This document shows positions 1-64,000 of a stretch of DNA of 64,000 nucleotides, piece after piece. How positions within the stretch are numbered: position 1 is the stretch's first letter; the number at the start of each line of letters is the position of its first letter. Source of the DNA: a virus; IMG/VR virus record IMGVR_UViG_3300050343_000285, positions 124,001 through 188,000 of that record. One strand, 5' to 3'. Below the pieces are notes generated by a model. It saw only the letters and a program-made list of their open reading frames with translations. It was not told where the DNA came from and did not search any database. The position numbers and the translations under genes were made by a program.

Positions 1-892
1 ATTGATTATTTTTATAATAATTAATATTAAAATTTTTATCTACTTTATCTATTTCTAAATCTATAGATACAGGACCATACCCATGTGAAATAGAAAGTTT
101 TTCAGTTAAAGGCTTATGGTTAGCGTCATTAATTACAATATAATTATCTCCCCAGCCATCACCAAAAGTGTCATATAATTTAAGAGTATATCGTTTTATA
201 TCTGATTTCTTACAGATTCTTGAACTTATATAATTAGCATAATAATTCTGTGATACATAATAGTACTCACCCGATTTAGCATGCATTGGATGTCTATTGC
301 TAGACCCCCCACTAATCAAAAATTCCTTATTCTCATTTTCTTGATCTATGATTGTAAAAAATTTAAAACCAGCATTAATTAAACCATAAGGAGAAAATGT
401 ATTAACTGACTTTTCATTTGTTGCAGGCATGATATCAGAGCCATGAGGAAAGGCCCAGTATTTATTGTTTATATAATCAAAATAAGCAGATTTATACCAT
501 TCGTTATACGTTGGTATCCAGTAGGTCAAATTGTCTTTATCTACCGATCCTGTATTTATATTATATGGAAACTCATCAATTGATTTTAAATTAAAATTAT
601 TTAGATAATTGCAATAAATTTTAATATTTTCTAAATTAATATATCTTATTGGTGAATAAGGATCTACGCCATCTTTTAGAGTGTAAATAGTTTTATTTAA
701 ATCAATAATTTTAGATATCTTTTTATTGTATAAGTTTAAATCTTTACATCTGATAGAAACTGCATTCAAAAAATTAACATAATCTTCACAAGAAATAAAA
801 CTTTGACTCATAAGAAAATTGTAAGATACAGAGCCATAAGTATTTGTATCTTTTATATTATTTTTATATTTTATTAAGCAAAAATTATTCAT
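1..892 (-). CDS. Formylglycine-generating-enzyme (SUMF1/FGE-sulfatase)-like protein, C-terminus cut by window edge
   Basis: The reading frame is open from an ATG at 892 to the window edge, so the end is missing (297 residues visible). The order of features fits the FGE-sulfatase fold: an N-terminal GSVSYNFLMS stretch, a segment ending FLNAVS, then WIPTYNEWYKSAYFD, which matches the family's typical (L/W)PTEDEWYKAAY signature. After this domain a DTFGDGWGDN segment follows, resembling Asp/Gly-rich beta modules of exported bacterial proteins. Family members either oxidise sulfatase cysteines or are non-catalytic surface proteins; no catalytic cysteine pair can be assigned here. No signal peptide is visible. 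It overlaps the upstream gene by 8 bases, so it is translated in the same operon. Family placement is fairly sure; activity is not. Confidence 0.7.
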   Translation of the reverse strand, partial: MNNFCLIKYKNNIKDTNTYGSVSYNFLMSQSFISCEDYVNFLNAVSIRCKDLNLYNKKISKIIDLNKTIYTLKDGVDPYSPIRYINLENIKIYCNYLNNFNLKSIDEFPYNINTGSVDKDNLTYWIPTYNEWYKSAYFDYINNKYWAFPHGSDIMPATNEKSVNTFSPYGLINAGFKFFTIIDQENENKEFLISGGSSNRHPMHAKSGEYYYVSQNYYANYISSRICKKSDIKRYTLKLYDTFGDGWGDNYIVINDANHKPLTEKLSISHGYGPVSIDLEIDKVDKNFNINYYKNNQ

Positions 893-1601
893 ATTTTGTA
901 GTAATTTCTATTGAATGATTTGCTATATCTAAATTTAATGGATGTTGTAATATTTGTGTGTCTGTAAATTGTGGGCGGTGTTCTGAACAATCAATCCTAT
1001 TGAATTCATCGTGAGTTAATTTTTCATGATATGATGTAGACATAAAATCTAAATCAAATACATCATTATGCTCTATGTTTTTTTCAGTTATAGAAACCAT
1101 TAAGATTGTTTTATTACGCAAAAAATAAAGATAAGCATAAGCTGTATATTCGTCTGTAGTATTGCTAGAGCACCAAATTTGTGAAAACCCAGTCCATTTA
1201 TTAAATAAAAATTCTTTATCTTTAATTAAACATTTAATATTAGGTAATTTTGTTATATTAGTAAATTCTTGACATAAACTATTAACAGTAGTTATATCAG
1301 GATAATTATCTTGCAATTCTATGTCTTTTGATGGTGGTATTAATATATTTTTTATAAAGCTATCTTGTATTAAATAATCATGATCAATAGACCAATTAGT
1401 ATTGAAGCTTAATGGAGTGTGCTGGCTGTCTGTATATATTTTGAGAATATCTGAATTTTTATCCTGTGTAGTTAAAAAAACTATTTTATTATAGCGATTA
1501 TTACTAAGTTGATAGGAAAAATTTTTCTTACAGATATTTGATCTATTATCATGTTTGTATAAATATAAATTATTATTAGTATAGTTAATAGAAAAGTACA
1601 T
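885..1601 (-). CDS. Hypothetical protein, 238 aa
   Basis: Unrecognised protein, rich in Asn, Asp, Thr and Tyr, with no membrane segment or signal peptide. It lies between the giant repeat protein and the FGE-like protein. Its ATG shares one base with the stop of the 71-residue gene upstream (TAATG) and its stop overlaps the next start by 8 bases. This coupling suggests the four genes are made together and may belong to one surface structure. A structural role is an inference from context only. Confidence 0.6.
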   Translation of the reverse strand: MYFSINYTNNNLYLYKHDNRSNICKKNFSYQLSNNRYNKIVFLTTQDKNSDILKIYTDSQHTPLSFNTNWSIDHDYLIQDSFIKNILIPPSKDIELQDNYPDITTVNSLCQEFTNITKLPNIKCLIKDKEFLFNKWTGFSQIWCSSNTTDEYTAYAYLYFLRNKTILMVSITEKNIEHNDVFDLDFMSTSYHEKLTHDEFNRIDCSEHRPQFTDTQILQHPLNLDIANHSIEITTKYE

Positions 1602-1816
1602 TAAATTAATTTATCAATATATTTCAAGGAGCTGAAGTCTGTTATGTTTTTATATATAATTGGATTTCTAGAAGGATCGTATTGTATTATCTTATGATCT
1701 ATATTTATAATAATATTATTTTGATTGATGTCTATCGGATGCTGTACTTTATTATCATCTGAGTTAATATAAAAATTAATTTTATACATAATATCTAGAT
1801 TATCATTCGCATTCAT
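1601..1816 (-). CDS. Hypothetical protein, 71 aa
   Basis: Short Asn/Ile/Asp-rich protein with no recognisable motif. Its start overlaps the end of the giant repeat protein by 14 bases and its stop overlaps the next start, so it is kept as a real member of the operon. Function unknown. Confidence 0.5.
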   Translation of the reverse strand: MNANDNLDIMYKINFYINSDDNKVQHPIDINQNNIIINIDHKIIQYDPSRNPIIYKNITDFSSLKYIDKLI

Positions 1817-4800
1817 TCTCTGTTTGTAACCATTCTAGGGCTTCGTATTCTGTATCAGCTATTTCTATAGTTAAACCAAATGGGTGTGGAGAACATTCTT
1901 CATCAGTAGGTGTTTCTAGTATATATTTAGGACTGCTAATATTAATATAGCAATATTTATCATATAGGCACCATTTATTTTCATTGTATATAGATTTTTC
2001 TTGTAAGCACGGTTCTATACTGCAGGTGTTATTGCAGCAATATCCGGGTCTTTTGATAACTTTGATGGTATATTGATGATAACAATCATTGTCTTTAGAG
2101 TACGGTACATTTTGATTTATATTAAATTGAGCTTCTTCTTCATCTGTATATGGACCATCTTCATAAATTTTATTATGGCACCCATCTGTATAGTTTATGT
2201 AATATATTTGACAATGTGAATTGTTATAGCAATATTGGTTTGAAAATTCTGTCTTTTGATTTTCAAAATTTTGTACAGCTCCGGTGGTAGCAGCGTCTGT
2301 GGTCACAGGAGTATCATCTGTGCCCGGAGTGTCAGTACTGCTTACTATTTTACATACGCCCTCTACACAGCCATATCCAGCTGGACAGCAGATGCCCTCA
2401 CAACAAACATGCCCTGCTTTGCAACAATTGCCTCCACAGCAATAGTAAGTCATATCTGGGCAGCAAACTCCATTGCAACAGTTTTTCTGATTATCGCAGC
2501 AAACACCCCCACAACAACGCTGCAAAGCATTACAGCATACATCATTACAGCAATCTTGTGGGTATGGACAACAAACATCATTAGGCTTAACGCCACAACA
2601 TCTACTATTAGTAGTGCCAGCACAACAAGATCCTGTTCCGTTTTGACAATCTCCACAATAATCATCAAATATATCTGAACAACAAACTGGAGCTCCCACA
2701 GGATTATAGCATACAAAATGGAATCCAATAGGGCATGGGTCTTGAGTTGGAGGAGGCGGTGGAGTCGGTGGAGGCGGTGGAGGTGGAGGCGGCGGAGGTG
2801 GAGGTGGTGGAGGTGGTGGAGGTGGTGGAGGTGGTGGAGGTGTTGGAGGTGGTGGTGGAGGTGGTGGAGGTGTTGGAGGCGCTGGAGGCGTTGGGGGTGC
2901 TGGAGGCGTTGGGGGTGCTGGTGGAGTTGGAGGTGCTGGTGGAGTTGGAGGTGCTGGTGGAGTTGGAGGTGCTGGTGGAGTTGGAGGTGCTGGTGGAGTT
3001 GGAGGTGCTGGAGGCGTTGGGGGTGCTGGAGGCGTTGGAGGTGCTGGTGGAGTTGGAGGTGCTGGTGGAGTTGGAGGTGCTGGTGGAGTTGGAGGTGCTG
3101 GTGGAGTTGGAGGTGGTGGCGGAGTTGGAGGTGGTGGAGGTGGTGGAGGTGGTGGAGGTGGTGGAGGTGCTGGTGGAGTTGGAGGTGCTGGTGGCGTTGG
3201 AGGTGCTGGTGGAGTTGGAGGTGGTGGCGGAGTTGGAGGTGGTGGAGGTGGTGGAGGTGGTGGAGGTGGTGGGGGTGGAGGTGGTGGCGGAGTTGGAGGT
3301 GGTGGCGGAGTTGGAGGAGGCGGTGGAGTCGGTGGAGGTGGTGGAGGTGGAGGCGGCGGAGGTGGTGGGGGTGGCGGCGGAGGTGCTGGTGGAGTTGGAG
3401 GTGCTGGTGGCGTTGGAGGTGCTGGTGGCGTTGGAGGTGCTGGTGGAGTTGGAGGTGCTGGTGGCGTTGGAGGTGCTGGTGGAGTTGGAGGTGCTGGTGG
3501 AGTTGGAGGTGCTGGTGGCGTTGGAGGTGCTGGTGGAGTTGGAGGTGCTGGAGGTGTTGGTGGTGGTGGAGGTGGTGGAGGTGGTGGAGGTGCTGGTGGT
3601 GTTGGAGGTGCTGGAGGTGTTGGTGGTGCTGGAGGTGTTGGTGGTGCTGGAGGAGTTGGTGGTGCTGGTGGAGTTGGAGGTGGTGGAGGTGGTGGAGGTG
3701 CTGGTGGCGTTGGAGGTGCTGGTGGCGTTGGAGGTGCTGGTGGCGTTGGAGGTGCTGGAGGTGTTGGTGGTGCTGGAGGAGTTGGTGGTGGTGGAGGTGG
3801 TGGAGGTGCTGGTGGCGTTGGAGGTGCTGGTGGCGTTGGAGTTGCTGGTGGCGTTGGAGGTGTTGGAGGTGTTGGTGGTGCTGGAGGTGTTGGTGGTGCT
3901 GGAGGTGTTGGTGGTGCTGGTGGAGTTGGAGGTGCTGGTGGCGTTGGAGGTGCTGGAGGAGTTGGAGTTGCTGGTGGAGTTGGAGGTGCTGGTGGTGTTG
4001 GAGGTGCTGGAGGTGTTGGTGGTGGAGTTGGAGTTGGAGGAGCTGATGGTGTTGGTGGTGGAGTTGGAGGAGCCGATGGTGTTGGTGGTGGAGTTGGAGG
4101 AGCTGATGGTGTTGGTGGTGGAGTTGGAGGAGCCGATGGTGTTGGTGGTGGAGTTGGAGTTGGAGGAGCTGATGGTGTTGGTGGTGGAGTTGGAGTTTCT
4201 TTTGTTAAAGTTTCTGTAGGAGGAGTCTTTGTTAAAGTTTCTGTAGGAGGAGTCTTTGTTAAAGTTTCTGTAGGAGTCTCTGTTAAGGTTTCTGTAGGAG
4301 TCTCTGTTAAGGTTTCTGTAGGAGTCTCTGTTAAGGTTCCTGTAGCAGGACTCTTCGTTAATGTTTCTGTAGGAGTCTCTGTTAAGGTTTCTGTAGGAGT
4401 CTCTGTTAAGGTTCCTGTAGGAGTCTCTGTTAAGGTTCCTGTAGCAGGACTCTTCGTTAATGTTTCTGTAGGAATCTCTGTTAAGGTTTCTGTAGGAGTC
4501 TCTGTTAAGGTTTCTGTAGGAGTCTCTGTTAAGGTTTCTGTAGGAGTCTCTGTTAAGGTTCCTGTAGGAGTCTCTGTTAAGGTTCCTGTAGCAGGACTCT
4601 TCGTTAATGTTTCTGTAGGAGTCTCTGTTAAGGTTTCTGTAGGAGTCTCTGTAGTTCTTGTTTTTGTAGGAGTTGTTTCTATCGTTGTAGTTGATACAAT
4701 CGTGGTTATCGTTGTTGTTATAGTGGGACAAGTAGTTACTAGGATAGGGGTAGCATCAGTAAATTCTCGTGGGTTTTGAGTTGGTGCGGGTGGTGTTGGA

Positions 4801-6918
4801 GGTGCGGGTGGCGTTGGAGGCTCCGGAGGTGTTGGTGGTGCTGGAGGTGCTGGAGGTGCTGGTGGCGTTGGAGGTGCTGGAGGTGTTGGTGGTGCTGGAG
4901 GTGTTGGTGGTGCTGGAGGAGTTGGTGGTGGTGGTGGTGGAGGTGGTGGAGGTGGTGGAGGTGGTGGAGGTGGTGGAGGTGGTGGAGGTGGAGGTGGTGG
5001 AGGTGCTGGTGGCGTTGGAGGTGCTGGTGGCGTTGGAGGTGCTGGAGGTGTTGGTGGTGCTGGAGGAGTTGGTGGCGGTGGAGGTGGAGGTGGTGGAGGT
5101 GGTGGAGGTGGTGGAGGTGCTGGTGGCGTTGGAGGTGCTGGAGGTGTTGGTGGTGCTGGAGGTGTTGGTGGTGCTGGAGGAGTTGGTGGTGGTGGTGGTG
5201 GAGGTGGAGGTGGTGGAGGTGGTGGAGGTGGTGGAGGTGGTGGAGGTGCTGGTGGCGTTGGAGGTGCTGGAGGTGTTGGAGGTGCTGGAGGAGTTGGTGG
5301 TGCTGGTGGAGTTGGAGGTGGTGGAGGTGGTGGAGGTGCTGGTGGCGTTGGAGGTGCTGGTGGCGTTGGAGGTGCTGGTGGCGTTGGAGGTGCTGGTGGC
5401 GTTGGAGGTGCTGGAGGTGTTGGTGGTGCTGGAGGAGTTGGTGGTGGTGGAGGTGGTGGAGGTGCTGGTGGCGTTGGAGGTGCTGGTGGCGTTGGAGGTG
5501 CTGGAGGTGTTGGAGGTGCTGGAGGTGTTGGTGGCGCTGGAGGAGTTGGTGGCGCTGGAGGAGTCGGTGGCGCTGGAGGTGTTGGTGTTGCTGGAGGAGT
5601 CGGTGGCGCTGGAGGTGTTGGTGTTGCTGGAGGAGTCGGTGGCGCTGGAGGTGTTGGTGTTGCTGGAGGAGTCGGTGGCGCTGGAGGTGTTGGTGTTGCT
5701 GGAGGAGTTGGTGGTACTGATGGAGTTGGAGGTGCTGACGGAGTTGGAGGTGCTGACGGAGTTGGAGGTGCTGATGGAGTGACTTCTGTTATTAAGCTTT
5801 CTGTAGCAGGACTCTTCGTTAAGGCTTCTGTAGGAGTCTCTGTTAAGGTTTCTGTAGCAGGACTCTTCGTTAAGGCTTCTGTAGGAGTCTCTGTTAAGGT
5901 TTCTGTAGCAGGACTCTTCGTTAATGTTTCTGTAGGAGTCTCTGTTAAGGTTTCTGTAGGAGTCTCTGTTAAGGTTTCTGTAGGAGTAGTTTTGGTAGGG
6001 GTTTCTGTAGGAGTAGTTTTGGTAGGGGTTTCTGTTAAGGTTTCTGTAGGTGTTGTTTCTGTAACGGTAGTTACTGTATCAGTCGTTTTTGTAGGTGTCG
6101 TTTCTGTAACTGTAGTTACTGTATCAGTCGTTTTTGTAGGTGTTGTCGGAGTAGTTGTAGTACCTGTCGGCGGCGTGGTAGTTAGTGTAGTTTCTGTAGG
6201 TGTTGTATCCGTAGGTGTTGTTGGGGTAGTTGTAGTTACTGTCGGCGTTGTATCCGTAGGTGTCGTTGGGGTAGTTGTAGTTACTGTCGGCGTTGTATCC
6301 GTAGGTGTCGTTGGGGTAGTTGTAGTTACTGTCGGTGTTGTTGTGGTTGGTGTTGTTGTGGTTGGAGTAGTTTCTGTTAGTGTTGTTGTGGTTGGTGTTG
6401 TTGTGGTTGGAGTAGTTTCTGTTAGTGTTGTTGTGGTTGGTGTTGTTGTGGTTGGAGTAGTTTCTGTTAGTGTTGTTGTAGTTGGTGTTGTTGTAGTTGG
6501 TGTTGTTGTAGTTGGTGTTGTTGTAGTTGGTGTTGTTGTAGTTGGTGTTGTTGTAGTTGGTGTTGTTGTAGTTGGTGTTGTTGTAGTTGGTGTTGTTGTA
6601 GTTGGTGTTGTTGTAGTTGGTGTTGTTGTAGTTGGTGTTGTTGTAGTTGGTGTTGTTGTGGTTGGTGTAGTAGTTGTAGTCGTAGTTGTAGTTGGTGTGT
6701 TGTGGTGGTGTAGTAGTTGTAGTCGTAGTTGTAGTTGGTGTAGTAGTTGTAGTCGTAGTTGTAGTTGGTGTAGTAGTTGTAGTCGTAGTTGTAGTTGTTG
6801 TGGTTGTATCACAGCAACATAATCTTAGATTGTCTGGTTTGGCATGTTTAAATTTTGTTAATGCTTCATGACCGAATTTTAATATACCGCCACGAATAAT
6901 ATCTCGAAATAAAGACAT
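1803..6918 (-). CDS. Giant Pro/Thr/Ala low-complexity protein with C-terminal cysteine-pair domain (one frameshift)
   Basis: The likely start is the ATG at 6918. It gives a non-repetitive N-terminus of about 35 residues ([20 protein letters not shown], ending in a CCC triplet) followed by Thr-rich repeats. This frame must shift near 6700-6715 into the long frame that ends at 1803; total length is a multiple of three plus one. Domain order: TTTTP repeats; PTETLTE/SPATE repeats; PPAPPTPP repeats; a short spacer at 4660-4790; a second PTETLTE block; a second, longer PPAPPTPP block; a domain of about 110 residues dense in CC pairs (CCGGVCC, CCNGVCC, CCEGICC), granulin-like in spacing; and an acidic C-terminus of about 170 residues with further cysteines. 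It resembles extensins or mucin stalks. No signal peptide is evident. A rigid, possibly O-glycosylated fibre or adhesin is inferred, consistent with the neighbouring glycosyltransferases. The frame break may be a sequencing error in repeats. Confidence 0.75.
2748..4195 (-). repeat. Second (longer) PPAPPTPP-coding repeat block
   Basis: Tandem array of 9- and 18-base units, such as GGAGTTGGAGGTGCTGGT on the plus strand, coding Pro-Ala-Pro-Pro-Thr-Pro with runs of pure Pro. Several larger units recur almost exactly. Units lack stop codons in most frames, which creates long spurious reading frames on both strands. Confidence 0.9.
4199..4660 (-). repeat. Second PTETLTE-coding repeat block
   Basis: Tandem units of about 24 bases (plus strand GTTTCTGTAGGAGTCTCTGTTAAG-like) coding TETLTETP, with SPATGTL variants. 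The block repeats the module found at 5785-6060, so the pair TETLTE plus PPAPT appears to have been duplicated as a larger unit. Confidence 0.85.
4779..5778 (-). repeat. First PPAPPTPP-coding repeat block
   Basis: Same family of Pro/Ala/Thr-coding units as the block at 2748-4195. It includes near-identical 48-base higher-order units at about 5560-5710, which suggests recent expansion by slippage or recombination. Confidence 0.88.
5785..6060 (-). repeat. First PTETLTE-coding repeat block
   Basis: Units coding TETLTE, SPATE and KTTPTE, homologous with the block at 4199-4660. It lies between the Thr-rich N-terminal array and the first Pro-rich array. Confidence 0.8.
6060..6810 (-). repeat. TTTTP-coding repeat array
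   Basis: Array of 15-base GTAGTTGGTGTTGTT units (plus strand) coding Thr-Thr-Pro-Thr-Thr. A run of at least twelve nearly perfect copies sits at about 6470-6660. The frame break of the giant gene lies at its 5' side, near 6700-6715. Confidence 0.88.
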
Positions 6919-6929
6919 AACAATTCTAT

Positions 6930-7628
6930 TTAAAATATATTATGTGGATGGAACGTATTTTCAACATGTACATAGTATTTTTCTATATCGAAGTATTCTA
7001 AAGTACTGACAACTCTTTTAATGTTTTTTGTATAAACCTTTATATTTGAAATCTCTAACCAGGGTATTGGTGGATAAAAAATATTTAACTTATGATTATA
7101 TTGTTTTATCGAAAACCGAGGACCTGCATTATTATGTTCTATATCTATAGCAAGATTCTTATTGAAGTGTATGTGTTTTTTATATATATTGTATCCTAAA
7201 TTTATTGCTTTATAGTTATATAAACCTATATTATGCTGCCCTGTATAATTAGCATAAATAATATCATATGTTTTACAATTAGCTAACACATCTAAAATTT
7301 TAGATTTATGACTAGGTTTAATAATAGCTGTGTCGTGTATTAAAAGAGAATAATCTGTTACCTTTATCAACCCTGCATTCAAAAGTTCTTTACAAGCTAT
7401 AAAAAAAGAATATTCATATATTTGTTTTGGTATATTCACTCTATATAAGTTAATATCATATTTTGACAAATATATCTTATCTATATACGTATATATACAG
7501 CTAGTATCTTGACTAGATAAAAAAATATCTTCTGAGTCAATACCATGAATAATCATGCTATTTAACAAATGTTCTAAAGGTTCTTGATATAACCCTTTAA
7601 CCGTAGTTATTACGTACTTAATTCCCAT
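6930..7628 (-). CDS. Hypothetical protein, possible glycosyltransferase, 232 aa
   Basis: No firm family match. The N-terminus (MGIKYVITTVKGLYQEPLEHLL) and the following alternation of hydrophobic strands and polar helices look like a nucleotide-binding GT-A fold, and a YSLLIHDTAIIKP segment near residue 93 could hold the donor-site acidic residue. No DxD is clear. It is the first of six glycan-related genes running to 11560. A GTGTAATGTATATAT box sits about 35 bases upstream, similar to the late-type motif seen elsewhere. Function is tentative. Confidence 0.5.
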   Translation of the reverse strand: MGIKYVITTVKGLYQEPLEHLLNSMIIHGIDSEDIFLSSQDTSCIYTYIDKIYLSKYDINLYRVNIPKQIYEYSFFIACKELLNAGLIKVTDYSLLIHDTAIIKPSHKSKILDVLANCKTYDIIYANYTGQHNIGLYNYKAINLGYNIYKKHIHFNKNLAIDIEHNNAGPRFSIKQYNHKLNIFYPPIPWLEISNIKVYTKNIKRVVSTLEYFDIEKYYVHVENTFHPHNIF

Positions 7629-7704
7629 GAATCCTATTTTCTAGCACCAGTGTATCCATATATACATTACACCACACATACTGATGAAATAAAACTAATA
7701 ATGT

Positions 7705-8373
7705 TTATTGTATGTGTTTTTTAGTTATTTGCCAAAAATTTTCGCTATTAATAGGTTCATATCTTATATTCTTATCTATACAAAATTTATTTAAACCTAA
7801 TCTAATACCTGGCCACCCCGGATTATTGAGATCATCACCAAACATAATACCATTATTTTGTAAAATTGACCAAGCATCATTCAGGTCATTATATGTACTC
7901 ACAAGGCCATTATCACCATCTACGTATATGAGATCAGCTGAAATATCATGCATGTCTAACCAGCTGCAACCGTGATGAAATGTATTACATAATGGGATTA
8001 TGGTATCTTCTAGTTTCTCGTGTAGAACGTTTGCTAAAAAATGATAATAAATCGTGGGTTGCCCATGAATCGACATAAGACGTCTTGCTGGATCTTCATC
8101 ATGTAGTCCTATGAACTCTAAAGAACCAAGCCATGTATCAATACAAATAATTTTTGTATCTAAATTATGTTTTTTAATTATATGTCCCATAGCTATAGCT
8201 GAAGCACCAAGCCAAGATCCAAGCTCTACTATTACAGATGGCTTCAGGGTTGTTATGTATTCTTCATATAAAATTGGATCAGTATTCCAACCTATAATTT
8301 TATGCTGGTATTTTTTATAGTCAAAATTTTTGTATATGTTATATCCATGTAGTAATTTCATATAATCATGCAT
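7705..8373 (-). CDS. Class I SAM-dependent methyltransferase
   Basis: The start at 8373 (MHDYMKLLHGY) is preferred over an upstream ATG at 8421: it leaves an 8-base overlap with the upstream gene and has AAGGA before it. The protein has a Rossmann methyltransferase core: VIVELGSWLGASAIAMG as SAM motif I, an acidic IICIDTW strand (motif II), and LIYVDGDNG followed by a helix and IMFGDDL (post-motif). This resembles Methyltransf_24-type enzymes, which methylate sugars or small substrates in glycan loci. The substrate is unknown; context suggests a sugar. Confidence 0.75.
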   Translation of the reverse strand: MHDYMKLLHGYNIYKNFDYKKYQHKIIGWNTDPILYEEYITTLKPSVIVELGSWLGASAIAMGHIIKKHNLDTKIICIDTWLGSLEFIGLHDEDPARRLMSIHGQPTIYYHFLANVLHEKLEDTIIPLCNTFHHGCSWLDMHDISADLIYVDGDNGLVSTYNDLNDAWSILQNNGIMFGDDLNNPGWPGIRLGLNKFCIDKNIRYEPINSENFWQITKKHIQ

Positions 8374-9016
8374 TGTCTTTTCCTTTATGGCAATTAAATA
8401 TATAAAACCATAACCTTTCACAAAAATGACCAGCTTCAGGGTTTATATCACCAAGTTCTTTATCTATAATATTAAGATAAAATATTTTATCCCTACTTAA
8501 TATACATGTTTTTGATACACCAAAATTTGCGCCTATATATATTTTATTATCATATGGCAAAACAGTTGAACTTATATATTCTCTCATGAAAGTAAAACAA
8601 TTATATTGTGATGGTTTACACAAGCTATTGGCCCAATATGATATCTTACCGGTTAACATCTCATAATATATACTAGCAACCATATAATTTGGAGTATGGC
8701 TATAGTTGACTGTTAAGTTATCTATCCAAGATATTATCTCTCTTATACCAACATGTGGAGTTCCTTGTAAAAAAATCACACCATCAGATAAATTATTATA
8801 ATTTTCGTAACAAAACCTTAAGTATGTTTCAGATTCTCTACCTATATTAGGTCTATAATTATGTATAATTTTTGGATTTAATTGTTTTATTTTTTTATCG
8901 TTTATCTTGTTAGGTTCACCCTTACTGTATACAAAAATTTTATTAATTTTATTGGATTTTATCTTTTTTATCCAAGTAATATCTTCATTATAATGGGCGA
9001 CGACTATATCTAGCAT
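8366..9016 (-). CDS. DUF3431 family protein
   Basis: The start at 9016 places the family's opening motif at the N-terminus (MLDIVVAHYNEDITWI). The diagnostic DUF3431 core follows: a VYSKG segment, then NIGRESETYL, then DGVIFLQGTPH. DUF3431 proteins are mostly known from eukaryotes and large viruses or phages, and are thought to be glycosyltransferase-like, though no activity is established. It ends 8 bases inside the methyltransferase gene. An alternative start at 9058 would overlap the previous gene by 41 bases. Confidence 0.75.
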   Translation of the reverse strand: MLDIVVAHYNEDITWIKKIKSNKINKIFVYSKGEPNKINDKKIKQLNPKIIHNYRPNIGRESETYLRFCYENYNNLSDGVIFLQGTPHVGIREIISWIDNLTVNYSHTPNYMVASIYYEMLTGKISYWANSLCKPSQYNCFTFMREYISSTVLPYDNKIYIGANFGVSKTCILSRDKIFYLNIIDKELGDINPEAGHFCERLWFYIFNCHKGKDNA

Positions 9017-9017
9017 T

Positions 9018-9686
9018 TTATTTTTGATAAATGTCGTTAAAAAAACCTTTAAGGCCAATTGGATTAATAACGTTTATTTTTATTTCAGGAGATTCTTCAT
9101 ATACGAACTCTTTAAATTTTGACCAACTATTTAATAAGTATGATAGATTACTTTTCCTATTATTTGGAACAAAATGCTTAGATCCGCTAATATCACATCC
9201 GACAATATTAATTTCTTTAAACCCACAGAACAAAGCAAACTGCATGCATATGAATATAGTAGACCCTCCACCATCTCCAAACCAAAATTTTTGAATATTT
9301 TTCCTAAAACAGCCTTGTTTCTTAAGTATAGAAAAAGGACCTTGACAATCATACCATAAAGCATTAGAGTCTATAGCTATTTGTTGTGAGCAGCCAAAAC
9401 TTGGATCTTTTAAAAAAGTGCCCATAAATTTTTGCATTTTAGGCTTATAGGTAATAATTTTATTTTTAAGTTCTTTACTAGCCCACTTACAATCATTGAA
9501 AAAAAAGTAGTCGAAAATAAATTTTTCTAAAAATACACCACTATTACACCCTATATGAACAGCCTCATCTATCGGCTTATAGTCTAGTAATGTTTTTCCA
9601 GTGCCACAAACTACTGCAATATCATTTTTATGTTTATTTTCATATCCATAAAATGCATTCCAGTTTAATTTAGAGTATTCATGCAT
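9018..9686 (-). CDS. DUF115/Maf-like putative glycosyltransferase
   Basis: 222 residues. The N-terminal pattern AVVCGTGKTL, then HIGCNSGVFL, then DYFFFND, and a later GGGSTIFICMQFALFCGFKEI followed by IVGCD, matches the Rossmann-like core of DUF115/6-hydroxymethylpterin-kinase-like proteins and sialyltransferase-like enzymes. These add nonulosonic acids or other sugars. A sialyltransferase role would fit the NeuA/NeuB genes in this window, but that is inference. Confidence 0.55.
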   Translation of the reverse strand: MHEYSKLNWNAFYGYENKHKNDIAVVCGTGKTLLDYKPIDEAVHIGCNSGVFLEKFIFDYFFFNDCKWASKELKNKIITYKPKMQKFMGTFLKDPSFGCSQQIAIDSNALWYDCQGPFSILKKQGCFRKNIQKFWFGDGGGSTIFICMQFALFCGFKEINIVGCDISGSKHFVPNNRKSNLSYLLNSWSKFKEFVYEESPEIKINVINPIGLKGFFNDIYQK

Positions 9687-9687
9687 A

Positions 9688-9858
9688 TTAGCTATAATAT
9701 TTTTTCCAGTATTCCCAGTCGTTTTCTTCTTCTTCTAACTTATGTTTTTTAAATTCAACAACTTCTTTGTGTTTAAATTTTTCATCAGCATATTTTTTAG
9801 GTTTTATCTTTTTATTTTTACTACGAACAGATTTGTTTTCTTCTGATTCTATACTCAT
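9688..9858 (-). CDS. Small basic/acidic protein, 56 aa
   Basis: ATG at 9858, stop at 9688-9690. The product is highly charged, with a Lys-rich N-terminal half and a Glu-rich tail ending DWEYWKKYYS. It fills the gap between two glycosyltransferase genes. No family recognised. Confidence 0.5.
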   Translation of the reverse strand: MSIESEENKSVRSKNKKIKPKKYADEKFKHKEVVEFKKHKLEEEENDWEYWKKYYS

Positions 9859-9870
9859 TTTAGAGGGCCT

Positions 9871-10725
9871 TTAATTGAAAAGTTTTCTCCATTTAATTTG
9901 AGATTTATTTATTTTTATAGAGTTTTTTGGATATAATTTTATTGATTGGTGATCAATGCTTGATGTTTTTAACCACGGATATGGAAGATAAATCATTTTA
10001 TCATTTTTTTCGTTAGATAAAATTTTAGACCACCATGAGAAACTACTATTAGAAATAATACCATGTCTACATAAGTACATAATATAGAATTCTTGATATA
10101 CGTCAAGTTCTTCTACGAAAAAACATTTCTCTAGAAAAATATTATTTTTAATTGATTGAAACTCCTGCTTAATCTTTTGTATATTATCGCTAATAATAAA
10201 AAGATATTTAGGTTTAATTTTTTCTATAATATATTCAAAATAATTTATATCTAGAATGTCATAAAAGTTTTGCAAATTTTCATAATCACCTCTTCTAGCA
10301 TGAATGCAAGCAGTATCTTCTAAATTATTAGTTTTTATTTTATCTTTTATGTATTTAAAAGATTTATTAAGTATTATTTTATTTGGTCTTAATTCTTGTC
10401 TTATTTCTGGTAGTAATTTTTCATAGTAAGATAAGTTTTGAAAAAATCCTATAAGATTTATATCCTTTTGGTCTAAAATATTTGCATCAAAATTGAAAGC
10501 GTCTTTTTCTACATATTGATTACTGTCAAAAGTATCAGTTTTTTTATAACTCATTGAATTAGAATCGAAGAAATTTAAGAAATGACTATCAGGATTTACA
10601 AAAAATGAACTATCATGTAAAATAGAAAGAACTTTACATAGAGAATATTGAAAAATTTGATTACCAAACCTACCATAATTTCTATGACCTAAAGATGAAC
10701 AACTAATCATTGAAAAATAAAACAT
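9871..10725 (-). CDS. GT11 alpha-1,2-fucosyltransferase-like
   Basis: The three conserved parts of GT11 are visible: an N-terminal YGRFGNQIFQYSL (family consensus GGLGNQMFQYA), the donor-binding HxRRGDY motif as CIHARRGDY near residue 142, and a C-terminal ISNSSFSWWSK motif. Length (284 aa) matches the family. It would transfer fucose from GDP-fucose in alpha-1,2 linkage to a galactoside acceptor. No GDP-fucose synthesis genes are seen here, so the donor probably comes from the host. An inner ATG at 10710 would shorten the overlap with the next gene to 8 bases, but the upstream ATG has AAGGA directly before it. Confidence 0.85.
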   Translation of the reverse strand: MFYFSMISCSSLGHRNYGRFGNQIFQYSLCKVLSILHDSSFFVNPDSHFLNFFDSNSMSYKKTDTFDSNQYVEKDAFNFDANILDQKDINLIGFFQNLSYYEKLLPEIRQELRPNKIILNKSFKYIKDKIKTNNLEDTACIHARRGDYENLQNFYDILDINYFEYIIEKIKPKYLFIISDNIQKIKQEFQSIKNNIFLEKCFFVEELDVYQEFYIMYLCRHGIISNSSFSWWSKILSNEKNDKMIYLPYPWLKTSSIDHQSIKLYPKNSIKINKSQIKWRKLFN

Positions 10726-11560
10726 GTCCTTCAGGTACGGCTGAAATAATTAAGTTTTTATCTTTATCGAAGATATATAAATTTTTAAACAATCCAGGCA
10801 TAGGATCTTGATTTAATCTCTGAGTAGAAACTTCTATATTTAATCCTGCATTTTTTATATGTTCTGTAACATCCTCATAGCAGCCATAATAAGCACTAAT
10901 AATTTCTATATTATTAATGTCTTTCATACGTTTTATTATATTGTTATTATTTTCCCTAACTCTATCTAAAAGGGTCATTTTATTCTGTAATCCAACTGTA
11001 TAATTAGCATGAAACATAATTAGCTCGTGACTAACTGTAAAATCTTGACCAGACCAATGTCTGTGTTGGAAAGAAATGTTTAAAAATCTATCAGATAGAA
11101 ATTTTGCATTTAATATTTTTATGTTCTTATTAATAGCTTCTTGATCACAGGCGTATAAGTCGTATTTTTCTTTAAGTAATTTAAAAAATGATTTAGTATT
11201 TTTATTAATTCTACATATAAAGAATCCGGCACAATATTCACGACCAACGCCTTCTTGAAAAGCAATATCATAATCACCAAGCTCTTTTATGCATTCCTTA
11301 ATAAATGGGCTATAAAACTCAATATCTACATCTGACCATATAAAAAATTCATCATCTGTATTTATTGCTTTATCATATATTTCTATCTTCTGACGCATGG
11401 ATTCTTTCCACCCGTCTGAATAATATTCCCCTGTACTGCAAACCTGTCTTTGTTTTTCTGATATTATTTCTGCTTCTGGTTCCAATTTCCTAATACTCTT
11501 CTCAAAATACTCATCATGTAAAAATTGATGAGACTTTGATACCATTGTGTATATTTTCAT
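10703..11560 (-). CDS. GT-A nucleotide-diphospho-sugar transferase (GT77-like)
   Basis: 285 residues. An N-terminal strand (MKIYTMVSKSHQF), a KIEIYDKAI helix and a metal-binding FIWSDVDIEFY motif (DxD type) near residue 76 mark a GT-A fold. CAGFFI and CDQEAIN follow, as in Nucleotid_trans/GT77-type enzymes, then HRHWSGQD and FHANYT. The last 60 residues look like a small separate module of unknown role. The sugar is unknown. Confidence 0.7.
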   Translation of the reverse strand: MKIYTMVSKSHQFLHDEYFEKSIRKLEPEAEIISEKQRQVCSTGEYYSDGWKESMRQKIEIYDKAINTDDEFFIWSDVDIEFYSPFIKECIKELGDYDIAFQEGVGREYCAGFFICRINKNTKSFFKLLKEKYDLYACDQEAINKNIKILNAKFLSDRFLNISFQHRHWSGQDFTVSHELIMFHANYTVGLQNKMTLLDRVRENNNNIIKRMKDINNIEIISAYYGCYEDVTEHIKNAGLNIEVSTQRLNQDPMPGLFKNLYIFDKDKNLIISAVPEGHVLFFND

Positions 11561-11621
11561 CTTGACTGTCCTATGTCCTATAACTATATTTATACAGATG
11601 GGTGGGTATAATACCTATATA

Positions 11622-11945
11622 CTACTCATCTGATACACTAACAGTATCAACATCCAACTCAACTCTAATTGTATAAATTTTAGTTAAAACTTCTGATCCT
11701 CCGGTTGTTTGAACCGATGTGCTTGTTGATATTGTCGTTTTTTCTGGTCTATCAGCAGATGCTGTGCTTGCCCACTGATCACTAAAGGCTTCACAAAAGT
11801 TATACACTAGATCCCTTATATCTCCTGTGTCTGGCTCGGTAGCAGCTTCTGTAATACTATTTAAAGCAGTAAAAGGTATTGTAACATCAGATGCTGAATT
11901 TGTCAAACCTGGAAACCAACCAGAAGGTGCTGGAGCGAATGCCAT
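11622..11945 (-). CDS. Small acidic protein, possible virion component, 107 aa
   Basis: Compact acidic protein with an N-terminal APAPSGWFPGLT segment, a central helix (DIRDLVYNFCEAFSDQW) and C-terminal Thr/Val-rich beta strands (TISTSTSV, TKIYTIRVEL). From memory, small phage proteins of this general layout occur in large marine phages, but no function is known. It stands alone with its own GTGTATTATA box 40 bases upstream and clear 5' and 3' gaps, which suggests strong independent expression, as for a structural protein. This role is inference. Confidence 0.6.
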   Translation of the reverse strand: MAFAPAPSGWFPGLTNSASDVTIPFTALNSITEAATEPDTGDIRDLVYNFCEAFSDQWASTASADRPEKTTISTSTSVQTTGGSEVLTKIYTIRVELDVDTVSVSDE

Positions 11946-11984
11946 TTTAATTCTCCTATTTTGAATAAAACTTGAACTTTATAT

Positions 11985-11999
11985 ACTATAATACACTTA
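11985..11999 (-). promoter_or_regulatory. Late-type promoter-like box (GTGTATTATA)
   Basis: On the minus strand the sequence reads TAAGTGTATTATAGT, ending 40 bases before the start of the gene at 11945. It shares the core GTGTATTATA with boxes at 13728, 15351 and 63162. There is no TTGACA upstream. Confidence 0.45.
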
Positions 12000-12002
12000 A
12001 AG

Positions 12003-12908
12003 TTAAATAATTGGATTTATTATTCCATACCCTTGATATTTCTTAGTTTTAAATTTTTCATTTTTTATATCAATAGCGTGTTTTTTTAGAATATCATATA
12101 ATGCTTTTTTATCTAACTTTTGATTGTATTTTTGCTTATAATAAGACATATAAAGAGCAGCTACACCAGCAGCGAAAGGATTACTCATGCTAGTACCACT
12201 CATTAAAGCATATTTACCACCTGGTATTATACTCATTATATTATGACCTGGAGCTAAAAAGTCAAGACTAGGACCACTGCATGTAAAATTAGTTCTATTT
12301 AGATTTTCATCTATAGCGCCTATACTAATTGTTTCTGGATATTTGGCAGGAAACATAATGTCTACACTGGGTCCAGAATTTCCTGCTGCACAGAATATTA
12401 TACAACCTTTATCAGAAGCTTTCTTAACAGCTCTTTTTACTAAAGGAGAAGAACCTCTTGAACCAAGTGACATAGTGATTATATCAACATTTTTTTTAGC
12501 AGCATAATTTACAGCCTTAGCAACATTAGTTAAATTTCCACTACCATTTTTATCTAAAGCTTTTAGCGCCAATATCTTTGCGTCGGGTGCTACACCAACC
12601 ATTCCTTTATTATTGTCGCAAGCTGCTATAGTACCAGCTACGTGAGATCCATGACTATTGTCGTCCATTGCGTCTTCTGTGTCGTTTATAAAATTATATT
12701 GACCATCTATATTACTTTTTATATCTGGGTGGTTAACATCGCAACCTGTGTCTATAACAGCCACTCTGATACCACGACCAGTACTCTTAATCCATTGCTT
12801 ATCTACATTGAATTTTGTAATCTCCCATCCTTTCATTTGAGGATCATAAGGAGAAAGACCAAAAAAATCTTCAGTTTTGAAAGGTAATAAAGAAACATTA
12901 TCTCGCAT
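12003..12908 (-). CDS. Subtilisin-like serine protease (S8)
   Basis: A complete peptidase S8 catalytic domain: Asp53 in VAVIDTGCDVNHPD, His86 in DNSHGSHVAGT, oxyanion Asn177 in AAGNSGP and Ser240 in MSGTSMSNPFAAG. At 301 residues it has no signal peptide and only about 45 residues before the domain, so it resembles intracellular or virion-associated subtilisins rather than secreted pro-enzymes. Its start overlaps the end of the trypsin-like gene by 11 bases, with GGAGC upstream. It could mature virion proteins or degrade host proteins. Confidence 0.92.
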   Translation of the reverse strand: MRDNVSLLPFKTEDFFGLSPYDPQMKGWEITKFNVDKQWIKSTGRGIRVAVIDTGCDVNHPDIKSNIDGQYNFINDTEDAMDDNSHGSHVAGTIAACDNNKGMVGVAPDAKILALKALDKNGSGNLTNVAKAVNYAAKKNVDIITMSLGSRGSSPLVKRAVKKASDKGCIIFCAAGNSGPSVDIMFPAKYPETISIGAIDENLNRTNFTCSGPSLDFLAPGHNIMSIIPGGKYALMSGTSMSNPFAAGVAALYMSYYKQKYNQKLDKKALYDILKKHAIDIKNEKFKTKKYQGYGIINPII

Positions 12909-13686
12909 TATCTTGCTCCATTATAGTTTGTATTATTTTTTTAGTTTCATCTATCCATTCTATGTAATCGCTTACTCTTGTACTACACCCAACATCACCA
13001 TAATCAGAGTCACTTTTTCCATCTGTTGCGTAAATATATGAGTGAATACCTGCTAACTTTTTATCTATAAATAATCCACCACCACTATCTCCCGGACATA
13101 TTAGAAATTCTAATTCTGTTTTCTCTCCTGATGTGTGAACTGAATATTTTAGTACATTTTTATCTACACCATCAATGATATTAGAACCAGCTCTCCTAGT
13201 ATTGTCGTACTTACTTATCCATCCACTATTAAAATCTCCATGATGCCCCCAGCCAGATAGACCACAGACTTTATCTACCTCGTCTGTATCAGTATATAGT
13301 TCTGGATAAAAGTCTAATTTAATTGGTTTTAGCTAATCTTGCTACAGCTATATCATTATATCCTATATTTTTAGCTTCGTATTTTGCGTGAATACGGCTA
13401 CTAAGATAACAAGGATATGCTTTATTTTTATATAAAACATGTTGCGTTATAGTATCTGCAACAATATGCGCAGCGGTTAATATATGATATTCATCTATTA
13501 CTACACAAGACGCTCTAAATTGACTATTTAATTTATCGCCCATACACTCCAACGATAGGCAAAACACACTCGTATTTCTTGCCATATTCAACATATTTAG
13601 CGTCAGAAACACTGAAGGGTCAATAGTTCCGCAATAAGCCTGAACAGGAAGTGAAGCAATAGATAGTGCAAAGCAAGGTATTTCAT
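12898..13686 (-). CDS. Trypsin-like serine protease (S1), two frame breaks
   Basis: Read across two compensating frame breaks the locus encodes about 262 residues. From ATG 13686 the frame must shift after MK to read IPCFALSIASLPVQA, a short signal peptide, then YCGTIDPSVF. A continuous stretch then carries the catalytic His (ILTAAHIV) and Asp (YNDIAVARL). A second break near 13319 leads to LSGWGHHGD and the catalytic Ser (CPGDSGGGLF). All three triad residues are therefore present. Total length is an exact multiple of three, so both breaks could be single-base assembly errors. The signal peptide implies export, unlike the subtilisin next to it. AAAGGGG precedes the start. Confidence 0.8.
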
Positions 13687-13709
13687 AAATACCCCTTTCA
13701 TTATTTGAA
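13687..13709 (-). promoter_or_regulatory. Hairpin that can mask the ribosome binding site
   Basis: In the leader of the trypsin-like gene the minus strand reads CCCTTCAAATAATGAAAGGGG just before the start codon. The CCCTTCA arm can pair with the TGAAAGGG arm that contains the Shine-Dalgarno AAAGGGG. This could repress translation or act as a thermosensor. Confidence 0.35.
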
Positions 13710-13727
13710 GGGTTTATTTTTTACCTT

Positions 13728-13744
13728 ATTATAATACACCTTAG
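13728..13744 (-). promoter_or_regulatory. Late-type promoter-like box (GTGTATTATA)
   Basis: Minus strand TAAGGTGTATTATAAT, about 42 bases before the trypsin-like start at 13686 and just after the HNH gene. No -35 box of the TTGACA type is visible upstream. Confidence 0.45.
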
Positions 13745-13750
13745 AATCTT

Positions 13751-14011
13751 CTATAACATTTTATTCCAACTTTTATAATTCATTAAATGGCCGAAAAGAA
13801 AATGACAGTATTTATCGCATAAAGTAATAAGATTATCTGGGTCTAACTCTTTAGATGGATCTAAATGAACCGGCACAATATGATGTACTTCCGGCCTTTT
13901 ACATGACCCACAAGCCTGACAACAAGGTTGTTTTTCTATATGTTTCTTGCGTAATGCTGACCATCCGGGAGATCGAACAGCATAGCGAATTTTTTTATTA
14001 AAAGGCCACAT
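13751..14011 (-). CDS. HNH endonuclease, 86 aa
   Basis: Small HNH nuclease: a CQACGSC zinc-binding pair, then the EVHHIVPVHLDP motif with the catalytic His, DPDNLITLC with the central Asn, and a final HxxxFGH segment. Size and order match free-standing phage HNH proteins. The ATG overlaps the stop of the actin-like gene (TAATG). It could be a homing nuclease or act in packaging; nothing in the context decides this. Confidence 0.85.
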   Translation of the reverse strand: MWPFNKKIRYAVRSPGWSALRKKHIEKQPCCQACGSCKRPEVHHIVPVHLDPSKELDPDNLITLCDKYCHFLFGHLMNYKSWNKML

Positions 14012-15018
14012 TAGTCTAATATAGAAGCCGCTATCAAGGCATCCTTTAGATACTGAGTGCAGAGGGTCGTCTGCGTGCTTGACTTCTTCAATAGGTCCAG
14101 AGGAAACTCTGCTTCGAGTAATTTTTCATTCAGTTTTACTACATGTAACCGTCTGCTCTTGATGTACCACCAGCAACTACGATTCTAATTGGATGCTTTA
14201 AATTTAGGAAGGGCTTTATGCCCTGTAAAGCAGCCGATAGTTGTTTAGCTGTATATTCTATTAATCTTTCATAGTAAGAAGCTACTGCTCCAAGTACTGA
14301 TTATCATTAGGCTCTCCAACCTTAAAACCACCTGCCTCCTTCTCTACTTGAACAACACTGTCAGGTTCTCCTGTTGCTACAGCACTCATACGATCTACCC
14401 AATCCCCAGATTTTGTTGTGCTAAACACTACAGTAGGCTCACCATTAAGCATAACACATACATTTGTCATACCAGCTCCGCAACTGATCCCGATACCAGT
14501 ATAGTCACTAGATTCTAATTCTGCATAACATAATGCTTCCGCTTCGTTAATAGCTCTAGCATCATAACCAGTTTCTGCAAGTATAGTTGTAACTACATCT
14601 TCATGATATCCAACATCAAAATCATCATCTTCTTGATCAACTGGTTGAGCAGGAACGCAGAATACTAATTTTTCACCGGGTTCAGATGCTTGTCCGACTA
14701 CTTCTTTTAGTATATAAGCCAGAACTCTTTTGGCTTCTTTTTCTTTGACTGATACAACCCCTCGATACATAGGTCTTCTGGCAGCTTCGTTTCTTTCGAC
14801 TGCTTTTTCTATTGCGTCTTTACCGAGAAAAATAAATGAGCCATCAGTATCTTTGACGAATACTTTACCAGCCAGACCCTTTTCTATCATTTTTGTGGCG
14901 ATTGGAGTCGTTGGTTTGATTACATAAAAAGCATCTCTAAAATCTTTAAATTTATATTATCTCCTTCATAAGAAGATAAAACTATAAAACTTGTACCTAC
15001 ATCTAAGCCTTTACTCAT
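14011..15018 (-). CDS. Actin-like ATPase (ParM/StbA-type), several frame breaks
   Basis: From ATG 15018 to the stop at 14011-14013 the locus is 1008 bases (about 335 aa) but needs about four single-base shifts, near 14955, 14285, 14135 and 14095. Reading across them gives an ordered actin fold: phosphate-1 (GLDVGTSF), a long middle section with EAEALCYAELE, phosphate-2 (GIGISCGAGMTNVCV), and the adenosine loop (VVAGGTSRADGY), followed by PIEEVKHADDPLHSV and KGCLIAAS as in bacterial actins. Phage actins can position DNA or segregate plasmid-like prophages. The strong conservation across all breaks, plus a length divisible by three, favours sequencing error over a dead gene. Confidence 0.75.
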
Positions 15019-15019
15019 A

Positions 15020-15322
15020 TCATTTACCCTTCATATTTTTCAGTTTATTGATGGCTGTCTGAGTATTATCTTTTTTACTGGTTGTATTACCCAGCTCTTT
15101 ATTACTCTTGCTCATACTATCTGTAGATACACCTAAAACTATCTTTTTATCGTTTATATCTATTTTTACAGACTTTGGGTCTTCTTTATTATTTTTATCA
15201 AAAAAACTTTTAGGTTTCTGAGAATTATCTATATTATTCTTATTTAAGATATATTTTTCAAATAATATACCAAATGTAAACATAAGAAACAATAGTATAA
15301 ATACCATCATTTGTTCTAACAT
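15020..15322 (-). CDS. Membrane-anchored protein, 100 aa
   Basis: One N-terminal hydrophobic segment (MVFILLFLMFTFGILFEKYIL) followed by a Lys/Asp/Asn-rich soluble tail with no motif. It ends one base before the actin-like gene starts and has its own GTGTATTATA box upstream. It could anchor or regulate the actin-like protein, but this is based on adjacency alone. Confidence 0.6.
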   Translation of the reverse strand: MLEQMMVFILLFLMFTFGILFEKYILNKNNIDNSQKPKSFFDKNNKEDPKSVKIDINDKKIVLGVSTDSMSKSNKELGNTTSKKDNTQTAINKLKNMKGK

Positions 15323-15350
15323 ATTATATCTCCTATAAATATTTTATAAT

Positions 15351-15363
15351 TATATAATACACT
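15351..15363 (-). promoter_or_regulatory. Late-type promoter-like box (GTGTATTATA)
   Basis: Minus strand AGTGTATTATATA, 29 bases before the start at 15322. It lies at the end of the NeuA gene, so it would start a transcript of the membrane protein, actin-like and HNH genes. Confidence 0.45.
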
Positions 15364-15997
15364 ATTTCAATAACTTGCTAATTAATTCTAAATCATCATA
15401 AGTATCTACCTGAAAACTCCTACGTATTGGCATCTCAACTATGCCAGTATTCCCATGATACCTAAGATTATTTTTTAGCAAGCTATCTTTAGTTGTTATA
15501 TATAAAGCCCCATTCTCTACCCAATTTTCTTTACATTGTTGTCTCATTGGTCTAGCATGAGGATTCCAGCCATCTGGTTTACCTTCTATTGTCCATCGAG
15601 GAATCCAATGTTCTTTATACGCACTGAATACGGAGTCATATTGACCCATCATCTCTATACCCTTATTTATATCTTCTGGTAGTAATAGGGGAGATGTTGG
15701 CTGAATAAAAACTAATATATCAAATGCAAAAATTCTACAAAAATGTATCAATGCATCTTCACTTTTGCTTGTATCACCTGATATACTATCTGGCCTAATA
15801 ACTACTTTGGCTCCAGCATTTCTTGCGCATGACATAATATCTTCATCATTGGTACTAATAAATACATCGTTAGCTTTAGATTTCTGAGCAGCTTCTATCG
15901 TGTATTGTATTAGAGGTTTACCATTGATATCAATAATATTTTTTTTTGGTATACCCTTGCTTCCACCTCTGGCGAGTATGACTGTTTTTATTTTCAT
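15362..15997 (-). CDS. neuA: CMP-sialic (acylneuraminate) acid cytidylyltransferase-like
   Basis: 211 residues, family-typical. ARGGSKGIPKKN near the N-terminus is the CTP-binding loop; INGKPLIQYTIEAA, FISTNDEDI, RPDSISGDTS and FIQPTSPLL follow in the order seen in NeuA/KdsB-type enzymes. It would activate a nonulosonic acid with CTP. With the NeuB fusion at 21632 and the epimerase at 19055 it forms a near-complete sialic-acid-type pathway. Its last base overlaps the WavE gene start. The exact sugar (Neu5Ac, legionaminic or pseudaminic) cannot be read from the sequence. Confidence 0.88.
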   Translation of the reverse strand: MKIKTVILARGGSKGIPKKNIIDINGKPLIQYTIEAAQKSKANDVFISTNDEDIMSCARNAGAKVVIRPDSISGDTSKSEDALIHFCRIFAFDILVFIQPTSPLLLPEDINKGIEMMGQYDSVFSAYKEHWIPRWTIEGKPDGWNPHARPMRQQCKENWVENGALYITTKDSLLKNNLRYHGNTGIVEMPIRRSFQVDTYDDLELISKLLK

Positions 15998-16620
15998 TAT
16001 TCTGATTTATAAGTGATGTCTTTATTTAATGTAGATATATATTTTTGCATTCGTGGTCTATTCCACCAAAGATCATTATTTTTATTAATATCTTTAAGTA
16101 AAAAATGTAAGTCTTTATTAGTAAAATATTTATTAAAATTATTTAATAATGATATCTCAGGCACTTTAGAAAAATTAATATCATCAATTTCCCATAATTT
16201 AATCATCATATCTATTGGTCCACATTGCATGTAATCAATCATATAGCAATCAAAATTATCTATTTTTTTATAACAATGCCTTCCTATAAAATTCAATTTA
16301 TCAAAATTTATTATATCAATAAGCTTATCTGGATTAGTCGCATAAAGATCGCTCCTTAACTTAATGCATTTGTTAAACCCTAAGTTTTTTGCGATATATA
16401 GTCCGTTTAAAGTGCTAATTTTTTGTAAATTTATATTATGATGACCAAAAACACGAGGGATTTTACTAAAAATAACAGTATCTTCTTTAGTATATTTATC
16501 TCTTTTTATATCATTTATCCAAGTGGAAAAAATTAAATTATGATTTTTCCAACAATCTCTATGTCTTTTAATATTATCACTAGGACCTTGTACAATAATA
16601 CATATATCTTCGTTATTCAT
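15997..16620 (-). CDS. WavE-like glycosyltransferase (LPS type)
   Basis: An N-terminal IIVQGPS, an FSTW strand, and KLRSDLY as the metal-binding region correspond to the WavE family of lipopolysaccharide core enzymes, which opens with a VVQGP motif and carries a KxRSD motif. A second WavE-like protein is at 30839. It overlaps neighbouring genes by a few bases on both sides. The donor is unknown. Confidence 0.7.
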   Translation of the reverse strand: MNNEDICIIVQGPSDNIKRHRDCWKNHNLIFSTWINDIKRDKYTKEDTVIFSKIPRVFGHHNINLQKISTLNGLYIAKNLGFNKCIKLRSDLYATNPDKLIDIINFDKLNFIGRHCYKKIDNFDCYMIDYMQCGPIDMMIKLWEIDDINFSKVPEISLLNNFNKYFTNKDLHFLLKDINKNNDLWWNRPRMQKYISTLNKDITYKSE

Positions 16621-17060
16621 ATAAAAAAACCTAAATAATCAGAACATATTCCGTAAACTTTTTTATTTTCTATAACTCGCTTAGTTTCTTTCTTGCTCTC
16701 ACAAACTATAACACTATTACTAGTTATGTTTTTTCCTGGGTACGTCCAAATAAATTTTTTTGAAGTTAAAGTGAAATCATCTGTCTGATGCCAGAAATAA
16801 TTTAAATTTTCATATTGTTGCATAAATCTTATGGCCTCTAAATTTTTACAATGTAGCCATAATGACTCTTTATGATTAATTAAAAACATATCGCTAATTT
16901 CATATAACGGTTTATCATGGCCTAAGTATAATATATTATTTATTAATCTTAAATCTATTTCTACGTCGTAGCCTTGCTTTATACAAAAAGCAACTTGATC
17001 AGGGTGATTTTCTTTTTTTGACATACCATGAGTATTTCCTCTGTGACTTATATATTTCAT
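16617..17060 (-). CDS. Minimal glycerophosphodiester phosphodiesterase-like protein
   Basis: 147 residues, much shorter than the usual 230-250. The GDPD active-site layout is still visible: ISHRGN with the His-Arg pair, then VEIDLRL (Glu-x-Asp), then LYLGHD, and later WLHCKN. The distal half of the barrel is compressed. Proteins of this kind occur in capsule and LPS loci, where they may remove or transfer glycerol phosphate. Its start overlaps the upstream sulfotransferase end. Confidence 0.65.
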   Translation of the reverse strand: MKYISHRGNTHGMSKKENHPDQVAFCIKQGYDVEIDLRLINNILYLGHDKPLYEISDMFLINHKESLWLHCKNLEAIRFMQQYENLNYFWHQTDDFTLTSKKFIWTYPGKNITSNSVIVCESKKETKRVIENKKVYGICSDYLGFFI

Positions 17061-17683
17061 TTACTTCTTTCATGCAAGATAAAATCTTTATAATATATTG
17101 TTTTAATTTTTTCAATATTATCATTTGATATTAGAATATTTTCTGAAGATGACATATTAAGTTTAGGCATATTTCGATATACGTTAGAAATATTTTCAAT
17201 ATTAATAATTAATTGTTTTTTAAAAAACCAAAAAATATCGGGAATAAAATCACTTTGAAGAAAAAAATGATGAGGTTCTGATATAAAATTTAATTTAGAA
17301 AAATTATTTAATACTATATCACCTATATCTTCGATTATATTAATTTCATTATGTTTTATTTTAATAATATTCTTAAGCCATTCATGCCCATATTGTTTTC
17401 TTGTTCCATTCACAAAATAATGAGATAATAAAGATTTGAATCTTTTAATAGGATCTCTCGTTATGATCATACCTTCGTTATATATAGATAAATTTTGTTT
17501 TAATATCGGTATCTTATTTTTAAAATATTTCTTACATACGAAACTAGCATTTTTAGGCACTTCTACCCAAAGTGTTTTTGTTTGAAAACTTTTACATAAA
17601 CTCATATCCCATAGATACGTAAACTTGTTGCAGTAGGTGCAATTACATGAATTTAGATTTTTTATATCTGTACTTTTAATCAT
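17057..17683 (-). CDS. Sulfotransferase-like protein
   Basis: WVEVPKNASFVCKK fits the 5'-phosphosulfate loop of PAPS-dependent sulfotransferases, and IITRDPIKRFKSLLSHYF fits the 3'-phosphate motif with Arg and Ser. 208 residues. CNCTYCNK at the N-terminus looks like a small metal-binding knuckle not usual for the family. It ends at the GDPD gene and starts inside the HAD fusion gene. Confidence 0.7.
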   Translation of the reverse strand: MIKSTDIKNLNSCNCTYCNKFTYLWDMSLCKSFQTKTLWVEVPKNASFVCKKYFKNKIPILKQNLSIYNEGMIITRDPIKRFKSLLSHYFVNGTRKQYGHEWLKNIIKIKHNEINIIEDIGDIVLNNFSKLNFISEPHHFFLQSDFIPDIFWFFKKQLIINIENISNVYRNMPKLNMSSSENILISNDNIEKIKTIYYKDFILHERSK

Positions 17684-19055
17684 TTGCCTGCTTGCGATCT
17701 ATAAAATTATTTAAGTCTTCTGGAGTGCCTATTCCCCACATTTTATCTACATGAAAAATAGATATTTTTTTATTATCAGCTATTGCTTCATTAAATACAG
17801 GACATACATAAAATTCATTATTATATCTTTTATTTAACTTAATCATTTGCTTAGCGTATTTAACATAATCTGAACCCTTTTTCCAATAGTAAACTCCTAC
17901 TGTTGCTATATTTGATATTGGGTTTTTTTCTGCTACTTCATTTACAAAACCAGTTTCTTTATCTATCTTAACAAAAGACCATTTAGGATGTGTTGATTCA
18001 AATGTTAATATGCCAGCATCTACATTTTGTTCTTGCATTTTATACATAAATTTGCTTGTATTCCATTCCACATATTGATCAGAGTTAGCTATAATTAGAG
18101 GATTGTCATTATCTATTTCTTTTTCTGCTAACAATGTGGTACACGCTGCCCCATCAGTGATACCATCAACTTCTATAACCTTAGGATTTTTTGTAATAAT
18201 ACTTAATAATGAATCTAAATTATATTTTAGTCTATGATTTTTTTGAACAATAAATATATGATTTGCTTTAAAGTTTAAATTATCTACAACTAACTGTATC
18301 ATTGGCTTATTGTCTATTTCTATTAGAGGTTTAGGGAAGGTATAGCCTGCTTGATCAAACCTACTACCTGCACCAGCCATAGGGATTAAAACATTTAGAT
18401 TAGTATCTTCCCATTTTATATTCTGTTTCATGATTGTATTCTCCGTTTTAATTTTTTTTGAAATATTTTCTATTGTAACTTCATCAGGGCTAGATACACG
18501 GTATACATTAGCTCCAGAAATTTCAGCAGCTTTTAATCCATTAGGGGAGTCTTCAACAATTAGGGTTTCATTTGGTACAGTTTTGAGGATTGACATAGCT
18601 TTCCAATAAATTTCAGGATGAGGCTTGGATGTGGATACATCTTCATTTGTTAAAATTAAATCAAAATACTCGATAACACCAATTTTTGATAGCATAGTAT
18701 ATACTGATCTTCTAATAGAATTAGAGCAACATGATATTTTATAATTTTGAGATAAATAATAAAAAACTTCAACTAACCTATTATCTTTATGTAAAGACTC
18801 GAATTTTTGCAAAGTTATACGTTGTTTAAGATCCCATATTTTTGTATGTAAATTTACTGTTAGTCCTCTGTTTTCTGTAAGTAGTTTTAATTTTTCATAA
18901 GTTTTCAATCCATCATATTTTCTATAATGATCTTGTTTTGATATAATATATTGCTCACCAGCTATGGTATATAAGGCTTCATTCAAAGCATCATAATGCA
19001 TATCCTTAGCTTTTACTAAAACCCCATCTAAGTCGAAAATAATATGCTTAATCAT
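17676..19055 (-). CDS. Fusion: HAD phosphatase plus sugar-phosphate nucleotidyltransferase
   Basis: 459 residues in two domains. Residues 1-205 are a HAD hydrolase of the beta-phosphoglucomutase/phosphatase type: nucleophile FDLDGVLV, SCCSNS and a VEDSPNGLKAA loop. Residues 220-455 are an NTP_transferase domain: LIPMAGAGSRF (nucleotide loop), FPKPLIEIDNKPMI, then IANSDQYVEW for metal binding. The pair could dephosphorylate one sugar intermediate and activate another in the same nonulosonic or heptose route. Overlap of the last 8 bases with the sulfotransferase gene shows translational coupling. Confidence 0.85.
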   Translation of the reverse strand: MIKHIIFDLDGVLVKAKDMHYDALNEALYTIAGEQYIISKQDHYRKYDGLKTYEKLKLLTENRGLTVNLHTKIWDLKQRITLQKFESLHKDNRLVEVFYYLSQNYKISCCSNSIRRSVYTMLSKIGVIEYFDLILTNEDVSTSKPHPEIYWKAMSILKTVPNETLIVEDSPNGLKAAEISGANVYRVSSPDEVTIENISKKIKTENTIMKQNIKWEDTNLNVLIPMAGAGSRFDQAGYTFPKPLIEIDNKPMIQLVVDNLNFKANHIFIVQKNHRLKYNLDSLLSIITKNPKVIEVDGITDGAACTTLLAEKEIDNDNPLIIANSDQYVEWNTSKFMYKMQEQNVDAGILTFESTHPKWSFVKIDKETGFVNEVAEKNPISNIATVGVYYWKKGSDYVKYAKQMIKLNKRYNNEFYVCPVFNEAIADNKKISIFHVDKMWGIGTPEDLNNFIDRKQAND

Positions 19056-20047
19056 TATAATTTTTTCTTTAGTATATTTAATATTTTATCGCAAGAGTTG
19101 CCATCACCATATGGGCAAGATTCATTTACTATTTCTATTTTGGTGTTTTTAAAAATTTTATACAAATCCTTTGGAGATTGACACAGTGTAGAGAACGTCC
19201 CAAGACCTTCTTTTCTTTCAGTTGTTGTCCGACAAACTATACTCTTTTTTTGCAAAAATGAAGACTCTTCTTGAAGGCCCCCGCTATCAGTTATTAATAT
19301 ACTACATTTAGCAATTATATCTATACATTTATTATAAGACAAAGGATCTATTACTTTAACGTTTTTGAATACATATTTATATTTTTGTATTTTATTATTT
19401 GGATGCATAGGAAAAATAAATTCTAAATTTTTATACATAGTTGCTATGTCCTCAATAGCTACAAACCAGTCTTTAATTATTTTTAAATTTTCTCTCCTAT
19501 GTAATGTTATTAAAACCTTGTTTTCTAAAGTTGGTTGAATATTTTTTAAATTATCTAAAACTGTGTTACCAACTAAATAAGTTTCGCCAGAATGATAAGA
19601 CTTTATATTATTTAAATTTTCTTGAGTTGGGCATAGATGTATATCTGCCATATTGCTAATAGCAATTCTATTAAACTCTTCTGGATAGGGATGATTAATA
19701 TTTCCTGATCTAAGTCCAGCTTCTAAATGTATAATTGGTATTTGTCTATGAAATGAGGATAAAGCTACAGCAAAAGCAGAGGTTGTATCTCCTTGAATTA
19801 ATGTATGTGTAACATTGTGAAAAATTGGATTAATCTTACTTAGTATAGAAGATATTATTGAATCCAACCTGTTTGCTGAATTATCTATATTAATATATAT
19901 GGGGTTATATTCAGTAATAAATTTATCTATTAACTCGTTATGTTGCTTAATATATAATAGTTTATAATCAATATTATTTTTTATTTTGTCAATTAATGGT
20001 TTAATTTTTATCCATTCTGGTCTTGTCCCGAAAGCTATTAATAGCAT
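19055..20047 (-). CDS. UDP-N-acetylglucosamine 2-epimerase-like (WecB/NeuC type)
   Basis: 330 residues. It opens with IAFGTRPEWIKIKPLI, has HLEAGLRSG with PEEFNR about ten residues later, a TLHRRENL segment and ITDSGGLQEESS near the C-terminus; all are hallmarks of the UDP-GlcNAc 2-epimerase family. It makes UDP-ManNAc, or ManNAc in the hydrolysing NeuC subtype, the precursor for NeuB. Placed between the HAD/nucleotidyltransferase fusion and glycosyltransferases upstream. The NeuC versus WecB choice cannot be settled by eye. Confidence 0.88.
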   Translation of the reverse strand: MLLIAFGTRPEWIKIKPLIDKIKNNIDYKLLYIKQHNELIDKFITEYNPIYINIDNSANRLDSIISSILSKINPIFHNVTHTLIQGDTTSAFAVALSSFHRQIPIIHLEAGLRSGNINHPYPEEFNRIAISNMADIHLCPTQENLNNIKSYHSGETYLVGNTVLDNLKNIQPTLENKVLITLHRRENLKIIKDWFVAIEDIATMYKNLEFIFPMHPNNKIQKYKYVFKNVKVIDPLSYNKCIDIIAKCSILITDSGGLQEESSFLQKKSIVCRTTTERKEGLGTFSTLCQSPKDLYKIFKNTKIEIVNESCPYGDGNSCDKILNILKKKL

Positions 20048-20059
20048 AATTTTAAACCT

Positions 20060-20797
20060 TTATTCTATATTTTTTACTGTATTCCACCCGTTATCAATAG
20101 CATGTTCTACGCAAAGATTTCTTTGACTAAAAAAGGTCTTGTGAGACACTACTGTATTTTTACTAGTTGCAACTCTGTCTCCACCCAGCTTAATAGGTTC
20201 CAAAGATCCATGCAGAGACTTATCATTTTTAGGATGAGGAGGGCAGTAAGTATTAATTTTACCAAATTTTTGAGCCAAATATGAAAACTGTATATCTTCT
20301 CCGTTATCTAACATAAAAGGTTTTTCAAACCACATATATTTCAACCATTCACTTTTAAAAAACCATGCATGACCTACTAAATCAACTCTTTGTATCTCCG
20401 TATTCAAACTGGGCCACCCAGCTCTAGTATGATTTCTATATACTCTAGAATTTAAAATTACACCAGCAGATCCTAATATACCGTTACATTGATTTATAGA
20501 ACTTAAACAATTTTCAAACCATCTTTTTCCAGGAATTGTGTCATCATCAAATACTGCTATATAATCACTTTGTGATAAGAGGGCAGCAGAAAACCTACCA
20601 TAAAACTTCCAATTAAAATTATTATCAAATGTTTTATCAACATCAAAACTCTTTAAGTCTACTTGCTCATTATCCTGATGTAGATTTCTCCATAACCAAA
20701 TATCTGTTGTTTTAATTGTTTGATTCCTAATTGATTCTATTTGTTTTTTAAGATTTTGAGGTCTTCTGTATAAATTTAATATAGTTGTTATAGTCAT
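20060..20797 (-). CDS. Family 2-like glycosyltransferase
   Basis: TTILNLYRRPQNLKKQIESI opens a GT-A fold. The metal/donor motif is AVFDDDTIPGKRW near residue 82, and GNGEDIQFSYL-like residues (DNGEDIQ) form the acceptor region. 245 residues. It overlaps the GT4-like gene upstream by 4 bases. Donor and acceptor unknown. Confidence 0.8.
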   Translation of the reverse strand: MTITTILNLYRRPQNLKKQIESIRNQTIKTTDIWLWRNLHQDNEQVDLKSFDVDKTFDNNFNWKFYGRFSAALLSQSDYIAVFDDDTIPGKRWFENCLSSINQCNGILGSAGVILNSRVYRNHTRAGWPSLNTEIQRVDLVGHAWFFKSEWLKYMWFEKPFMLDNGEDIQFSYLAQKFGKINTYCPPHPKNDKSLHGSLEPIKLGGDRVATSKNTVVSHKTFFSQRNLCVEHAIDNGWNTVKNIE

Positions 20798-21651
20798 AAG
20801 CTTTTGTATATTTCTATATATTCTTCTGCAATATCAATTGGATTCCAGTATTTCTTCATCCACTCTCTAGAATTAACTCCTTTTTGCATAATATAATCTA
20901 TACCTTTATTTTCAACCAAGTTTATTAATACGTTCTCTAGCTCTTGTATTGAACACGACAGGAATGGGTGTCCATCCGACTTGGCTACATTTTTTATTAC
21001 CTTATCAACCCCATCGCTTATTTTACATATAGTCAAACACCCCAAGGATAAACCCTCTAATCCAGATCTATGATATGATCCTGTCATCACTTCGTCTATA
21101 ATTATATTGCATAAAGATTTTCTCTGCCTACACTCTCTGTAACCGATTCCATGAATCACATCTATATCAATTTTTTCTTTGTATTTTTCTTTAAGTTTTT
21201 GCAAAATTGTCGTTGTTTGCCTGTACCCTTTATTATACCATCCTCTATCTTTTTTATTAGATGGTGAATATCCTATTTTTATTTTCTTGTCGTAATATTT
21301 TGGAATATTCATGTCTTCCCAGAGGTCTATTGGATTTCTAACTATTGTACAGTTTTTATATTCTGGTAGTGTGGCATGATACTGTGCTATTACGGCTTTG
21401 GGTATTGCAACGCTTAGATCAACCCTAAATGGTTCGCTGTGATATTGAATAAGTCTTGGTAATTTACTGCTATTAAACATATTTCTATTATGTAAATGAA
21501 TGATATCTAAATATTGTAATAAATTAGTTTTTTCACTTGCATAACCATAACCAAATACACTAGCTTCATGATCTGTATATTTATTTATAATATTAGAAAT
21601 AGCTTCTGGAGCATTAGACAACCCTGTTTGTTTATAGTGTGCTATTTTCAT
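20794..21651 (-). CDS. GT-B glycosyltransferase (GT4-like)
   Basis: The N-terminal half has IHLHNR and QYHSEP and the linker IVRNPIDLWED. The C-terminal half has IGYSPSNKKDRGW and the acidic donor site region EVMTGSYHRSGLEGLSLG, followed by a C-terminal amphipathic helix. This order is typical of GT4-type retaining enzymes. Start at 21651 overlaps the end of the NeuB fusion by 20 bases. Confidence 0.8.
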   Translation of the reverse strand: MKIAHYKQTGLSNAPEAISNIINKYTDHEASVFGYGYASEKTNLLQYLDIIHLHNRNMFNSSKLPRLIQYHSEPFRVDLSVAIPKAVIAQYHATLPEYKNCTIVRNPIDLWEDMNIPKYYDKKIKIGYSPSNKKDRGWYNKGYRQTTTILQKLKEKYKEKIDIDVIHGIGYRECRQRKSLCNIIIDEVMTGSYHRSGLEGLSLGCLTICKISDGVDKVIKNVAKSDGHPFLSCSIQELENVLINLVENKGIDYIMQKGVNSREWMKKYWNPIDIAEEYIEIYKSL

Positions 21652-23156
21652 TTTTTTGTTTTTGAAAAAAATATACAGTATCTATGGAATCTACTAGAGT
21701 AAAACCATAGCTTTTAATCTTATTGATACACTTTTCTTTAAATTTTTTATCTTTCATTAAAAACTGATGTATTTCTATAAGTATCTTGTTACAATTTTGT
21801 ATCACATGAGCGTTTTCCTCTAAAAAAATTAACTCACCACCTTCACAATCTATATTCATGCAGTTAATATTTTCTATATTTTTTTATACTACTTAATTTA
21901 ATACATTCTAAATTATAATCTCTTCTGGTTTTTGCGAAATTTCTACCATTATCAACTCGATCAGCTGACCCAGCAACTATCAAATTATAAGTCTGAAAAT
22001 TAACTATATCTAATGTTTGCGAAATATAACCAAATACCAAGTCTACATTTTTTATATTGTTCTCTTGCATTGTCTTCTGTAATGACTCTTTGAGTTCTGG
22101 ATTGGCTTCCACAGATATGACATGCTTACATTTTCTTGATAATCTTAGAGTAGTAATACCTAAACATGATCCAATCTCTAAAACATTATCCTTTTTATTT
22201 AAATATTTATTAATTAAACATAATTCTGTTTTTTCATATATTTTATTACGAAATCTTTGCATTAGTTCTGGTATGCAATATCTCTTTGGTATAAATATTT
22301 TATTATTTAGATAATTCACGGATTGTATATCTTTTTGTTTTCTTAAACTTTCTCTTTTGATTTTTTCCCCATCTAGTAAAATCCTCGAAGCTGCTGGCTG
22401 GCTCATACTAGATTCAACATCTCTAATACCTTTTACTAATTTAAATAATCCAGCAGGCTCAAGACTCGATAAATGGTCACTACCCCACATATTATGATTA
22501 AGAGTAATGTGCCTTTCGACCCATTCAGCACCTAGAGCCACTGAAGCAAAAGTAGATACTAAGCCATACTCATGACCACTATAGCCTATCTGTCTTGTAG
22601 GCCATCTTTTTTTCAGCCATTTGATATAGTTAAGATTAATTTCATTTACTGGACAAGGATACGTGCTATTTGTATGCATAACAACATCAGCATCGCACGA
22701 GTATATACAGTCTTCTATTTCTTTTTCTGTACTCATACCAGTAGATATTATTAAAGTATTAAACTTTTTTTTAGAATGAACACAAAGATCCCTATCTGTA
22801 ATAACAGCAGAAGGTATTTTTGCAATATTTACATATTTGCTCATTAAATCTGCACTAGGAATATCCCAAACACTAGCAAACATTTTAATATTTTGGCTTT
22901 TAGCATAGTCTATCAATTCAACAATTTGCTCTTCATTAAATTCAATTTTTTCTTTATACTCAAGATATGTCATATCCCCCCAAGGTGTTGATCGCATCTT
23001 GGTCTTTTGGTCTTCTGGAACACAAATGCTTGGCGTTCTTTTTTGAATTTTTACATAATCACAGCCAGAAGCACTAGATATATTAATGAGTTTTTTACAG
23101 GTGTCGATAGAGCCATTGTGGTTGATCCCTATTTCCGCTATAATCTTGGTTTTCAA
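21632..23156 (-). CDS. neuB: Fusion: NeuB-type sialic acid synthase plus FkbM-type methyltransferase (one frameshift)
   Basis: Residues 1-270 form the NeuB TIM barrel: IIAEIGINHNGS, KIQKRTP, MFASVWD, IISTGMST, HTNSTYP, GYSGHE and VERHITL, with all usual blocks. It condenses phosphoenolpyruvate with a mannosamine-type sugar. The usual C-terminal antifreeze/SAF domain is missing. Instead residues from about 290 carry an FkbM methyltransferase: VLEIGSCLGITTL (SAM motif I), VISVEANPE, then, after a slip in a run of seven A (plus 21879-21885), MNIDCEGGELIFLE. Length is a multiple of three plus one, so one base is in question. The shift may be an error, or a natural slip giving a short and a long product. 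Confidence 0.85.
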
Positions 23157-23190
23157 TAGTAAATTCCTTCTCCTTACAAGATAATATCAC

Positions 23191-23204
23191 TATATTATAC
23201 ACCT
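23191..23204 (-). promoter_or_regulatory. Promoter-like box before the sialic acid operon
   Basis: Minus strand AGGTGTATAATATA, 35 bases before the NeuB start. It differs by one base from the GTGTATTATA core and also looks like a sigma70 -10 box (TATAAT) with a weak TTGATC 15 bases upstream. Confidence 0.45.
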
Positions 23205-23241
23205 ATTTTAATTCGATCAAGTCATTTATGTATTATAATAT

Positions 23242-23559
23242 TTATTCTATTTTTTTAAGTTCATGTTTTATTTTATTATCTCGATCTAATAAAAAATCTC
23301 CTAAATAAACTTGATTATTTTGCGGATATAATAGAGAAGTTGGTTTTCTGTTTTCGTCAAATAAAGTAATGATATCTTCTTTACTTCTTTCCCAATATCT
23401 TTCATTAGTATTATTGTATATATCTATAGTCCCATCCTTATTTAATTGCATATTGCCATGAAACTTTCTTTCCAATGTAGACGTATTAATACTGTAAAAC
23501 TCCCACAAGTGTATAGTTTTATTGTCAATATCCCCAAAATCTGTTTTAAAAAACTTTAT
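23242..23559 (-). CDS. Hypothetical protein, about 105 aa, unusual start
   Basis: The frame is convincing from KFFKTDFGDIDN through to the end. The first ordinary start codon is a TTG at 23508 with no ribosome binding site. An ATA at 23559-23557 has a perfect AGGAG seven bases upstream and overlaps the previous stop, which suggests either a rare ATA start or a miscalled ATG. No family recognised. The text has Glu, Lys and Asn in excess and several Trp and Tyr. Confidence 0.5.
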   Translation of the reverse strand: MKFFKTDFGDIDNKTIHLWEFYSINTSTLERKFHGNMQLNKDGTIDIYNNTNERYWERSKEDIITLFDENRKPTSLLYPQNNQVYLGDFLLDRDNKIKHELKKIE

Positions 23560-24355
23560 CTTTGTTCTCCTGCATCTTTGTTAAAAAGTCTTTATAGTTT
23601 TCCCAAGAATCTATAATATAGTGTATGTGAGTAAGTCTACCTTTAGGATTAATAGCAGAGTAATCTTCATATATATCATTGGAACTATCAAAAAATGTAC
23701 TTTCGACTATAGGCACTTTACATATTTTTGCTAAGACAGACGCTCCATTATCGGTCCACGAAACCTTATACTTATGTGTCAGCTTTAAATATTGTTCGGT
23801 TCTGTTACATAGTTTAATTTTTTGAACAGCACTCATTGAGTAAAGTGTAGCCTCCCAACTATGTACGAACATTGGCGGACCTTGATGACCATTTAGATCT
23901 GATCTACCAAAAAAGATATTTCTCATTTTCATATCTCTTAAAATCATTTGTTGCTTAATACACATATCTCCAGTTCTTCCGGATATTAAACATATCGGAT
24001 CATTATAGTCATAGAAATCTGATAGTAGTTCATATGTTCTATCTATATCCGTACTAGAATCATCATCAACCTGAAAAATCCATTTATAATTAATCGGATT
24101 TTTATATATATAATTTACAAATCTTAGAGATGTAGGAGCGTCGTTACCACAGTCCGACCATTCATAATCATAATTACTACATAAAGACTTTATAAAGTCT
24201 GGCTCAGGACCATCCGCTAGAAATAATAGTTTAAAGCTAATATTATTATGGTTAGTGAATTTTAAACCATAAATCTCTATAAAATTTTTAATTCTTTTTA
24301 AGAATTTTTCTTGCCTTGGAGATGATAATACAGCTATGATAAAATCATATTTCAT
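23546..24355 (-). CDS. GT-A glycosyltransferase (Fringe/GT31-like)
   Basis: 269 residues. LLFLADGPEPDF, then KWIFQVDDDSSTDI, a DxD-type metal site in a context like Fringe and galactosyltransferase GT31, then an acidic SWTDNGASVLAKIC near the C-terminus. FGRSDLNGHQGPPMFVHSWE forms a likely acceptor loop. It overlaps the small HAD gene upstream by 4 bases. Confidence 0.65.
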   Translation of the reverse strand: MKYDFIIAVLSSPRQEKFLKRIKNFIEIYGLKFTNHNNISFKLLFLADGPEPDFIKSLCSNYDYEWSDCGNDAPTSLRFVNYIYKNPINYKWIFQVDDDSSTDIDRTYELLSDFYDYNDPICLISGRTGDMCIKQQMILRDMKMRNIFFGRSDLNGHQGPPMFVHSWEATLYSMSAVQKIKLCNRTEQYLKLTHKYKVSWTDNGASVLAKICKVPIVESTFFDSSNDIYEDYSAINPKGRLTHIHYIIDSWENYKDFLTKMQENKDKVF

Positions 24356-24651
24356 TTAAAATACTCATTAGAATTTATATTTTTGTCATCTATAAAGATA
24401 TCGTATACTGGTTTACCAAAAAGCATTTGACTATACTTAACAAGCCATCTATTGAATTGTTCAATTGTAACGGCCCTCCAATCAATACCGCTTTTAGTGC
24501 CTCTAGCAGTCCAATAAATAATTGTGTGGCCTTGATTATACAGATCATTCATTTTGGCTATTCTATCATAAATTGGCGTGGCTTCAGAATAGTCCTGACT
24601 ATCTGTAGGTAGTTTACAAATTGTATCATCTATATCTATATATATTATCAT
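24352..24651 (-). CDS. Small HAD-type phosphatase of capsule loci
   Basis: 99 residues with the minimal HAD fold: nucleophile motif YIDIDDTI, WTARG as motif II, and FIDDKNI as the last acidic pair. Proteins of this size occur in capsule and LPS clusters, where they remove phosphate from sugar intermediates. Its start overlaps the stop of the oxygenase gene (TTATGA). Confidence 0.75.
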   Translation of the reverse strand: MIIYIDIDDTICKLPTDSQDYSEATPIYDRIAKMNDLYNQGHTIIYWTARGTKSGIDWRAVTIEQFNRWLVKYSQMLFGKPVYDIFIDDKNINSNEYFK

Positions 24652-25207
24652 AAGTCTACAGCTTTCATCCCTTCATCATATGTTAAAAACGCCGCTATTG
24701 TATATCTAGAGCCTTTAGTTATTTTTGTTACCCCATGAAGACAATCCATACTGCCAAGATGAATCGCAGTATGACCTTTTTTGGGCTTAATTTCTATATT
24801 TCTTTCTGGATAATAAAGCAAACCGCCTTCAAAATCTTCGTTTAAAAATGTTACTATACCAAAATCCCTCCAAGGATAGTCATGAGGAGGACATCCCGGC
24901 GGATTTTCAGCATCGGCATGTGGCTGTAAATCATAACCTTCGGGCCATCTAGCGATGCTAAAATGCTCACAAAAAAACTTTCTTGCTGGTTAAATTCTCT
25001 AACTTGTCTACTACAGATTTAAGAGACTCTAGCATAACATTCTGAACTTCCGGGTTTTTTTACTTGGTGATAGAATAAAGTTCTACCTTGCCAGTAGTTT
25101 TGCTCACTTAATTCTCCAAAATCTTTTGAATTATTATCTAAGTAATCTATAATTAAATTTATATCTTCTTGATTTGTTATATTTTCAAAGACCATAGGAA
25201 ATGTCAT
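24648..25207 (-). CDS. 2-oxoglutarate/Fe(II) oxygenase (prolyl hydroxylase-like), two frame breaks
   Basis: Read from ATG 25207 the frame stops at 25019, but the next frames continue the protein with breaks near 25030 and in a run of seven T at about 24975. The joined product of about 187 residues holds the iron ligands: His and Asp in LQPHADAENPP, His in CLHGVTKITKG, and the 2OG-binding Arg in GSRYTIAAFL. RDFGIVTFLNEDFEGGLL is the expected core strand. It hydroxylates a protein or small substrate; given the Pro-rich giant protein, prolyl hydroxylation is a possibility worth testing. Length is three n plus two. Confidence 0.7.
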
Positions 25208-25222
25208 GACTATGTATCCTCC

Positions 25223-25978
25223 TTAATTATCTAAATGTGTTTGGTGATCTTTAAATTTATTGCCATATACATCCTCACCATTATGATATCTACGACCATT
25301 ACCGTTTTTTTTGTATTTATCTAAATTACCTCTCTCATCCCCATGCTCTAATCCACATTTCATTTCTGCTTCAAGTTGTTCATTTGATAATATGTCTGCT
25401 GAATCTTTTATTTCAAACTTATCTATAAAATGTCTAGGATATGGTATAACACAACCTACTATATCTCCTTTAGATATTCTTATCTTATGATTAGGTCTAG
25501 TAATTCTAATATTATATGTAAAATCTCTTCTAAGATTATCTGTTTCAACTACTCCCGTCATGTGATATAAGCCGTCAATAAAAGTATTAGGAGGATTGAT
25601 GGTCATTAAATTAACGCCATCTGGAGTACGCAAAGAGAATGTTGTTTGTATCGTAATTGTACCCATGCCGAAATGACTGCTGATAGATTGTAATATTTTA
25701 TTTTTTTTAAAATCTTCAGGATCTAAATAAGTTACTTCTACATCGCTAGGACTATCTCCACCATTCCATATAACTTCTATATCATGTATGCTTTTTAATA
25801 TAAAACCATGCTGATTGCCCATAACTAAAGGTAAACAAAAATACGCATGTTTAACAAACCAATCACGTTTAAAATCCCCTTTAAGAGAAGCATATAATTT
25901 ATCAATATTCTCTTTAGTTTGAAACTCACGGGCATGTGCTATTAAACCTATTGTATTTTCTTTTATTAATTTGCTCAT
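25223..25978 (-). CDS. DUF6065-like protein
   Basis: 251 residues. CLPLVMGNQHGFILKS, IEVIWNG, FGMGTITIQTTFSLRTPDGVNL and INPPNTFIDGLYHMTGVVET resemble DUF6065, a family of unknown function often found next to 2OG oxygenases in phages and marine bacteria. The C-terminal 50 residues are Lys/Gly/Asn-rich and probably disordered. It directly precedes the oxygenase. Confidence 0.6.
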   Translation of the reverse strand: MSKLIKENTIGLIAHAREFQTKENIDKLYASLKGDFKRDWFVKHAYFCLPLVMGNQHGFILKSIHDIEVIWNGGDSPSDVEVTYLDPEDFKKNKILQSISSHFGMGTITIQTTFSLRTPDGVNLMTINPPNTFIDGLYHMTGVVETDNLRRDFTYNIRITRPNHKIRISKGDIVGCVIPYPRHFIDKFEIKDSADILSNEQLEAEMKCGLEHGDERGNLDKYKKNGNGRRYHNGEDVYGNKFKDHQTHLDN

Positions 25979-27844
25979 TCCAATCTCATTATTCTGTTCA
26001 CTGGTATAGTTTTAGTATTTACTTCTTCCTTGTATCTTTCTTTCATCCATTTAGTTTTCAGTCTATCTGGAACCATCATAAACCCAAAATAAGCAAGATA
26101 ATGTAAAATACTGGCTTTGGTATAAAAACTCAATACATCGTTTTCGTCTAATGATATTTCAGAAGCACCACTACCATATATAATATCTGGGCCATGAATA
26201 TCATCAAGTTCTACTCCAGAGTTATTTAAAAACCATTAACATAGAATATTGGTCTGATAAATGATCAAACCATTTGTAATCTTTTTCGTTTAGTACTTCT
26301 TTTGCTTTTTTTAATAGTTTTTTTCTTTCTATCTTAATCTTATTGCTAAAATCTTTAATTTTTTCGTGATATATTTTACTGGGTAAGATAATTTGGCCCC
26401 CATTGATTCCGTTACCTCCTAAGACCTTTTTAATTGTTTCGTCGCTCCCCTCGCCTATTACATAAGCACAATCATTTCTATTATATTTATTAAACATATA
26501 CGCTGGATTTTTAGTAAAGATAATATCACTATCTATAACAAATACTTTATCATAGTCAAAATTTGCAAAGAGATGATCCATAGTATTCCATTTAAAAAAG
26601 AAGACATCGCTATTCGTCTCTCTGTTAAAATCAAACTCTATAAAATTAACATCTGGAAAATCTAAAAATAAATTTTCATCACCTTCAAAAACTTTAGTGC
26701 TTTTTAAATCATTTTTTTGTTTATTATAATATACAACTATATCGAATTGTTTTTCTGTTTTATATGAAGTTTTATATAGTGTTTCTAAAGCATAATAAAG
26801 CATACAATAATATTTCATATTATTATCATTATAATCATCAAGAAATAATGCGAAAACGATTGCTCTTGTCTCAACTACATCTCCCACTACTTCACTTGGG
26901 TCTTTAACAAATAAGTTTTGCCAATATTTATTCGGATTATTAATTTTATTTATTTTCAATTTCCAATTTTTAGCGCATTCTATTAATTCATTGTTTCTTA
27001 AATATTTAGGGAGCATGAAACAGGAATGACCAGCAGAATAGTGTACGATACACGTTTTAATATTGTCTATTACGATATCATTATTTTTAACAGAGACATC
27101 ATAAACTGTATTATCTGACTCTAAATTAGAACGAGATGGCGTAGTAAAATCTTCTACTTCTAAATCTCCAAAGTCTTTACTATTTTTAGTTAATATATTT
27201 TGACCACAATATTGCTCATTAAAGAATGTAAAATTATTATATTTATCAAGAGTAATTTCTTTTTTATTTAATAACTTTTTTGCTGCTTTATTGAGTCTAA
27301 TTCTTTCTTTAACAACATCTTTATAGAAATTATTTGCATCTTTATGAAACTTTTTAGGTATTAATAGTTGACCGCTACCCATAGGTGATAATGTGGGGCA
27401 CACCTGTGTTGCTGTATCATCCCAAAGACCATAACCATATATTTTTTTATTATCATATTTATTAAAAATATAATTTGGATTTTTATAGAAAATAACGTCA
27501 CTGTCTATTAAGAAAATCTTATCGTAGTCATACTTGAATACATTTTCTAGATTATGCCATTTGCTCATCCAAGGAGTATTGACACCATTAGGGTCTGTTT
27601 CTATTGTGTACTTTTTATCATAAGTGCTTTCTGTTAATATAAATTTATTTTTAAATTCATTATATATACTATATTCTTCTAAATATTTATATTTTTTAAA
27701 ATCAGGAAATGTATAATATACTCTAACATCAAATGACTCATCATATAAATTATCTAATGTTTTTAATGCATAGTAAAGCATTGCGTAGTATGTTGAATTT
27801 TGATTTAAGCAACATATCGAAAAATACAAACAGTTATTATTCAT
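25975..27844 (-). CDS. Tandem GT-A glycosyltransferase with two related catalytic domains (one frameshift)
   Basis: The start at 27844 (MNNNCLYFSICCLNQ) leaves an 8-base overlap with the previous gene. Two halves are paralogous. The first has YYAMLYYALKTLDNL and KIFLIDSDVIFYKNP; the second has YYCMLYYALETLYK and KVFVIDSDIIFTKNPAYMFNKY. Each holds a DSD metal site as in GT8/glycogenin-type folds. The frame stops at 26222, but after a slip in a T5 run it continues as FLNNSGVELDDIHGPDIIYG to the stop at 25975, completing the second domain. About 623 residues. Such bidomain enzymes often polymerise an alternating sugar chain. Confidence 0.78.
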
Positions 27845-28826
27845 ATTCTTTATTATCCTTATAAAATTTATGAATAAATTTTTCTTTATATAGTTTATCA
27901 ATATCAATATCAACTGAAGATATTTCTTTTAATTTATTTTTTAATATTTTTGTATGCTTTCTTTGTGTAGATACAGCATCCTGTCTTATCCTTTGTCTTT
28001 GCTCTAAGGTGGGATAATTAAGTAGCCATTTTCCTACACATTCGGCTACACTTTCTGGGCTATCGTCTGCTATCAAACAGTTAGTACTTGTAAAAAAAGT
28101 ATCTCTACCACCTTTTGATTTAGTAGAGACTATAGGTAATCCGCATAATAAATATTCTATACTACTATACATCGCTCCTTCGCTACTAGAGAGACATAAC
28201 CCCACCCGTGATCTGTTTAATACATCGTTAACTTGATTCTTATTTATCAAGTTATGATATAAAGTAAAAGGATTATTCTGATTAGCCATTAATAACATAT
28301 GACCCTTTTTAGTGTATGGATGAGGCAATCTATTTTCTGAAGTTAAATATAGAATGTTGCTCAAATTATAAGAAAGATGATGTCTTTTGTATGGACACAT
28401 TCTGGCTGTATATACACAATCCCACATTTTATCACAAGACTGTATATTAAAAATTTTCCTACTTACGGTGGCATTGTGATTACATAATATTCCAGAAAAT
28501 CTACTGCCATATTCTTTTGGTATCCTATTTAATGTTTCAATATCATTACAGCATATAACTATATTAAGATCAGTAGTCTCTCCTAATATCTGATTAATTT
28601 GAGGTTTGAGTGCCTTCCAAGACGCATCATTCAATGTGCGATATTGCCATAAAAATAATGTATAAGGATTGTCTTGGTTTTTAATGTACCTTATTGTATT
28701 GCTTAATAAATTTTTATTTTTAGGATTCAGAGGTATATTTTTTTTATCTTTTAGTATTCCTGTCGTACCAAATAATACGTTTATCTCTGGTATTTCAAAC
28801 AATTTATTCAATTTATGCCTCCACAA
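27837..28826 (-). CDS. GT-B glycosyltransferase (GT1/GT4-like)
   Basis: 329 residues. The donor site is SSSEGAMYSSIEYLLCGLPIVS, with the Glu-x7-Glu motif of retaining GT4 enzymes, followed by STKSKGGRD and NCLIADDSPESVAECV. An earlier FLWQYRTL and ICCNDIETL belong to the N-terminal Rossmann domain. It overlaps the cupin gene upstream by 19 bases. Confidence 0.78.
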   Translation of the reverse strand: MWRHKLNKLFEIPEINVLFGTTGILKDKKNIPLNPKNKNLLSNTIRYIKNQDNPYTLFLWQYRTLNDASWKALKPQINQILGETTDLNIVICCNDIETLNRIPKEYGSRFSGILCNHNATVSRKIFNIQSCDKMWDCVYTARMCPYKRHHLSYNLSNILYLTSENRLPHPYTKKGHMLLMANQNNPFTLYHNLINKNQVNDVLNRSRVGLCLSSSEGAMYSSIEYLLCGLPIVSTKSKGGRDTFFTSTNCLIADDSPESVAECVGKWLLNYPTLEQRQRIRQDAVSTQRKHTKILKNKLKEISSVDIDIDKLYKEKFIHKFYKDNKEYE

Positions 28827-29155
28827 TTTTCTCTAATGATATCATTAGACAAAAGTTCAGACCAATAAATTTCGTAGGCTACTGTTTCCTCAAGAGCCTC
28901 GAACATATGATATTCTTTAGGCTTAACAACAGACATTTGCTTTGATGCTATTATAGTTTCGTCTTTTAGGTCGTAATCATTTTTCCATATACTAATTTTT
29001 AAAGAGCCTTTTTCTATAAAGAATGCATTATACTTATTATCATGCTTATGTTTAGAACAGTAACCTCCTTTATTAACTTCTATACGATGAATTTCAACAT
29101 TATTTTTTAAAAAAAGTTGTTGAGTTAAACCCCATATTTTCCCCTGAATATTCAT
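28808..29155 (-). CDS. Cupin-domain protein
   Basis: 115 residues with a single cupin barrel: motif 1 as GGYCSKHKHDNKYNAFFIEKG with two His and one Glu-like position, and motif 2 as KPKEYHMFEAL with His. It is most like small cupins that epimerise or isomerise sugars or bind sugar nucleotides in polysaccharide loci. Catalysis is uncertain. Confidence 0.72.
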   Translation of the reverse strand: MNIQGKIWGLTQQLFLKNNVEIHRIEVNKGGYCSKHKHDNKYNAFFIEKGSLKISIWKNDYDLKDETIIASKQMSVVKPKEYHMFEALEETVAYEIYWSELLSNDIIRENCGGIN

Positions 29156-29764
29156 TTATATAGCCTTTATATTTTTAGGTATATATTCGTAATTATATTT
29201 AATTAAAAGTTTTTTATATTTATTCATAAAATTTTCTACAGTTTTGGATTGTATATTTAAAGGATATAAACTATGCTTATTGATTTTATCTTTATGAATT
29301 ACATTGTATCCTTTTAGTATTTGAGATAGATCTTGCTGCAAGTTTTCCTGCCTACCTATGAGCCAAGCATCTTTTGTATAATTATTAAAAAAAGTTTCCA
29401 AGAAATTAGAATGGTAGTTGGCGCATCTCTGCACCGTATCATTTAGATCGTCTTCATTTATACATTCATGCCAATGGCTCCAATTATTTTTACTTTCCCA
29501 ATTATTCTTGGGTTTAGAGTTTTGACTATCTCTACAATTTGCATGTTTCCAGTGTCCCCATACTGAACAAACTAAAGAAAGGGGATGCCTAATAAAAGTA
29601 AAATATTTTTTACTAGTACTGGTTTTTTCCTTGACAACAAAATATGGATCGTGTTTTTCACAAATGTTTTTCCCATTACATTGGCGACTTAATATATTTT
29701 CAATATAAGTACCACCAGTTTTGGGCATATGTATAAATATCATATCATTTAGTTCAATAGCCAT
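29156..29764 (-). CDS. Sulfotransferase-like protein
   Basis: IFIHMPKTGGTYIENIL is a clear 5'-phosphosulfate loop, and FTFIRHPLSLVCSVWGHW is the 3'-phosphate motif. WLIGRQENLQQD fits the conserved C-terminal Arg/Glu region of Sulfotransfer_2/3-type enzymes. 202 residues. It shares one base with the next sulfotransferase, forming a tandem pair. Confidence 0.8.
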   Translation of the reverse strand: MAIELNDMIFIHMPKTGGTYIENILSRQCNGKNICEKHDPYFVVKEKTSTSKKYFTFIRHPLSLVCSVWGHWKHANCRDSQNSKPKNNWESKNNWSHWHECINEDDLNDTVQRCANYHSNFLETFFNNYTKDAWLIGRQENLQQDLSQILKGYNVIHKDKINKHSLYPLNIQSKTVENFMNKYKKLLIKYNYEYIPKNIKAI

Positions 29765-30327
29765 TATATATACTCGTAATTAAATCTTTCAAAATCCTCT
29801 GTGTAGTAATCATAAAGATTATTTTTCTGCTCTTTAGTTATATTAATATTTATTATCTGGGTCTCGTTTGTTTTTTTTATCTTAACAGGTATGCCTTTGT
29901 CTATTAGAAATCTTTTTACATCTAAATCATATTGTTCGAATTTTATGACATTATCTGCATGTTCTATACAGTTATAAGGATGGGTTATTGGTATAGCATG
30001 ATGTTTAAAACTTTCAATTCTACCATATTCATTATCATATGCAAGGCTATCATCTTTTAAATAATTTATCGCAGTATCTATTGTTAAGTCTCTAATTTCC
30101 GGCGGGAACACGGTTGTTCCAAATTTAAACATTTTAAAAGCAGATAAAAACCTTTCTATCGGATGTCTGCAAAAACCTATCTTATTATAATTAATATATT
30201 CATTAGGTATATATCCTTTATACCTTTCTGTAAATTTTACACCTGAATATCTTCTAATAGATGATCCTCCACACTTCGGTATATGTATTATAATTAATTT
30301 ATATTTATGGTTAATAAAATTACTCAT
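29764..30327 (-). CDS. Sulfotransferase-like protein
   Basis: IIIHIPKCGGSSIRR is the 5'-phosphosulfate loop and IGFCRHPIERFLSAFKMF the 3'-phosphate motif, in family order. 187 residues. Sequence differs substantially from its downstream tandem neighbour, so they are not recent duplicates. Confidence 0.82.
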   Translation of the reverse strand: MSNFINHKYKLIIIHIPKCGGSSIRRYSGVKFTERYKGYIPNEYINYNKIGFCRHPIERFLSAFKMFKFGTTVFPPEIRDLTIDTAINYLKDDSLAYDNEYGRIESFKHHAIPITHPYNCIEHADNVIKFEQYDLDVKRFLIDKGIPVKIKKTNETQIININITKEQKNNLYDYYTEDFERFNYEYI

Positions 30328-30842
30328 ATTACTAATTTAATAATTACACAATCATCATTTTTGGGTGTAGCATTTATAGCAGCAGGATTTATGAGATTAT
30401 ATATTCTATCATACCACCAATGCATATTTTTAATAGTTTTATGACAGTTGGTTTTATCTGGTAATAAGATAGTTGCCTCTCTAGTTGAAATAGCATGATA
30501 CATAAATTTTGGTTTTAGATATAACATTTCCTCAAATATATTATCTAGTTCATCTTCATATATATGTTCTAACAAATCGGTAGTAATAACTAAATCATAT
30601 TTTTCTTTGGGTATTTTTTCTTTCCCAGGATAGCATGGGTCAAATTCATCAATTAATACATTTCGCTTTCTTAAACTTTTCGCTAAGGAACCAGTACCAG
30701 AGCCAAAATCTAAAACAGTTTGCGCTCCAGTTTGACGTATAAGGTTTAATATATCTTCAGCGTACTCTAAGCCAGTGTCTCCATAATTACGCTCCTGATG
30801 CAACTGCTTGTATAATTTAAGGTCTTTATAATGATATTTCAT
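30324..30842 (-). CDS. Class I SAM-dependent methyltransferase
   Basis: 172 residues. TVLDFGSGTGSLAKSL is the SAM loop, IDEFDPCYPG the acidic strand, and YDLVITTDLLEHIYED the post-motif II typical of Methyltransf_23. HAISTREATILLPD follows. The substrate is unknown; it sits between sulfotransferase and WavE genes with 4-base overlaps on both sides. Confidence 0.8.
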   Translation of the reverse strand: MKYHYKDLKLYKQLHQERNYGDTGLEYAEDILNLIRQTGAQTVLDFGSGTGSLAKSLRKRNVLIDEFDPCYPGKEKIPKEKYDLVITTDLLEHIYEDELDNIFEEMLYLKPKFMYHAISTREATILLPDKTNCHKTIKNMHWWYDRIYNLINPAAINATPKNDDCVIIKLVI

Positions 30843-31603
30843 ACTATTTCCTTAATATTTTGATATAATTTATTACCATCGTGGCATCCACTTTTTACTT
30901 CTTTTCTTCCACAAGGATATGGTTCCCTAGAACGCTTAAAACCTCGACCTTCGGATGATTGACCAGAGTGTAAATGTTTTGGTAATTCTCTACAGGGTGT
31001 TATATAAACATACCTACGAAAAAATTCTTTCCATTTTGATTGATTAAATTCATTAGGTTCCCTAGCCAACATAAAAAAATAACCAAGTATCTGTTCACAT
31101 ATTTCAACATCCAACTCTTTAAAGTTCTCTTTATGACAATATTCTATTATATTTTTTAACGCTTTGATCATATTTTTTTTAGAATCTAAAAATAAATGAC
31201 CAGATAAACAAAAGGGGTGAATATTCCAAAAACCATTATCTGTTGTATGAAGTCTATTAGGGAATTTTATGAAATTATCTATCATTTTATCCAGATTAGG
31301 ATATAATTCATCGCTTCTTGTTTTTAAAATATATTCATTTTTTGCAAGTAAAGAACCCTGTAATAATGTTTTTGTTATATAATATATACTACCATGATTA
31401 ATAATATTTGACATATCATCAGGATAGTCGCTAGTGACTAATTTAAATTTTGCATTTTTTGATTTTTTGTTCAAAAGAAAATAGTTCTCGCCTGTTGACC
31501 ACGTTGAGACTATAACTTCTCCAAAATCTTGGTAACAGTCTATAGCCTCATAGGTTCTTTCGTCCAGCGGCCCTTGTATGACTACCGATATATTTTCTCT
31601 CAT
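30839..31603 (-). CDS. WavE-like glycosyltransferase
   Basis: 254 residues opening with ISVVIQGPLDE and carrying VIVSTWSTGE and ILKTRSDELYP, the WavE-type signatures. The C-terminal HLHSGQSSEGRGFKRSREPY is basic and unique to this copy. Same family as 15997-16620 but clearly diverged. It overlaps the RuvB-like gene by 4 bases, so DNA repair and glycan genes share one transcript here. Confidence 0.72.
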   Translation of the reverse strand: MRENISVVIQGPLDERTYEAIDCYQDFGEVIVSTWSTGENYFLLNKKSKNAKFKLVTSDYPDDMSNIINHGSIYYITKTLLQGSLLAKNEYILKTRSDELYPNLDKMIDNFIKFPNRLHTTDNGFWNIHPFCLSGHLFLDSKKNMIKALKNIIEYCHKENFKELDVEICEQILGYFFMLAREPNEFNQSKWKEFFRRYVYITPCRELPKHLHSGQSSEGRGFKRSREPYPCGRKEVKSGCHDGNKLYQNIKEIV

Positions 31604-32496
31604 GTCTCTTTGCCTAAAATCCTACCCTTTTGAGTTCTAATAACATAGCCCATACGAATCATATATGGTTCAATACTATTTTCAATAGTTTCCATAGCGA
31701 TACCTGTCATACTAGATATAGCCTTTAATCCCAAAGGATTAATTCTATTTTTTTTCAAAATATTAAGATACATATTATCATTAGAGTCAAATCCGTTTGA
31801 GTCAATACCTTGTCTATTAAAAATTTTATCTATATTATCTTTATCTTTAGGATATGATGCTATATAATTTTTATACCATTGTAACCTTGCGTTAAGTATC
31901 CTTGGGGTTCCCTTACTTCGCTCGGCTATAGATATCATCTGACTATCACTCAAAGACAATCCTAATTTATCTGCATTCGACCTTGCTAGTTTTGCTAAGA
32001 CAGTATTTTTATAAAAAGATAGATGTTCTTTCATAGTGAAGCGATCATAAAAAGGTTGACTTAAACTACCACCACTAGTCGTAGCGCCGACTAGAGTAAA
32101 GATCGGAAGATCAATGCTGTCAGGTTTATTTTGCACCAGCATATCTATCCTAAAATCTTCCATAACAGGATATAAAAATTCTTCTACTAATTTAGGAAGT
32201 CTGTGTATTTCATCAATAAATAAAACAGACCTTGGTTCTAGGTTCATTAGGTAGGGAATAATATTTTTTATACTTCTAACAGAAGCAGCATTAACAGTAT
32301 ATAGATTAACAGATAGTTCATTGGCTATAGCACTCGCTATAGTAGTCTTACCAAGGCCGGGAGGCCCGTCTATTAAAACATGAGGCATTACTTGACCTGA
32401 TTCTTTACAGCCGTTAGACATTATTTTCAGACGGCCTATAGTATCTTCTTGACCCACAATATCGTTAAAATTGGTCGGCCTAATAGAATTATGCAT
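31600..32496 (-). CDS. ruvB: RuvB-like Holliday junction branch migration ATPase
   Basis: 298 residues, somewhat shorter than bacterial RuvB (about 335). N-terminal RPTNFNDIVGQE, Walker A GPPGLGKTT (44-52), Walker B LFIDEIHRL, sensor region LVGATTSGGSLSQPFYDRF, and sensor-2 Arg in KGTPRILNARL are all present. The C-terminal winged helix ends EPYMIRMGYVIRTQKGRILG, as in RuvB. In bacteria it needs RuvA to load on junctions; a canonical RuvA is not seen, but the gene just upstream has a RuvA domain III-like tail. RuvB homologues are uncommon in phages. Confidence 0.9.
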   Translation of the reverse strand: MHNSIRPTNFNDIVGQEDTIGRLKIMSNGCKESGQVMPHVLIDGPPGLGKTTIASAIANELSVNLYTVNAASVRSIKNIIPYLMNLEPRSVLFIDEIHRLPKLVEEFLYPVMEDFRIDMLVQNKPDSIDLPIFTLVGATTSGGSLSQPFYDRFTMKEHLSFYKNTVLAKLARSNADKLGLSLSDSQMISIAERSKGTPRILNARLQWYKNYIASYPKDKDNIDKIFNRQGIDSNGFDSNDNMYLNILKKNRINPLGLKAISSMTGIAMETIENSIEPYMIRMGYVIRTQKGRILGKET

Positions 32497-32977
32497 GTTT
32501 TACTCCAATATTCTTTAATGCTGTTTTTACCAAAAGAGTCACTTCATTCGTTTGACAAATATGAAAAGACTTATCTATCAGTACCAATGCTTCTTGTTTT
32601 TCAAAACCATAACCAATCAATATATCACAACACTCTTTTTTTATATCCGCATCTAACAAGACAGATGGTTCAGATTCAGGAGGTGTTGTTTGTTTTATAA
32701 AAGTATTATTAGTTTTAGGCTGTTTTGTTTGTACTTTATTAACGCTTTGCGTATTGTCTTTTTTCTTAGCGTAAAGTATTTTAGTGTCTAAAATTCTTTT
32801 AGGCTTTATTATTATATCACAATCACACACGATTTTAAAATTACGAGAGCAAGCCTCTTTATGACTAATCCAATGCTCACAACCACATTTTGTACAAATA
32901 TATTTATAATAAATATCTTTTGATACAGGTTTTAGAACTAAGCATTTACTTCTTTTTCTTTTTTCTTGTGTCTTCAT
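32489..32977 (-). CDS. Zinc-ribbon protein with RuvA domain III-like C-terminus
   Basis: ATG 32977 is chosen because AAGGGA lies eight bases before it; an upstream start would overlap the previous gene more. The N-terminal third holds CTKCG and CDCD with a further Cys between, a likely zinc ribbon. A Gln/Thr/Pro-rich linker follows. The last 55 residues (DILIGYGFEKQEALVLIDKS, ending TALKNIG) match the pattern of RuvA domain III, the three-helix element that binds RuvB. Its stop overlaps the RuvB-like start by 8 bases. A RuvB-loading adaptor is inferred. Confidence 0.6.
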   Translation of the reverse strand: MKTQEKRKRSKCLVLKPVSKDIYYKYICTKCGCEHWISHKEACSRNFKIVCDCDIIIKPKRILDTKILYAKKKDNTQSVNKVQTKQPKTNNTFIKQTTPPESEPSVLLDADIKKECCDILIGYGFEKQEALVLIDKSFHICQTNEVTLLVKTALKNIGVKHA

Positions 32978-33371
32978 CGTCATTTCCCTTAACCCAAAAT
33001 ACAAAATCATTTTTATCGCTGTCAAACGCTGATTCAACCAAGCCTTTATTAACTAAATCCCTAACTATATTAGATACCATTCTTTCAGATATATTAACTA
33101 GAATAACATCATAGTCGCCATCTTTAATAAACCAAGCCTTCTCACCCTCTCTTCTATGTAAAAATTCACCAAAGATTGTTTCAACTTCTTTGTAAGGTAG
33201 GAGTTTGTCCATTTCGCTATCATCTTCTTTGCTCGCTATTTTATCTACCTTGTCAAGAAAAGCATCATCATCTAATTTTACATTAGATTCATCGAAATTA
33301 TAATATATGACTCTTCTACTAAAATTAATTAGTTTTTTAAGATTCATTATTTCTAACCAGCCCTCACTCAT
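32946..33371 (-). CDS. Hypothetical protein, possible winged helix, 141 aa
   Basis: Acidic N-terminal half and a C-terminal segment (ERMVSNIVRDLVNKGLVESA followed by a beta pair) that looks like a winged-helix recognition unit. The end is a run of Lys. It overlaps the zinc-ribbon gene by 32 bases. No family recognised. Confidence 0.55.
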   Translation of the reverse strand: MSEGWLEIMNLKKLINFSRRVIYYNFDESNVKLDDDAFLDKVDKIASKEDDSEMDKLLPYKEVETIFGEFLHRREGEKAWFIKDGDYDVILVNISERMVSNIVRDLVNKGLVESAFDSDKNDFVFWVKGNDDEDTRKKKKK

Positions 33372-33380
33372 TTTTTCATC

Positions 33381-33803
33381 CTAGTTTAGATTATCGAACA
33401 AACCTTTATAATACATTGGCTGTTTAACAAAGTGTGCTGCATGACTAGATATATGGTTTTTATATTGTTGTTCTATTTTATTTACTACAAAATATTTTCT
33501 TTTCCATATCGCTTCATCATAATTATTATTACCTAAATATTCAAAATATTTGCTTGTCGGAATTTTGGATATATTATTTGATACAGGTTCTTTGGATGGT
33601 TTATAATTACCTAATAGCCATACATTATCTTTTTCATTTACTATATCTTTAATAGCCTCAGATAACCATATTTCCCACGAATCCCAGTCAAATTTAAAAG
33701 GTTTTGGAAATCCATGCTCATTATATTCATGGAATTGAGCGCCATCAGGATAATATTTGTATTCATCATCATCGTATTCATTATGTTCTGGGTCGTCGTA
33801 CAT
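33381..33803 (-). CDS. Hypothetical acidic protein, about 140 aa
   Basis: ATG 33803 follows TTGGAGAATATT, a good ribosome binding site; an upstream TTG would place the start inside that site. The N-terminus is very acidic (YDDDEYKYYPDG). The rest is Trp/Lys-rich without a motif. First gene after the sigma70-type promoter at 33853-33881. Confidence 0.55.
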   Translation of the reverse strand: MYDDPEHNEYDDDEYKYYPDGAQFHEYNEHGFPKPFKFDWDSWEIWLSEAIKDIVNEKDNVWLLGNYKPSKEPVSNNISKIPTSKYFEYLGNNNYDEAIWKRKYFVVNKIEQQYKNHISSHAAHFVKQPMYYKGLFDNLN

Positions 33804-33852
33804 AATATTCTCCAAAAAAAATCAGGGACTACAAGATATAACTGACTACTAT

Positions 33853-33881
33853 ATTATACCCCATAGTCCCATTAAGATCAA
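33853..33881 (-). promoter_or_regulatory. Sigma70-type promoter
   Basis: Minus strand: -35 TTGATC (33876-33881), 17-base spacer, -10 TATAAT (33853-33858). The gene at 33803 starts about 50 bases downstream. Confidence 0.55.
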
Positions 33882-33900
33882 CTAACACAGAACTCATAAG

Positions 33901-33948
33901 AGGATGTGGTGGGGTCGAACCACCTTAGCCCAAATTGCTCACCCATCC
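33901..33948 (-). ncRNA. tRNA-like element without an anticodon arm
   Basis: In the space between rIIB and the next gene the minus strand can fold as a tRNA lacking its anticodon arm. A 5' GGATGGG pairs (one mismatch) with 3' CACATCC, a D-arm-like AGC-AATTTGG-GCT follows, then a perfect 5-bp T-arm GGTGG-TTCGACC-CCACC with a normal T-loop. Only two bases join the D-like and T-arm parts. It could be a tRNA remnant or a functional tRNA mimic. Expression is unproven. Confidence 0.4.
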
Positions 33949-33970
33949 AATCACAGGAAATCACAGACTA

Positions 33971-34811
33971 TTAAAATTCTTCGTCATCTTCATCTTCAAA
34001 CTGATCCCAGTAATCTTCATCATACTCATCATAAACTGTTGAGTATTCATCTTCATCAACATAAGAGTCTGCCTCAAACTCAGCCTTATAAAGAGGCTTT
34101 GGCAATTCTCCCTGATAAAGACCGACTACTTCATATTTACAAGTGCGAAGTTTCTCACAGTTGCAATCGCTAGGAACACTGACAACATCTTCAGGATTGA
34201 TTTTAACAATCACGATATTATCACCAGCATCTACATTACCATAATTTGCAACATAGTTTAATGCTCCAGCATGAAGCCCAGCAGAACATCCTCTACCTCG
34301 ATTGTCATCTACCTTTGCTCGACGCATTTCGCAGACCTGACCAACCTTATTGTCGAATGTTCCTTTCCACTTGTCTTTAAAGTCACTGTTGACTGCCTTG
34401 TATGCAAGAAAACAACCGTCTTCAGTGATAGGAAGATTCTCATGCTCCAAGAAATCATACAGTTCTTGCTGACTTTGCATACTTGGATTCTCCATAAGAT
34501 TTTCCAAGAATTTTACAAGAGGCTCAAAGGGCAAGCCCTTACTCATAAATTCTATAATTCTCTTGCTGATGCTACCGTGAACTTCTTCACCCTCAAACAT
34601 CACCTTACCATTTACGATTGATACTTGTCCGTCACTAAAACTAGCAACAGCCTTTCTCAATGTCTACCAGTTCTAGCAACTCATCTTCTGTCGCAGTTGG
34701 TAGTGCTTCCAGAATCAACTTGTAATTAGTATGATCTGGAATTACTTGGTGAGCCTTATTCTTTAAGATCACCGTTAAGTTGCCGTCAACCCACATAAAA
34801 GGAACACTCAT
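33971..34811 (-). CDS. rIIB: rIIB-like protein, one frameshift
   Basis: From ATG 34811 (CAGGAG upstream) the product starts MSVPFMWVDGNL and must shift near 34650 (GTAGACATTGAGAAAGGC) to enter the frame that runs to 33971. The joined protein of about 280 residues has the T4 rIIB-type core: PFEPLVKFLENLMENPS, LYDFLEHENLPITEDGCFLAYKAV, GTFDNKVGQVCEMRR, the CSAGLHAGALNYV loop and INPEDVVSVPSD, ending in an acidic tail. rIIB acts with rIIA at the membrane in T4 lysis inhibition and exclusion resistance; the exact biochemical role is unknown. Confidence 0.82.
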
Positions 34812-34836
34812 AATTAAAACTCCTGTGATAAAAACC

Positions 34837-35386
34837 TTAAACCAAATTTCCTATTGCTGTTCTCAGTTCGCTGAGTTCAACATTGTCAAACCATTTGTCT
34901 CGACCATAGTAACCATTGTTGTGAATATCTGTAGGATCATTAGTCTTGATCCTCTCAATATCCAAATCGTCGTTACCACTAACAATATACTTTAGTATCG
35001 GTGACTTGTCAATAGCATCTTTAAGAATTTTTCTAAGAGCATCCATTTTAGGCAGGGTCTTGATGATTGCCTGACTACAGTGATTTCTTACCAGTTGGTA
35101 ACTCTTCGTAACCATACAGTTTCTTAAATTCAAAAAGCATATTGTTTAGTTTAAGCATTTTAGCATTAATATCCTTTGCATCTTCTGTGATATTGTATGC
35201 ACTTGCTATATTGTCTACATGCTGTTCAAGTCTTTGTCTACTAAATACTCTAAGATTAAAGTATTCACTATTTGCAACTTGAGCAAAGTAGTATATAAGT
35301 AGCCACTGATCCATCGCCTGAGTGACTGTCTCATCTTTAATATAATCCTTGTAGTCAAGGCCATAGATATTTAAAAGATTAGCCAT
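34837..35386 (-). CDS. Hypothetical protein between rIIA and rIIB, one frameshift
   Basis: From ATG 35386 the frame stops at 35075 (ending ELPTGKKSL), while a second frame continues naturally from LVRNHCSQAIIKTLPKMDAL to 34837. The joined length is three n plus one, about 183 residues. The first half is helical (MANLLNIYGLDYKDYIKDE). No family recognised. The start overlaps the rIIA stop (TAATG) and the end lies just before rIIB, so all three are co-translated. Confidence 0.55.
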
Positions 35387-37483
35387 TAGAACTCTATCTG
35401 AACGCTCTGGACTGACTGTGCCAACTTCTTTGTCTTCTTAAAGTCTGAGGTAGAATATTCTTTGTCACAGTGATTGATGACTGCATCATACTTGCCTACT
35501 TCTTCTCTTAATTTCTTAGACATTTTTGCAGCCTTACTCTTAAACCATTTGTTAAAGCATACTAGTTAATACCCTGCTTTTGTAGTTTAGATACTGAACT
35601 TTGTTTGATAGCATAGATGTTATATCTACTTGAATAGTAAAGCACCTAAGACATTATCTTTACCTGCTAGACTATAAATCTTATGAATTCGGGATAAGGA
35701 CTAACAGACTTATATCTAGTGATAGGAACATAGATTACTTGTTCAGCATCTTCTAGTCCTTCTACTAGACTATCGCTCAGTTCGCTAAGTTGAGCAGAGT
35801 CATTAAGATTATTGCCGCTAAGATCAGAACACTCATCAGGCTTATTAATCTTTAGAACTTTTTAGCAGAAAGATTTCGTCTTTACTAATCATACCAGCAC
35901 CAGTTCCAGTTCTCCCCTTGGTGCTAGACTGTAGCAGACTACGGTACTCAGAGATATTCTTGACGTTCTCTTCGCCACCAACATCTTTGATAAGTTTAGC
36001 GAAACCCTCACCAGAATCTTCTGCTGGATTTTGAGTGTCAACCATAAGATATGCCATACAATCATTTTGATTACAATATCTAATCGCAATCTTCTTGGCA
36101 GTCTCAGGACTTCTAGTGTCGCAGACAAAGAAGGCTAGAGGATTAGTCTTACGGGTCTTCTCCCAATAATTAGATGATCTACCTTGTAGACTTTCGTGAT
36201 GGATTTTATCTGTAAGATACAACATTCTCTTGGAACGATGACTAGCAGTACGATAATTAATAACATACAACTGTTTATGTTTACCTAATTTATAATCTAA
36301 GTCTTCACCAGCAGACAGATCATGTTTCTTACCTTCTGGATCGACCCATTCTGCACCAGCAGTATATCCACCAGCAATATCAGCCAGCTTATAATATGTT
36401 TGGTAAGCATCTATAAGATTAGTCACACTCTTCAACCTTGGTTGACATATTGCTCTTGAGTTGTAGATAAATATCTTGGGTCTTTTCTCTAAGAGTTTTA
36501 ATAACACCCTTAGTATACTGTAGACCTTCTCTACTAACATCCATCTCTAGTTCACCAATATCGCAGGTGATCTCAAGATATATGCCAGAGTTTAATATCT
36601 CTTTGACTAGTTAGTCCAGTTGTCTACATCAGCTTTCTTAAATGCTCTATTCCATCTTTGGATAGCATCACTCTTTTGCTCTTGTTCTTCTTTGCCGATA
36701 ATTTTATCGGAATCTACTGGGTACGCAATATTACCCATGATAGCCACAATACCAGCACCGGGACTGTTATATGTGCTAGGATATTTGTCATCATTATCAG
36801 ATATTCTACCAACACGCCAGTTAGTCCCTTCTATAATAGTATTATTATGAGAATAAGCATGATTATCAAGAAGTTTACAAGTACCACCTTCAAGAATTGG
36901 CTTAGTCTTAAAGTAATGAAAGATTCTCTTGGACTTTTCAGTAAACTCTTGGAAGTCACTTTGCTTTACTGCAAAACTAATTTCAAGACCATTAGGCTCA
37001 TCAGTATCAGTGACCCCAAATAGACTCAGACTAGGAACTCCGCCTTCATCCATAGCTGCTATGTAATTGTACGCTTTGCCATTGAAGAAAGAAGTTGTGC
37101 TAAAACTTTTAGTGTAAGCAAATGGACTCTTAGAACCAAGACCAAGACAACCAGTAAAATCGTTACTGTCATTCTTGTTACTAGCCCCATAAGTTGTATA
37201 GAGTTCTTCCATATCTTCTTGAGAAATCCAGTACCATAATCTCTCACCGTAAAGTTAGGGTTTGCTTGTGTTGGTAAACTTACTTTAAAGGATTTCTATT
37301 GCCTGATGCAACATGAGCATCATTAGCATTTGTAGACAGTTCACGAATAACTGCCATTACCTTGTCAGAATACAACGAATCTGACAAAATCTTAAACATT
37401 TTACTGGTCTGTGCGATACTGAACTGGTTGCTAGCATCAACACCATTTGAATGAATTTCAACTGTACGATCTGCAAGTTTCAT
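35386..37483 (-). CDS. rIIA: rIIA-like GHKL ATPase, multiple frame breaks
   Basis: The ATG at 37483 follows TTTTGGAGACTAATAG. The ATPase N-box is intact in AVIRELSTNANDAH, and after shifts near 37270 and 37225 the frame reads VRDYGTGISQEDM (Asp-x-Gly-x-Gly motif) and GCLGLGSKSPFAYTKSF. More shifts occur near 36605, 36420 and between 35845 and 35590, where the frame resumes as KWFKSKAAKMSKKL to the stop at 35386. Total span is 2098 bases (about 699 aa), close to T4 rIIA (725 aa). Residues stay conserved across all breaks, so this is either an intact gene with many indel errors or a very recent pseudogene. Confidence 0.75.
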
Positions 37484-37522
37484 CTATTAGTCTCCAAAAG
37501 TTAATTGTCCTGTGATAGCCTA

Positions 37523-37551
37523 AGTATATCATCGGCTATTACTTGTGTCAA
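37523..37551 (-). promoter_or_regulatory. Sigma70-type promoter of the rIIA-rIIB operon
   Basis: Minus strand: -35 TTGACA (37546-37551), 17-base spacer containing GCCGAT, -10 TATACT (37523-37528). A TATCACAGGA leader follows. The -35 box overlaps the stop codon of the preceding gene. Confidence 0.75.
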
Positions 37552-37991
37552 GCATTAATTAAAGTTGGAGTCCAAATTCTATCTGAACATGGCAAAAAAG
37601 GATATTCTAATTCTTCGTCTTCTATTTCAAACCAATCTTCAATATCCATTATTATATGGGTCTTCATCCATCATCATAATGTTCGTAATCTTCAGATTTG
37701 AAAATCTTCATCATTATAAGGACTCCACTCTGTATTATAGTCCTTGATTTCTTGATCTCTCTATTTGTTCTTCTATAATTTCTGCTGCATCTAATATGAT
37801 TTCAAATTCTTGAATTTTATCATGATAATATTGAATTTTTTTTTCTAAATTTTTAAGAATTTTTTTAGATTATCTAGTTGTTTATCTGTCTTTAGCTGTG
37901 ATTCAGCCATTTTTTTTTCTAATAATTTTATCTTATTAGTATTATCTAAATCACATATCAGCCTTTATACTCTTTATATCGCCATTTTCAT
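37548..37991 (-). CDS. Coiled-coil protein with acidic C-terminus, several frame breaks
   Basis: From ATG 37991 (MKMAI) the frame must shift several times. The recoverable pieces in order are KADICDLDNTNKIKLLEKKM, a long Lys/Glu coiled coil (LEKKIQYYHDKIQEFEIIL), and an acidic tail (YNTEWSPYNDEDFQ, then EDWFEIEDEELEY) ending in SDRIWTPTLINA. The span is 444 bases, a multiple of three. No family recognised. The start overlaps the stop of the upstream gene (ATGA). Confidence 0.5.
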
Positions 37992-38249
37992 AATTTTTTT
38001 ATCTTCATATGGTTCGATGCAATACGTCTATAAAACTCTTGTTTTATATTTTCTAATACACCAGTAACAATAGCTATTTTACTATACGAAGTCTCTTTCA
38101 TACATTGCAGTATTAATTCTACTAAAGGTATAGTTAATTTCTCCAGCGATAGATAAAAATTCTTCATTAGACATTTCTTTATTATTATGTATTAAAGAAT
38201 TAATCATATTCTCAATACTGTCATCTAGTTCTATTCTTGCTTTTCTCAT
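37988..38249 (-). CDS. Small helical protein, HTH-like, one frameshift
   Basis: From ATG 38249: MRKARIELDDSIENMINSLI, then a break near 38120 (GAGAAATTAACTATACC), then VELILQCMKETSYSKIAIVTGVLENI and a basic end. The second part resembles a helix-turn-helix (SYSKIAIVTGVLEN as turn and recognition helix). About 87 residues. It overlaps the epimerase stop by 4 bases. Confidence 0.45.
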
Positions 38250-39157
38250 TTATATAAGGCATTATAACTGCTCCACTATCCTTTAATTTAAATTTAGGTT
38301 CCCAGTTTAAAAGTTTCTTAGCTACTGTTATATCAGCCAAAGTTAGATTGTGGTTCTATTCTCTTTTCTCCATATTTTTTATCTTCACCAAACATATCTG
38401 CTATTTCATTTACCGAATAATTTTGACCACTAACCTATATTTATAGGATCACCTAGTCTATTTGCACAACTCATAGCTAATAATATTTGCAGAAATAACA
38501 TCAAATACATGAACAAAATCTCTTTTTTGCTTACCATCATTTACTATGTTTAGTGGCTTCTTTCTATTATAAGATTCAAAGAATATACTTAGAACACTCC
38601 TGTATGCTCCTACCTCTGGTCATTCTACATCCATAGACATTAAAATATCTTAGACATACAGTTTCTATATCATATATTTTAGAATATAATCTGCAATACT
38701 GCTCACCCTGATATTTATTCAGAGCGTAAGGACTTAAAGGCTTTATGCTTTCATTTTCATTTGTAGGAATTGTAGTAGCGTCACCGTAACATGAACAAGA
38801 ACCACTATAAACAAACTTTATAGAATTGTTTTCTTGCCACCTCTAACATTTTAAAATTGTAGAAATTAAATTTGCATTCAGAGTGCCTATAGGATTTTCT
38901 ATAGAATGTTGTACGTTAGGTAATGCTGCCATGTGAAAGATACCGTTAGCATCTTTACAGATTCTATTTAGTTCTTGAGGTAAAGCCATAGCAATATCTT
39001 TGTATATGTAAAAGATTCACGGGCTTTTTCAGATAGATTATCTATATTACCAGTAGAAAGATTATCTAAAATTATAACCTCATGATCTTCAGATCAATAA
39101 TTTATCAACTAAATTTGAGCCAATAAACCCCGCACCACCTGTTACAACATATTTCAT
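38246..39157 (-). CDS. NAD-dependent sugar epimerase/dehydratase (extended SDR), many frame breaks
   Basis: The ATG at 39157 follows GTGAGGATT. Reading across at least eight single-base breaks gives a full extended SDR: VVTGGAGFIGSNLVDK (NAD loop), VIILDNLSTGN, FHMAALPNVQHSIENP, FVYSGSCSCYGD (catalytic Ser), SPYALNKYQGEQYC (catalytic Tyr-x3-Lys), LRYFNVYG, DFVHVFDV and INIGSGQNYSV. This is the layout of UDP-glucose 4-epimerase-like enzymes. The span is exactly 304 codons long, so breaks cancel out. It is a paralogue in function, not sequence, of the intact RmlB-like gene at 40967. Confidence 0.7.
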
Positions 39158-39185
39158 TAAAACATAATCCTCACTAGGCAATAAA

Positions 39186-39720
39186 CTACAGAACAATAAC
39201 ATTGATATTCATGGCGCAGTATGGACATTCTGGCCCCGGTTCTTCAAAACCCCAAGCATTACAGTAGGGAGAAAAACTTTCTTTACCTGTATCTATACAT
39301 ACTAATATATTATTTAATATAACCAATATTTGTCCAATGACAATCCCAAAATTTTAATCCTGTTTTTTCTTTTATCTCATCTACTAAGATCTTGTAGTTT
39401 TACATAAGGCGTTTCGTCTATATCTAACAATATAGCTTTTTCTGTAACATAGCCCCAAGAGGTCACAGTTTCCTTCTGGAGTCCAATATTTTAAAAGTTC
39501 TGGGTCGAAGGAGTATGGAATTTTACACAGGTCTGTGGCGACCCTCGGAGCAAGATCAAATGCGGCTAATTTTAGCTGATTACTCTAGAGATTCTGATGC
39601 TCTGTTTTTTGTCTTAAAACTTTTAAATCCTAGATTATTTTCTCCTCTGATGGGCATAAAGTCACAATACCCACCAGAGTCACACCAACTCATATCAACC
39701 AAATAATCGTTATTTACCAT
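39186..39720 (-). CDS. Hypothetical protein, about 178 aa, several frame breaks
   Basis: Reads MVNNDYLVDMSWCDSGGYCD from ATG 39720, then shifts about four times: LAAFDLAPRVATDLCKIPYS, WGYVTEKAILLDIDETPYVK, FWDCHWTNIGYI and a C-terminal CNAWGFEEPGPECPYCAMN. The last part could bind a metal through Cys. The LLDIDETPY segment slightly resembles a HAD nucleophile (DxD) but this is weak. Its start overlaps the small membrane gene upstream by 11 bases. Confidence 0.45.
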
Positions 39721-39904
39721 TTACATTCCTGTATTCTTCATCAGTCCACATTTTGTAGACCAAATAAAAATCTCTAGGTTTCCATTGTCTAACTTTTTCC
39801 ATATCGGATACTTCTCCCCTTGGAACAGAGAGAAGCATTACTAGATATACAAAAATTAACCCAATAATAATCCAACAACTTTTATCTTTAATTAGTCTCT
39901 CCAC
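39710..39904 (-). CDS. Small single-span membrane protein
   Basis: One hydrophobic segment (CWIIIGLIFVYLVMLLSV) and a charged tail. The start is uncertain: the first ATG at 39934 overlaps the pilin gene by 47 bases; a GTG at 39904 overlaps by 17; an ATT following GGAGAGACTA would give the shortest overlap. Placed directly after the pilin-like gene, so it may help its export or assembly (inference). Confidence 0.45.
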   Translation of the reverse strand: MERLIKDKSCWIIIGLIFVYLVMLLSVPRGEVSDMEKVRQWKPRDFYLVYKMWTDEEYRNVNGK

Positions 39905-40853
39905 CCGCCCTAGTAAGTAAAGCAGCAAAGACACTCAGGTCAACATTCTCATTAATAGTTCTGACAGAACCATCAGCATAACAAGCATTCATAATACCGG
40001 GATGAAAACTAAATGCTTCACCATTATTAGTCACTCCAAAAGGAATATTACCAGCACAATTCTTACACTTGTCTCCATTACTATCCATGCCATCTAACTT
40101 AAATGGCCCAACACTATCTGCCCACCCAATACACTGATTAGTAGCACCAGTAGGAGTTGAGCCATTATTAGTGTCTGCCTTATAAGTATCGGGCCTACTT
40201 CCACACTCCACAATTAATAAAGTGTTAGAAAACCCATCTCTTATATGAGCATCTCTAGTTACTGCATCTTTTATCAGGCAACCTTCATTCCTGTCTTTTG
40301 CTGCGTAAATATCAGAAGTAGCAGGAAATACTTTACTCTTAATGCCTGTAAATGTCTCGTAGTCTGTATAACCAAGATTATTAGGATTCATAGTTGTAGC
40401 GGCACTATCGTCATCTCTAGTAGGGCCATCCACGCTAGCATAACCACCATTAGGAGGCATAGCAGAAGGACATTTAAATACGGATAAGTTTGCACCTAAT
40501 ACTGTAGTATTTTGTTCCCACCAATGTTTACTAAAATCATATTGATCTGCTATCGCTCCTTGTTCCATCTGCGATAGTAGTGAGGCTCTCCAACTATGCT
40601 CTGTACCTGAACGATTACCAGTGGTAGATTTACCAGCAGAATCAATCGTCCAAGAAGCAGCGGGAAAGTATCTTTGTGAGTCCATGCTTGTATGTGCTGC
40701 TAAACCTTGTTGTTTTAAATTATTAGCACATGACATCCTCCTCGCTGCTTCTCTGGCAGATTGAACAGCAGGTAATAATAATCCTACTAAAACACCTATA
40801 ATTGCAATAACAACTAATAATTCGATCAGTGTGAATCCGGTTTTTTTGCTCAT
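39888..40853 (-). CDS. DUF1559 prepilin-like protein (Planctomycetota type)
   Basis: 321 residues. The type IV pilin/pseudopilin N-terminus is perfect: KKTGFTLIELLVVIAIIGVL, cleaved before Phe by a prepilin peptidase, with Glu at mature position 5. AREAARRMSCANNLKQ follows as in DUF1559. The C-terminus has the family's H-x9-D-G motif (FHPGIMNACYADGSVR). DUF1559 proteins are highly amplified in Planctomycetota and rare elsewhere; carriage on a phage-like genome suggests capture from such a host. It could form or decorate a host-type pseudopilus. The neighbouring genes are not pilus genes. Confidence 0.92.
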   Translation of the reverse strand: MSKKTGFTLIELLVVIAIIGVLVGLLLPAVQSAREAARRMSCANNLKQQGLAAHTSMDSQRYFPAASWTIDSAGKSTTGNRSGTEHSWRASLLSQMEQGAIADQYDFSKHWWEQNTTVLGANLSVFKCPSAMPPNGGYASVDGPTRDDDSAATTMNPNNLGYTDYETFTGIKSKVFPATSDIYAAKDRNEGCLIKDAVTRDAHIRDGFSNTLLIVECGSRPDTYKADTNNGSTPTGATNQCIGWADSVGPFKLDGMDSNGDKCKNCAGNIPFGVTNNGEAFSFHPGIMNACYADGSVRTINENVDLSVFAALLTRAGGETN

Positions 40854-40966
40854 GTTTTTGCCTTAAAATAATAAATGGGACAATAGGTAGAATACTCACA
40901 TTGAGTACATTTAATAATTTATTATACTCATTTCGGCAGTGTATAAATGTTAGAAGTTTGTTAGCA

Positions 40967-42001
40967 TTATTTATTCTCAAATAACCATCTATTATTCTTT
41001 AAAGTCCAATCTACTACTTCTGAAAGCCTATCTTTAACAGGGTTCGGTTTCCATCCCATTTGTTCCATTTTACTACCATCTAAAGCATAACGCAAGTCAT
41101 GCCCCGGTCTAGCACTATGGAAATCTACCATTTCATAAATTAATTCTTTATTTTGGCAACCTGCAATAATTTTAGCCAGTTGCAGATTGTTTAATTCTTC
41201 TGCTCCAACAATATTAAATTTATGGCATTTAGCACCACCAAAATCATTATTCTTTAATTTAGACTCGTCGTAGTTCATTAGAAACCATACAGCATCAGCA
41301 ACATCTTTTGCATGAATATAATGTCTTGATCCCGCTTTGGTTTTCTCTGCATTGCTATGTATAGTCACTTTTTGTTTATCCCTACTTTTTTTTATACACA
41401 TAGGTATAAATTTTTCTGGATGCTGTCTTTCGCCAAATACATTCATAGTATGAGTTATATAGCATGGTAATCCATAGGTATTTTCATAAGAGACTACAAG
41501 TTCTTCTCCACCTGCTTTGCTCGCACTATAAGGATTTGTAGAATTATATCTATCGTTTTCTTTGTATTTTATACCTTCTGGTGCAGGGCCGAAGATTTCG
41601 TCAGTAGAAAAATAAATAAATCTTTTAAGATTTTCACATTTTCTAGCATAATCTAAAATATTTACTGTACCTACAACATTATCTAATACAAAATCCATAG
41701 GATTTTCAATACTTCTATCTACATGACTACCAGCCGCCATATGTGCAATATAATTAATATCGCCTAAACTAGAAACTATCTGAGAGTTAATTTCTGCTTT
41801 TAGATCATGGAATATAGTTTTGACCCTATGCCTATTAGACCCTTGCAAATGATTTGTAACTTCGTGTAGCCTATTAAGGTTCCCACTATAGTCTAGTCTG
41901 TCTAAAGTTAAGACATTATAATCAGTGTTTTGCAACAAGTATTCGATAAAGTGATGAGCAATAAATCCAGCACCACCAGTAATTAGTATATTTTTTCTCA
42001 T
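40967..42001 (-). CDS. dTDP-glucose 4,6-dehydratase-like (RmlB type)
   Basis: 344 residues, intact. ILITGGAGFIAHHFIEYLL (NAD loop), MAAGSHVDRSIENP, YFSTDEIFGPAPEG (Thr-Asp-Glu catalytic set), NPYSASKAGGEELV (Tyr-x3-Lys), RYIHAKDVADA-like RHYIHAKDV and SARPGHDLRYALD, which is the nucleotide-sugar signature of RmlB. It converts dTDP-glucose (or a related sugar nucleotide) to a 4-keto-6-deoxy sugar. No RmlA/C/D homologue is obvious nearby, though the cupin at 28808 and the nucleotidyltransferase at 17676 could act with it. Confidence 0.9.
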   Translation of the reverse strand: MRKNILITGGAGFIAHHFIEYLLQNTDYNVLTLDRLDYSGNLNRLHEVTNHLQGSNRHRVKTIFHDLKAEINSQIVSSLGDINYIAHMAAGSHVDRSIENPMDFVLDNVVGTVNILDYARKCENLKRFIYFSTDEIFGPAPEGIKYKENDRYNSTNPYSASKAGGEELVVSYENTYGLPCYITHTMNVFGERQHPEKFIPMCIKKSRDKQKVTIHSNAEKTKAGSRHYIHAKDVADAVWFLMNYDESKLKNNDFGGAKCHKFNIVGAEELNNLQLAKIIAGCQNKELIYEMVDFHSARPGHDLRYALDGSKMEQMGWKPNPVKDRLSEVVDWTLKNNRWLFENK

Positions 42002-42006
42002 AATTT

Positions 42007-42324
42007 TTAAAATGAATAGATATAAACTGGAACCCCTGTAAGTTCTTGTATAAAAGTAGATGCATCTTTTGGATTATAAAAATCGCCTATTGCTTTTTTT
42101 GTTTTATTTTTATTCTTGTAAACACCAAATACTCTATAAAAAGGTTGATCTATAGAGAGTTCATCAGCATTTAAAAATTCTTCTGCTGTTCTTACTTCTT
42201 CTATTATAGTACCTCCTTCATAATCAGAAATTTCTCTACAGGTAATAATTTCAAAACCCTTAAAGTATGAGTCTTTATATGGATTTAAAGTGTAAGAATT
42301 AATTAATTTGCCGTCAAAACTCAT
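42007..42324 (-). CDS. Hypothetical protein, 105 aa
   Basis: A beta-rich protein with no recognisable domain; segments FKGFEIITCREI, FYRVFGVYKNKNKTKKAIGD and TGVPVYIYSF. It lies between the tRNA and the RmlB-like gene. ATG preceded by AAGGATC. Function unknown. Confidence 0.5.
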   Translation of the reverse strand: MSFDGKLINSYTLNPYKDSYFKGFEIITCREISDYEGGTIIEEVRTAEEFLNADELSIDQPFYRVFGVYKNKNKTKKAIGDFYNPKDASTFIQELTGVPVYIYSF

Positions 42325-42357
42325 GGATGATCCTTAAATGTTAGATTGATTAATAAG

Positions 42358-42430
42358 TAGGGCAGGCGGGAGTCGAACCCGCACTGTATGGATTTTAAGT
42401 CCATTGTCTCTGCCTTTGGACTACTACCCC
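42358..42430 (-). tRNA. tRNA-Leu(UAA)-like with a short variable loop
   Basis: A 73-nucleotide cloverleaf: acceptor GGGGTAG/CTGCCCT (two G-U wobbles), D-arm GTC...GAC with AAAGGCA in the loop, anticodon stem ATGGA/TCCAT with loop CTTAAAA (anticodon TAA), 5-base variable loop ACAGT, and T-arm GCGGG-TTCGACT-CCCGC, discriminator A. No CCA is encoded. UAA reads UUA (Leu), yet bacterial tRNA-Leu normally has a long variable arm, so identity needs testing. UUA is abundant in this AT-rich genome. Confidence 0.85.
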
Positions 42431-42438
42431 TCATTTAT

Positions 42439-42723
42439 TTACATACTGTTATGATGGGTTTTAAGTCTGTTAACAATTTCTACCATATTGTCAGTATTAT
42501 CTTCTGTTTTTTTTCTTTGTTTTCTGTCCATTTCTGGCAATTCTATATCTCTTTGCAGTAATATTTTTTTTACTCTAAGATATCTCGCTACCGTGGATGG
42601 TAATTTCTGACCAGTTTTTTCTGATATTTCAGCATATGTTTTGCTGGAATAAACTGCTTTTAAAAATTGCTCATCGCTACATCTAACTCTTTGTTGTTTT
42701 TGAGTCATAATTACTTTTCCCAT
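42439..42723 (-). CDS. Small HTH DNA-binding protein, 94 aa
   Basis: The central segment (FLKAVYSSKTYAEISEKTG, then LPSTVARYLRVKK) is a helix-turn-helix: TYAEISEKTGQKLPSTVARYL. Basic C-terminal part. TTGGAGAAGAT before the ATG is a strong ribosome binding site, and a sigma70-type promoter lies just upstream. A regulator is likely; target unknown. Confidence 0.65.
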   Translation of the reverse strand: MGKVIMTQKQQRVRCSDEQFLKAVYSSKTYAEISEKTGQKLPSTVARYLRVKKILLQRDIELPEMDRKQRKKTEDNTDNMVEIVNRLKTHHNSM

Positions 42724-42772
42724 ATCTTCTCCAATTTATAATTAATGCAAATCTAATTCCGTAACTTAACAG

Positions 42773-42801
42773 ATTATACAATACAGTATCGTCTATGTCA
42801 A
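42773..42801 (-). promoter_or_regulatory. Sigma70-type promoter
   Basis: Minus strand: -35 TTGACA (42796-42801), 17-base spacer, -10 TATAAT (42773-42778). It drives the HTH gene at 42723 and probably the tRNA behind it. Confidence 0.7.
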
Positions 42802-42817
42802 TAGTATAACTTTAATT

Positions 42818-43207
42818 TTATCCACCGAAGCAAACACACCAGTAAGGAGTATAATTATCTGAGTAAGCAAATCCGCAACCTATATCGGTAAAAGAGGTAT
42901 TCATTATATTTCTTCGATGACCGGGACTCCATAACCAAGTTTTCATTACCGATTCTTCATCCTTTTGTCCGTATGCTATATTTTCACCAATATACTTAAA
43001 TCCTATTAATTTTATATCAGATAATTTACTATGTTTCAATCTTTCTTTTTTAGCCATCAATTCTGTATAATCTTGGGAATATCTCATTAACTCTTCATTT
43101 ATATTTAGATTATTAATAGCCCACATCCAAGAATTACTACCTCTAGCATCATTATGTAGTTGAACTAATTGTTTCATACTTGGGAATCTAAAGTGTCTAT
43201 TTCTCAT
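42818..43207 (-). CDS. CAP-domain (SCP/PR-1-like) protein
   Basis: 129 residues: LVQLHNDARGSNSWMW, then HSKLSDI, GENIAYGQ and WLWSPGHRRNIMNTSFTDIGCGFA, which are the ordered CAP signatures (HNxxR, GEN, W..SPGHRxNI). No signal peptide is visible from this start; it follows an exported protein gene by a 4-base overlap. CAP proteins are usually extracellular and bind lipids, glycans or act as nuclease-like or protease-like factors. Confidence 0.85.
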   Translation of the reverse strand: MRNRHFRFPSMKQLVQLHNDARGSNSWMWAINNLNINEELMRYSQDYTELMAKKERLKHSKLSDIKLIGFKYIGENIAYGQKDEESVMKTWLWSPGHRRNIMNTSFTDIGCGFAYSDNYTPYWCVCFGG

Positions 43208-44010
43208 CTTAAAAATACTCCGTTAAATTCTTGATGAATAAATTTCCTCATACCATTACAATCTTTATGTGCTTGCAAATTGTGTATAATATCATTCTGG
43301 TTATTTGAACGAAATATATCTTTACCTTCAAAGAAAACCTTTTCTGCTTTATTGAGAAATAATATCATACAATTTTTAAAATTATGATTTTCTTGCCAAT
43401 AATTACTATCTATTTCTTTAATAGCCATAGATAATGCTATACAATATACGCTAAATTCTAAAGAACCAGAAACATTATCAAAATTTGTTTTAATATTAAC
43501 GCCTTGATTATGATCGTCTACACTTGATTCTGCACCACCAATATAAGCACTCCATTCATCAACGGGGTATAAAGCCACACTATTCCATGATTTTTTTTGA
43601 GACACAAAATATAAATTGTATCTATACCCTTTGACCGATTGGGGTATGTACGGAATAATATCATTCATTGTTATATTAGGTTCTTGAATCCAGACGGCTC
43701 TACCATGACCTACAAAAAATGCCCTATAACCTTTTCTTAAATTACTTATGGCATTATTAATTCCATGTATAGTTTCATGAACATTAGTACTTCTACCGTG
43801 TTTATTGCCAAAAGGTTTAGCAAAATAAGATATTGCTTGATTATATACCGAATCTTTTTTTAAATTCTTCTTATCTTCTAATTCAAAAATATTTAATTCG
43901 ATAGGGGTTGATCTAAATCCTTCTGGTATTTTAATAGATTTAATGGTTTGCGCTTCTGTATATACATTGAAATATAAAAGAGCAAAAATTAAAGCAGACC
44001 ATTTAGCCAT
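43204..44010 (-). CDS. Exported putative zinc metalloprotease with HETIH motif
   Basis: 268 residues with an N-terminal signal peptide (KWSALIFALLYFNVYTEA). VHETIHGINNAI contains HExxH (HETIH), the zinc-binding core of zincin peptidases, and an Asp-Glu-Trp-Ser-Ala-Tyr stretch (VDEWSAYIGGAE) about 75 residues later could give the third ligand as in gluzincins. GYRAFFVGHGRAVWIQEP is conserved-looking. No exact peptidase family is recognised. It could act on the host envelope. It overlaps the thioredoxin-like gene by 22 bases. Confidence 0.6.
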   Translation of the reverse strand: MAKWSALIFALLYFNVYTEAQTIKSIKIPEGFRSTPIELNIFELEDKKNLKKDSVYNQAISYFAKPFGNKHGRSTNVHETIHGINNAISNLRKGYRAFFVGHGRAVWIQEPNITMNDIIPYIPQSVKGYRYNLYFVSQKKSWNSVALYPVDEWSAYIGGAESSVDDHNQGVNIKTNFDNVSGSLEFSVYCIALSMAIKEIDSNYWQENHNFKNCMILFLNKAEKVFFEGKDIFRSNNQNDIIHNLQAHKDCNGMRKFIHQEFNGVFLR

Positions 44011-44462
44011 AAGTCGTATCCTTTTTTACTATATCCAATCTTCCTGTTGTTTTCTTTTCCCTTTTTAATGAAAACTGATGTTGGTAAACTTCTAGGCTTG
44101 AAACGAGATATTATATTTTTATTGTTTTTATTATCAGTATCAATAAAACAAATAATAAATTTTTGTATTTTTAATACTTTGATATCTTTTTTTAAATCTT
44201 GACAATAAGGACACCAATCAGCACCAAATACAACAATCATGTTCATGTCATACTTACTAGATAATTCTGTGGCTTTACTAAAATCGTCATAGATAAAGTT
44301 TGTTTTTAATTTATCTGGTATGATAGTAGGTACAATGGGATCGACAATAGGATTAACGATAGGGTTATTGTCAATAGATATATCTGCACTATTACATCTA
44401 TTTATAGATATACCAATAAGAATTAATAATATAATATATAGATATTTTTGAGAGAACATCAC
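43989..44462 (-). CDS. Exported thioredoxin-like protein
   Basis: 157 residues: hydrophobic N-terminus (YLYIILLILIGISINRC), which may be a lipoprotein-type or ordinary signal, followed by a Pro/Ile-rich linker and a thioredoxin domain with VVFGADWCPYCQDLKKD as active site and FKPRSLPTSVFI as the cis-Pro region. It may supply or repair disulfides in exported proteins such as the Cys-rich giant protein; this is inference. Confidence 0.85.
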   Translation of the reverse strand: MMFSQKYLYIILLILIGISINRCNSADISIDNNPIVNPIVDPIVPTIIPDKLKTNFIYDDFSKATELSSKYDMNMIVVFGADWCPYCQDLKKDIKVLKIQKFIICFIDTDNKNNKNIISRFKPRSLPTSVFIKKGKENNRKIGYSKKGYDLWLNGLL

Positions 44463-44466
44463 ACAC

Positions 44467-44649
44467 CTATGTTTTATTAGGCAAAATTATTCCTAAAAAG
44501 AGATACACCCAGAATAGAACACTGAAACTAGCAAATACTCCTAGAACCATTAATAGTCTAATAATTCTAACATCTATACCAATGTTTTCAGATATCCCGG
44601 CACAAACACCAAATATCATACCCTTTTCTTTATTTTTAAATAATTTCAT
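44467..44649 (-). CDS. PspC-domain membrane protein, 60 aa
   Basis: LFKNKEKGMIFGVCAGISENIGIDVRIIRLL and a hydrophobic helix (VLFWVYLFLGIILP) match the PspC domain almost in full. PspC proteins sense or counter membrane stress. The start overlaps the 35-residue gene upstream (ATATGA). In a phage this may protect the host membrane during growth. Confidence 0.85.
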   Translation of the reverse strand: MKLFKNKEKGMIFGVCAGISENIGIDVRIIRLLMVLGVFASFSVLFWVYLFLGIILPNKT

Positions 44650-44753
44650 ATTTTAGACCTGTTTGCTATTTTGACGAACGTATAAACTACTAATAAATCT
44701 ATCGCAACTACTATCCACCATACACTCAATACATCTAATAGTCCATGATTCAT
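44646..44753 (-). CDS. Small membrane protein, 35 aa
   Basis: ATG 44753, stop overlapping the PspC start. One transmembrane helix (VWWIVVAIDLLVVYTFVKI). It also overlaps the stop of the GT92-like gene by 4 bases, an ATGA junction. Likely a real micro-gene. Confidence 0.55.
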   Translation of the reverse strand: MNHGLLDVLSVWWIVVAIDLLVVYTFVKIANRSKI

Positions 44754-45607
44754 TTTTTTTCCTTAATTTTATTTAAATTAATAATTGTTTGAATAATATC
44801 ATTATTAAACACATCTTCTTTATTAACTGAATTATAGTTACTCTTATTATACACCTTTTTAACATTAACGCCACCACCTCTTAACATTTTATGATTGAAG
44901 TCTTCGATACTTCTTGTATAGTAATGATTTATTCTTATTTTTTCATTAATCGTCGTTTTTATTGATAAATTTTTGATATATTTTTGAAAGGCTAAAGGAT
45001 TAGTCCAATATTTTTCGACATTAGTATGTGTTACATCAACACTACCATTCAATGTTGGTAGATAATGAGAAGTCCAATGTGTTGCAGAATGATCATATTT
45101 CTTAGGATTAATAAAACATTTAATGTGTTTATTAAATTTATTTAAATTTGGACAAGACTGTGTGTAACTATTTATAGTGCTTGTTTGTTTGGTTTTATGT
45201 TTATTGGAACCAAAGGCTAACCAATACAAACATAGCCCATCATATTCTATAAATTCTTTTAAGTAATCTTTAATTTTTACTGAATCATTTAATAAAACGA
45301 TGTACTCATCTATATCTAAAAAGCCTATCCATCTAAAATGCGAATACTTATTAACACAGTGAATCTGTGATCTAATCTGAGTTCCTCTTGTGTTATCTGA
45401 CCAATCAATAACTTCAACATTACTGTATTCTGATAATATTTTTTTAAGAGATATGTGACTGTTGTTATCATATAATATAAAGTGATCAACACCAATATTA
45501 GAGTGATATTCCAACCATTCTTTTATGTATTCTTCTTCGTTTTTACAGATTGCTGATATCGCTACGTTGTTATTTTTTGTCTTCTTTTTTTCTAAAAATT
45601 CTTTCAT
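44750..45607 (-). CDS. GT92/GT2-like glycosyltransferase
   Basis: 285 residues. ISAICKNEEEYIKEWLEYH, HFILYDNNS, VEVIDWSDN and GFLDIDEYIVL are the signatures of GT92 and Glyco_tranf_2_4 proteins, with DIDEY as metal site. WLAFGSNKH follows as a conserved acceptor loop. It overlaps the small 35-residue gene upstream by 38 bases. Confidence 0.8.
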   Translation of the reverse strand: MKEFLEKKKTKNNNVAISAICKNEEEYIKEWLEYHSNIGVDHFILYDNNSHISLKKILSEYSNVEVIDWSDNTRGTQIRSQIHCVNKYSHFRWIGFLDIDEYIVLLNDSVKIKDYLKEFIEYDGLCLYWLAFGSNKHKTKQTSTINSYTQSCPNLNKFNKHIKCFINPKKYDHSATHWTSHYLPTLNGSVDVTHTNVEKYWTNPLAFQKYIKNLSIKTTINEKIRINHYYTRSIEDFNHKMLRGGGVNVKKVYNKSNYNSVNKEDVFNNDIIQTIINLNKIKEKK

Positions 45608-45677
45608 AGTTCTCTATCCACTTTTTCATGGTAATACTCTTAGGTCTAGTACTATCGCCTTTACCATTTTCACTCAT
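45570..45677 (-). CDS. Small basic protein, 35 aa
   Basis: ATG 45677 (AAAGGATTAAAA upstream) to stop at 45570. STRPKSITMKKWIENYERIF resembles a class of tiny phage and planctomycete-type proteins with RPxSVT...W..IF, from memory. Function unknown. Confidence 0.5.
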   Translation of the reverse strand: MSENGKGDSTRPKSITMKKWIENYERIFRKKEDKK

Positions 45678-45723
45678 TTTTAATCCTTTCTTTTTCTATA
45701 TAATAACCATAAGCATTTTCTAT

Positions 45724-46419
45724 CTATACTTCTAGAACATAACTCCAATACCTGCTATCTTCTTTGTCCTGTAATTTATCCCAGTATACACAGCGGGCGA
45801 TATAGGATGGTACTTTAAGTTTACCACAATTTACGCTCCAATGCTGTTCCATCTTCTTATACTTTTCAAACCCTGTTTTGCTTTTGTATGTTAGGTCTTG
45901 CATACCATATAGTCTAAGTTGATGAACATCTCCGCATAATACACGAGCCTCATTTGGATGAATCATTTCTAGAGCAAAACTTACTTTCGCCGTTCCAAGT
46001 CCTGTTATTCTATTAACAATCTCATCTCGTTTTTTTACATGATACTTTTTTGTAGTTAGGTAGAAGTCTGTAGGTTTGGCCCAGAATTGTGTTGCAAAAT
46101 CCCATATGTATTTTGTACGATTATTATGTAGACCTACTTTTGAGTTGGCTAGTTTATCTAAGAGTGTTTCTTTGTTGTCGATCCATTCTTCATATTGCTT
46201 GATGGCTTCATAGCCACGGCAATTCCCTTGCCAACTTGTATGAACAGAACAGTAAGCAAACAAATAACGCCTAAAAATATCGCCATGATTCTGTGGTCGT
46301 ACACTTTCCCAGTACTCCTTATAGTTTTGAATTTTGTCTCTAGGAAATGTTTTAAAAAATTCATCAGCACGATTCCGACAATATGTGGTTTGTTTTTCAG
46401 TTTTTTCCAAAGTAGCCAT
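45724..46419 (-). CDS. HhH DNA glycosylase-like protein
   Basis: The start at 46419 (MATLEKTEKQ) has TTGGAGACTACT before it; the upstream TTG lies inside that site. RITGLGTAKVSFALEM is a helix-hairpin-helix, and VLCGDVHQLRLYG supplies an Asp 25 residues later, the spacing of HhH-GPD base-excision glycosylases (G-x-G-x-x-K followed by a catalytic Asp). The Lys of the bifunctional AP-lyase type is not certain. It could remove modified or mispaired bases. It has its own early-type promoter. Confidence 0.6.
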   Translation of the reverse strand: MATLEKTEKQTTYCRNRADEFFKTFPRDKIQNYKEYWESVRPQNHGDIFRRYLFAYCSVHTSWQGNCRGYEAIKQYEEWIDNKETLLDKLANSKVGLHNNRTKYIWDFATQFWAKPTDFYLTTKKYHVKKRDEIVNRITGLGTAKVSFALEMIHPNEARVLCGDVHQLRLYGMQDLTYKSKTGFEKYKKMEQHWSVNCGKLKVPSYIARCVYWDKLQDKEDSRYWSYVLEV

Positions 46420-46455
46420 AGTAGTCTCCAAGATTGAGTTTCTGTGATGCTCTCA

Positions 46456-46484
46456 AGTATATACTATGTTTATCGACTTGTCAA
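46456..46484 (-). promoter_or_regulatory. Sigma70-type promoter
   Basis: Minus strand: -35 TTGACA (46479-46484), 17-base spacer with TCGAT, -10 TATACT (46456-46461). Directly upstream of the glycosylase-like gene. Confidence 0.75.
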
Positions 46485-46494
46485 GACAGTTTCT

Positions 46495-47320
46495 TTAATC
46501 TATTGTTAATTGATTTGGATTAAACCATTTATCCACCTCATCCATAGATTGAAAATCTTTTAAGAATACATCTTTGTTACTAAAATTGTCCTCTCTATTT
46601 AAAATACGAGATTGCTTGATAGTGCTTGGTTTTTTAAGAAGATATTTTTTTCCTATTATTTCTTGAAGTATAGACATACTATTGGGATTATAAAGTTGTT
46701 CATATTTAATTAAATAATATTTTTTATTCTTATGCAATGTATGTTTAAAAAAATCAGTATAATATTCTCTATATTTTTCCACAAAGAATGCATATTGTTC
46801 CTTATCCCAAGTTATTAACTTATCATATTTAATATTATATTTTTTGGTATTTTTCCATTGACCACTAATCATTGCTTTATTATGACTAATAAAAGCATCT
46901 ATTATTGATTCTCTGTAATTAATTATGACTAGATCGGAAGAATCTACAAACTGCTCTATCCAACCTTCTTGGTATAATGCATTGATCACAACTTTATGTA
47001 CAAAATATTTATAATTTAATTGTTCTAAAATTTCTTGAACATCGTAAAACATTTGCATACTATAAGGGTTTATGGGCTTTCCAACATTATAAACTGATAA
47101 ATTATAAAATTGTTTCAAATAACGTAAATATTCCATATACGATTCAGTTAGTGGTATTTTATGTTTATAAAAAACTTCGTTTATTATATCTATTTGTTTT
47201 GGAGTATAAATATTGAAAAAACTCACCAGTACTAAGACAAGTCTTGTCTATGCTTTGAAAATGATCGGCTAGAAAAGTAGAACCTGTTCTAGCAGATGCT
47301 AATATACAAATTGTTTTCAT
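46495..47320 (-). CDS. Sulfotransferase-like protein, one frameshift
   Basis: ATG 47320 opens MKTICILASARTGSTFLADHF, a Stf0/Sulfotransfer-type 5'-phosphosulfate loop. After STGEFF the frame must shift in a T6 run (about 47220) to continue as NIYTPKQIDIINEVFYK to the stop. DLVIINYRESIIDAFISHNKAM fits the 3'-phosphate motif. The span is three n plus one (about 275 aa). Confidence 0.7.
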
Positions 47321-47333
47321 AGTACATACCTAA

Positions 47334-48137
47334 CTACCATTGGAAATGATCATCTAATATTTTTACTAATTCATTATTAGATTCCATATAATATATTTTT
47401 AATTCGTTCAACATAGTATCTGTTATTTCATCTTCTACGCTAGCGAAATTTTCCCATATTTTAACATTGTTATACACGATATTTTCTGTAAACATATCTT
47501 CTATATTTAAGAAGTTACATATTAATTTTATAGTTTCATTATAGTCTTTTTTAAAATCATCATATTTAATAAATAATATTTTATTTCTAGATATATAATG
47601 TAAAATATTTTTTATATGTTTAGCGTAGTTACCGTTATTCAAAAACATCATTAACTTATTACTTTTTTGTGCTTCAAATATAGTTGTGTATATATCTGCA
47701 CATCCATTCCAATATTGAATATTTTTTTGCCATATATCTGCCCATCTTATAGATTTTTTAAATTTTTCGTTTAGTTCTTCGTTATTTATAATAATGTTAG
47801 CAGCACGAAAATGTTTATATTGCGATATAAATCTTTCTACTGGATTTCTAAGTACACAAATTATTTTTATGTTTTCTTGACAATTTTGTTTTATCAGTTT
47901 TGCTACTTCCCTGTTACTAAAATATGTAGTAGACGCTTCCATTCGATAGAAACAGTTATCAGGAGGGAACAAATCGTTGTAATAATTAAGTCCTTTACTA
48001 AAGTTTTGGGAAAAAAAGTATGGTTCTTTTAAAGAACAGCCAGATATAGATGAGTGTCGTTTCAATAAACTAAATAGTGAACTACTACCTGTCTTTGGTG
48101 GAGATATTAAAAACAAATTACATTTTGCTTTAGTCAT
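47334..48137 (-). CDS. Sulfotransferase-like protein (heparan/NDST type)
   Basis: The start at 48137 (MTKAKCNLFLISPPKTGSSSL) is preferred over an ATG 27 bases upstream, which lies inside the previous gene. PPKTGSSSL is the 5'-phosphosulfate loop; IICVLRNPVERFISQYKHFR the 3'-phosphate motif; SLKEPYFFS is the KEPxFF segment typical of N-deacetylase/sulfotransferase and heparan sulfotransferases. 267 residues. Confidence 0.85.
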   Translation of the reverse strand: MTKAKCNLFLISPPKTGSSSLFSLLKRHSSISGCSLKEPYFFSQNFSKGLNYYNDLFPPDNCFYRMEASTTYFSNREVAKLIKQNCQENIKIICVLRNPVERFISQYKHFRAANIIINNEELNEKFKKSIRWADIWQKNIQYWNGCADIYTTIFEAQKSNKLMMFLNNGNYAKHIKNILHYISRNKILFIKYDDFKKDYNETIKLICNFLNIEDMFTENIVYNNVKIWENFASVEDEITDTMLNELKIYYMESNNELVKILDDHFQW

Positions 48138-48138
48138 A

Positions 48139-49989
48139 TTATTTTCCGCTTGAGTATATATCAATAAGTTCTTCTGTACTCATGTCCCAAACAAAAGTTT
48201 CACCTGTATTTATATCAGAATTTTTACTGATATTATGCATTTTTACTATAGGGTATATATAATATTTTAATTTAATATCTAGATTAGCATTAGGCTCACA
48301 ACAATATCCTAAAAATTTGTCCACAGGGCATGTAATTGACTTTTTAAAATTCCAATTAATAAATTCTTGATTTTTTATAGGATCATATTCTTGAGGTTCA
48401 ATACCACTTAATAGTTTAGGATTGTCTGTGGCTTTTAGTAGTTTTTTTGCTCCATTTAGGCTGAGTATATATGATTCTGCGCCGTCAAATAACAGCCTGT
48501 CATTTTCCCATCGTATTCTTTTTGATAAATTAATAAAATCGTCATCTTTATTTATAATAAGATTAGAATTTAATATCTCTTCTACAGTTTCTCCAAACAC
48601 ATCGTCTTCTAAAATTAATGCGTTTTCAATATTTTCATCGACAATTTTTTTCCATAATAAATAATGACTCAGGTATACCCCTATAGCACCATTAGATTTT
48701 TTAAAATAAACATCGGAAGACATATTACAAGGATTGATTTCTAAATCATATTCCAGATGTTTTAAATGATTTGTCCTAGTATCTATAGCAGAAAATCTTT
48801 CTAATTTATTTTTAGATAGCAACTCCCATCTGTCTGATCTGTCATCTAAATTAATACAGAATATCCTATTGATTACAGATTTATCATATTTTATAGTGTT
48901 TTTTATATTATATCTATTTCTTCTAGGAGTCAAAGGAGAAAAGTTTGTACACATATATCTATTATTAAGTTCTGATGAGCCAGTATTTTGCTCAATATAA
49001 CTATTAGTTCTTGAATCCTCATCATGGGGTATATGGTATATTGCATTATCAATATCAAACCAAACAACCTCAGTTATATCTGGATTAGATTTTTTAATTC
49101 TATTATAAAGATCAATCTCATCGTAACCATAACCATTCAGGTCTTCTCTAAAATAGGCATAGTCCCCCCTATGTATCATAAAAAATCCAGAAGTATGTCT
49201 AGAAAAATTATAATCTGATCTAATAAAATAGTTATGACATAATCCGTTTTTTAAATATATATTAAGCCAGTTACTATCTATTAACTTATAGTCAGCATCT
49301 ACCTTGATTATAATATCCCCAACAGAAAAATCGAATGCTAAATTGTAAGCCTTACCTAAATTGAAGTATGGCTCATCGTCTACTCGGAATAACTTTACTT
49401 TATCATAATCTTTCATATCTAAAGGAATATCCGATGAATAGTCTACAATAATTATTTCTGTAACTAAGTCAATATTATGCCAAGAATCTAAAACCTGCAA
49501 TAAGTTTTCTGTTCGATTCTTAGCGGCTATTATAACTGATACGGTTTTATCTAATGGTTTGTCTGACTTTAAAAAACCTATAGCCTTACCGTGCATAACA
49601 TAATGATAGAAATATTTTTCTCTTTTAGATATACCTATTTGAGTAGCGTGTGGCTCATAAAAGTCAATAACATTAGGGCATTGTTTCTCATAAAATACTT
49701 CATCAAAATTATCATCCACCCTATGTGTTTGATAAAATTGAGATAATGTAATTAAAGGTTGTTTGAAAGTTTTTTCTATTTCTTGAATATCGGATTGATC
49801 AACATTTGTACTAGCATTTTGCTTAATATAATTATGAAAAAATAGCCTATGTTTATCGTTTATATTAATACTTTCACACAAAGACCGATGAAAATTTTTT
49901 GCTTCTGGGTTTTTTAATAGATATTCTTTTTCATCAAAATTTTGGTCTACTATATGTGTTTTGTAAAATTCCTCTATAGAAATTATCAT
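48139..49989 (-). CDS. Bifunctional glycosyltransferase: N-terminal repeats, GT2 domain, GT25 domain
   Basis: 616 residues. Two N-terminal segments (FDEKEYLLKNPEAKNF and FDEVFYEKQCPNVIDF, each ending in an HY..HG-like helix) form a repeat also seen in the protein at 58106. Residues 145-370 are GT2 (VSVIIAAKNRTENLLQVL, IIIVDYSS, IIIKVDADYKL). Residues 375-600 are GT25 (IFCINLDDRSDRW, GAIGVYLSHYLLW, ALILEDDVF). Two linked transferases may add successive sugars; both acceptors unknown. Confidence 0.85.
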   Translation of the reverse strand: MIISIEEFYKTHIVDQNFDEKEYLLKNPEAKNFHRSLCESININDKHRLFFHNYIKQNASTNVDQSDIQEIEKTFKQPLITLSQFYQTHRVDDNFDEVFYEKQCPNVIDFYEPHATQIGISKREKYFYHYVMHGKAIGFLKSDKPLDKTVSVIIAAKNRTENLLQVLDSWHNIDLVTEIIIVDYSSDIPLDMKDYDKVKLFRVDDEPYFNLGKAYNLAFDFSVGDIIIKVDADYKLIDSNWLNIYLKNGLCHNYFIRSDYNFSRHTSGFFMIHRGDYAYFREDLNGYGYDEIDLYNRIKKSNPDITEVVWFDIDNAIYHIPHDEDSRTNSYIEQNTGSSELNNRYMCTNFSPLTPRRNRYNIKNTIKYDKSVINRIFCINLDDRSDRWELLSKNKLERFSAIDTRTNHLKHLEYDLEINPCNMSSDVYFKKSNGAIGVYLSHYLLWKKIVDENIENALILEDDVFGETVEEILNSNLIINKDDDFINLSKRIRWENDRLLFDGAESYILSLNGAKKLLKATDNPKLLSGIEPQEYDPIKNQEFINWNFKKSITCPVDKFLGYCCEPNANLDIKLKYYIYPIVKMHNISKNSDINTGETFVWDMSTEELIDIYSSGK

Positions 49990-50027
49990 AAATTTTGTAA
50001 CATCCGATTACTAATCAGATATGCATC

Positions 50028-50111
50028 CTAATAATTGTACGAATTATGGCTGGGTATTTCCTGGCTACAATAAATTACACCATTTTCATCACACAACCCT
50101 AGAGTTTCCAT
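50028..50111 (-). CDS. Putative micro-protein, 27 aa
   Basis: The frame METLGLCDENGVIYCSQEIP begins inside the end of the ligase gene and stops in the gap at 50028. It is the only good reading of this gap. Existence uncertain. Confidence 0.3.
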   Translation of the reverse strand: METLGLCDENGVIYCSQEIPSHNSYNY

Positions 50112-51410
50112 GTAATATTTTAAATGTTGGAAATCTAAGACTAATACCTCCCTCTTGATTTTTAGTCTCTTCAAAATATTGTACAGTTATAACCTTACCC
50201 AAGATAGCATCAGGATTTTTATAAAAGTCTTGTCTTTGCTCTATACTAAATCCACTACCAACTCTAACAAGGTGATCTTTATGTTTAATCATAAACAGCA
50301 GAAACATTTCTTCTTCACATTCTTTACCATCTTTAATGTAAGAATGGAAACATACCCATTTCTGTATCTACAACCTCATATTCGCATCGTGAAAGGTTTT
50401 TACTTTAAAAATCTTTACTCGCTTACCTTTATATTGAACATTCTTACGAAGCATAACACCTTCCCAACCTTATCATCTGCTTTAGATACCCACTGTTGGA
50501 AGTGCTCGTCATCATCTGTACTATCTCCATTTCTAATGCAGATAGACAAGGACATTCATTATCCTCCATAGTAAACAATAGTTCTTTATATCTTTGATAT
50601 AGATTATGTTCACTTTTCTTTGCTTTAAACTCATCTTGCGTCATCATATCAAAGATTTTATAAGAAGGATTATTAATAGTATGATCTTTCTTACGAAGTT
50701 GTTTCATAATGCCTTGAAAGTCCTCATTACCATCTTCATCAATCAAACAGAGTTCTCCATCAAACACAACATCAGATAAACCAAGACTTGCAATCCCATC
50801 GGCAACAACGCCCAAGGTAGTAAACTCTTTGCCCGTTCTGGAGTAGAAAGTAGTATTGCCAAAATGATCGACAATAGCCAAACATCTAACCCCATCAAGT
50901 TTACGAGATACAAACCACTCATCTTCCCACTCCACTAATTTAGGTTCATATTTTTCTGCAAGAGCAACACTGAACTCTGGAATAAAGTCAGGGAATAACT
51001 TTATTAATAAGTTTAATGCCAACCTTAGTCTTTAGGTCTTTATCTAAGATACAATAGACAAGTTCTTCTTGTTCAGGGATGTTTATTAATATAAGTATTT
51101 ACAATTCTGATAGCATCATGTCCTGTATATCTACGAAGTTTTAAATCACTAAACAGTTGACACAAACCATATCCCGGTTCACAATCTCCGAAAGATAAAT
51201 CTGGTCGCTTCTTAACTTGACTACTTGTTAAGCCATACATAAGATAATCATTATGTGCTAGATTTAATACATTTCTAGCATGAAGTTGATCTCCGTTATC
51301 TTCTTCTTTACCTGCTTTACAATACTTTGCAATAATTTCTTGTTTAGCAATAGTACTGCTGTTGTTACGCAGTTCATTATCATAGCCATAACATATTCTG
51401 TGCTGTTCAT
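50089..51410 (-). CDS. ATP-dependent DNA ligase, several frame breaks
   Basis: From ATG 51410 the protein reads MNSTEYVMA and must shift near 51385, near 51090 and near 51030; it then runs intact with the nucleotidylation site FVSRKLDGVRCLAI (catalytic Lys in KLDG), FYSRTGKEFT, and FDGELCLIDE (motif III). Further shifts near 50460, 50385 and 50340 lead to GVMLRKNVQYKGK (motif V) and an OB fold ending GISLRFPTFKIL. The joined product is about 440 residues, fitting phage ATP ligases. It seals nicks in phage DNA. Full motif conservation suggests a working gene with indel errors. Confidence 0.82.
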
Positions 51411-51445
51411 TATATATCCTGTGTCCTGTGATTCCTGTTCCTTAC

Positions 51446-51474
51446 AGTATATACTGTTTATCGGCAGTTGTCAA
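51446..51474 (-). promoter_or_regulatory. Sigma70-type promoter of the DNA ligase gene
   Basis: Minus strand: -35 TTGACA (51469-51474), 17-base spacer with GCCGAT, -10 TATACT (51446-51451). A TCACAGGA leader motif follows. The -35 box overlaps the start of the reading frame of the next gene's 3' end. Confidence 0.75.
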
Positions 51475-51725
51475 TCAGAATCTTTAGTGGAATCCCCAGT
51501 AAATAACTCTTGTATAGATTCTATTTTTGATGACAAAATTTCTTTTTGAAGTTGAGTAGTCTCTTGTTCTGTTTTTAGATCGTCTATATCCTGTTGTGCT
51601 ATAGTATTTCTTACTAATTTATTAGCATGTTCATATCTTTCTATCTTTTTTGCTAAATTTTGTTCTAAAATTTCTTGTTGTTTTAATTCTAATTTTAAAA
51701 TTTTTAATTCAGTGTCTTTGCTCAT
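51471..51725 (-). CDS. Coiled-coil protein, 84 aa
   Basis: Nearly all helical with heptads (ELKILKLELKQQEILEQNLA, then LKTEQETTQLQKEILSSKI) and an acidic end. TCACAGGATATTATA before the ATG. It lies between a sigma70-type promoter and the ligase promoter. Function unknown. Confidence 0.6.
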   Translation of the reverse strand: MSKDTELKILKLELKQQEILEQNLAKKIERYEHANKLVRNTIAQQDIDDLKTEQETTQLQKEILSSKIESIQELFTGDSTKDSD

Positions 51726-51754
51726 TATAATATCCTGTGAATTTATGACTTTTT

Positions 51755-51783
51755 AGTATACTATACAGAACCCTATTTGTCAA
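51755..51783 (-). promoter_or_regulatory. Sigma70-type promoter
   Basis: Minus strand: -35 TTGACA (51778-51783), 17-base spacer, -10 TATACT (51755-51760), in front of the coiled-coil gene. Confidence 0.75.
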
Positions 51784-51787
51784 ATTT

Positions 51788-52516
51788 TTACATAAAATTT
51801 TCATACTCACCAACGGATAAATAATTTGAGATATCAATACGTCTTTGTCTATAGAAAGAATGTATTTTTCTAGGCATCCTAATATCACTATCTCTAATTT
51901 CGCTTATACATAAAGGTGGATTGACAATAGTTGATTTAAGTTTTTTTGTTAAACGCCATACTATATGGTCTATTGGTTTAATATCTTCATATTGAATGCT
52001 TTGTAATTTAATGTTTAGATAAGATATTGCTTTAGTAGAATACCATATAGCATAAGTCCCACAAGTTATAAATCTATGCTCATTCTCTACAGGTATTAGA
52101 GGATCATTATTTTTTATGCTAGATTCTTGTCTTACGGACAATCTGTAATTATTATATCCTAAATAAACTATATCATATTCTTTAAAAATATTTTTTGTTT
52201 CTAGCGTTTTTATAATTTTATTATAATTTTTATGGAAATAAATATCATCTTCTAGAACTAAACACGGTTGCCATTGATTGAAAAATAATTGCTTATAACT
52301 CATCATGCAACCGAACGCTCCCTCTTCTCCTGTTAAAATTCTACGAGAGTTTTTTTTACAAAAATTTTCGTAATCTCTATATTCTTGTAGAAGATTGCCA
52401 TCTAAAGCATCAAAGAACTGATAATCATCTATACCTACTTGTTGAAGTTTATACTCCATAAATTTTCTACGTTTAATATTTTTTTGTAAAGATAATATTT
52501 GAATATTGTTAAACAT
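51788..52516 (-). CDS. GT25 glycosyltransferase
   Basis: 242 residues. ILSLQKNIKRRKFMEY, DALDG, LTGEEGAFGCMMSYKQLF and CLVLEDDIYF are the standard blocks of LPS glycosyltransferase family 25, which includes galactosyl- and collagen glucosyltransferases. DHIVWRL forms the late acidic motif. It overlaps the GT2 gene by 8 bases. Confidence 0.88.
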   Translation of the reverse strand: MFNNIQILSLQKNIKRRKFMEYKLQQVGIDDYQFFDALDGNLLQEYRDYENFCKKNSRRILTGEEGAFGCMMSYKQLFFNQWQPCLVLEDDIYFHKNYNKIIKTLETKNIFKEYDIVYLGYNNYRLSVRQESSIKNNDPLIPVENEHRFITCGTYAIWYSTKAISYLNIKLQSIQYEDIKPIDHIVWRLTKKLKSTIVNPPLCISEIRDSDIRMPRKIHSFYRQRRIDISNYLSVGEYENFM

Positions 52517-53270
52517 TTTTTATAAAATCCAATACTTTATTTCTATATGCTTTTATTTCTGAATTTTCATCTCTACGATACCAAGATGTTATATACTTTT
52601 GAGAATTACCAGCGTTGTAAACATATATAGGTTTACCTATATATTTAGGGTTAGTTTCTTTCTTTTCTAAAACATAAAACATTTCTGCCATATCAGTACT
52701 TACTTTTATCCATTTATTATTCATCTTTAAGTATTTATCTACATCAATATTTTTGATTAATTTAGAACTCATTGTTCTCATATGTGATGCTATAAAAGAT
52801 TTTCTAACAGTATTTCTATAGGATTTATTTTTATGAATTTTATTGCTATAGTCTCTCAATGGGATAATTCTCTTTATTTTCTCTCCTGTGTTTATATAGC
52901 ATCCATAAGTGCAATTATATCCAGTATTATATTCAATATTTAAAACATTTAAAACATTATCTCCATATAGCCAATCATCGCCATCTAGCATACAGCATAT
53001 TTCGTGATCAAAAGTTCTAGTGTATGCTTGATATCTTGATCCTGCTGGCCCTAACTTTCCTGTATTCCTAATGTAAGTAAATTTTTTAGATAGACCTAAA
53101 TGTTCGACATAATCCTGCACTAACTTTAAAGTATTGTCTGTAGAAGCATCATCTACATATATTGCTCTCCAATTATTATATTTTTGGTTGCTTATAGATT
53201 TAATATTATATTGATACCAATCGGAATTGTTGTAAGACGGTATTATAAAAACAAAATCATTCATATTCAA
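52509..53270 (-). CDS. GT2 glycosyltransferase
   Basis: 253 residues. FIIPSYNNSDWYQYNIKSI, AIYVDDASTDNT, RNTGKLGPAGSRYQA, and MLDGDDWLY (DxD) give a complete GT2 core with the family's usual order. MEMFYVLEK-like helices end the domain. It overlaps the upstream sulfotransferase by 14 bases. Confidence 0.9.
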   Translation of the reverse strand: MNMNDFVFIIPSYNNSDWYQYNIKSISNQKYNNWRAIYVDDASTDNTLKLVQDYVEHLGLSKKFTYIRNTGKLGPAGSRYQAYTRTFDHEICCMLDGDDWLYGDNVLNVLNIEYNTGYNCTYGCYINTGEKIKRIIPLRDYSNKIHKNKSYRNTVRKSFIASHMRTMSSKLIKNIDVDKYLKMNNKWIKVSTDMAEMFYVLEKKETNPKYIGKPIYVYNAGNSQKYITSWYRRDENSEIKAYRNKVLDFIKNV

Positions 53271-53895
53271 ATCTTTTAAAATCTTTTTTATATTTCTGAT
53301 ATACCTTGTCCTTTAAATTTTTATCATAGTATTCCGAATAATGGTCGTGCTGACTGACGTTCCATTTTCTATTATCAAATTGTTTTTCAAATAATTTTTT
53401 AGTCACAGAAACAAAATCGTTTTGTAAATTTTCAAATCTACCTAAAAAATCAATATTCTCAGGAATAAAATATATTTGTGGTAACAAATGATTATCAGTT
53501 ATATTTTTATTAGGCATATCACAAACATCATTAGCAAATTCTTTAAAACTTTTATCTTTCCATCGTTCGTAAAATTCTAATTTTGTTCTTTTATTTTTCG
53601 GATTCATCAGAGGTACGGTTAATAGTATCTTGTCGAAATATACAGAAACTAATCTATCGAAAGGATTTCTACAAAAAGAGAAAGTATGATATTTATGGTG
53701 ATATTCTGACGAAATATTCTTGAAGTTCTCATTTAGATTACCGTCTTTATGTTTTGAGAGATATTCTTCGCTTAATAGCCAGTAAAGTAAACTCCTGCTA
53801 CCAACTTTTGGTACTAAATACCAAATATATTTGTATTGATGATTGATATAATATACATAATTATTTTTTAGATATTCATCCGACATATGATTCAC
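53257..53895 (-). CDS. Sulfotransferase family 2-like protein
   Basis: 212 residues. IWYLVPKVGSRSLLYWL is the 5'-phosphosulfate loop, FSFCRNPFDRLVSVYFDKI the 3'-phosphate motif, NHLLPQ and FLGRFENLQNDF the acceptor/Arg regions of Sulfotransfer_2 (chondroitin/HNK-1 type), and YQKYKKDFKRFEYE the usual C-terminal end. Confidence 0.88.
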   Translation of the reverse strand: MNHMSDEYLKNNYVYYINHQYKYIWYLVPKVGSRSLLYWLLSEEYLSKHKDGNLNENFKNISSEYHHKYHTFSFCRNPFDRLVSVYFDKILLTVPLMNPKNKRTKLEFYERWKDKSFKEFANDVCDMPNKNITDNHLLPQIYFIPENIDFLGRFENLQNDFVSVTKKLFEKQFDNRKWNVSQHDHYSEYYDKNLKDKVYQKYKKDFKRFEYE

Positions 53896-54116
53896 TAACT
53901 TGTATATATTTTTTGATCGTGTTCTGTAAAATCTTTACTTAAATTTCTAACTAATTTCGATCCAGTTCTTCCGAAAAATGCGGGGATAAAAGAATGACAT
54001 AATAATAAAAGTCCTGCTTTTATGCATCTTAAACCATGACTAGCAGCGAATTTAAAGTGTTCATAATAACTCATATTATTATTTTCTAAGTGCTGGCGAG
54101 ATTTTTCAATTACCAT
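53895..54116 (-). CDS. DUF6356-like protein, 73 aa
   Basis: SYYEHFKFAASHGLRCIKAGLLLLCHSFIPAFFGRTGS fits the DUF6356 pattern of a small membrane-associated helix pair with an invariant His and Pro-Phe. Function unknown. The stop shares one base with the sulfotransferase start. Confidence 0.65.
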   Translation of the reverse strand: MVIEKSRQHLENNNMSYYEHFKFAASHGLRCIKAGLLLLCHSFIPAFFGRTGSKLVRNLSKDFTEHDQKIYTS

Positions 54117-54417
54117 GATACACCTTATGATACACCTTTATTTCAATAAATTTTATATATCTCCAATGAATTGTGTGATGTAAATTAAAATTTTCACAAA
54201 ATATATATATATTCATACATTCAAAAGCAGCACAATCTTTTCTTATCTCTGGTTCAACAACTTCAATTTCAATATGTGTAAACATAAATGTGCTATGAAA
54301 ATATGTTATCTGCTTTGGTCTGCCGTCTATTAAAAATCTGAGTACCTGATTATGCCGAACTTTTTCAACAGCATTTAAAAGCAACAGCAACGATAATAGG
54401 ATTACTTTAGTTTTCAT
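54106..54417 (-). CDS. Small exported protein, about 103 aa
   Basis: Start at 54417 (MKTKVILLSLLLLLNAVEK), a clear signal peptide, placed four bases after the tmRNA 3' end; an upstream start would run inside the tmRNA. The mature part has two or three Cys and no known fold. Exported from the cytoplasm; function unknown. Confidence 0.6.
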   Translation of the reverse strand: MKTKVILLSLLLLLNAVEKVRHNQVLRFLIDGRPKQITYFHSTFMFTHIEIEVVEPEIRKDCAAFECMNIYIFCENFNLHHTIHWRYIKFIEIKVYHKVYHGN

Positions 54418-54420
54418 AAG

Positions 54421-54760
54421 TGGAGGCGAGGGGAGTCGAACCCCTGTCCAGTATAAATTCCACATAAACTTCTACATCGTTAGTCTGTTGTTATTAATAC
54501 TACAGACAAAACTGTTTGTCTTTCCAACGTCAAAGTGATTACACTTATCTTTATATTTAATTCAGGTATACATTCCCTATCCGATTATCGGAGTCAGCAT
54601 AATTGGGTAAAAAGGTTTATGCAACCCCTCTCACCTAAGCGGCGAGTGCTAATACAGAAGTATCGGCAACTAAAATGTGATCTATTTTTAAACTGGCCTT
54701 TAGATCAACCAGTCGATGCGATCTATATTTCTATTTACCTGTCGAAACCAGTACGCCCCC
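54421..54760 (-). ncRNA. ssrA: tmRNA (transfer-messenger RNA), tag ADTSVLALAA
   Basis: 5' end GGGGGCGTACTGGTTTCGACAG and 3' end GGGGTTCGACTCCCCTCGCC with TCCA are the canonical tRNA-like half: a 7-bp acceptor with one G-U, T-arm with TTCGA loop, discriminator A and no encoded CCA. The resume site follows a TTTTAGTT element (compare UUAGUC in E. coli); the open frame reads Ala-Asp-Thr-Ser-Val-Leu-Ala-Leu-Ala-Ala then TAG. LAA at the C-terminus is the ClpXP degron. The 340-nt length is typical. tmRNA rescues stalled ribosomes and tags the products for proteolysis. It is transcribed with its neighbours. Confidence 0.95.
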
Positions 54761-54994
54761 TTATATAATTCTTTCTTTTGGTGCTAATTCAAAAGTTCTT
54801 ATCTGTGGTCTTATTATAACGGGTGCTATTTCTTTTTCAAGTTTTTTTATTTGCGACCATTGAACCCAGTGGGTTGCTATACTTATCATTAACAATCCCC
54901 ATAGAATCCAAGTTGCTGGATGTATTCTGTCCATAAAATACCGTAGATAAATTGTGATAGAAATTAAAAATAATGGGATGACAAGCCTAACCAT
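54761..54994 (-). CDS. Two-span membrane protein, 77 aa
   Basis: Hydrophobic N-terminus (VIPLFLISITIYLRYFM) and a second span (WILWGLLMISIATHWV), then a charged cytoplasmic tail. Its stop adjoins the tmRNA 5' end with no gap, so the tmRNA is probably processed from a joint transcript. Confidence 0.6.
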   Translation of the reverse strand: MVRLVIPLFLISITIYLRYFMDRIHPATWILWGLLMISIATHWVQWSQIKKLEKEIAPVIIRPQIRTFELAPKERII

Positions 54995-55056
54995 CTATAT
55001 CTGTTTGATATATTAGATATACCCTTGGGCTTTTACTGGGCCATTATTTTAATTAA

Positions 55057-55293
55057 TTACTTAGCACAGGTTCTCTTACAAGCCTTACGCTTGCGAGTTC
55101 CAAGTACTCCGTATCTTGTTTCTCCCTGCCTGCCGACAGTCTTAGTTACTTTATATCCTTGAGATTGTAGTGTAGGCTTAATATCACTAATAGTAGCCCT
55201 TAAATTACCTACTTCAAACATACTGTATGCACTATCTTGACTGAGTGTTCTTCCTCTGGTTAGATAGTTAATAACACGATCCTGCTTTGTCAT
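55057..55293 (-). CDS. Small winged-helix/HTH-like DNA-binding protein
   Basis: 78 residues. DRVINYLTRGRTLSQDSAYSMFEVGNLRATI reads as a helix-turn-helix, and TRYGVLGTRKRKACKRTC is a basic tail. Similar proteins occur in large phages, from memory. Preceded by a sigma70-like promoter and a leader with an inverted repeat (TAGTGGT/ACCACTA). Likely a regulator. Confidence 0.6.
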   Translation of the reverse strand: MTKQDRVINYLTRGRTLSQDSAYSMFEVGNLRATISDIKPTLQSQGYKVTKTVGRQGETRYGVLGTRKRKACKRTCAK

Positions 55294-55379
55294 ATTTACC
55301 TCACAAGTATTAGTGGTTTTCCTTGTAAAATTTAAACTTCAGTTACCACTATTTCTAAAGTCTAAAACTGTTTATATTT

Positions 55380-55408
55380 TATAATATGATGCCGAAGAGT
55401 CTGGTCAA
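55380..55408 (-). promoter_or_regulatory. Sigma70-type promoter, weaker
   Basis: Minus strand: -35 TTGACC (55403-55408), 16-base spacer, -10 TATTAT (55381-55386). The leader downstream contains a 7-bp inverted repeat, TAGTGGT and ACCACTA, in front of the gene at 55293. Confidence 0.5.
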
Positions 55409-55413
55409 GATTT

Positions 55414-55701
55414 TTAAAATAATTTCTTTTTCATAATAGACCAATCTGAAAAGATAATATTCAGGTTACTAAATCTACATAATGGACAAGCATATCTAGA
55501 AGGGTCTGCTAACCCATTATCTAGACGTTTTTTATATGTAACATAGTAACCTTTTTCATCTTTGCAAATAACTTTATCTACCGGGACATTATTACCCTTG
55601 GCTTCTTTTTCAATATCAACAACCATACTAGAGTGACTTCCATATGGAGATGGAGTTTCGATAGTTCTTATGCTATCTTTGTCTTTATGTATTTTTGCCA
55701 T
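55414..55701 (-). CDS. Hypothetical protein, 95 aa, one Cys pair
   Basis: Charged protein with GYYVTYKKRLDNGLADPSRYACPLCRF, a possible zinc knuckle (CPLC), and a basic C-terminus. No family recognised. ATG preceded by TTGGAGATTATAG. Confidence 0.55.
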   Translation of the reverse strand: MAKIHKDKDSIRTIETPSPYGSHSSMVVDIEKEAKGNNVPVDKVICKDEKGYYVTYKKRLDNGLADPSRYACPLCRFSNLNIIFSDWSIMKKKLF

Positions 55702-55736
55702 CTATAATCTCCAATGAGTAATATACCTATCTATAT

Positions 55737-56144
55737 TTACACCTGTTGAAGATTCTTTCTCTTTAATTTTACTAATCTGTGCTTAGTTCTCCAAGTTTGA
55801 GTTAGGGGGCATTGAGAATCTTCCCCCATCCAAATATGACAGAAGCCGCCTTCTTTTGCTCCATACGCTATTATACCATTCTTATCTAAATTCATTACAG
55901 TAAATCTGCCTCTACATCCCATAGGAATAAATTCGCCGTCTACTACGGAGTATGGGCCTCCTGTGGCTTTAATAGTATCTCCCTTTTCCAACTCTTTCCA
56001 ATCAAATTTCCTAATCATTTTTGTAGTTCTTTTCTCTTTGCTTTGAACCGCAAAAACAAAAGGATGTTGACATTCTGGACACATATATGCTCTTGGCCCA
56101 CACTGATGTCCGCATTTCTCGCAAGTCTTTTTACCTTTAGGCAT
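55737..56144 (-). CDS. Zinc-ribbon protein, 135 aa
   Basis: N-terminal zinc ribbon (CEKCGHQCG, then CPECQHPF) followed by a separate beta-rich domain (FDWKELEKGDTIKATGGPYS, FIPMGCRGRFTV, GGFCHIWMG). From memory, similar proteins occur in T4-like and large phages. TCACAGGAGAAACAGG before the ATG is a strong site, and a sigma70-type promoter lies upstream. Confidence 0.7.
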   Translation of the reverse strand: MPKGKKTCEKCGHQCGPRAYMCPECQHPFVFAVQSKEKRTTKMIRKFDWKELEKGDTIKATGGPYSVVDGEFIPMGCRGRFTVMNLDKNGIIAYGAKEGGFCHIWMGEDSQCPLTQTWRTKHRLVKLKRKNLQQV

Positions 56145-56176
56145 CCTGTTTCTCCTGTGAAAGATTAATTGCTTTA

Positions 56177-56205
56177 AGTATACTATGTATATCGGTAGTT
56201 GTCAA
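56177..56205 (-). promoter_or_regulatory. Sigma70-type promoter
   Basis: Minus strand: -35 TTGACA (56200-56205), 17-base spacer with CCGATA, -10 TATACT (56177-56182). Confidence 0.75.
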
Positions 56206-56468
56206 GTAGAATCTTTAGGCGTTTTTTTTTGCTTTTGTACCCAAAGATCATACCTTTCTTTGCTTTCCTTAGCCTTTTGTATAAAATTAGAGAAAGCCTC
56301 TTCTGCATTATATTTTTTATCTTGTTTAGAAGAATTAATATATATATCATCTGTCATAGGTTCTGGATATTGTTTCTCTTGCGTTTCCAAAGCAGGCATA
56401 GGTATTTTTTTTACGCTTGCTATTCTTGGAGTTGTGGGATCAAGAGGTATTCTTTTTGGTTCTTCCAT
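56202..56468 (-). CDS. Hypothetical protein, 88 aa
   Basis: Pro-rich N-terminal half and a Lys/Glu helix (AFSNFIQKAKESKERYDLWV). The end overlaps the -35 box of the promoter for the next gene. No family recognised. Confidence 0.5.
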   Translation of the reverse strand: MEEPKRIPLDPTTPRIASVKKIPMPALETQEKQYPEPMTDDIYINSSKQDKKYNAEEAFSNFIQKAKESKERYDLWVQKQKKTPKDST

Positions 56469-56481
56469 AATTGATGACTCC

Positions 56482-56628
56482 TTATTTAGAGGCTAATAGA
56501 TATAAGCCTATATTAGAAAATGAATAACCTAAGTAAGCAATAGACATGCCAATATTCCCTTTATATAATTGATCGCAACTAACATACAGATAAATTAATC
56601 CGGTTAGTGCTATTAACCATCCACTCAT
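56482..56628 (-). CDS. Two-span membrane micro-protein, 48 aa
   Basis: ATG 56628 overlaps the UvsE stop (ATGA). The sequence WLIALTGLIYLYVSCDQLYKG and MSIAYLGYSFSNIGLYLLASK forms two hydrophobic hairpin helices. From memory, similar small phage membrane proteins with the GNxGMxIAYxGYxFSN pattern occur in large marine phages. Function unknown. Confidence 0.6.
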   Translation of the reverse strand: MSGWLIALTGLIYLYVSCDQLYKGNIGMSIAYLGYSFSNIGLYLLASK

Positions 56629-57539
56629 ACATATACACCTTTACAATATTGTGAGATTGCTTTATCTTTCATTTTTAATTCCATGTCTAGGTCAAAATCC
56701 AATCCGTAAGTGTTAAAGATTTTGTAAGCATAATCTCCATGTTTTCTAGGATTAGGATGGTCTGGTATATTTTCGCTATAGTGAAATAACGGCCTATACT
56801 CACCCCATGTTAAATAACATTGTTCTAATGCTTCTTGTTCTGACCAACCATCTGGATGACACGCATGATGTAAATAATCAAATGTGATAGGTATGTTAGT
56901 TTTTGTATAAAAATCTTTTATAAGTTGTTTTACAGACCAGCAATTAAGTTTATCGTCATTTTCGATAACCAGACGATTACGACAATTATCGTCAAGTCTG
57001 TTATAATTTTGAATAAATCTTTCCACCACTTCATCGTTACTTCCTTGTCGATTATTTATGTGTAAATTCATTGGCGAATTATAATCGGCAGGGCATCCTA
57101 TTCTGTCAAGAAAACTACTGTAAAAATTTAATTCTTTAATAGTTCTATTCACAGCATCAGTATTAAGAGAGGCTAATACATTAAACTCACTAGGATGACA
57201 ACTGATGCGCACATTAGTTTGTTGAATTGTATATGCTATTTTATCAAACGCATTGTCTATTTTTTCATAATCAGGTAATTCATACCAATCAATATTAGCC
57301 GCTGTATATGTCATTAAAGGAAAAAGATCGCTACTAATGCGATAACACATATTATTATCGGCACAATGCTGTATTGTAGCATCGGTGACTAACATATTAT
57401 TGAGAATACGCTTACTTAATATAGATAATGCCTCACTACGATCTAGTTGACTAAATCGTTTATAAGTCATAGTTTGAAATCTGAGAGGATTTTCAAGTTC
57501 TTGCAAATCTATAGATATACAACATAAGCCAAAGCGCAT
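56625..57539 (-). CDS. uvsE: UV damage endonuclease UvsE
   Basis: 304 residues, full UVDE TIM-barrel: YRISSDLFPLMTY, RISCHPSEFNVL, NLHINNRQGS, RLVIENDDKLNCWSV, ITFDYLHHACHPDGW and LFHYSEN, which hold the metal-binding His, Glu and Asp residues. It nicks DNA 5' to pyrimidine dimers and abasic sites. With ThyX, the nuclease-like gene and the glycosylase it makes a DNA maintenance group under an early promoter. Confidence 0.92.
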   Translation of the reverse strand: MRFGLCCISIDLQELENPLRFQTMTYKRFSQLDRSEALSILSKRILNNMLVTDATIQHCADNNMCYRISSDLFPLMTYTAANIDWYELPDYEKIDNAFDKIAYTIQQTNVRISCHPSEFNVLASLNTDAVNRTIKELNFYSSFLDRIGCPADYNSPMNLHINNRQGSNDEVVERFIQNYNRLDDNCRNRLVIENDDKLNCWSVKQLIKDFYTKTNIPITFDYLHHACHPDGWSEQEALEQCYLTWGEYRPLFHYSENIPDHPNPRKHGDYAYKIFNTYGLDFDLDMELKMKDKAISQYCKGVYV

Positions 57540-57559
57540 AATTTTTCTCCGTTTTTTTC

Positions 57560-57588
57560 ATTATATATGAGATATCGGCATGTGTCAA
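57560..57588 (-). promoter_or_regulatory. Sigma70-type promoter of uvsE
   Basis: Minus strand: -35 TTGACA (57583-57588), 17-base spacer with GCCGAT, -10 TATAAT (57560-57565). The start codon lies 20 bases on, after ACGGAGAAAAATT. Confidence 0.75.
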
Positions 57589-58109
57589 GTTGTAACTTTA
57601 GAGGAGTTATGCCAATCTAAGAAATCATACATATTTCCTAATTTTTTATATTGTACTTCGTATCTACTCTGATCATAAGTAAAATTATTAGTTTCATGTC
57701 CTGCTTCTTTTAACGTGGCTATTTGAAAAAATTTAATTTTAGATGCTATACCACATATCCAAGCAATCTTAAAGTCATTTTTAACTCTACTAAATATATA
57801 ATAGTCTGTATCTCTATTTTTTTGTTCTTCATACAATGTGGCACTATAAAATTCTAAGGGCTTACTATTGCATCCTTGAGCCTTAGAGTCTATCGTGCTA
57901 GCATTTAATATAAAGTCTACAAAATGGTCTTCGCTATATTTAATTTCTGGAAAAGTATGATGTATACAAGCCTCTGCTAAATAACCAGTCATTCTTTGTC
58001 TATCTTTATTTGTTCTATGTGTTCCGACATTACCAAATTTTTTGTAGTATTTTTGATTTCTTGATTCTGCTTCTTTAAGTATTTCATCCGTTATTATAAC
58101 TTCTATCAT
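57585..58109 (-). CDS. PD-(D/E)xK nuclease-like protein
   Basis: Start at 58109 (MIEVIITDEILKEA), overlapping the previous stop by 4 bases. GYLAEACIHHTF (Glu), DHFVDFIL (Asp) and TIDSKAQG (Asp-x-Lys) form the acid, acid-x-Lys pattern of PD-(D/E)xK nucleases; the later IFSRVKNDFKIAWICG is the core sheet. 174 residues. Restriction-like or repair role; no partner methylase is near. Confidence 0.6.
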   Translation of the reverse strand: MIEVIITDEILKEAESRNQKYYKKFGNVGTHRTNKDRQRMTGYLAEACIHHTFPEIKYSEDHFVDFILNASTIDSKAQGCNSKPLEFYSATLYEEQKNRDTDYYIFSRVKNDFKIAWICGIASKIKFFQIATLKEAGHETNNFTYDQSRYEVQYKKLGNMYDFLDWHNSSKVTT

Positions 58110-58798
58110 ATTAAGTCCTTTTTCGTATAGTATCCTACACATCTACCCATTTCGTATTGACCGAATGCTTTAAAATGATCTAATAATAGTTGTCTTTGAT
58201 CTGAATGAAAAACTTTTAAAAGGTCTGCGTTTAACTGATGATATAAATTATGATCAAATTTATTTATATCTAACAACCATTTTAATTTTTCTTTACTTAT
58301 GTCCCTAAGATATTGTTTATATAGTTCATCCTTGTAAATAATAGGTTTATGGAAATTGTTTTTTTTGAAGATTTTTTCTGGTTTTACAGGATCGTCGTAA
58401 TTTGTGTAGTTTATATCAAATATTTGTGCATTTTGTAAATTAACTATTGAATGTAGTATATCTAAATAATTACTATGTTGTTCACTATTAAATTGAAATG
58501 TACCAGATTGATTATCTAAGTAAGTAATCATACCATCACCATCTATAGATAAAGACCCAGCACCAATTACTGAATCCATAATATCTTTACTAATATGTTG
58601 ATGTTGCAATCCTATTTTAATTTTTTTATTATCTAAAAGTATAAAATCATACTTTTTATAATAGCAATAAGCATTATAGAAAAAAATTCTTCTATCTATA
58701 ATGTTAAAATCAAATGTATTAACATTAAATCTTTTATCGCCGGGAATAATTTTTCTTTGTATTCTTTTCTTATATTCTTCTATTTTTGGTCTATCCAT
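58106..58798 (-). CDS. Hypothetical protein with FDxxxY...N repeat C-terminus, 230 aa
   Basis: N-terminal half has no known motif. The C-terminal 50 residues (KFDHNLYHQLNADLLKVF, then LLLDHFKAFGQYEMGR) match a small helical repeat of the FDxxxYxxxNxDL...HYxxxGxxEGR type, found twice at the start of the glycosyltransferase at 48139. This suggests a shared binding role, perhaps for glycans. Starts 18 bases inside the ThyX gene end. Confidence 0.55.
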   Translation of the reverse strand: MDRPKIEEYKKRIQRKIIPGDKRFNVNTFDFNIIDRRIFFYNAYCYYKKYDFILLDNKKIKIGLQHQHISKDIMDSVIGAGSLSIDGDGMITYLDNQSGTFQFNSEQHSNYLDILHSIVNLQNAQIFDINYTNYDDPVKPEKIFKKNNFHKPIIYKDELYKQYLRDISKEKLKWLLDINKFDHNLYHQLNADLLKVFHSDQRQLLLDHFKAFGQYEMGRCVGYYTKKDLI

Positions 58799-59430
58799 GA
58801 TAATGCTTCAGAGATAATAGGAAATTCTTGACAGAATATTTTTTTACACTCCAAGGCGATATCCATGTGTTCTTTTTGTGTTCCATTTTTTTCTCTTAGT
58901 TCTATATAATGAATCCAATTACGAATACTACCACTCATATATAATCTTGTAGGAGTTGCTAAAGGAAGTATAAATCTAGCACACTCTTTAGCAATACCGT
59001 CTTTAATCATATCATCATATAGACCCTTTGCTTTAGCAAAATGCTCTCTTATTTGTCTATTCCACTTAAATATTATATCTTGATCTAAATCATCAATACT
59101 ATTTTGTCTATTTTTATTATCCTGACTTCTTAAATTAAATACAGGAATCTCATCTGCAAGATGTGTAGTATCAGCATATCTTTGGCTAAATTCCTGAAAG
59201 GTAAAACTTCTATGTCTTAATATTTGTGCTGCAATACCCCTGTTTGTATTAATTTCAAGAGTCATAAAAGCCATTTCAAATATAGACCAATGCTTATGCT
59301 TAATGCAATAATTAAGTAATCCAGATATATTATTACTATCTTGATTGTTTGGGTTAGACACTCTAGCACAATATGCTATATTTTTTTCTGCATCTGGAGT
59401 TACACTAATTAATTTAATCGTCTGAGTCAT
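58780..59430 (-). CDS. thyX: FAD-dependent thymidylate synthase ThyX
   Basis: 216 residues with the ThyX motif RHRSFTFQEFSQRY (RHR-x7-S), the N-terminal CARVSNP, HWSIFEMAFMTLEI, and the C-terminal EICARFILPLATPTRLYMSGSI-like segment with the catalytic Arg and Ser. It methylates dUMP to dTMP with folate and FADH2, supplying thymidine for an AT-rich genome. It overlaps the sulfotransferase gene upstream by 17 bases. Confidence 0.95.
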   Translation of the reverse strand: MTQTIKLISVTPDAEKNIAYCARVSNPNNQDSNNISGLLNYCIKHKHWSIFEMAFMTLEINTNRGIAAQILRHRSFTFQEFSQRYADTTHLADEIPVFNLRSQDNKNRQNSIDDLDQDIIFKWNRQIREHFAKAKGLYDDMIKDGIAKECARFILPLATPTRLYMSGSIRNWIHYIELREKNGTQKEHMDIALECKKIFCQEFPIISEALSWIDQK

Positions 59431-60058
59431 ATATTTTTGCCTCTAATTTAGACCATAAAGGATTTGTTTCATGAGTAATTTTAATATCTTTGTTATTATA
59501 ATATATCGGTGGGAAAGTGTCATTTTGATTTTCTAAATAACGATCATTCGATATATGAAGGTTGAAATATTTTTTAATTAAAATATTCAAATCTTGAAAA
59601 AGATATTCTTGTCTAATGAATTGTATTTGGTTTAGATAGTTATATAAATTCCAAGACTCTATTATTTTATCTGCTGGAACCCAATGCTTCTTTTTAAGTC
59701 TCATAATTTTTTTAGGCTTATTAATTATTAAACCTTTACGGGATTGATCTTCTACAAATTTAATAATATCATTTGTCACTTGTTGATGTTGAGCATATTT
59801 ATATATAGTTCTTAGATGATGTCTATTAAATGAAGATATCCAGTTTGTTAGTTTCCTAAATCCCATAACAAAGGGTAGATGTTGATATCCTCCATAGTTT
59901 TTTATAAAATTGTTAAGATTAATATGTTTGTCTGGAGAAGATTGATGGGCTTGTATTAGAATATCAGAATTTAGTAAATTAGTATTTAAGATTTTACTTG
60001 TCGTAGTTCCAGCAGTTTTTGGAAAATGAAACCAAACAAATTTATTTGTTATCATCAT
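59414..60058 (-). CDS. Sulfotransferase-like protein
   Basis: WFHFPKTAGTTTSKIL is a 5'-phosphosulfate loop. FVMGFRKLTNWISSFNRHHL takes the place of the 3'-phosphate motif but is less regular. FIRQEYLFQDLN follows, as in Sulfotransfer_2 relatives. 214 residues. Catalysis is less certain than for the other copies. Confidence 0.65.
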   Translation of the reverse strand: MMITNKFVWFHFPKTAGTTTSKILNTNLLNSDILIQAHQSSPDKHINLNNFIKNYGGYQHLPFVMGFRKLTNWISSFNRHHLRTIYKYAQHQQVTNDIIKFVEDQSRKGLIINKPKKIMRLKKKHWVPADKIIESWNLYNYLNQIQFIRQEYLFQDLNILIKKYFNLHISNDRYLENQNDTFPPIYYNNKDIKITHETNPLWSKLEAKIYDSDD

Positions 60059-60212
60059 TTGATTGCCACCACTTTACAATCTTTTTCCATACTGGTTCAA
60101 AAAACCATAATACAATATATGCAACAACTGCTTCTATTGCTTTACCTATAATTGTAGTCATTGTTATTGATTGTTTTTTTACTTCTTGATCGTCACCAAG
60201 ATGATCTTTCAT
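60042..60212 (-). CDS. Single-span membrane protein, 56 aa
   Basis: ATG 60212 (inside the end of the 87-residue gene) to stop at 60042. One transmembrane segment (AIEAVVAYIVLWFFEPVWKKI) with charged flanks. It overlaps both neighbours, a normal layout for this genome. Confidence 0.55.
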   Translation of the reverse strand: MKDHLGDDQEVKKQSITMTTIIGKAIEAVVAYIVLWFFEPVWKKIVKWWQSNDDNK

Positions 60213-60456
60213 AATCTATTTCTTTCTGTATTTGTTCTTGAGCATATCTTTTTTGATGTTCTACATGCTTATTGTCTGTGATATCATTGTATATATTCAT
60301 AGCGATTTTGCTCAAACTATTAGTAGTTCCGTTTCTTTCAGGGTCTTCTAATAACTTCCACTGATAGTTATAAGGATTATTTTCATCTCCAGATTTCTCT
60401 CTGTCAACTTTATATCCCTTATCCTTAGCCCATCGTTTTATATTAGTCCAATTCAT
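60193..60456 (-). CDS. Hypothetical protein, 87 aa
   Basis: Charged helical protein; NWTNIKRWAKDKGYKVDREK at the start looks like a DNA- or RNA-contacting helix, but no domain is recognised. It overlaps the sulfotransferase gene upstream by 4 bases. Confidence 0.5.
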   Translation of the reverse strand: MNWTNIKRWAKDKGYKVDREKSGDENNPYNYQWKLLEDPERNGTTNSLSKIAMNIYNDITDNKHVEHQKRYAQEQIQKEIDYERSSW

Positions 60457-61058
60457 TTTTTATCCTCAAAGTTATATTTAAATACATTAATATCTTTTTT
60501 CCAATATTTTGACACCATATCTTTACTTTCTGAATTGTAGTATAAAGAATAGTGCTTTCTTTCCATGCTATTTATACGCAATAATGGAGTAACAGGCATA
60601 CCAGAAGTTTTACATATATAACTCCAATCATAACTAACATTTTCCAACCTTCCTATAAATGTAAGAACAATGTCTTGCGTATCATTCATGCAAGCACTCC
60701 ATTGAGGTTTAATATGAGCCTCTAATTGTGTCTGATCTAAGTCTATAACAGTTTTAATAAACTGATTAAATGTCATATCAGGATTAAAAATTTTACCATA
60801 TTTTTTAAAGCATTTATCAACTCCTGTGTCTGGATTAATTATGTTTGGCGATAAAATTTTGTTTGTGTAAATAGAAACCATTCTTTCCCAAGGATTTTTA
60901 ACAAACGTAAAAGAAAAATAGTTTTTATATTCGTCAAACTTACTGAAAGGCACAGCCAGTTTGTCAATTTTTTGAGTCTCAAAATATTTTTTAATACTAG
61001 AAGAAGCACATTTTGCAATATCCGAATAAATAAGTTTATACTTCTCGTACACAATCAT
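60453..61058 (-). CDS. Sulfotransferase family 2-like protein
   Basis: 201 residues. LIYSDIAKCASSSIKKYF is the 5'-phosphosulfate loop in the form seen in chondroitin-type enzymes, FTFVKNPWERMVSIYTNKI the 3'-phosphate motif, and TFIGRLENVSYDW the conserved Arg region; the end DINVFKYNFE resembles other copies here. Confidence 0.85.
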   Translation of the reverse strand: MIVYEKYKLIYSDIAKCASSSIKKYFETQKIDKLAVPFSKFDEYKNYFSFTFVKNPWERMVSIYTNKILSPNIINPDTGVDKCFKKYGKIFNPDMTFNQFIKTVIDLDQTQLEAHIKPQWSACMNDTQDIVLTFIGRLENVSYDWSYICKTSGMPVTPLLRINSMERKHYSLYYNSESKDMVSKYWKKDINVFKYNFEDKK

Positions 61059-61342
61059 TTTTTGTAACTCCTAGTATCAGGATCATACTCTGGCATATCC
61101 TTATCATATCTTTTCCACGCTTCCATGTGTTTAACTGCAATCATTTGAGATTCTTGTTTTAATTGCATGAGCATTTGATGTTCTATTAATTTATAAAGAT
61201 CGTCTATATGTCCTCTAACCTCATGACAATTACTCATACCATCAAGAACTTCAGATATTCTCTGCCTAACTTCTGGTTGATAACAAGAATACTTTAAAAG
61301 TATCTTATCCTTCTTGCTCATTTGTTTATATTCTTCAGACAT
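61055..61342 (-). CDS. Hypothetical helical protein, 95 aa
   Basis: Start at 61342 (MSEEYKQMSKKDKILLKYS) leaves an 8-base overlap with the upstream gene. Contains one Cys/His cluster (NCHEVRGH) and a Gln/Met-rich helix. Function unknown. Confidence 0.5.
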   Translation of the reverse strand: MSEEYKQMSKKDKILLKYSCYQPEVRQRISEVLDGMSNCHEVRGHIDDLYKLIEHQMLMQLKQESQMIAVKHMEAWKRYDKDMPEYDPDTRSYKK

Positions 61343-61565
61343 TTTTAAGCCTTGGATAAATTTCAAGAGCCTTTTCTAATATAGAAATTATCTCAAATAA
61401 ATATACACTTTGAGTATTGCTAATATCGTCAATATGATCTAAGTCCTCTACCATATATCTAAGCATATTTTCATAACCAACTTTGTCTAATAGAGTTCTT
61501 ATATTTTCTCTATTTTCTAAGTATCTGATTTCTTTTTTTCTTTTTTCTTTTTGACTAACTGGCAT
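61335..61565 (-). CDS. Hypothetical helical protein, 76 aa
   Basis: Basic N-terminus (KEKRKKEIRYLENRENIR) and acidic helix. No recognised family. The upstream intergenic run is AT-rich with AAAAGGTAACGG before the ATG. Confidence 0.5.
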   Translation of the reverse strand: MPVSQKEKRKKEIRYLENRENIRTLLDKVGYENMLRYMVEDLDHIDDISNTQSVYLFEIISILEKALEIYPRLKNV

Positions 61566-61592
61566 AAACCGTTACCTTTTTATATAATAAAA

Positions 61593-61817
61593 TTATTTAT
61601 CTTCTGTAGATGTGTCTGAGTCTTTAAACAAATACCTTAACGCATCTAATTTTGACTGATTCTCATCTAGAACAGACATATAGTTATCTAATACTTCTAA
61701 AATATCTGGATGTTCTCCAATACCAACACTATTACGAAAATATAAATCTAGTGTGGCAATAGCCTCTGCTATTTTTGCTTCGTATTTTATTTCTAAAGCC
61801 TTATAAAATCTATTCAT
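61593..61817 (-). CDS. Hypothetical helical protein, 74 aa
   Basis: All-helical, with an acidic C-terminus ending TSTEDK. It overlaps the 135-residue gene upstream by 8 bases. Function unknown. Confidence 0.5.
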   Translation of the reverse strand: MNRFYKALEIKYEAKIAEAIATLDLYFRNSVGIGEHPDILEVLDNYMSVLDENQSKLDALRYLFKDSDTSTEDK

Positions 61818-62217
61818 TTGTTGTTAACACCTCGTTTGTGCTAATATCATATGTAAATATTAATTCTCTTTGATCTTCTGGTATAGGGATAGTATTTAAA
61901 AAATTATCTATTGCATTAGTGTTGTGTTGTACAGAAATATCTAAATCGCTATAAAGAATAGATGATGTATACTGCTTTACTGATAAGTTGTAATCAGGAG
62001 GTAACGGTATACTATCTTTCCATCTATGATCAAATGGCATCCAATGAGATACATTTTCTGTGATTAAATTAATACAATCACTGGTGAACTGATGGGGGTT
62101 TTTAGAGCAATCAAATTTACCTCTAAATATTCCTTCGTTTTCAGAAAAAAAATACACCTTTTGATTTTCAGTAGGTAAACAAAAAGATGTTGCTATCCAT
62201 TTCCTAGTTTTTTGCAT
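61810..62217 (-). CDS. DUF551-like protein, 135 aa
   Basis: KWIATSFCLPTENQKVYFFS and NVSHWMPFDHRW correspond to the opening and the VTHWMPLP motif of DUF551, a small fold common in phages and prophages whose function is unknown. The C-terminal half is unique. Confidence 0.55.
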   Translation of the reverse strand: MQKTRKWIATSFCLPTENQKVYFFSENEGIFRGKFDCSKNPHQFTSDCINLITENVSHWMPFDHRWKDSIPLPPDYNLSVKQYTSSILYSDLDISVQHNTNAIDNFLNTIPIPEDQRELIFTYDISTNEVLTTNE

Positions 62218-62228
62218 ATCATTTCCTT

Positions 62229-62309
62229 TTATTTAAAAATTATCTTAATAATAGAGTTTGCTATAATTACTGCAATAGTAATTTCTAAAATATTTACAAT
62301 GTCTATCAT
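62229..62309 (-). CDS. Membrane micro-peptide, 26 aa
   Basis: ATG 62309 overlaps the previous stop (ATGA). One hydrophobic helix (ILEITIAVIIANSIIKIIF). Position and overlap match other small membrane peptides in this genome, so it is likely real. Confidence 0.45.
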   Translation of the reverse strand: MIDIVNILEITIAVIIANSIIKIIFK

Positions 62310-62596
62310 CTATAATAAACTGGCTGTAGACCCCAATATACTTGAGGAATATAAGTCACTTGTCTTTCTTTTCTTAAAAACCAACAACGTCTTTCTGTTA
62401 CTACTGGAACATTATGATAGTAAGGAACCCATCCATAAATCACGGTTGATTGTGGAACCACATACGTTACAGCAGGAACAGGAGTTGTTATCACCATCGG
62501 AGGTGATGGGGCAGCAACAGGTACGCTTGCTACCCACTCACCAGTATAACCTATCGAACTCCACAATGCAATCGTTAAAAATAAAAATGTCCTCAT
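62306..62596 (-). CDS. Small exported protein, Pro/Val/Tyr-rich, 96 aa
   Basis: Signal peptide MRTFLFLTIALWSSIGYTG, then a Pro/Val-rich region and a Tyr/Arg-rich C-terminus (VPYYHNVPVVTERRCWFL). From memory, similar short secreted proteins with a YxVPxVxxxR pattern are seen in Planctomycetota. Envelope-associated, function unknown. Confidence 0.6.
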   Translation of the reverse strand: MRTFLFLTIALWSSIGYTGEWVASVPVAAPSPPMVITTPVPAVTYVVPQSTVIYGWVPYYHNVPVVTERRCWFLRKERQVTYIPQVYWGLQPVYYR

Positions 62597-62613
62597 AAAA
62601 TTTCCCTTCTTTT

Positions 62614-63126
62614 TTAAATATTAGTCTTACTTCTTTCCATGTCTCTCATCTCGTCCCTGAGCCTGAAAGCCCTATCAGTATCTCGGCTATTTAGTGTTCC
62701 TTCCTTCAGATATTTTCGCAACTCTTCTGGAGTAGTAGGTTCTCTAGCCTCATCTTCATAATAATACTCCCAAGGTTTCCATCTAATTCTAGTATGGTCT
62801 ATATTAATTTTTGTATCACCATTTTTATCCGTATAACTATATTTACACCAATACCATTCCTCTGCACACATGGCTTCTTCAATAACTGTGAAGTCTTGAG
62901 GATAACCATTGAAAGCACATATTTTAAATCGCCCTGTATTGTAAAGCCATTGCAATACACCCTCGTCTTCAAAGTCGATAGCAAAGAATGTATTACGAAC
63001 GGAAGCAACCATACTAGGATATTTCCACCCTACATACTCTGCATTAAGAATAAAACCTATAGATATACCTACAAATAAAATAAAAAATTGATAAAATAAT
63101 GTCCTGAATACGGTCATAAGTATCAT
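62614..63126 (-). CDS. Membrane-anchored protein, 170 aa
   Basis: N-terminal transmembrane helix (LFYQFFILFVGISIGFIL), then a soluble domain with four Cys (FKICAFNGYP, MCAEEWYWCKYSYTD) and an acidic/Arg-rich end. A late-type GTGTATTATA box lies 36 bases upstream. No family recognised. Confidence 0.6.
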   Translation of the reverse strand: MILMTVFRTLFYQFFILFVGISIGFILNAEYVGWKYPSMVASVRNTFFAIDFEDEGVLQWLYNTGRFKICAFNGYPQDFTVIEEAMCAEEWYWCKYSYTDKNGDTKINIDHTRIRWKPWEYYYEDEAREPTTPEELRKYLKEGTLNSRDTDRAFRLRDEMRDMERSKTNI

Positions 63127-63161
63127 TATAGTGCCTCTTGATATGCGTGTAATATAATATT

Positions 63162-63176
63162 AATATAATACACCTT
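63162..63176 (-). promoter_or_regulatory. Late-type promoter-like box (GTGTATTATA)
   Basis: Minus strand AAGGTGTATTATATT, 36 bases before the ATG at 63126. Same core as at 11985, 13728 and 15351. Confidence 0.45.
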
Positions 63177-63181
63177 TAAGA

Positions 63182-63367
63182 TTATGTGCCTTTTACAATA
63201 CTCATAATCCTTCTAGCAAGAGCAGCACTACCTACTATCCTACCATCTGTATAATCCTCACCATACCCAGCAGATGATTCATGGTCTTTTTGTTCTTGAA
63301 TTTTTTTATTGCAAAGTTTCACTATTTTAGTTATTTGTTCTTGCAAAATTTGTTCAGTAATATTCAT
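63182..63367 (-). CDS. Hypothetical protein, 61 aa
   Basis: Helical, Gln/Lys/Glu-rich N-terminus and a GYGEDYTDGRIVGSAALARR segment of unknown role. Its start overlaps the micro-peptide stop by 3 bases. Confidence 0.5.
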   Translation of the reverse strand: MNITEQILQEQITKIVKLCNKKIQEQKDHESSAGYGEDYTDGRIVGSAALARRIMSIVKGT

Positions 63368-63447
63368 CTGTCATACCTATTAAAATATGCGTGAAAACCA
63401 ATCTCTATTGCTATAATTATTATTATAGTTATAAATATTTGTGTCAT
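63364..63447 (-). CDS. Membrane micro-peptide, 27 aa
   Basis: ATG 63447 overlaps the previous stop. Hydrophobic helix (QIFITIIIIIAIEIGFHAYF). Same type as the 26-residue peptide at 62229. Confidence 0.45.
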   Translation of the reverse strand: MTQIFITIIIIIAIEIGFHAYFNRYDR

Positions 63448-63698
63448 TTCTTTTTCTTAGGATATTTACTTTTTAATAAATCGGCAATCTGACCGGCTGC
63501 AAACTGAACAGTATTACCTCCCCAGAAATATTCATTTACTAAATCGACGATATTACCAGCGATAGGACTATCAAAAAATAATCTACGAGTACGAGGACTA
63601 TATTCTTCTGAGATATAAATGCAAACATCTTCATAAAACATTTGTTGCATCGCTCTTATTTTAGCCTCTTTTAATTCTTTTCTAGTTTTCTTTTTCAT
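63444..63698 (-). CDS. Hypothetical basic protein, 84 aa
   Basis: Lys-rich ends and a helical middle (AMQQMFYEDVCIYISEEY). Overlaps both neighbours by 4 bases. Function unknown. Confidence 0.5.
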   Translation of the reverse strand: MKKKTRKELKEAKIRAMQQMFYEDVCIYISEEYSPRTRRLFFDSPIAGNIVDLVNEYFWGGNTVQFAAGQIADLLKSKYPKKKK

Positions 63699-63889
63699 GG
63701 ATTGATCCTTAGCATCGCAATAATTTTATTTCCAGTTTTATCAATAGAGTAATCTTTATGATTTGAGTCTAATAATATTCTATTTACGATTTCGCTATTC
63801 TTTTTTAATTTAATTTTTTTGACTATTTTCTGTCCGTATGTTTGTTCAACGAACGAAATAACAGCATTATTAAAATCATCACTATTCAT
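63695..63889 (-). CDS. Hypothetical protein, 64 aa
   Basis: Mixed helix/strand, Lys/Asn-rich, no motif. Overlaps the next gene by 4 bases. Confidence 0.45.
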   Translation of the reverse strand: MNSDDFNNAVISFVEQTYGQKIVKKIKLKKNSEIVNRILLDSNHKDYSIDKTGNKIIAMLRINP

Positions 63890-63900
63890 AAAATCATTCC

Positions 63901-64000
63901 TTAGTCTAAAGTTTCCAAATTTATAACCATAACTAACCTACCATCTACTTCTAAAAGATCACACGGGTATTCGTCAGCAGTCTCAATGTTATATAACATA
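63901..64000 (-). CDS. C-terminal part of a hypothetical protein, cut by window edge
   Basis: Open from the window edge to a stop at 63901; reads LLEVDGRLVMVINLETL near its end. An ATG at 63999 could be its start, in which case it is a 32-residue protein; more likely it continues outside. Confidence 0.35.
   Translation of the reverse strand, partial: MLYNIETADEYPCDLLEVDGRLVMVINLETLD

Follow-up and report, generated by a model that had tools for sequence, protein, structure and literature searches.

A gene set predicted to make, activate and transfer a nonulosonic acid in a large marine phage

Does a bacteriophage that carries NeuB- and NeuA-type genes among glycosyltransferases and sulfotransferases make its own sialic acid-like sugar and, if so, by which route and onto which acceptor? 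The presence of neuA, neuB and LPS genes on phages is already known from surveys; in marine viruses such genes have been counted but seldom interpreted, and some gene catalogues filter them out. We examined a 64,000-nucleotide stretch (the window) of a 194,787-bp IMG/VR record. Leaving the acceptor aside, we consider it probable (roughly 0.6) that phage enzymes make, activate and transfer a nonulosonate.

Results

The contig is that of a large marine phage: a terminase match, a long tail-tape-type ORF and whole-genome synteny with another viral contig (G010) mark it as such, and PHROGs put names to hardly any head or tail genes. Planctomycete-type DUF1501/DUF1553 genes at the end of the record fall within syntenic contig G010, so a bacterial chromosome or chimera was ruled out, and the phage origin assumed in the preliminary description holds. 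The host is probably a planctomycete. A search for a reverse transcriptase of a diversity-generating element found none. The record lacks roughly 8 kb at its ends. An independent contig, L012, matches 18 kb of it at 99.9% identity. Some ORF ends given earlier are artefacts, because the window has single extra homopolymer bases relative to L012 at 21879, 23548, 24971, 25055 and 26228.

The features are collected in Table 1. Positions 15362–31603 form, as first described, a single minus-strand block of tightly packed or overlapping genes, and the same gene types (GT11, GT92, GT25, GT2 and sulfotransferases) do recur at 7–12 and 44–61 kb. Within the block, the HAD/nucleotidyltransferase fusion (HAD and NTP_transferase matches) and the methyltransferases (PF13489 and the FkbM part of the NeuB fusion) were borne out. 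Of at least seven glycosyltransferases claimed, two, at 20060–20797 and 27837–28826, exceed Pfam cut-offs; Pfam searches with those at 15997, 20794, 23546 and 30839 were uninformative, and that at 26222 stays below cut-off. Of three sulfotransferases, 29764–30327 (Pfam) and 29156–29764 (profile) stood and 17057–17683 did not; across the window, Sulfotransfer_1/2 matches over cut-off begin at 29764, 47334, 53257 and 60453. The GDPD-like and cupin labels found no backing, the former having no Pfam match and the latter only one below cut-off. The sole solved relative of the 2OG-Fe(II) oxygenase is a prolyl 3-hydroxylase.

Table 1. Sugar-, sulfate- and acceptor-related features of the window
Position	Strand	Feature	Evidence
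1803–6918	minus	giant Thr/Pro/Ala-rich mucin- or extensin-like protein, Cys-rich end	frame broken inside repeats
9018–9686	minus	candidate sialyltransferase-fold/MptE-like transferase	MptE-like 20.8 bits, below cut-off
9871–10725	minus	GT11 (fucosyltransferase family)	PF01531 68 bits
10703–11560	minus	nucleotide-diphospho-sugar transferase family	PF03407
15362–15997	minus	NeuA-type CMP-nonulosonate cytidylyltransferase	PF02348 92 bits
15997–16620	minus	WavE-like putative glycosyltransferase	by eye; no Pfam match
16617–17060	minus	"GDPD-like" protein, function not assigned	phrog_34507 (unknown function)
17057–17683	minus	possible sulfotransferase	E 0.014
17676–19055	minus	HAD (beta-phosphoglucomutase-like) + sugar-1-phosphate nucleotidyltransferase fusion	
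19055–20047	minus	WecB-type non-hydrolysing UDP-GlcNAc 2-epimerase	TIGR00236 236.9 bits
20060–20797	minus	GT2 glycosyltransferase	PF00535 30.6 bits
20794–21651	minus	GT4-like putative glycosyltransferase	by eye; relative in L010 42%
21632–23156	minus	SAF-less NeuB (~273 aa) + FkbM-type methyltransferase fusion	PF03102 202 bits; fkbM_fam
23242–24355	minus	putative glycosyltransferase, 370 aa when intact	L012:8803-9915
24352–24651	minus	predicted small capless HAD phosphatase, capsule-biosynthesis type	TIGR01689 below cut-off
24648–25207	minus	2OG-Fe(II) oxygenase, 185 aa when intact	PF13640 34 bits
25223–25978	minus	DUF6065 protein	
26222–27913	minus	tandem putative glycosyltransferase, 645 aa when intact	PF11051 below cut-off; L012:5248-7185
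27837–28826	minus	GT4-type glycosyltransferase	PF00534 30.7 bits
28808–29155	minus	cupin-like protein	below cut-off
29156–29764	minus	sulfotransferase	own-phage sulfotransferase profile E 1e-15; phrog_3347
29764–30327	minus	sulfotransferase (Sulfotransfer_2)	47.4 bits
30324–30842	minus	methyltransferase	PF13489
30839–31603	minus	WavE-like putative glycosyltransferase	by eye; no Pfam match
44750–45607	minus	GT92	PF01697 92 bits
47334–48164	minus	sulfotransferase (Sulfotransfer_1)	78.7 bits
48139–49989	minus	GT2-GT25 fusion	
51788–52516	minus	GT25	
52509–53270	minus	GT2	
53257–53895	minus	sulfotransferase (Sulfotransfer_2)	61 bits
60453–61058	minus	sulfotransferase (Sulfotransfer_2)	74.2 bits

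The partner in the NeuB fusion reported earlier is an FkbM methyltransferase. Window ORF 21864–23156 continues in a frame-shifted piece at 21632–21859, the break being the extra base at 21879, and an uninterrupted 507-aa ORF in L012 (10001–11524) rules out an assembly artefact. The fusion is private to this phage, relatives having standalone NeuB proteins of 273–282 aa. The catalytic barrel looks complete and aligns with solved NeuB, PseI and SpsE enzymes; residues matching E25, K53, K129, H215, E234, H236 and D247 of meningococcal NeuB are invariant in 7 viral sequences. The SAF domain, which in known NeuB contacts ManNAc, is absent from this phage's NeuB and from the viral relatives of its clade, an architecture also seen in the 290-aa enzyme of PDB entry 6ncs; we found no tested substrate for SAF-less NeuBs. 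In a quick tree the viral NeuBs cluster together (18 viral and 2 marine MAG rows, SH-aLRT 97). The nearest bacterial NeuBs also lack SAF, and those tested adjoin or are fused to a cytidylyltransferase–HAD protein; thus a HAD, albeit a different one, recurs with such a NeuB in bacteria.

The NeuA call was upheld: among solved proteins it comes closest to NeuA/CMAS (E 2e-30), with KdsB at 3e-13, and the motif RQ..ENGA.Y is conserved. Placement of the NeuA/NeuB pair in KDO synthesis had been named as a refutation of the sialic acid reading; the profile check instead gives nonulosonate-type enzymes, and a KDO assignment was rejected on the far better NeuA/CMAS match. Judged from sequence, it is highly probable that phage enzymes produce a CMP-nonulosonate.

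The small HAD retains DxDxT and DD motifs across 9 sequences, its profile matches the capsule biosynthesis protein 9iqw (E 6e-19), and G010 has a copy that is 86% identical. It does not resemble KdsC, and its substrate could be a different sugar phosphate. The preliminary description mentioned neither this gene nor the candidate transferase at 9018–9686 nor the Thr/Pro-rich protein.

For the candidate transferase, a low-confidence model (pLDDT 55) gave human ST8SiaIII as best fold match (E 2e-3), and in G010 the gene immediately upstream of NeuB is an orthologue. The sialyltransferase-like (A4) family of the relatives is predicted to fold like CstI/CstII (Foldseek E 1.3e-6, probability 1.00) and shares motif positions with GT42 and the MptE-like/Maf family. 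It differs from GT42 in giving no PF06002 match in a Pfam search, and the in-window protein is weakly MptE-like; as the family profile matched no PDB sequence, the likeness appears only through fold comparison. Transfer of the nonulosonate by a sialyltransferase-like enzyme is a reasonably probable step.

A UDP-GlcNAc 2-epimerase is present, as claimed. It scores 236.9 bits with the WecB model (cut-off 210) and 55 with the NeuC model (cut-off 236), so its product should be UDP-ManNAc. UDP-ManNAc is not a NeuB substrate, and the epimerase would therefore not feed NeuB.

The enzyme set was found again in about 20 other marine viral contigs. SAF-less NeuB and NeuA occur together, often overlapping, in 21 of 24 viral groups, a count that takes in L010, L011 and L019, where the NeuA call is weaker. 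Of the same 24, 14 have a small capsule-type HAD, 15 have a sialyltransferase-like protein, and nine combine all four. Glycosyltransferase sets differ strongly among the relatives, whereas the NeuB/NeuA/HAD core is kept.

A hydrophobicity scan of the record revealed no multi-pass flippase, polymerase, transporter or initiating protein. At a strict threshold, no ORF in the record has at least three hydrophobic segments, compared with 120 of 1165 in bacterial flanks, counts that can miss membrane proteins and are affected by frameshifts that break some genes. The glycan is thus probably built in the cytosol, where phage proteins would be the likeliest acceptors. The giant Thr/Pro-rich protein beside the cluster is the first candidate; its orthologue in G010, the closest relative, has the same N-terminus and lies near NeuB/NeuA (G010:116182-117168), the tie to the cluster being seen in just two related phages.

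Discussion

We propose that the SAF-less NeuB would join PEP to a hexose, most likely phosphorylated (e.g. mannose-6-phosphate), that the small HAD would remove the 9-phosphate, that NeuA, the step best supported by sequence, would form the CMP sugar, and that a sialyltransferase-fold enzyme, with fold support in relatives and weak support in this phage, may place the nonulosonate on a glycan. That glycan would be assembled by the phage's other glycosyltransferases, sulfotransferases and methyltransferases, with the WecB epimerase and the HAD–nucleotidyltransferase as separate accessories supplying other nucleotide sugars. We put the phosphorylated, Kdn-like route at even odds. Kdn-9-P synthase, HAD phosphatase and CMP-Kdn synthetase are established in Bacteroides thetaiotaomicron (BT1714, BT1713, BT1715) and partly in Prymnesium parvum (PMC6200933), where a NeuB-family synthase, HAD phosphatase and CMP-synthetase likewise need no NeuC; in contrast, the set described here is phage-borne, its HAD is small and capsule-type, its NeuB is fused to a methyltransferase, and the substrate of its synthase is predicted. 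Chloroflexi and Actinobacteria have SAF-less NeuBs of the same architecture with cytidylyltransferase and HAD adjoining, but in these bacteria NeuA and the HAD form one fused protein, the HAD being of another family (Hydrolase_3), and the phage NeuBs form their own cluster. Kdn polymers occur in Streptomyces walls (PMC11481543).

The preliminary description had NeuB, NeuC/WecB and NeuA acting in series. A canonical CMP-Neu5Ac pathway of this kind, with the WecB homologue serving as NeuC to release free ManNAc, draws on the epimerase, NeuB and NeuA sharing one block, but is very unlikely: the epimerase is non-hydrolysing by model, five related viral contigs keep NeuB and NeuA with no epimerase counterpart, and the NeuB lacks its ManNAc-contacting domain. 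On the model scores and the missing epimerase in those five contigs, WecB was rejected as a pathway member. Chance acquisition of sugar genes that turn over and play no part in infection would fit the varying order and content of the cluster among relatives and the exclusion of such islands as suspect from a viral AMG catalogue (PMC11360552). We hold it improbable, as a virus-borne clade that keeps its partners across about 20 viral groups, with its active sites conserved, speaks for selection. Modification of phage DNA bases by the glycosyltransferases, suggested by soluble transferases in a phage with no evident export proteins, is barely credible; a non-systematic look recognised no base-hydroxylating gene. 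To our knowledge, sulfotransferases, CMP-nonulosonate and GT11 enzymes are not parts of DNA hypermodification.

Remodelling of the host envelope has the same synthesis steps as our reading and a different acceptor: phage CMP-nonulosonate and transferases would alter host surface polysaccharide via host lipid carriers and exporters, for instance to block superinfection. This is the usual reading of phage-borne surface-polysaccharide genes (PMC5332604, PMC9123017), soluble glycosyltransferases could use host lipid-linked sugars, and a planctomycete is the probable host. Against it stand the apparent lack of flippase, polymerase, initiating and export proteins in the record and the variable glycosyltransferase set beside a constant core, and we regard it as a serious but doubtful alternative. 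Transfer of the nonulosonate onto phage proteins is itself tentative, if quite possible, with polymers of the host surface close behind as acceptors. More speculative, and on balance unlikely, is the fuller proposal that phage enzymes attach O-glycans to giant Thr/Pro-rich virion or adhesin proteins in the host cytosol, giving a self-made mucin-like glycoprotein whose caps are fucose, sulfate and a nonulosonic acid that the phage itself produces.

Capsid glycans of a virus's own making are known from some large algal viruses. A literature search on phages with sulfotransferases and virion glycosylation found no paper, and, as far as our search reached, the virus-borne clade of SAF-less NeuBs, accompanied by a HAD and a sialyltransferase-like protein, is a new variation on known phage-borne sugar genes. 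Marine and jumbo phage LPS/capsule sets also include such genes, and one environmental viral genome encodes Gmd, WcaG and NeuA (PMC5332604, PMC9123017). Here, in contrast, NeuB, HAD and NeuA come together repeatedly with a candidate transferase, alongside sulfotransferases and a Thr/Pro-rich protein. This virus-borne synthase–phosphatase–activator–transferase set is a compact, testable enzyme group, and it raises the question of whether there are bacteriophages that put sialic acid-like sugars on their own particles. The mucin-like glycoprotein, if real, would give a bacterial virus a charged glycan coat of its own making, and the recurrence of the set in other marine viral contigs suggests that some bacterial viruses may build their own sugar coats.

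Phage record and gene content of the sugar cluster

The 194,787-bp IMG/VR record, of which the window covers positions 124001–188000, carries probable structural genes in a plus-strand module at 18–64 kb, with a weak terminase match and a 2932-aa ORF; the remainder lies mostly on the minus strand. Another viral contig, G010, has 127 of 254 called ORFs in common with the record, in circularly permuted order, and identity reached 80% for the terminase and 92% for a 333-aa ORF of the structural module (at 35592). Because the record ends map ~8 kb apart on G010, the full phage genome is probably near 203 kb.

Across 18 kb, the window was 99.9% identical to the independent contig L012, with five extra bases in the window, all within homopolymers. 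Fragmentation of the rIIA, ribonucleotide reductase and DNA polymerase genes probably reflects homopolymer indels of this record; the first two are unbroken in relatives. The phage also carries RuvB (~70% identity in two related viral contigs) and tmRNA genes.

Of the cluster genes proposed in the preliminary description, NeuA, the NeuB fusion, the 2-epimerase, the HAD–nucleotidyltransferase, the methyltransferases, two glycosyltransferases and two sulfotransferases were backed by profile or by intact L012 ORFs. Several further glycosyltransferases and the third sulfotransferase had been read by eye and were not confirmed, and the GDPD-like protein, likewise assigned by eye, gained no support from the profile search.

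Coordinates of the features discussed
Feature	Sequence	Position
Thr/Pro/Ala-rich protein (minus strand)	window	1803–6918
Distant sialyltransferase-like candidate	window	9018–9686
Sugar cluster (minus strand)	window	15362–31603
NeuA	window	15362–15997
2-Epimerase	window	19055–20047
NeuB–FkbM fusion	window	21632–23156
Small HAD	window	24352–24651
RuvB	window	31600–32496
Fragmented rIIA, ribonucleotide reductase and DNA polymerase genes	window; record	36607–37483; 71.7–87.7 kb
DUF1559 protein	window	39888–40853
tmRNA, tag ADTSVLALAA	window	54420–54760
LamG-type giant protein (just beyond window)	record	116074–123897
PSCyt1–PSCyt2–PSD1 (DUF1549/DUF1553), DUF1501, ferredoxin (beyond window)	record	192292–194635
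Same gene set	G010	54527–59212
Second NeuB-like protein	L119	8570–9388
Second NeuB-like protein	L122	8609–9349
Second NeuB-like protein	L124	5449–6189
Second NeuB-like protein	L128	8639–9406
NeuB–xylose-isomerase-like barrel fusion, 651 aa	L128	6049–8001

A probable viral nonulosonate gene set

The viral NeuB barrel aligned with solved NeuB, PseI and SpsE enzymes, and positions equivalent to known catalytic residues were invariant in seven viral sequences. The C-terminal SAF domain is absent from NeuB of the phage and of its viral relatives in the clade, an architecture that is not unique, since a SAF-less 290-aa enzyme has been solved (6ncs). Only in this phage does NeuB continue in frame into an FkbM methyltransferase, a fusion that L012 encodes as 507 aa. 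In a quick NeuB tree, 18 viral rows formed a group that also took in two marine MAG contigs (support 97). Four contigs encode a second, divergent NeuB-like protein (~250 aa) directly after NeuA, and one carries a further NeuB fusion.

By sequence comparison, the cytidylyltransferase of the cluster is NeuA-type. Contigs with NeuB/NeuA relatives, after merging near-identical ones and adding two phage records, formed 24 viral groups: 21 had both NeuB and NeuA (a weaker paralogue call for NeuA of L010, L011 and L019), 14 the small HAD, 15 a sialyltransferase-like protein and nine all four. NeuB and NeuA genes frequently overlap in the viral contigs. Among 80 bacterial loci having the closest NeuBs, the small HAD occurred at one, and the two sialyltransferase-like profiles had matches at one and two, respectively; at those bacterial loci that were tested, NeuB instead adjoins or is joined to a cytidylyltransferase that carries a different HAD as a fused domain. 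Mainly because two different HADs thus accompany one NeuB type, we prefer a phosphorylated route, as established for Kdn (PMC6200933), as the one that the viral NeuB/HAD/NeuA set would use.

The model of the sialyltransferase-like family found in relatives was fair (pLDDT 78, pTM 0.81), and of its best sixteen solved matches, fifteen were CstI/CstII entries and the other was a human sialyltransferase (top E 1.3e-6). The phage's own candidate is more distant, with an MptE-like match below cut-off; its low-confidence model matched human ST8SiaIII best (E 2e-3), and its G010 orthologue (67% identity) lies directly upstream of NeuB.

Profile models placed the 2-epimerase in the WecB-type, non-hydrolysing class, and five relatives that encode both NeuB and NeuA lack a counterpart. 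It is predicted to serve another glycan branch, as are the GMD, GDP-fucose synthase and UDP-galactopyranose mutase encoded elsewhere in the record.

In viral metagenomes, neuA and neuB have already been counted (PMC3877843, PMC10653327), NeuA has been reported together with Gmd, WcaG and KdsA from one environmental viral genome (PMC5332604), and marine jumbo phages commonly carry LPS genes (PMC9123017). Related NeuB occurred in only three INPHARED records. Phage neuA, neuB and LPS genes are known from surveys. Within the literature searched, we found no account of a SAF-less NeuB that viruses carry alongside HAD and sialyltransferase-like partners, and to that extent the combination is new.

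Host, export and candidate acceptor

The DUF1559 protein has a pilin-type N-terminus with the N-terminal methylation motif and ~70% identity in two other viral contigs; the PSCyt1–PSCyt2–PSD1, DUF1501 and ferredoxin genes also lie within phage genomes. To our knowledge, the DUF1559, PSCyt1–PSCyt2–PSD1 and DUF1501 families are restricted to planctomycetes, and their carriage by the phages suggests planctomycete hosts. Compared between two phages, the planctomycete-type PSCyt1–PSCyt2–PSD1 and DUF1501 genes and the ferredoxin gene are 95–99% identical, and the structural genes 53–92%.

A hydrophobicity scan of the record's ORFs at a strict threshold found none with at least three segments; looser thresholds gave only two, the long ORF of tape-measure type and a small ORF on the plus strand. 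For comparison, 40 of 1165 ORFs in bacterial flanks had at least eight. A flippase, polymerase or transporter is therefore not evident in the record. Adjoining the cluster is the Thr/Pro/Ala-rich protein (~1700 residues, with a Cys-rich end), whose G010 orthologue shares its N-terminus and lies 3 kb from NeuA; the second giant protein combines a LamG-type domain with Thr/Pro linkers. The sole solved relative of the cluster's 2OG-oxygenase is a prolyl 3-hydroxylase. Together, these giant proteins and the oxygenase make a mucin- or extensin-like protein a possible acceptor.

Follow-up and report, generated by a model that had tools for sequence, protein, structure and literature searches.

A SAF-less NeuB synthase joined to an FkbM-family methyltransferase in a marine phage, probably by loss of a stop codon

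In a marine phage, a synthase of the NeuB family that lacks the SAF domain is joined at its C-terminus to an FkbM-family methyltransferase. We put the probability at roughly three in four that loss of a stop codon joined these two genes of a phage surface-sugar cluster, that one protein of ~507 residues is made, and that a frame break seen within the gene is a homopolymer error. The gene lies on the minus strand of the window, the 64,000-nucleotide stretch analyzed here, which is part of an IMG/VR record of 194,787 bases. Since rIIA-like, rIIB-like, thymidylate synthase, and DNA polymerase clamp loader genes are present among the open reading frames (ORFs) of the record, the source virus is most likely a T4-like tailed phage. 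A sequence-only reading of this DNA had placed at positions 21632-23156 a NeuB synthase without a SAF domain, followed after a frame break by an FkbM methyltransferase, and this arrangement was found as described. The fusion stood as well, as an in-frame gene in a second contig; two interpretations attached to it, namely, that the methyltransferase replaces the SAF domain and that a frame slip gives two products, did not.

The two halves and the broken reading frame

The ORF at 21864-23156 (minus strand) encodes 430 amino acids (aa) from a TTG start with AAGGAG upstream. Its first ~253 residues were matched by the Pfam NeuB family (PF03102) over profile positions 1-238 of 241 (E 1.1e-59; 202 bits against a cut-off of 22.1), in line with the earlier claim that the NeuB barrel is complete. 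This NeuB half, comprising residues 1-273 (22338..23156, minus strand), was assigned to a SAF-less subfamily from the Pfam match, its relatives, and Foldseek, and stand-alone viral NeuBs with the same end point are 49-82% identical to it. In two AlphaFold runs, the pLDDT of the NeuB half was mostly >90, and a Foldseek search with the first model returned NeuB crystal structures as the top matches, followed by DAH7P and KDO8P synthases. Scores were far below the cut-offs for both the canonical NeuB equivalog (NeuB_NnaB, TIGR03569; 199.8 against 399.65 bits) and the PseI equivalog (NCBIfam; 146.5 against 340.25 bits).

The methyltransferase begins after residue 273. In the second contig, IMGVR_UViG_3300020438_004933 (locus L002), NeuB and FkbM form a single uninterrupted frame of 507 aa, and this copy passed the curated cut-offs of PF05050 (35.2 against 22.7 bits) and TIGR01444 (57.7 against 37.7 bits), confirming that an FkbM methyltransferase follows NeuB. 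The FkbM half occupies residues 280-507 of the L002 copy; in the window (21632..22319, minus strand) it is interrupted, and its C-terminus, with the motif NIDCEGGE, lies in another frame that extends to 21632. A D-x-EG-x-E motif is common to the fused half and the FkbM family (PF05050, TIGR01444). The methyltransferase half of the AlphaFold models was unusable in both runs (pLDDT mostly <60), probably because it has too few relatives. No similar methyltransferase was found in 50,697 phage records, and the nearest stand-alone FkbM copies found were only 22-32% identical to the fused one, with 29% identity over 234 columns for the closest (L087). Because the seed of an iterated profile search for the methyltransferase included the fusion, the search strayed into NeuB once two rounds were complete, and what followed was disregarded.

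The frame is broken at a run of seven A (21879..21885, minus strand), after which the window frame terminates at 21864; the run is one base shorter in L002, where the frame is open. The two contigs are 99.89% identical: across 13,280 bases (13.28 kb), they differ by 10 mismatches and five single-base indels. All five indels are one additional A or T in a homopolymer of the window, the other four sites being at 26228, 25055, 24971, and 23548, and each insertion disrupts an ORF whose L002 counterpart is intact. ORFs of 645, 507, and 370 aa in L002 thus correspond to 563, 430+75, and 269+88 aa in the window, while a 185-aa L002 ORF is broken by two of the five indels. The two products proposed in the sequence-only reading would be the full fusion and a NeuB whose methyltransferase is cut short, made by programmed frameshifting or transcript slippage at the A7 run, and it is true that such runs are generally slippery and that both frames are present. 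However, the L002 frame is open, the same type of insertion accounts for every indel and disrupts several unrelated genes, and the shorter product would lack the DxEGxE portion of its methyltransferase, all of which makes slippage very improbable. Judged from the comparison with L002, the apparent frame break almost certainly reflects faulty sequencing or assembly of a homopolymer, since five programmed frameshifts in 13 kb, with none in the near-identical contig, would be implausible. Given such an error, the virus would make one protein, and a single polypeptide of 507 residues is most likely what is produced. Homopolymers in the window record should be regarded as prone to error; more generally, homopolymer errors in a viral contig can mimic programmed frameshifts.

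NeuB synthases without a SAF domain

The SAF domain (PF08666) had been reported missing, and indeed no match to it was found in the fusion protein or anywhere in the 195-kb record; nor was a SAF gene in trans found in 15 related phage records. Among the best 80 loci per scan, all 79 other viral NeuB loci were SAF-less, stand-alone, closed ORFs, which stop 267–288 residues past the match start at the motif E...SLRK/G. The nearest cellular relatives were also SAF-less in 80 of 80 cases (best 80 loci), with a length of 270–289 aa and the same LR tail, and they come from Hymenobacter and other Bacteroidota, Chloroflexota, Marinimicrobia, Woesearchaeota, Thermoplasmatales, and others. When scored with a phage-NeuB profile, SAF-less members lay above about 329 bits and SAF-bearing NeuBs at or below 202 bits, with the window protein at 498 bits. 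In a 296-genome sample of Hymenobacter's phylum, the NeuB frames split into a longer and a shorter class. The structure of a SAF-less NeuB of 290 aa from Leptospira has been solved (6NCS), and the SAF-less profile reaches its end. NeuB length, the E...LR tail, and the lack of SAF are therefore features that the window protein has in common with 6NCS and with the SAF-less NeuBs of Bacteroidota, Chloroflexota, Marinimicrobia, archaea, and phages; whereas these stop at residue ~270-289, the window protein runs on into FkbM. Across the SAF-less NeuBs of loci L014-L092 and L095-L174, the tryptophan of a TPWG motif is invariant, the E...LR tail is present, and scores fall far below the NCBIfam NeuB and PseI cut-offs.

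Forty-five SAF-less NeuBs, including the window protein, were aligned, and the positions equivalent to those of the Neisseria meningitidis enzyme (Nme) were taken from the alignment. The equivalents of Nme E25, K53, Q55, K129, Y186, S213, H215, E234, H236, and D247 are identical in all 45 sequences. The roles of these residues in binding phosphoenolpyruvate (PEP) or metal and in catalysis follow PMC6795526 and what is generally known of NeuB. E25, Q55, K129, Y186, S213, H215, and E234 appear in a published list of active-site residues of the N. meningitidis enzyme (PMC6795526). Relative to Nme, the SAF-less NeuBs carry T110 to S and F112 to W replacements, as well as an invariant W for N74 and an invariant S for N184; W59 (in the TPWG motif), E264, L271, and R272 are also invariant (45/45). 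In the N. meningitidis enzyme, the SAF domain provides an essential arginine, Arg314, which contacts ManNAc, and the R314A variant is inactive (PMC6795526). An equivalent of Arg314 is absent from the SAF-less NeuBs, which possess a C-terminal tail with the invariant E264 and L271–R272, and they must therefore bind the sugar otherwise or use another sugar. The window protein thus has the barrel fold and the PEP, metal, and catalytic residues in common with NeuB/PseI/LegI synthases (PF03102; N. meningitidis 1XUU and Campylobacter jejuni PseI 8H2C), but differs from them in lacking SAF and the Arg314 equivalent and in the replacements of N74 (W) and N184 (S).

These observations bear on the proposal that the methyltransferase occupies the SAF position and closes the active site of the partner subunit. 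FkbM is joined where SAF begins in canonical NeuB, and the arginine that SAF places there is essential in N. meningitidis (PMC6795526). On the other hand, stand-alone members of the subfamily carry no domain at this position, 6NCS was solved without one, FkbM elsewhere is a free protein, and the sugar-side changes at N74 and N184 are subfamily-wide, as expected if SAF is unused. We consider this proposal exceedingly unlikely. The fusion boundary coincides with the end of the stand-alone proteins, and since phage and cellular relatives that stand alone are SAF-less too, SAF absence is, by the sequence evidence, the normal state of the subfamily and unrelated to FkbM.

The fusion junction and its origin

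Where the relatives end (...SLRK, then a stop), the fusion has a CAA codon (Q274; 22335..22337, minus strand), which is one substitution from TAA. Six codons past the NeuB end lies a GTG (V280; 22317..22319, minus strand), a possible former FkbM start, whose aligned residue in the stand-alone FkbM of L087 is V3; that protein begins only a few residues from the fusion point. Unfused pairs of the two genes were found in other contigs. In L045 and L046, NeuB, stop, and FkbM are arranged as TAA G ATG, the NeuB of L045 ending in AAA TAA, with a single base (G) before the separate FkbM ATG. In L031, the NeuB stop TGA overlaps the ATG of an FkbM gene (identified by Pfam), and L033 has the same gene order. 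FkbM thus stands alone beside a SAF-less NeuB in these four loci, whereas in the window it is joined to the NeuB C-terminus. L045 and L046 were also considered as further copies of the fusion, as a tblastn match spans both halves, and were rejected owing to the stop codon and separate ATG.

Together, the unfused pairs, the CAA at the stop position, and the nearby GTG make the joining of in-frame neighbor genes by loss of the NeuB stop the simplest history, and this event was probably recent. In the nearest relative of the NeuB half (L014/L015, 82% identity), the NeuB gene has a normal end and the gene after it is a different one, which suggests that the NeuB–FkbM pairing in the window lineage probably arose by gene shuffling. 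An alternative is that the joining CAA is an artifact, from assembly or a wrong base, and that NeuB and FkbM are two genes: a single substitution would restore TAA, and the window does have sequencing or assembly errors. However, the CAA and the in-frame spacer are present in both contigs, and the errors seen are homopolymer indels, not substitutions, leaving this explanation very doubtful.

The stop loss could also have been neutral, with the methyltransferase freed by initiation at the GTG (22319) or by proteolysis and the fused form lacking a function of its own. The linker of only ~6 residues comes from what was once an intergenic stretch, the GTG is aligned close to where the L087 FkbM starts, and the fusion was found in one virus only among the best 80 loci per scan; but no clear Shine-Dalgarno sequence precedes the GTG, and both contigs keep the fused frame. 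We regard a neutral stop loss as unlikely, although it deserves some weight. On the preferred reading, in which stop loss gave rise to one ~507-residue protein, the fusion is a clear case of stop-codon loss joining adjacent pathway genes in a phage.

The NeuB–FkbM fusion is carried by only two nearly identical contigs, the window and L002. The queries run against viral contigs were the complete ORF, its methyltransferase half, alignments of NeuB, and patterns matching the junction exactly, and L002 was the only further fusion among the best 80 loci per scan; rarer or more distant ones may lie beyond these. None was found among the 80 nearest cellular relatives or in phage records, and no description was found in the consulted passages of the literature on NeuB with FkbM. 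Several other NeuB fusions were encountered. In L150, L159, L168, L169, and L191, from Sphingobacteriales and related Bacteroidota, Mucilaginibacter among them, a SAF-less NeuB is preceded by a fused HAD phosphatase; this fusion suggests that the SAF-less subfamily may make a 9-phosphate product, for which the Kdn route of Bacteroides, cited in PMC6200933, offers a parallel. L189 encodes a cytidylyltransferase-NeuB-SAF fusion, and in L187 and L188, from genomes of Hymenobacter's phylum, NeuB-SAF is fused to a xylose-isomerase-like barrel. NeuB/NeuA and NeuB/NeuD fusions have been reported in Fusobacterium (PMC4045943, Table 4). As in the present case, these fusions combine NeuB with a sugar-pathway enzyme; in contrast to the window, the partner is never a methyltransferase.

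Gene neighborhood and proposed function

The fusion lies among sugar genes, all on the minus strand. A family 2 glycosyltransferase (20060..20797; PF00535) belongs to the same gene run, as do a UDP-GlcNAc 2-epimerase of the non-hydrolysing, WecB type (NCBIfam; 19055..20047; PF02350, E 1.4e-63; TIGR00236, 236.9 against a cut-off of 210.15), a HAD phosphatase fused to a sugar-phosphate nucleotidyltransferase (17676..19055; PF13419, PF00483), and a NeuA/PseF-like CMP-sugar-acid cytidylyltransferase (15362..15997; PF02348, E 8.2e-26), whose top NCBIfam match, PseF, is below cut-off. Of the NeuC-NeuB-NeuA pathway genes, the cytidylyltransferase is present, and the epimerase is WecB-type rather than NeuC; since it is non-hydrolysing, it leaves the path to the NeuB substrate incomplete. 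The best reading of these sequence assignments is that the cluster makes and activates a nonulosonic acid. Next to phage SAF-less NeuBs in general, a cytidylyltransferase was the commonest neighbor (19 of 59 upstream and 11 of 64 downstream genes); FkbM accounted for 4 of the 64 genes directly downstream and other methyltransferases for several more, and family 29 sialyltransferase-like genes also occurred.

Three further proteins are encoded in the window: an actin-like protein inside the sugar cluster (14282-14890; Pfam Volactin match, E 1e-37), a complete subtilase-family peptidase (12003-12908; PF00082, E 1e-56), and a DUF6065 protein adjoining the sugar genes (25223-25978; E 3.6e-39).

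We infer catalytic activity, substrate, methylation target, and the use of the fusion to the phage as follows. The SAF-less NeuB half would condense a six-carbon sugar of the amino or hydroxy type, possibly as its 6-phosphate, with PEP to yield a nonulosonic acid. The FkbM half, predicted to depend on S-adenosylmethionine, would most likely O-methylate this acid or a glycan bearing it, the target being a guess from the gene neighborhood; PMC5109656 mentions methylated sugars of the legionaminic type on bacterial flagella. Joining the two halves would mainly set their stoichiometry and co-expression. It is a tentative possibility that the single polypeptide makes a nonulosonic acid independently of SAF and methylates it, providing a methylated, sialic-acid-like decoration of phage or host. 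If true, this would be a bifunctional enzyme not described before. The more useful point concerns the family: a large SAF-less NeuB subfamily, common to phages, Bacteroidota, Chloroflexota, and archaea, retains the barrel with its catalytic residues but not the SAF arginine that is essential in N. meningitidis.
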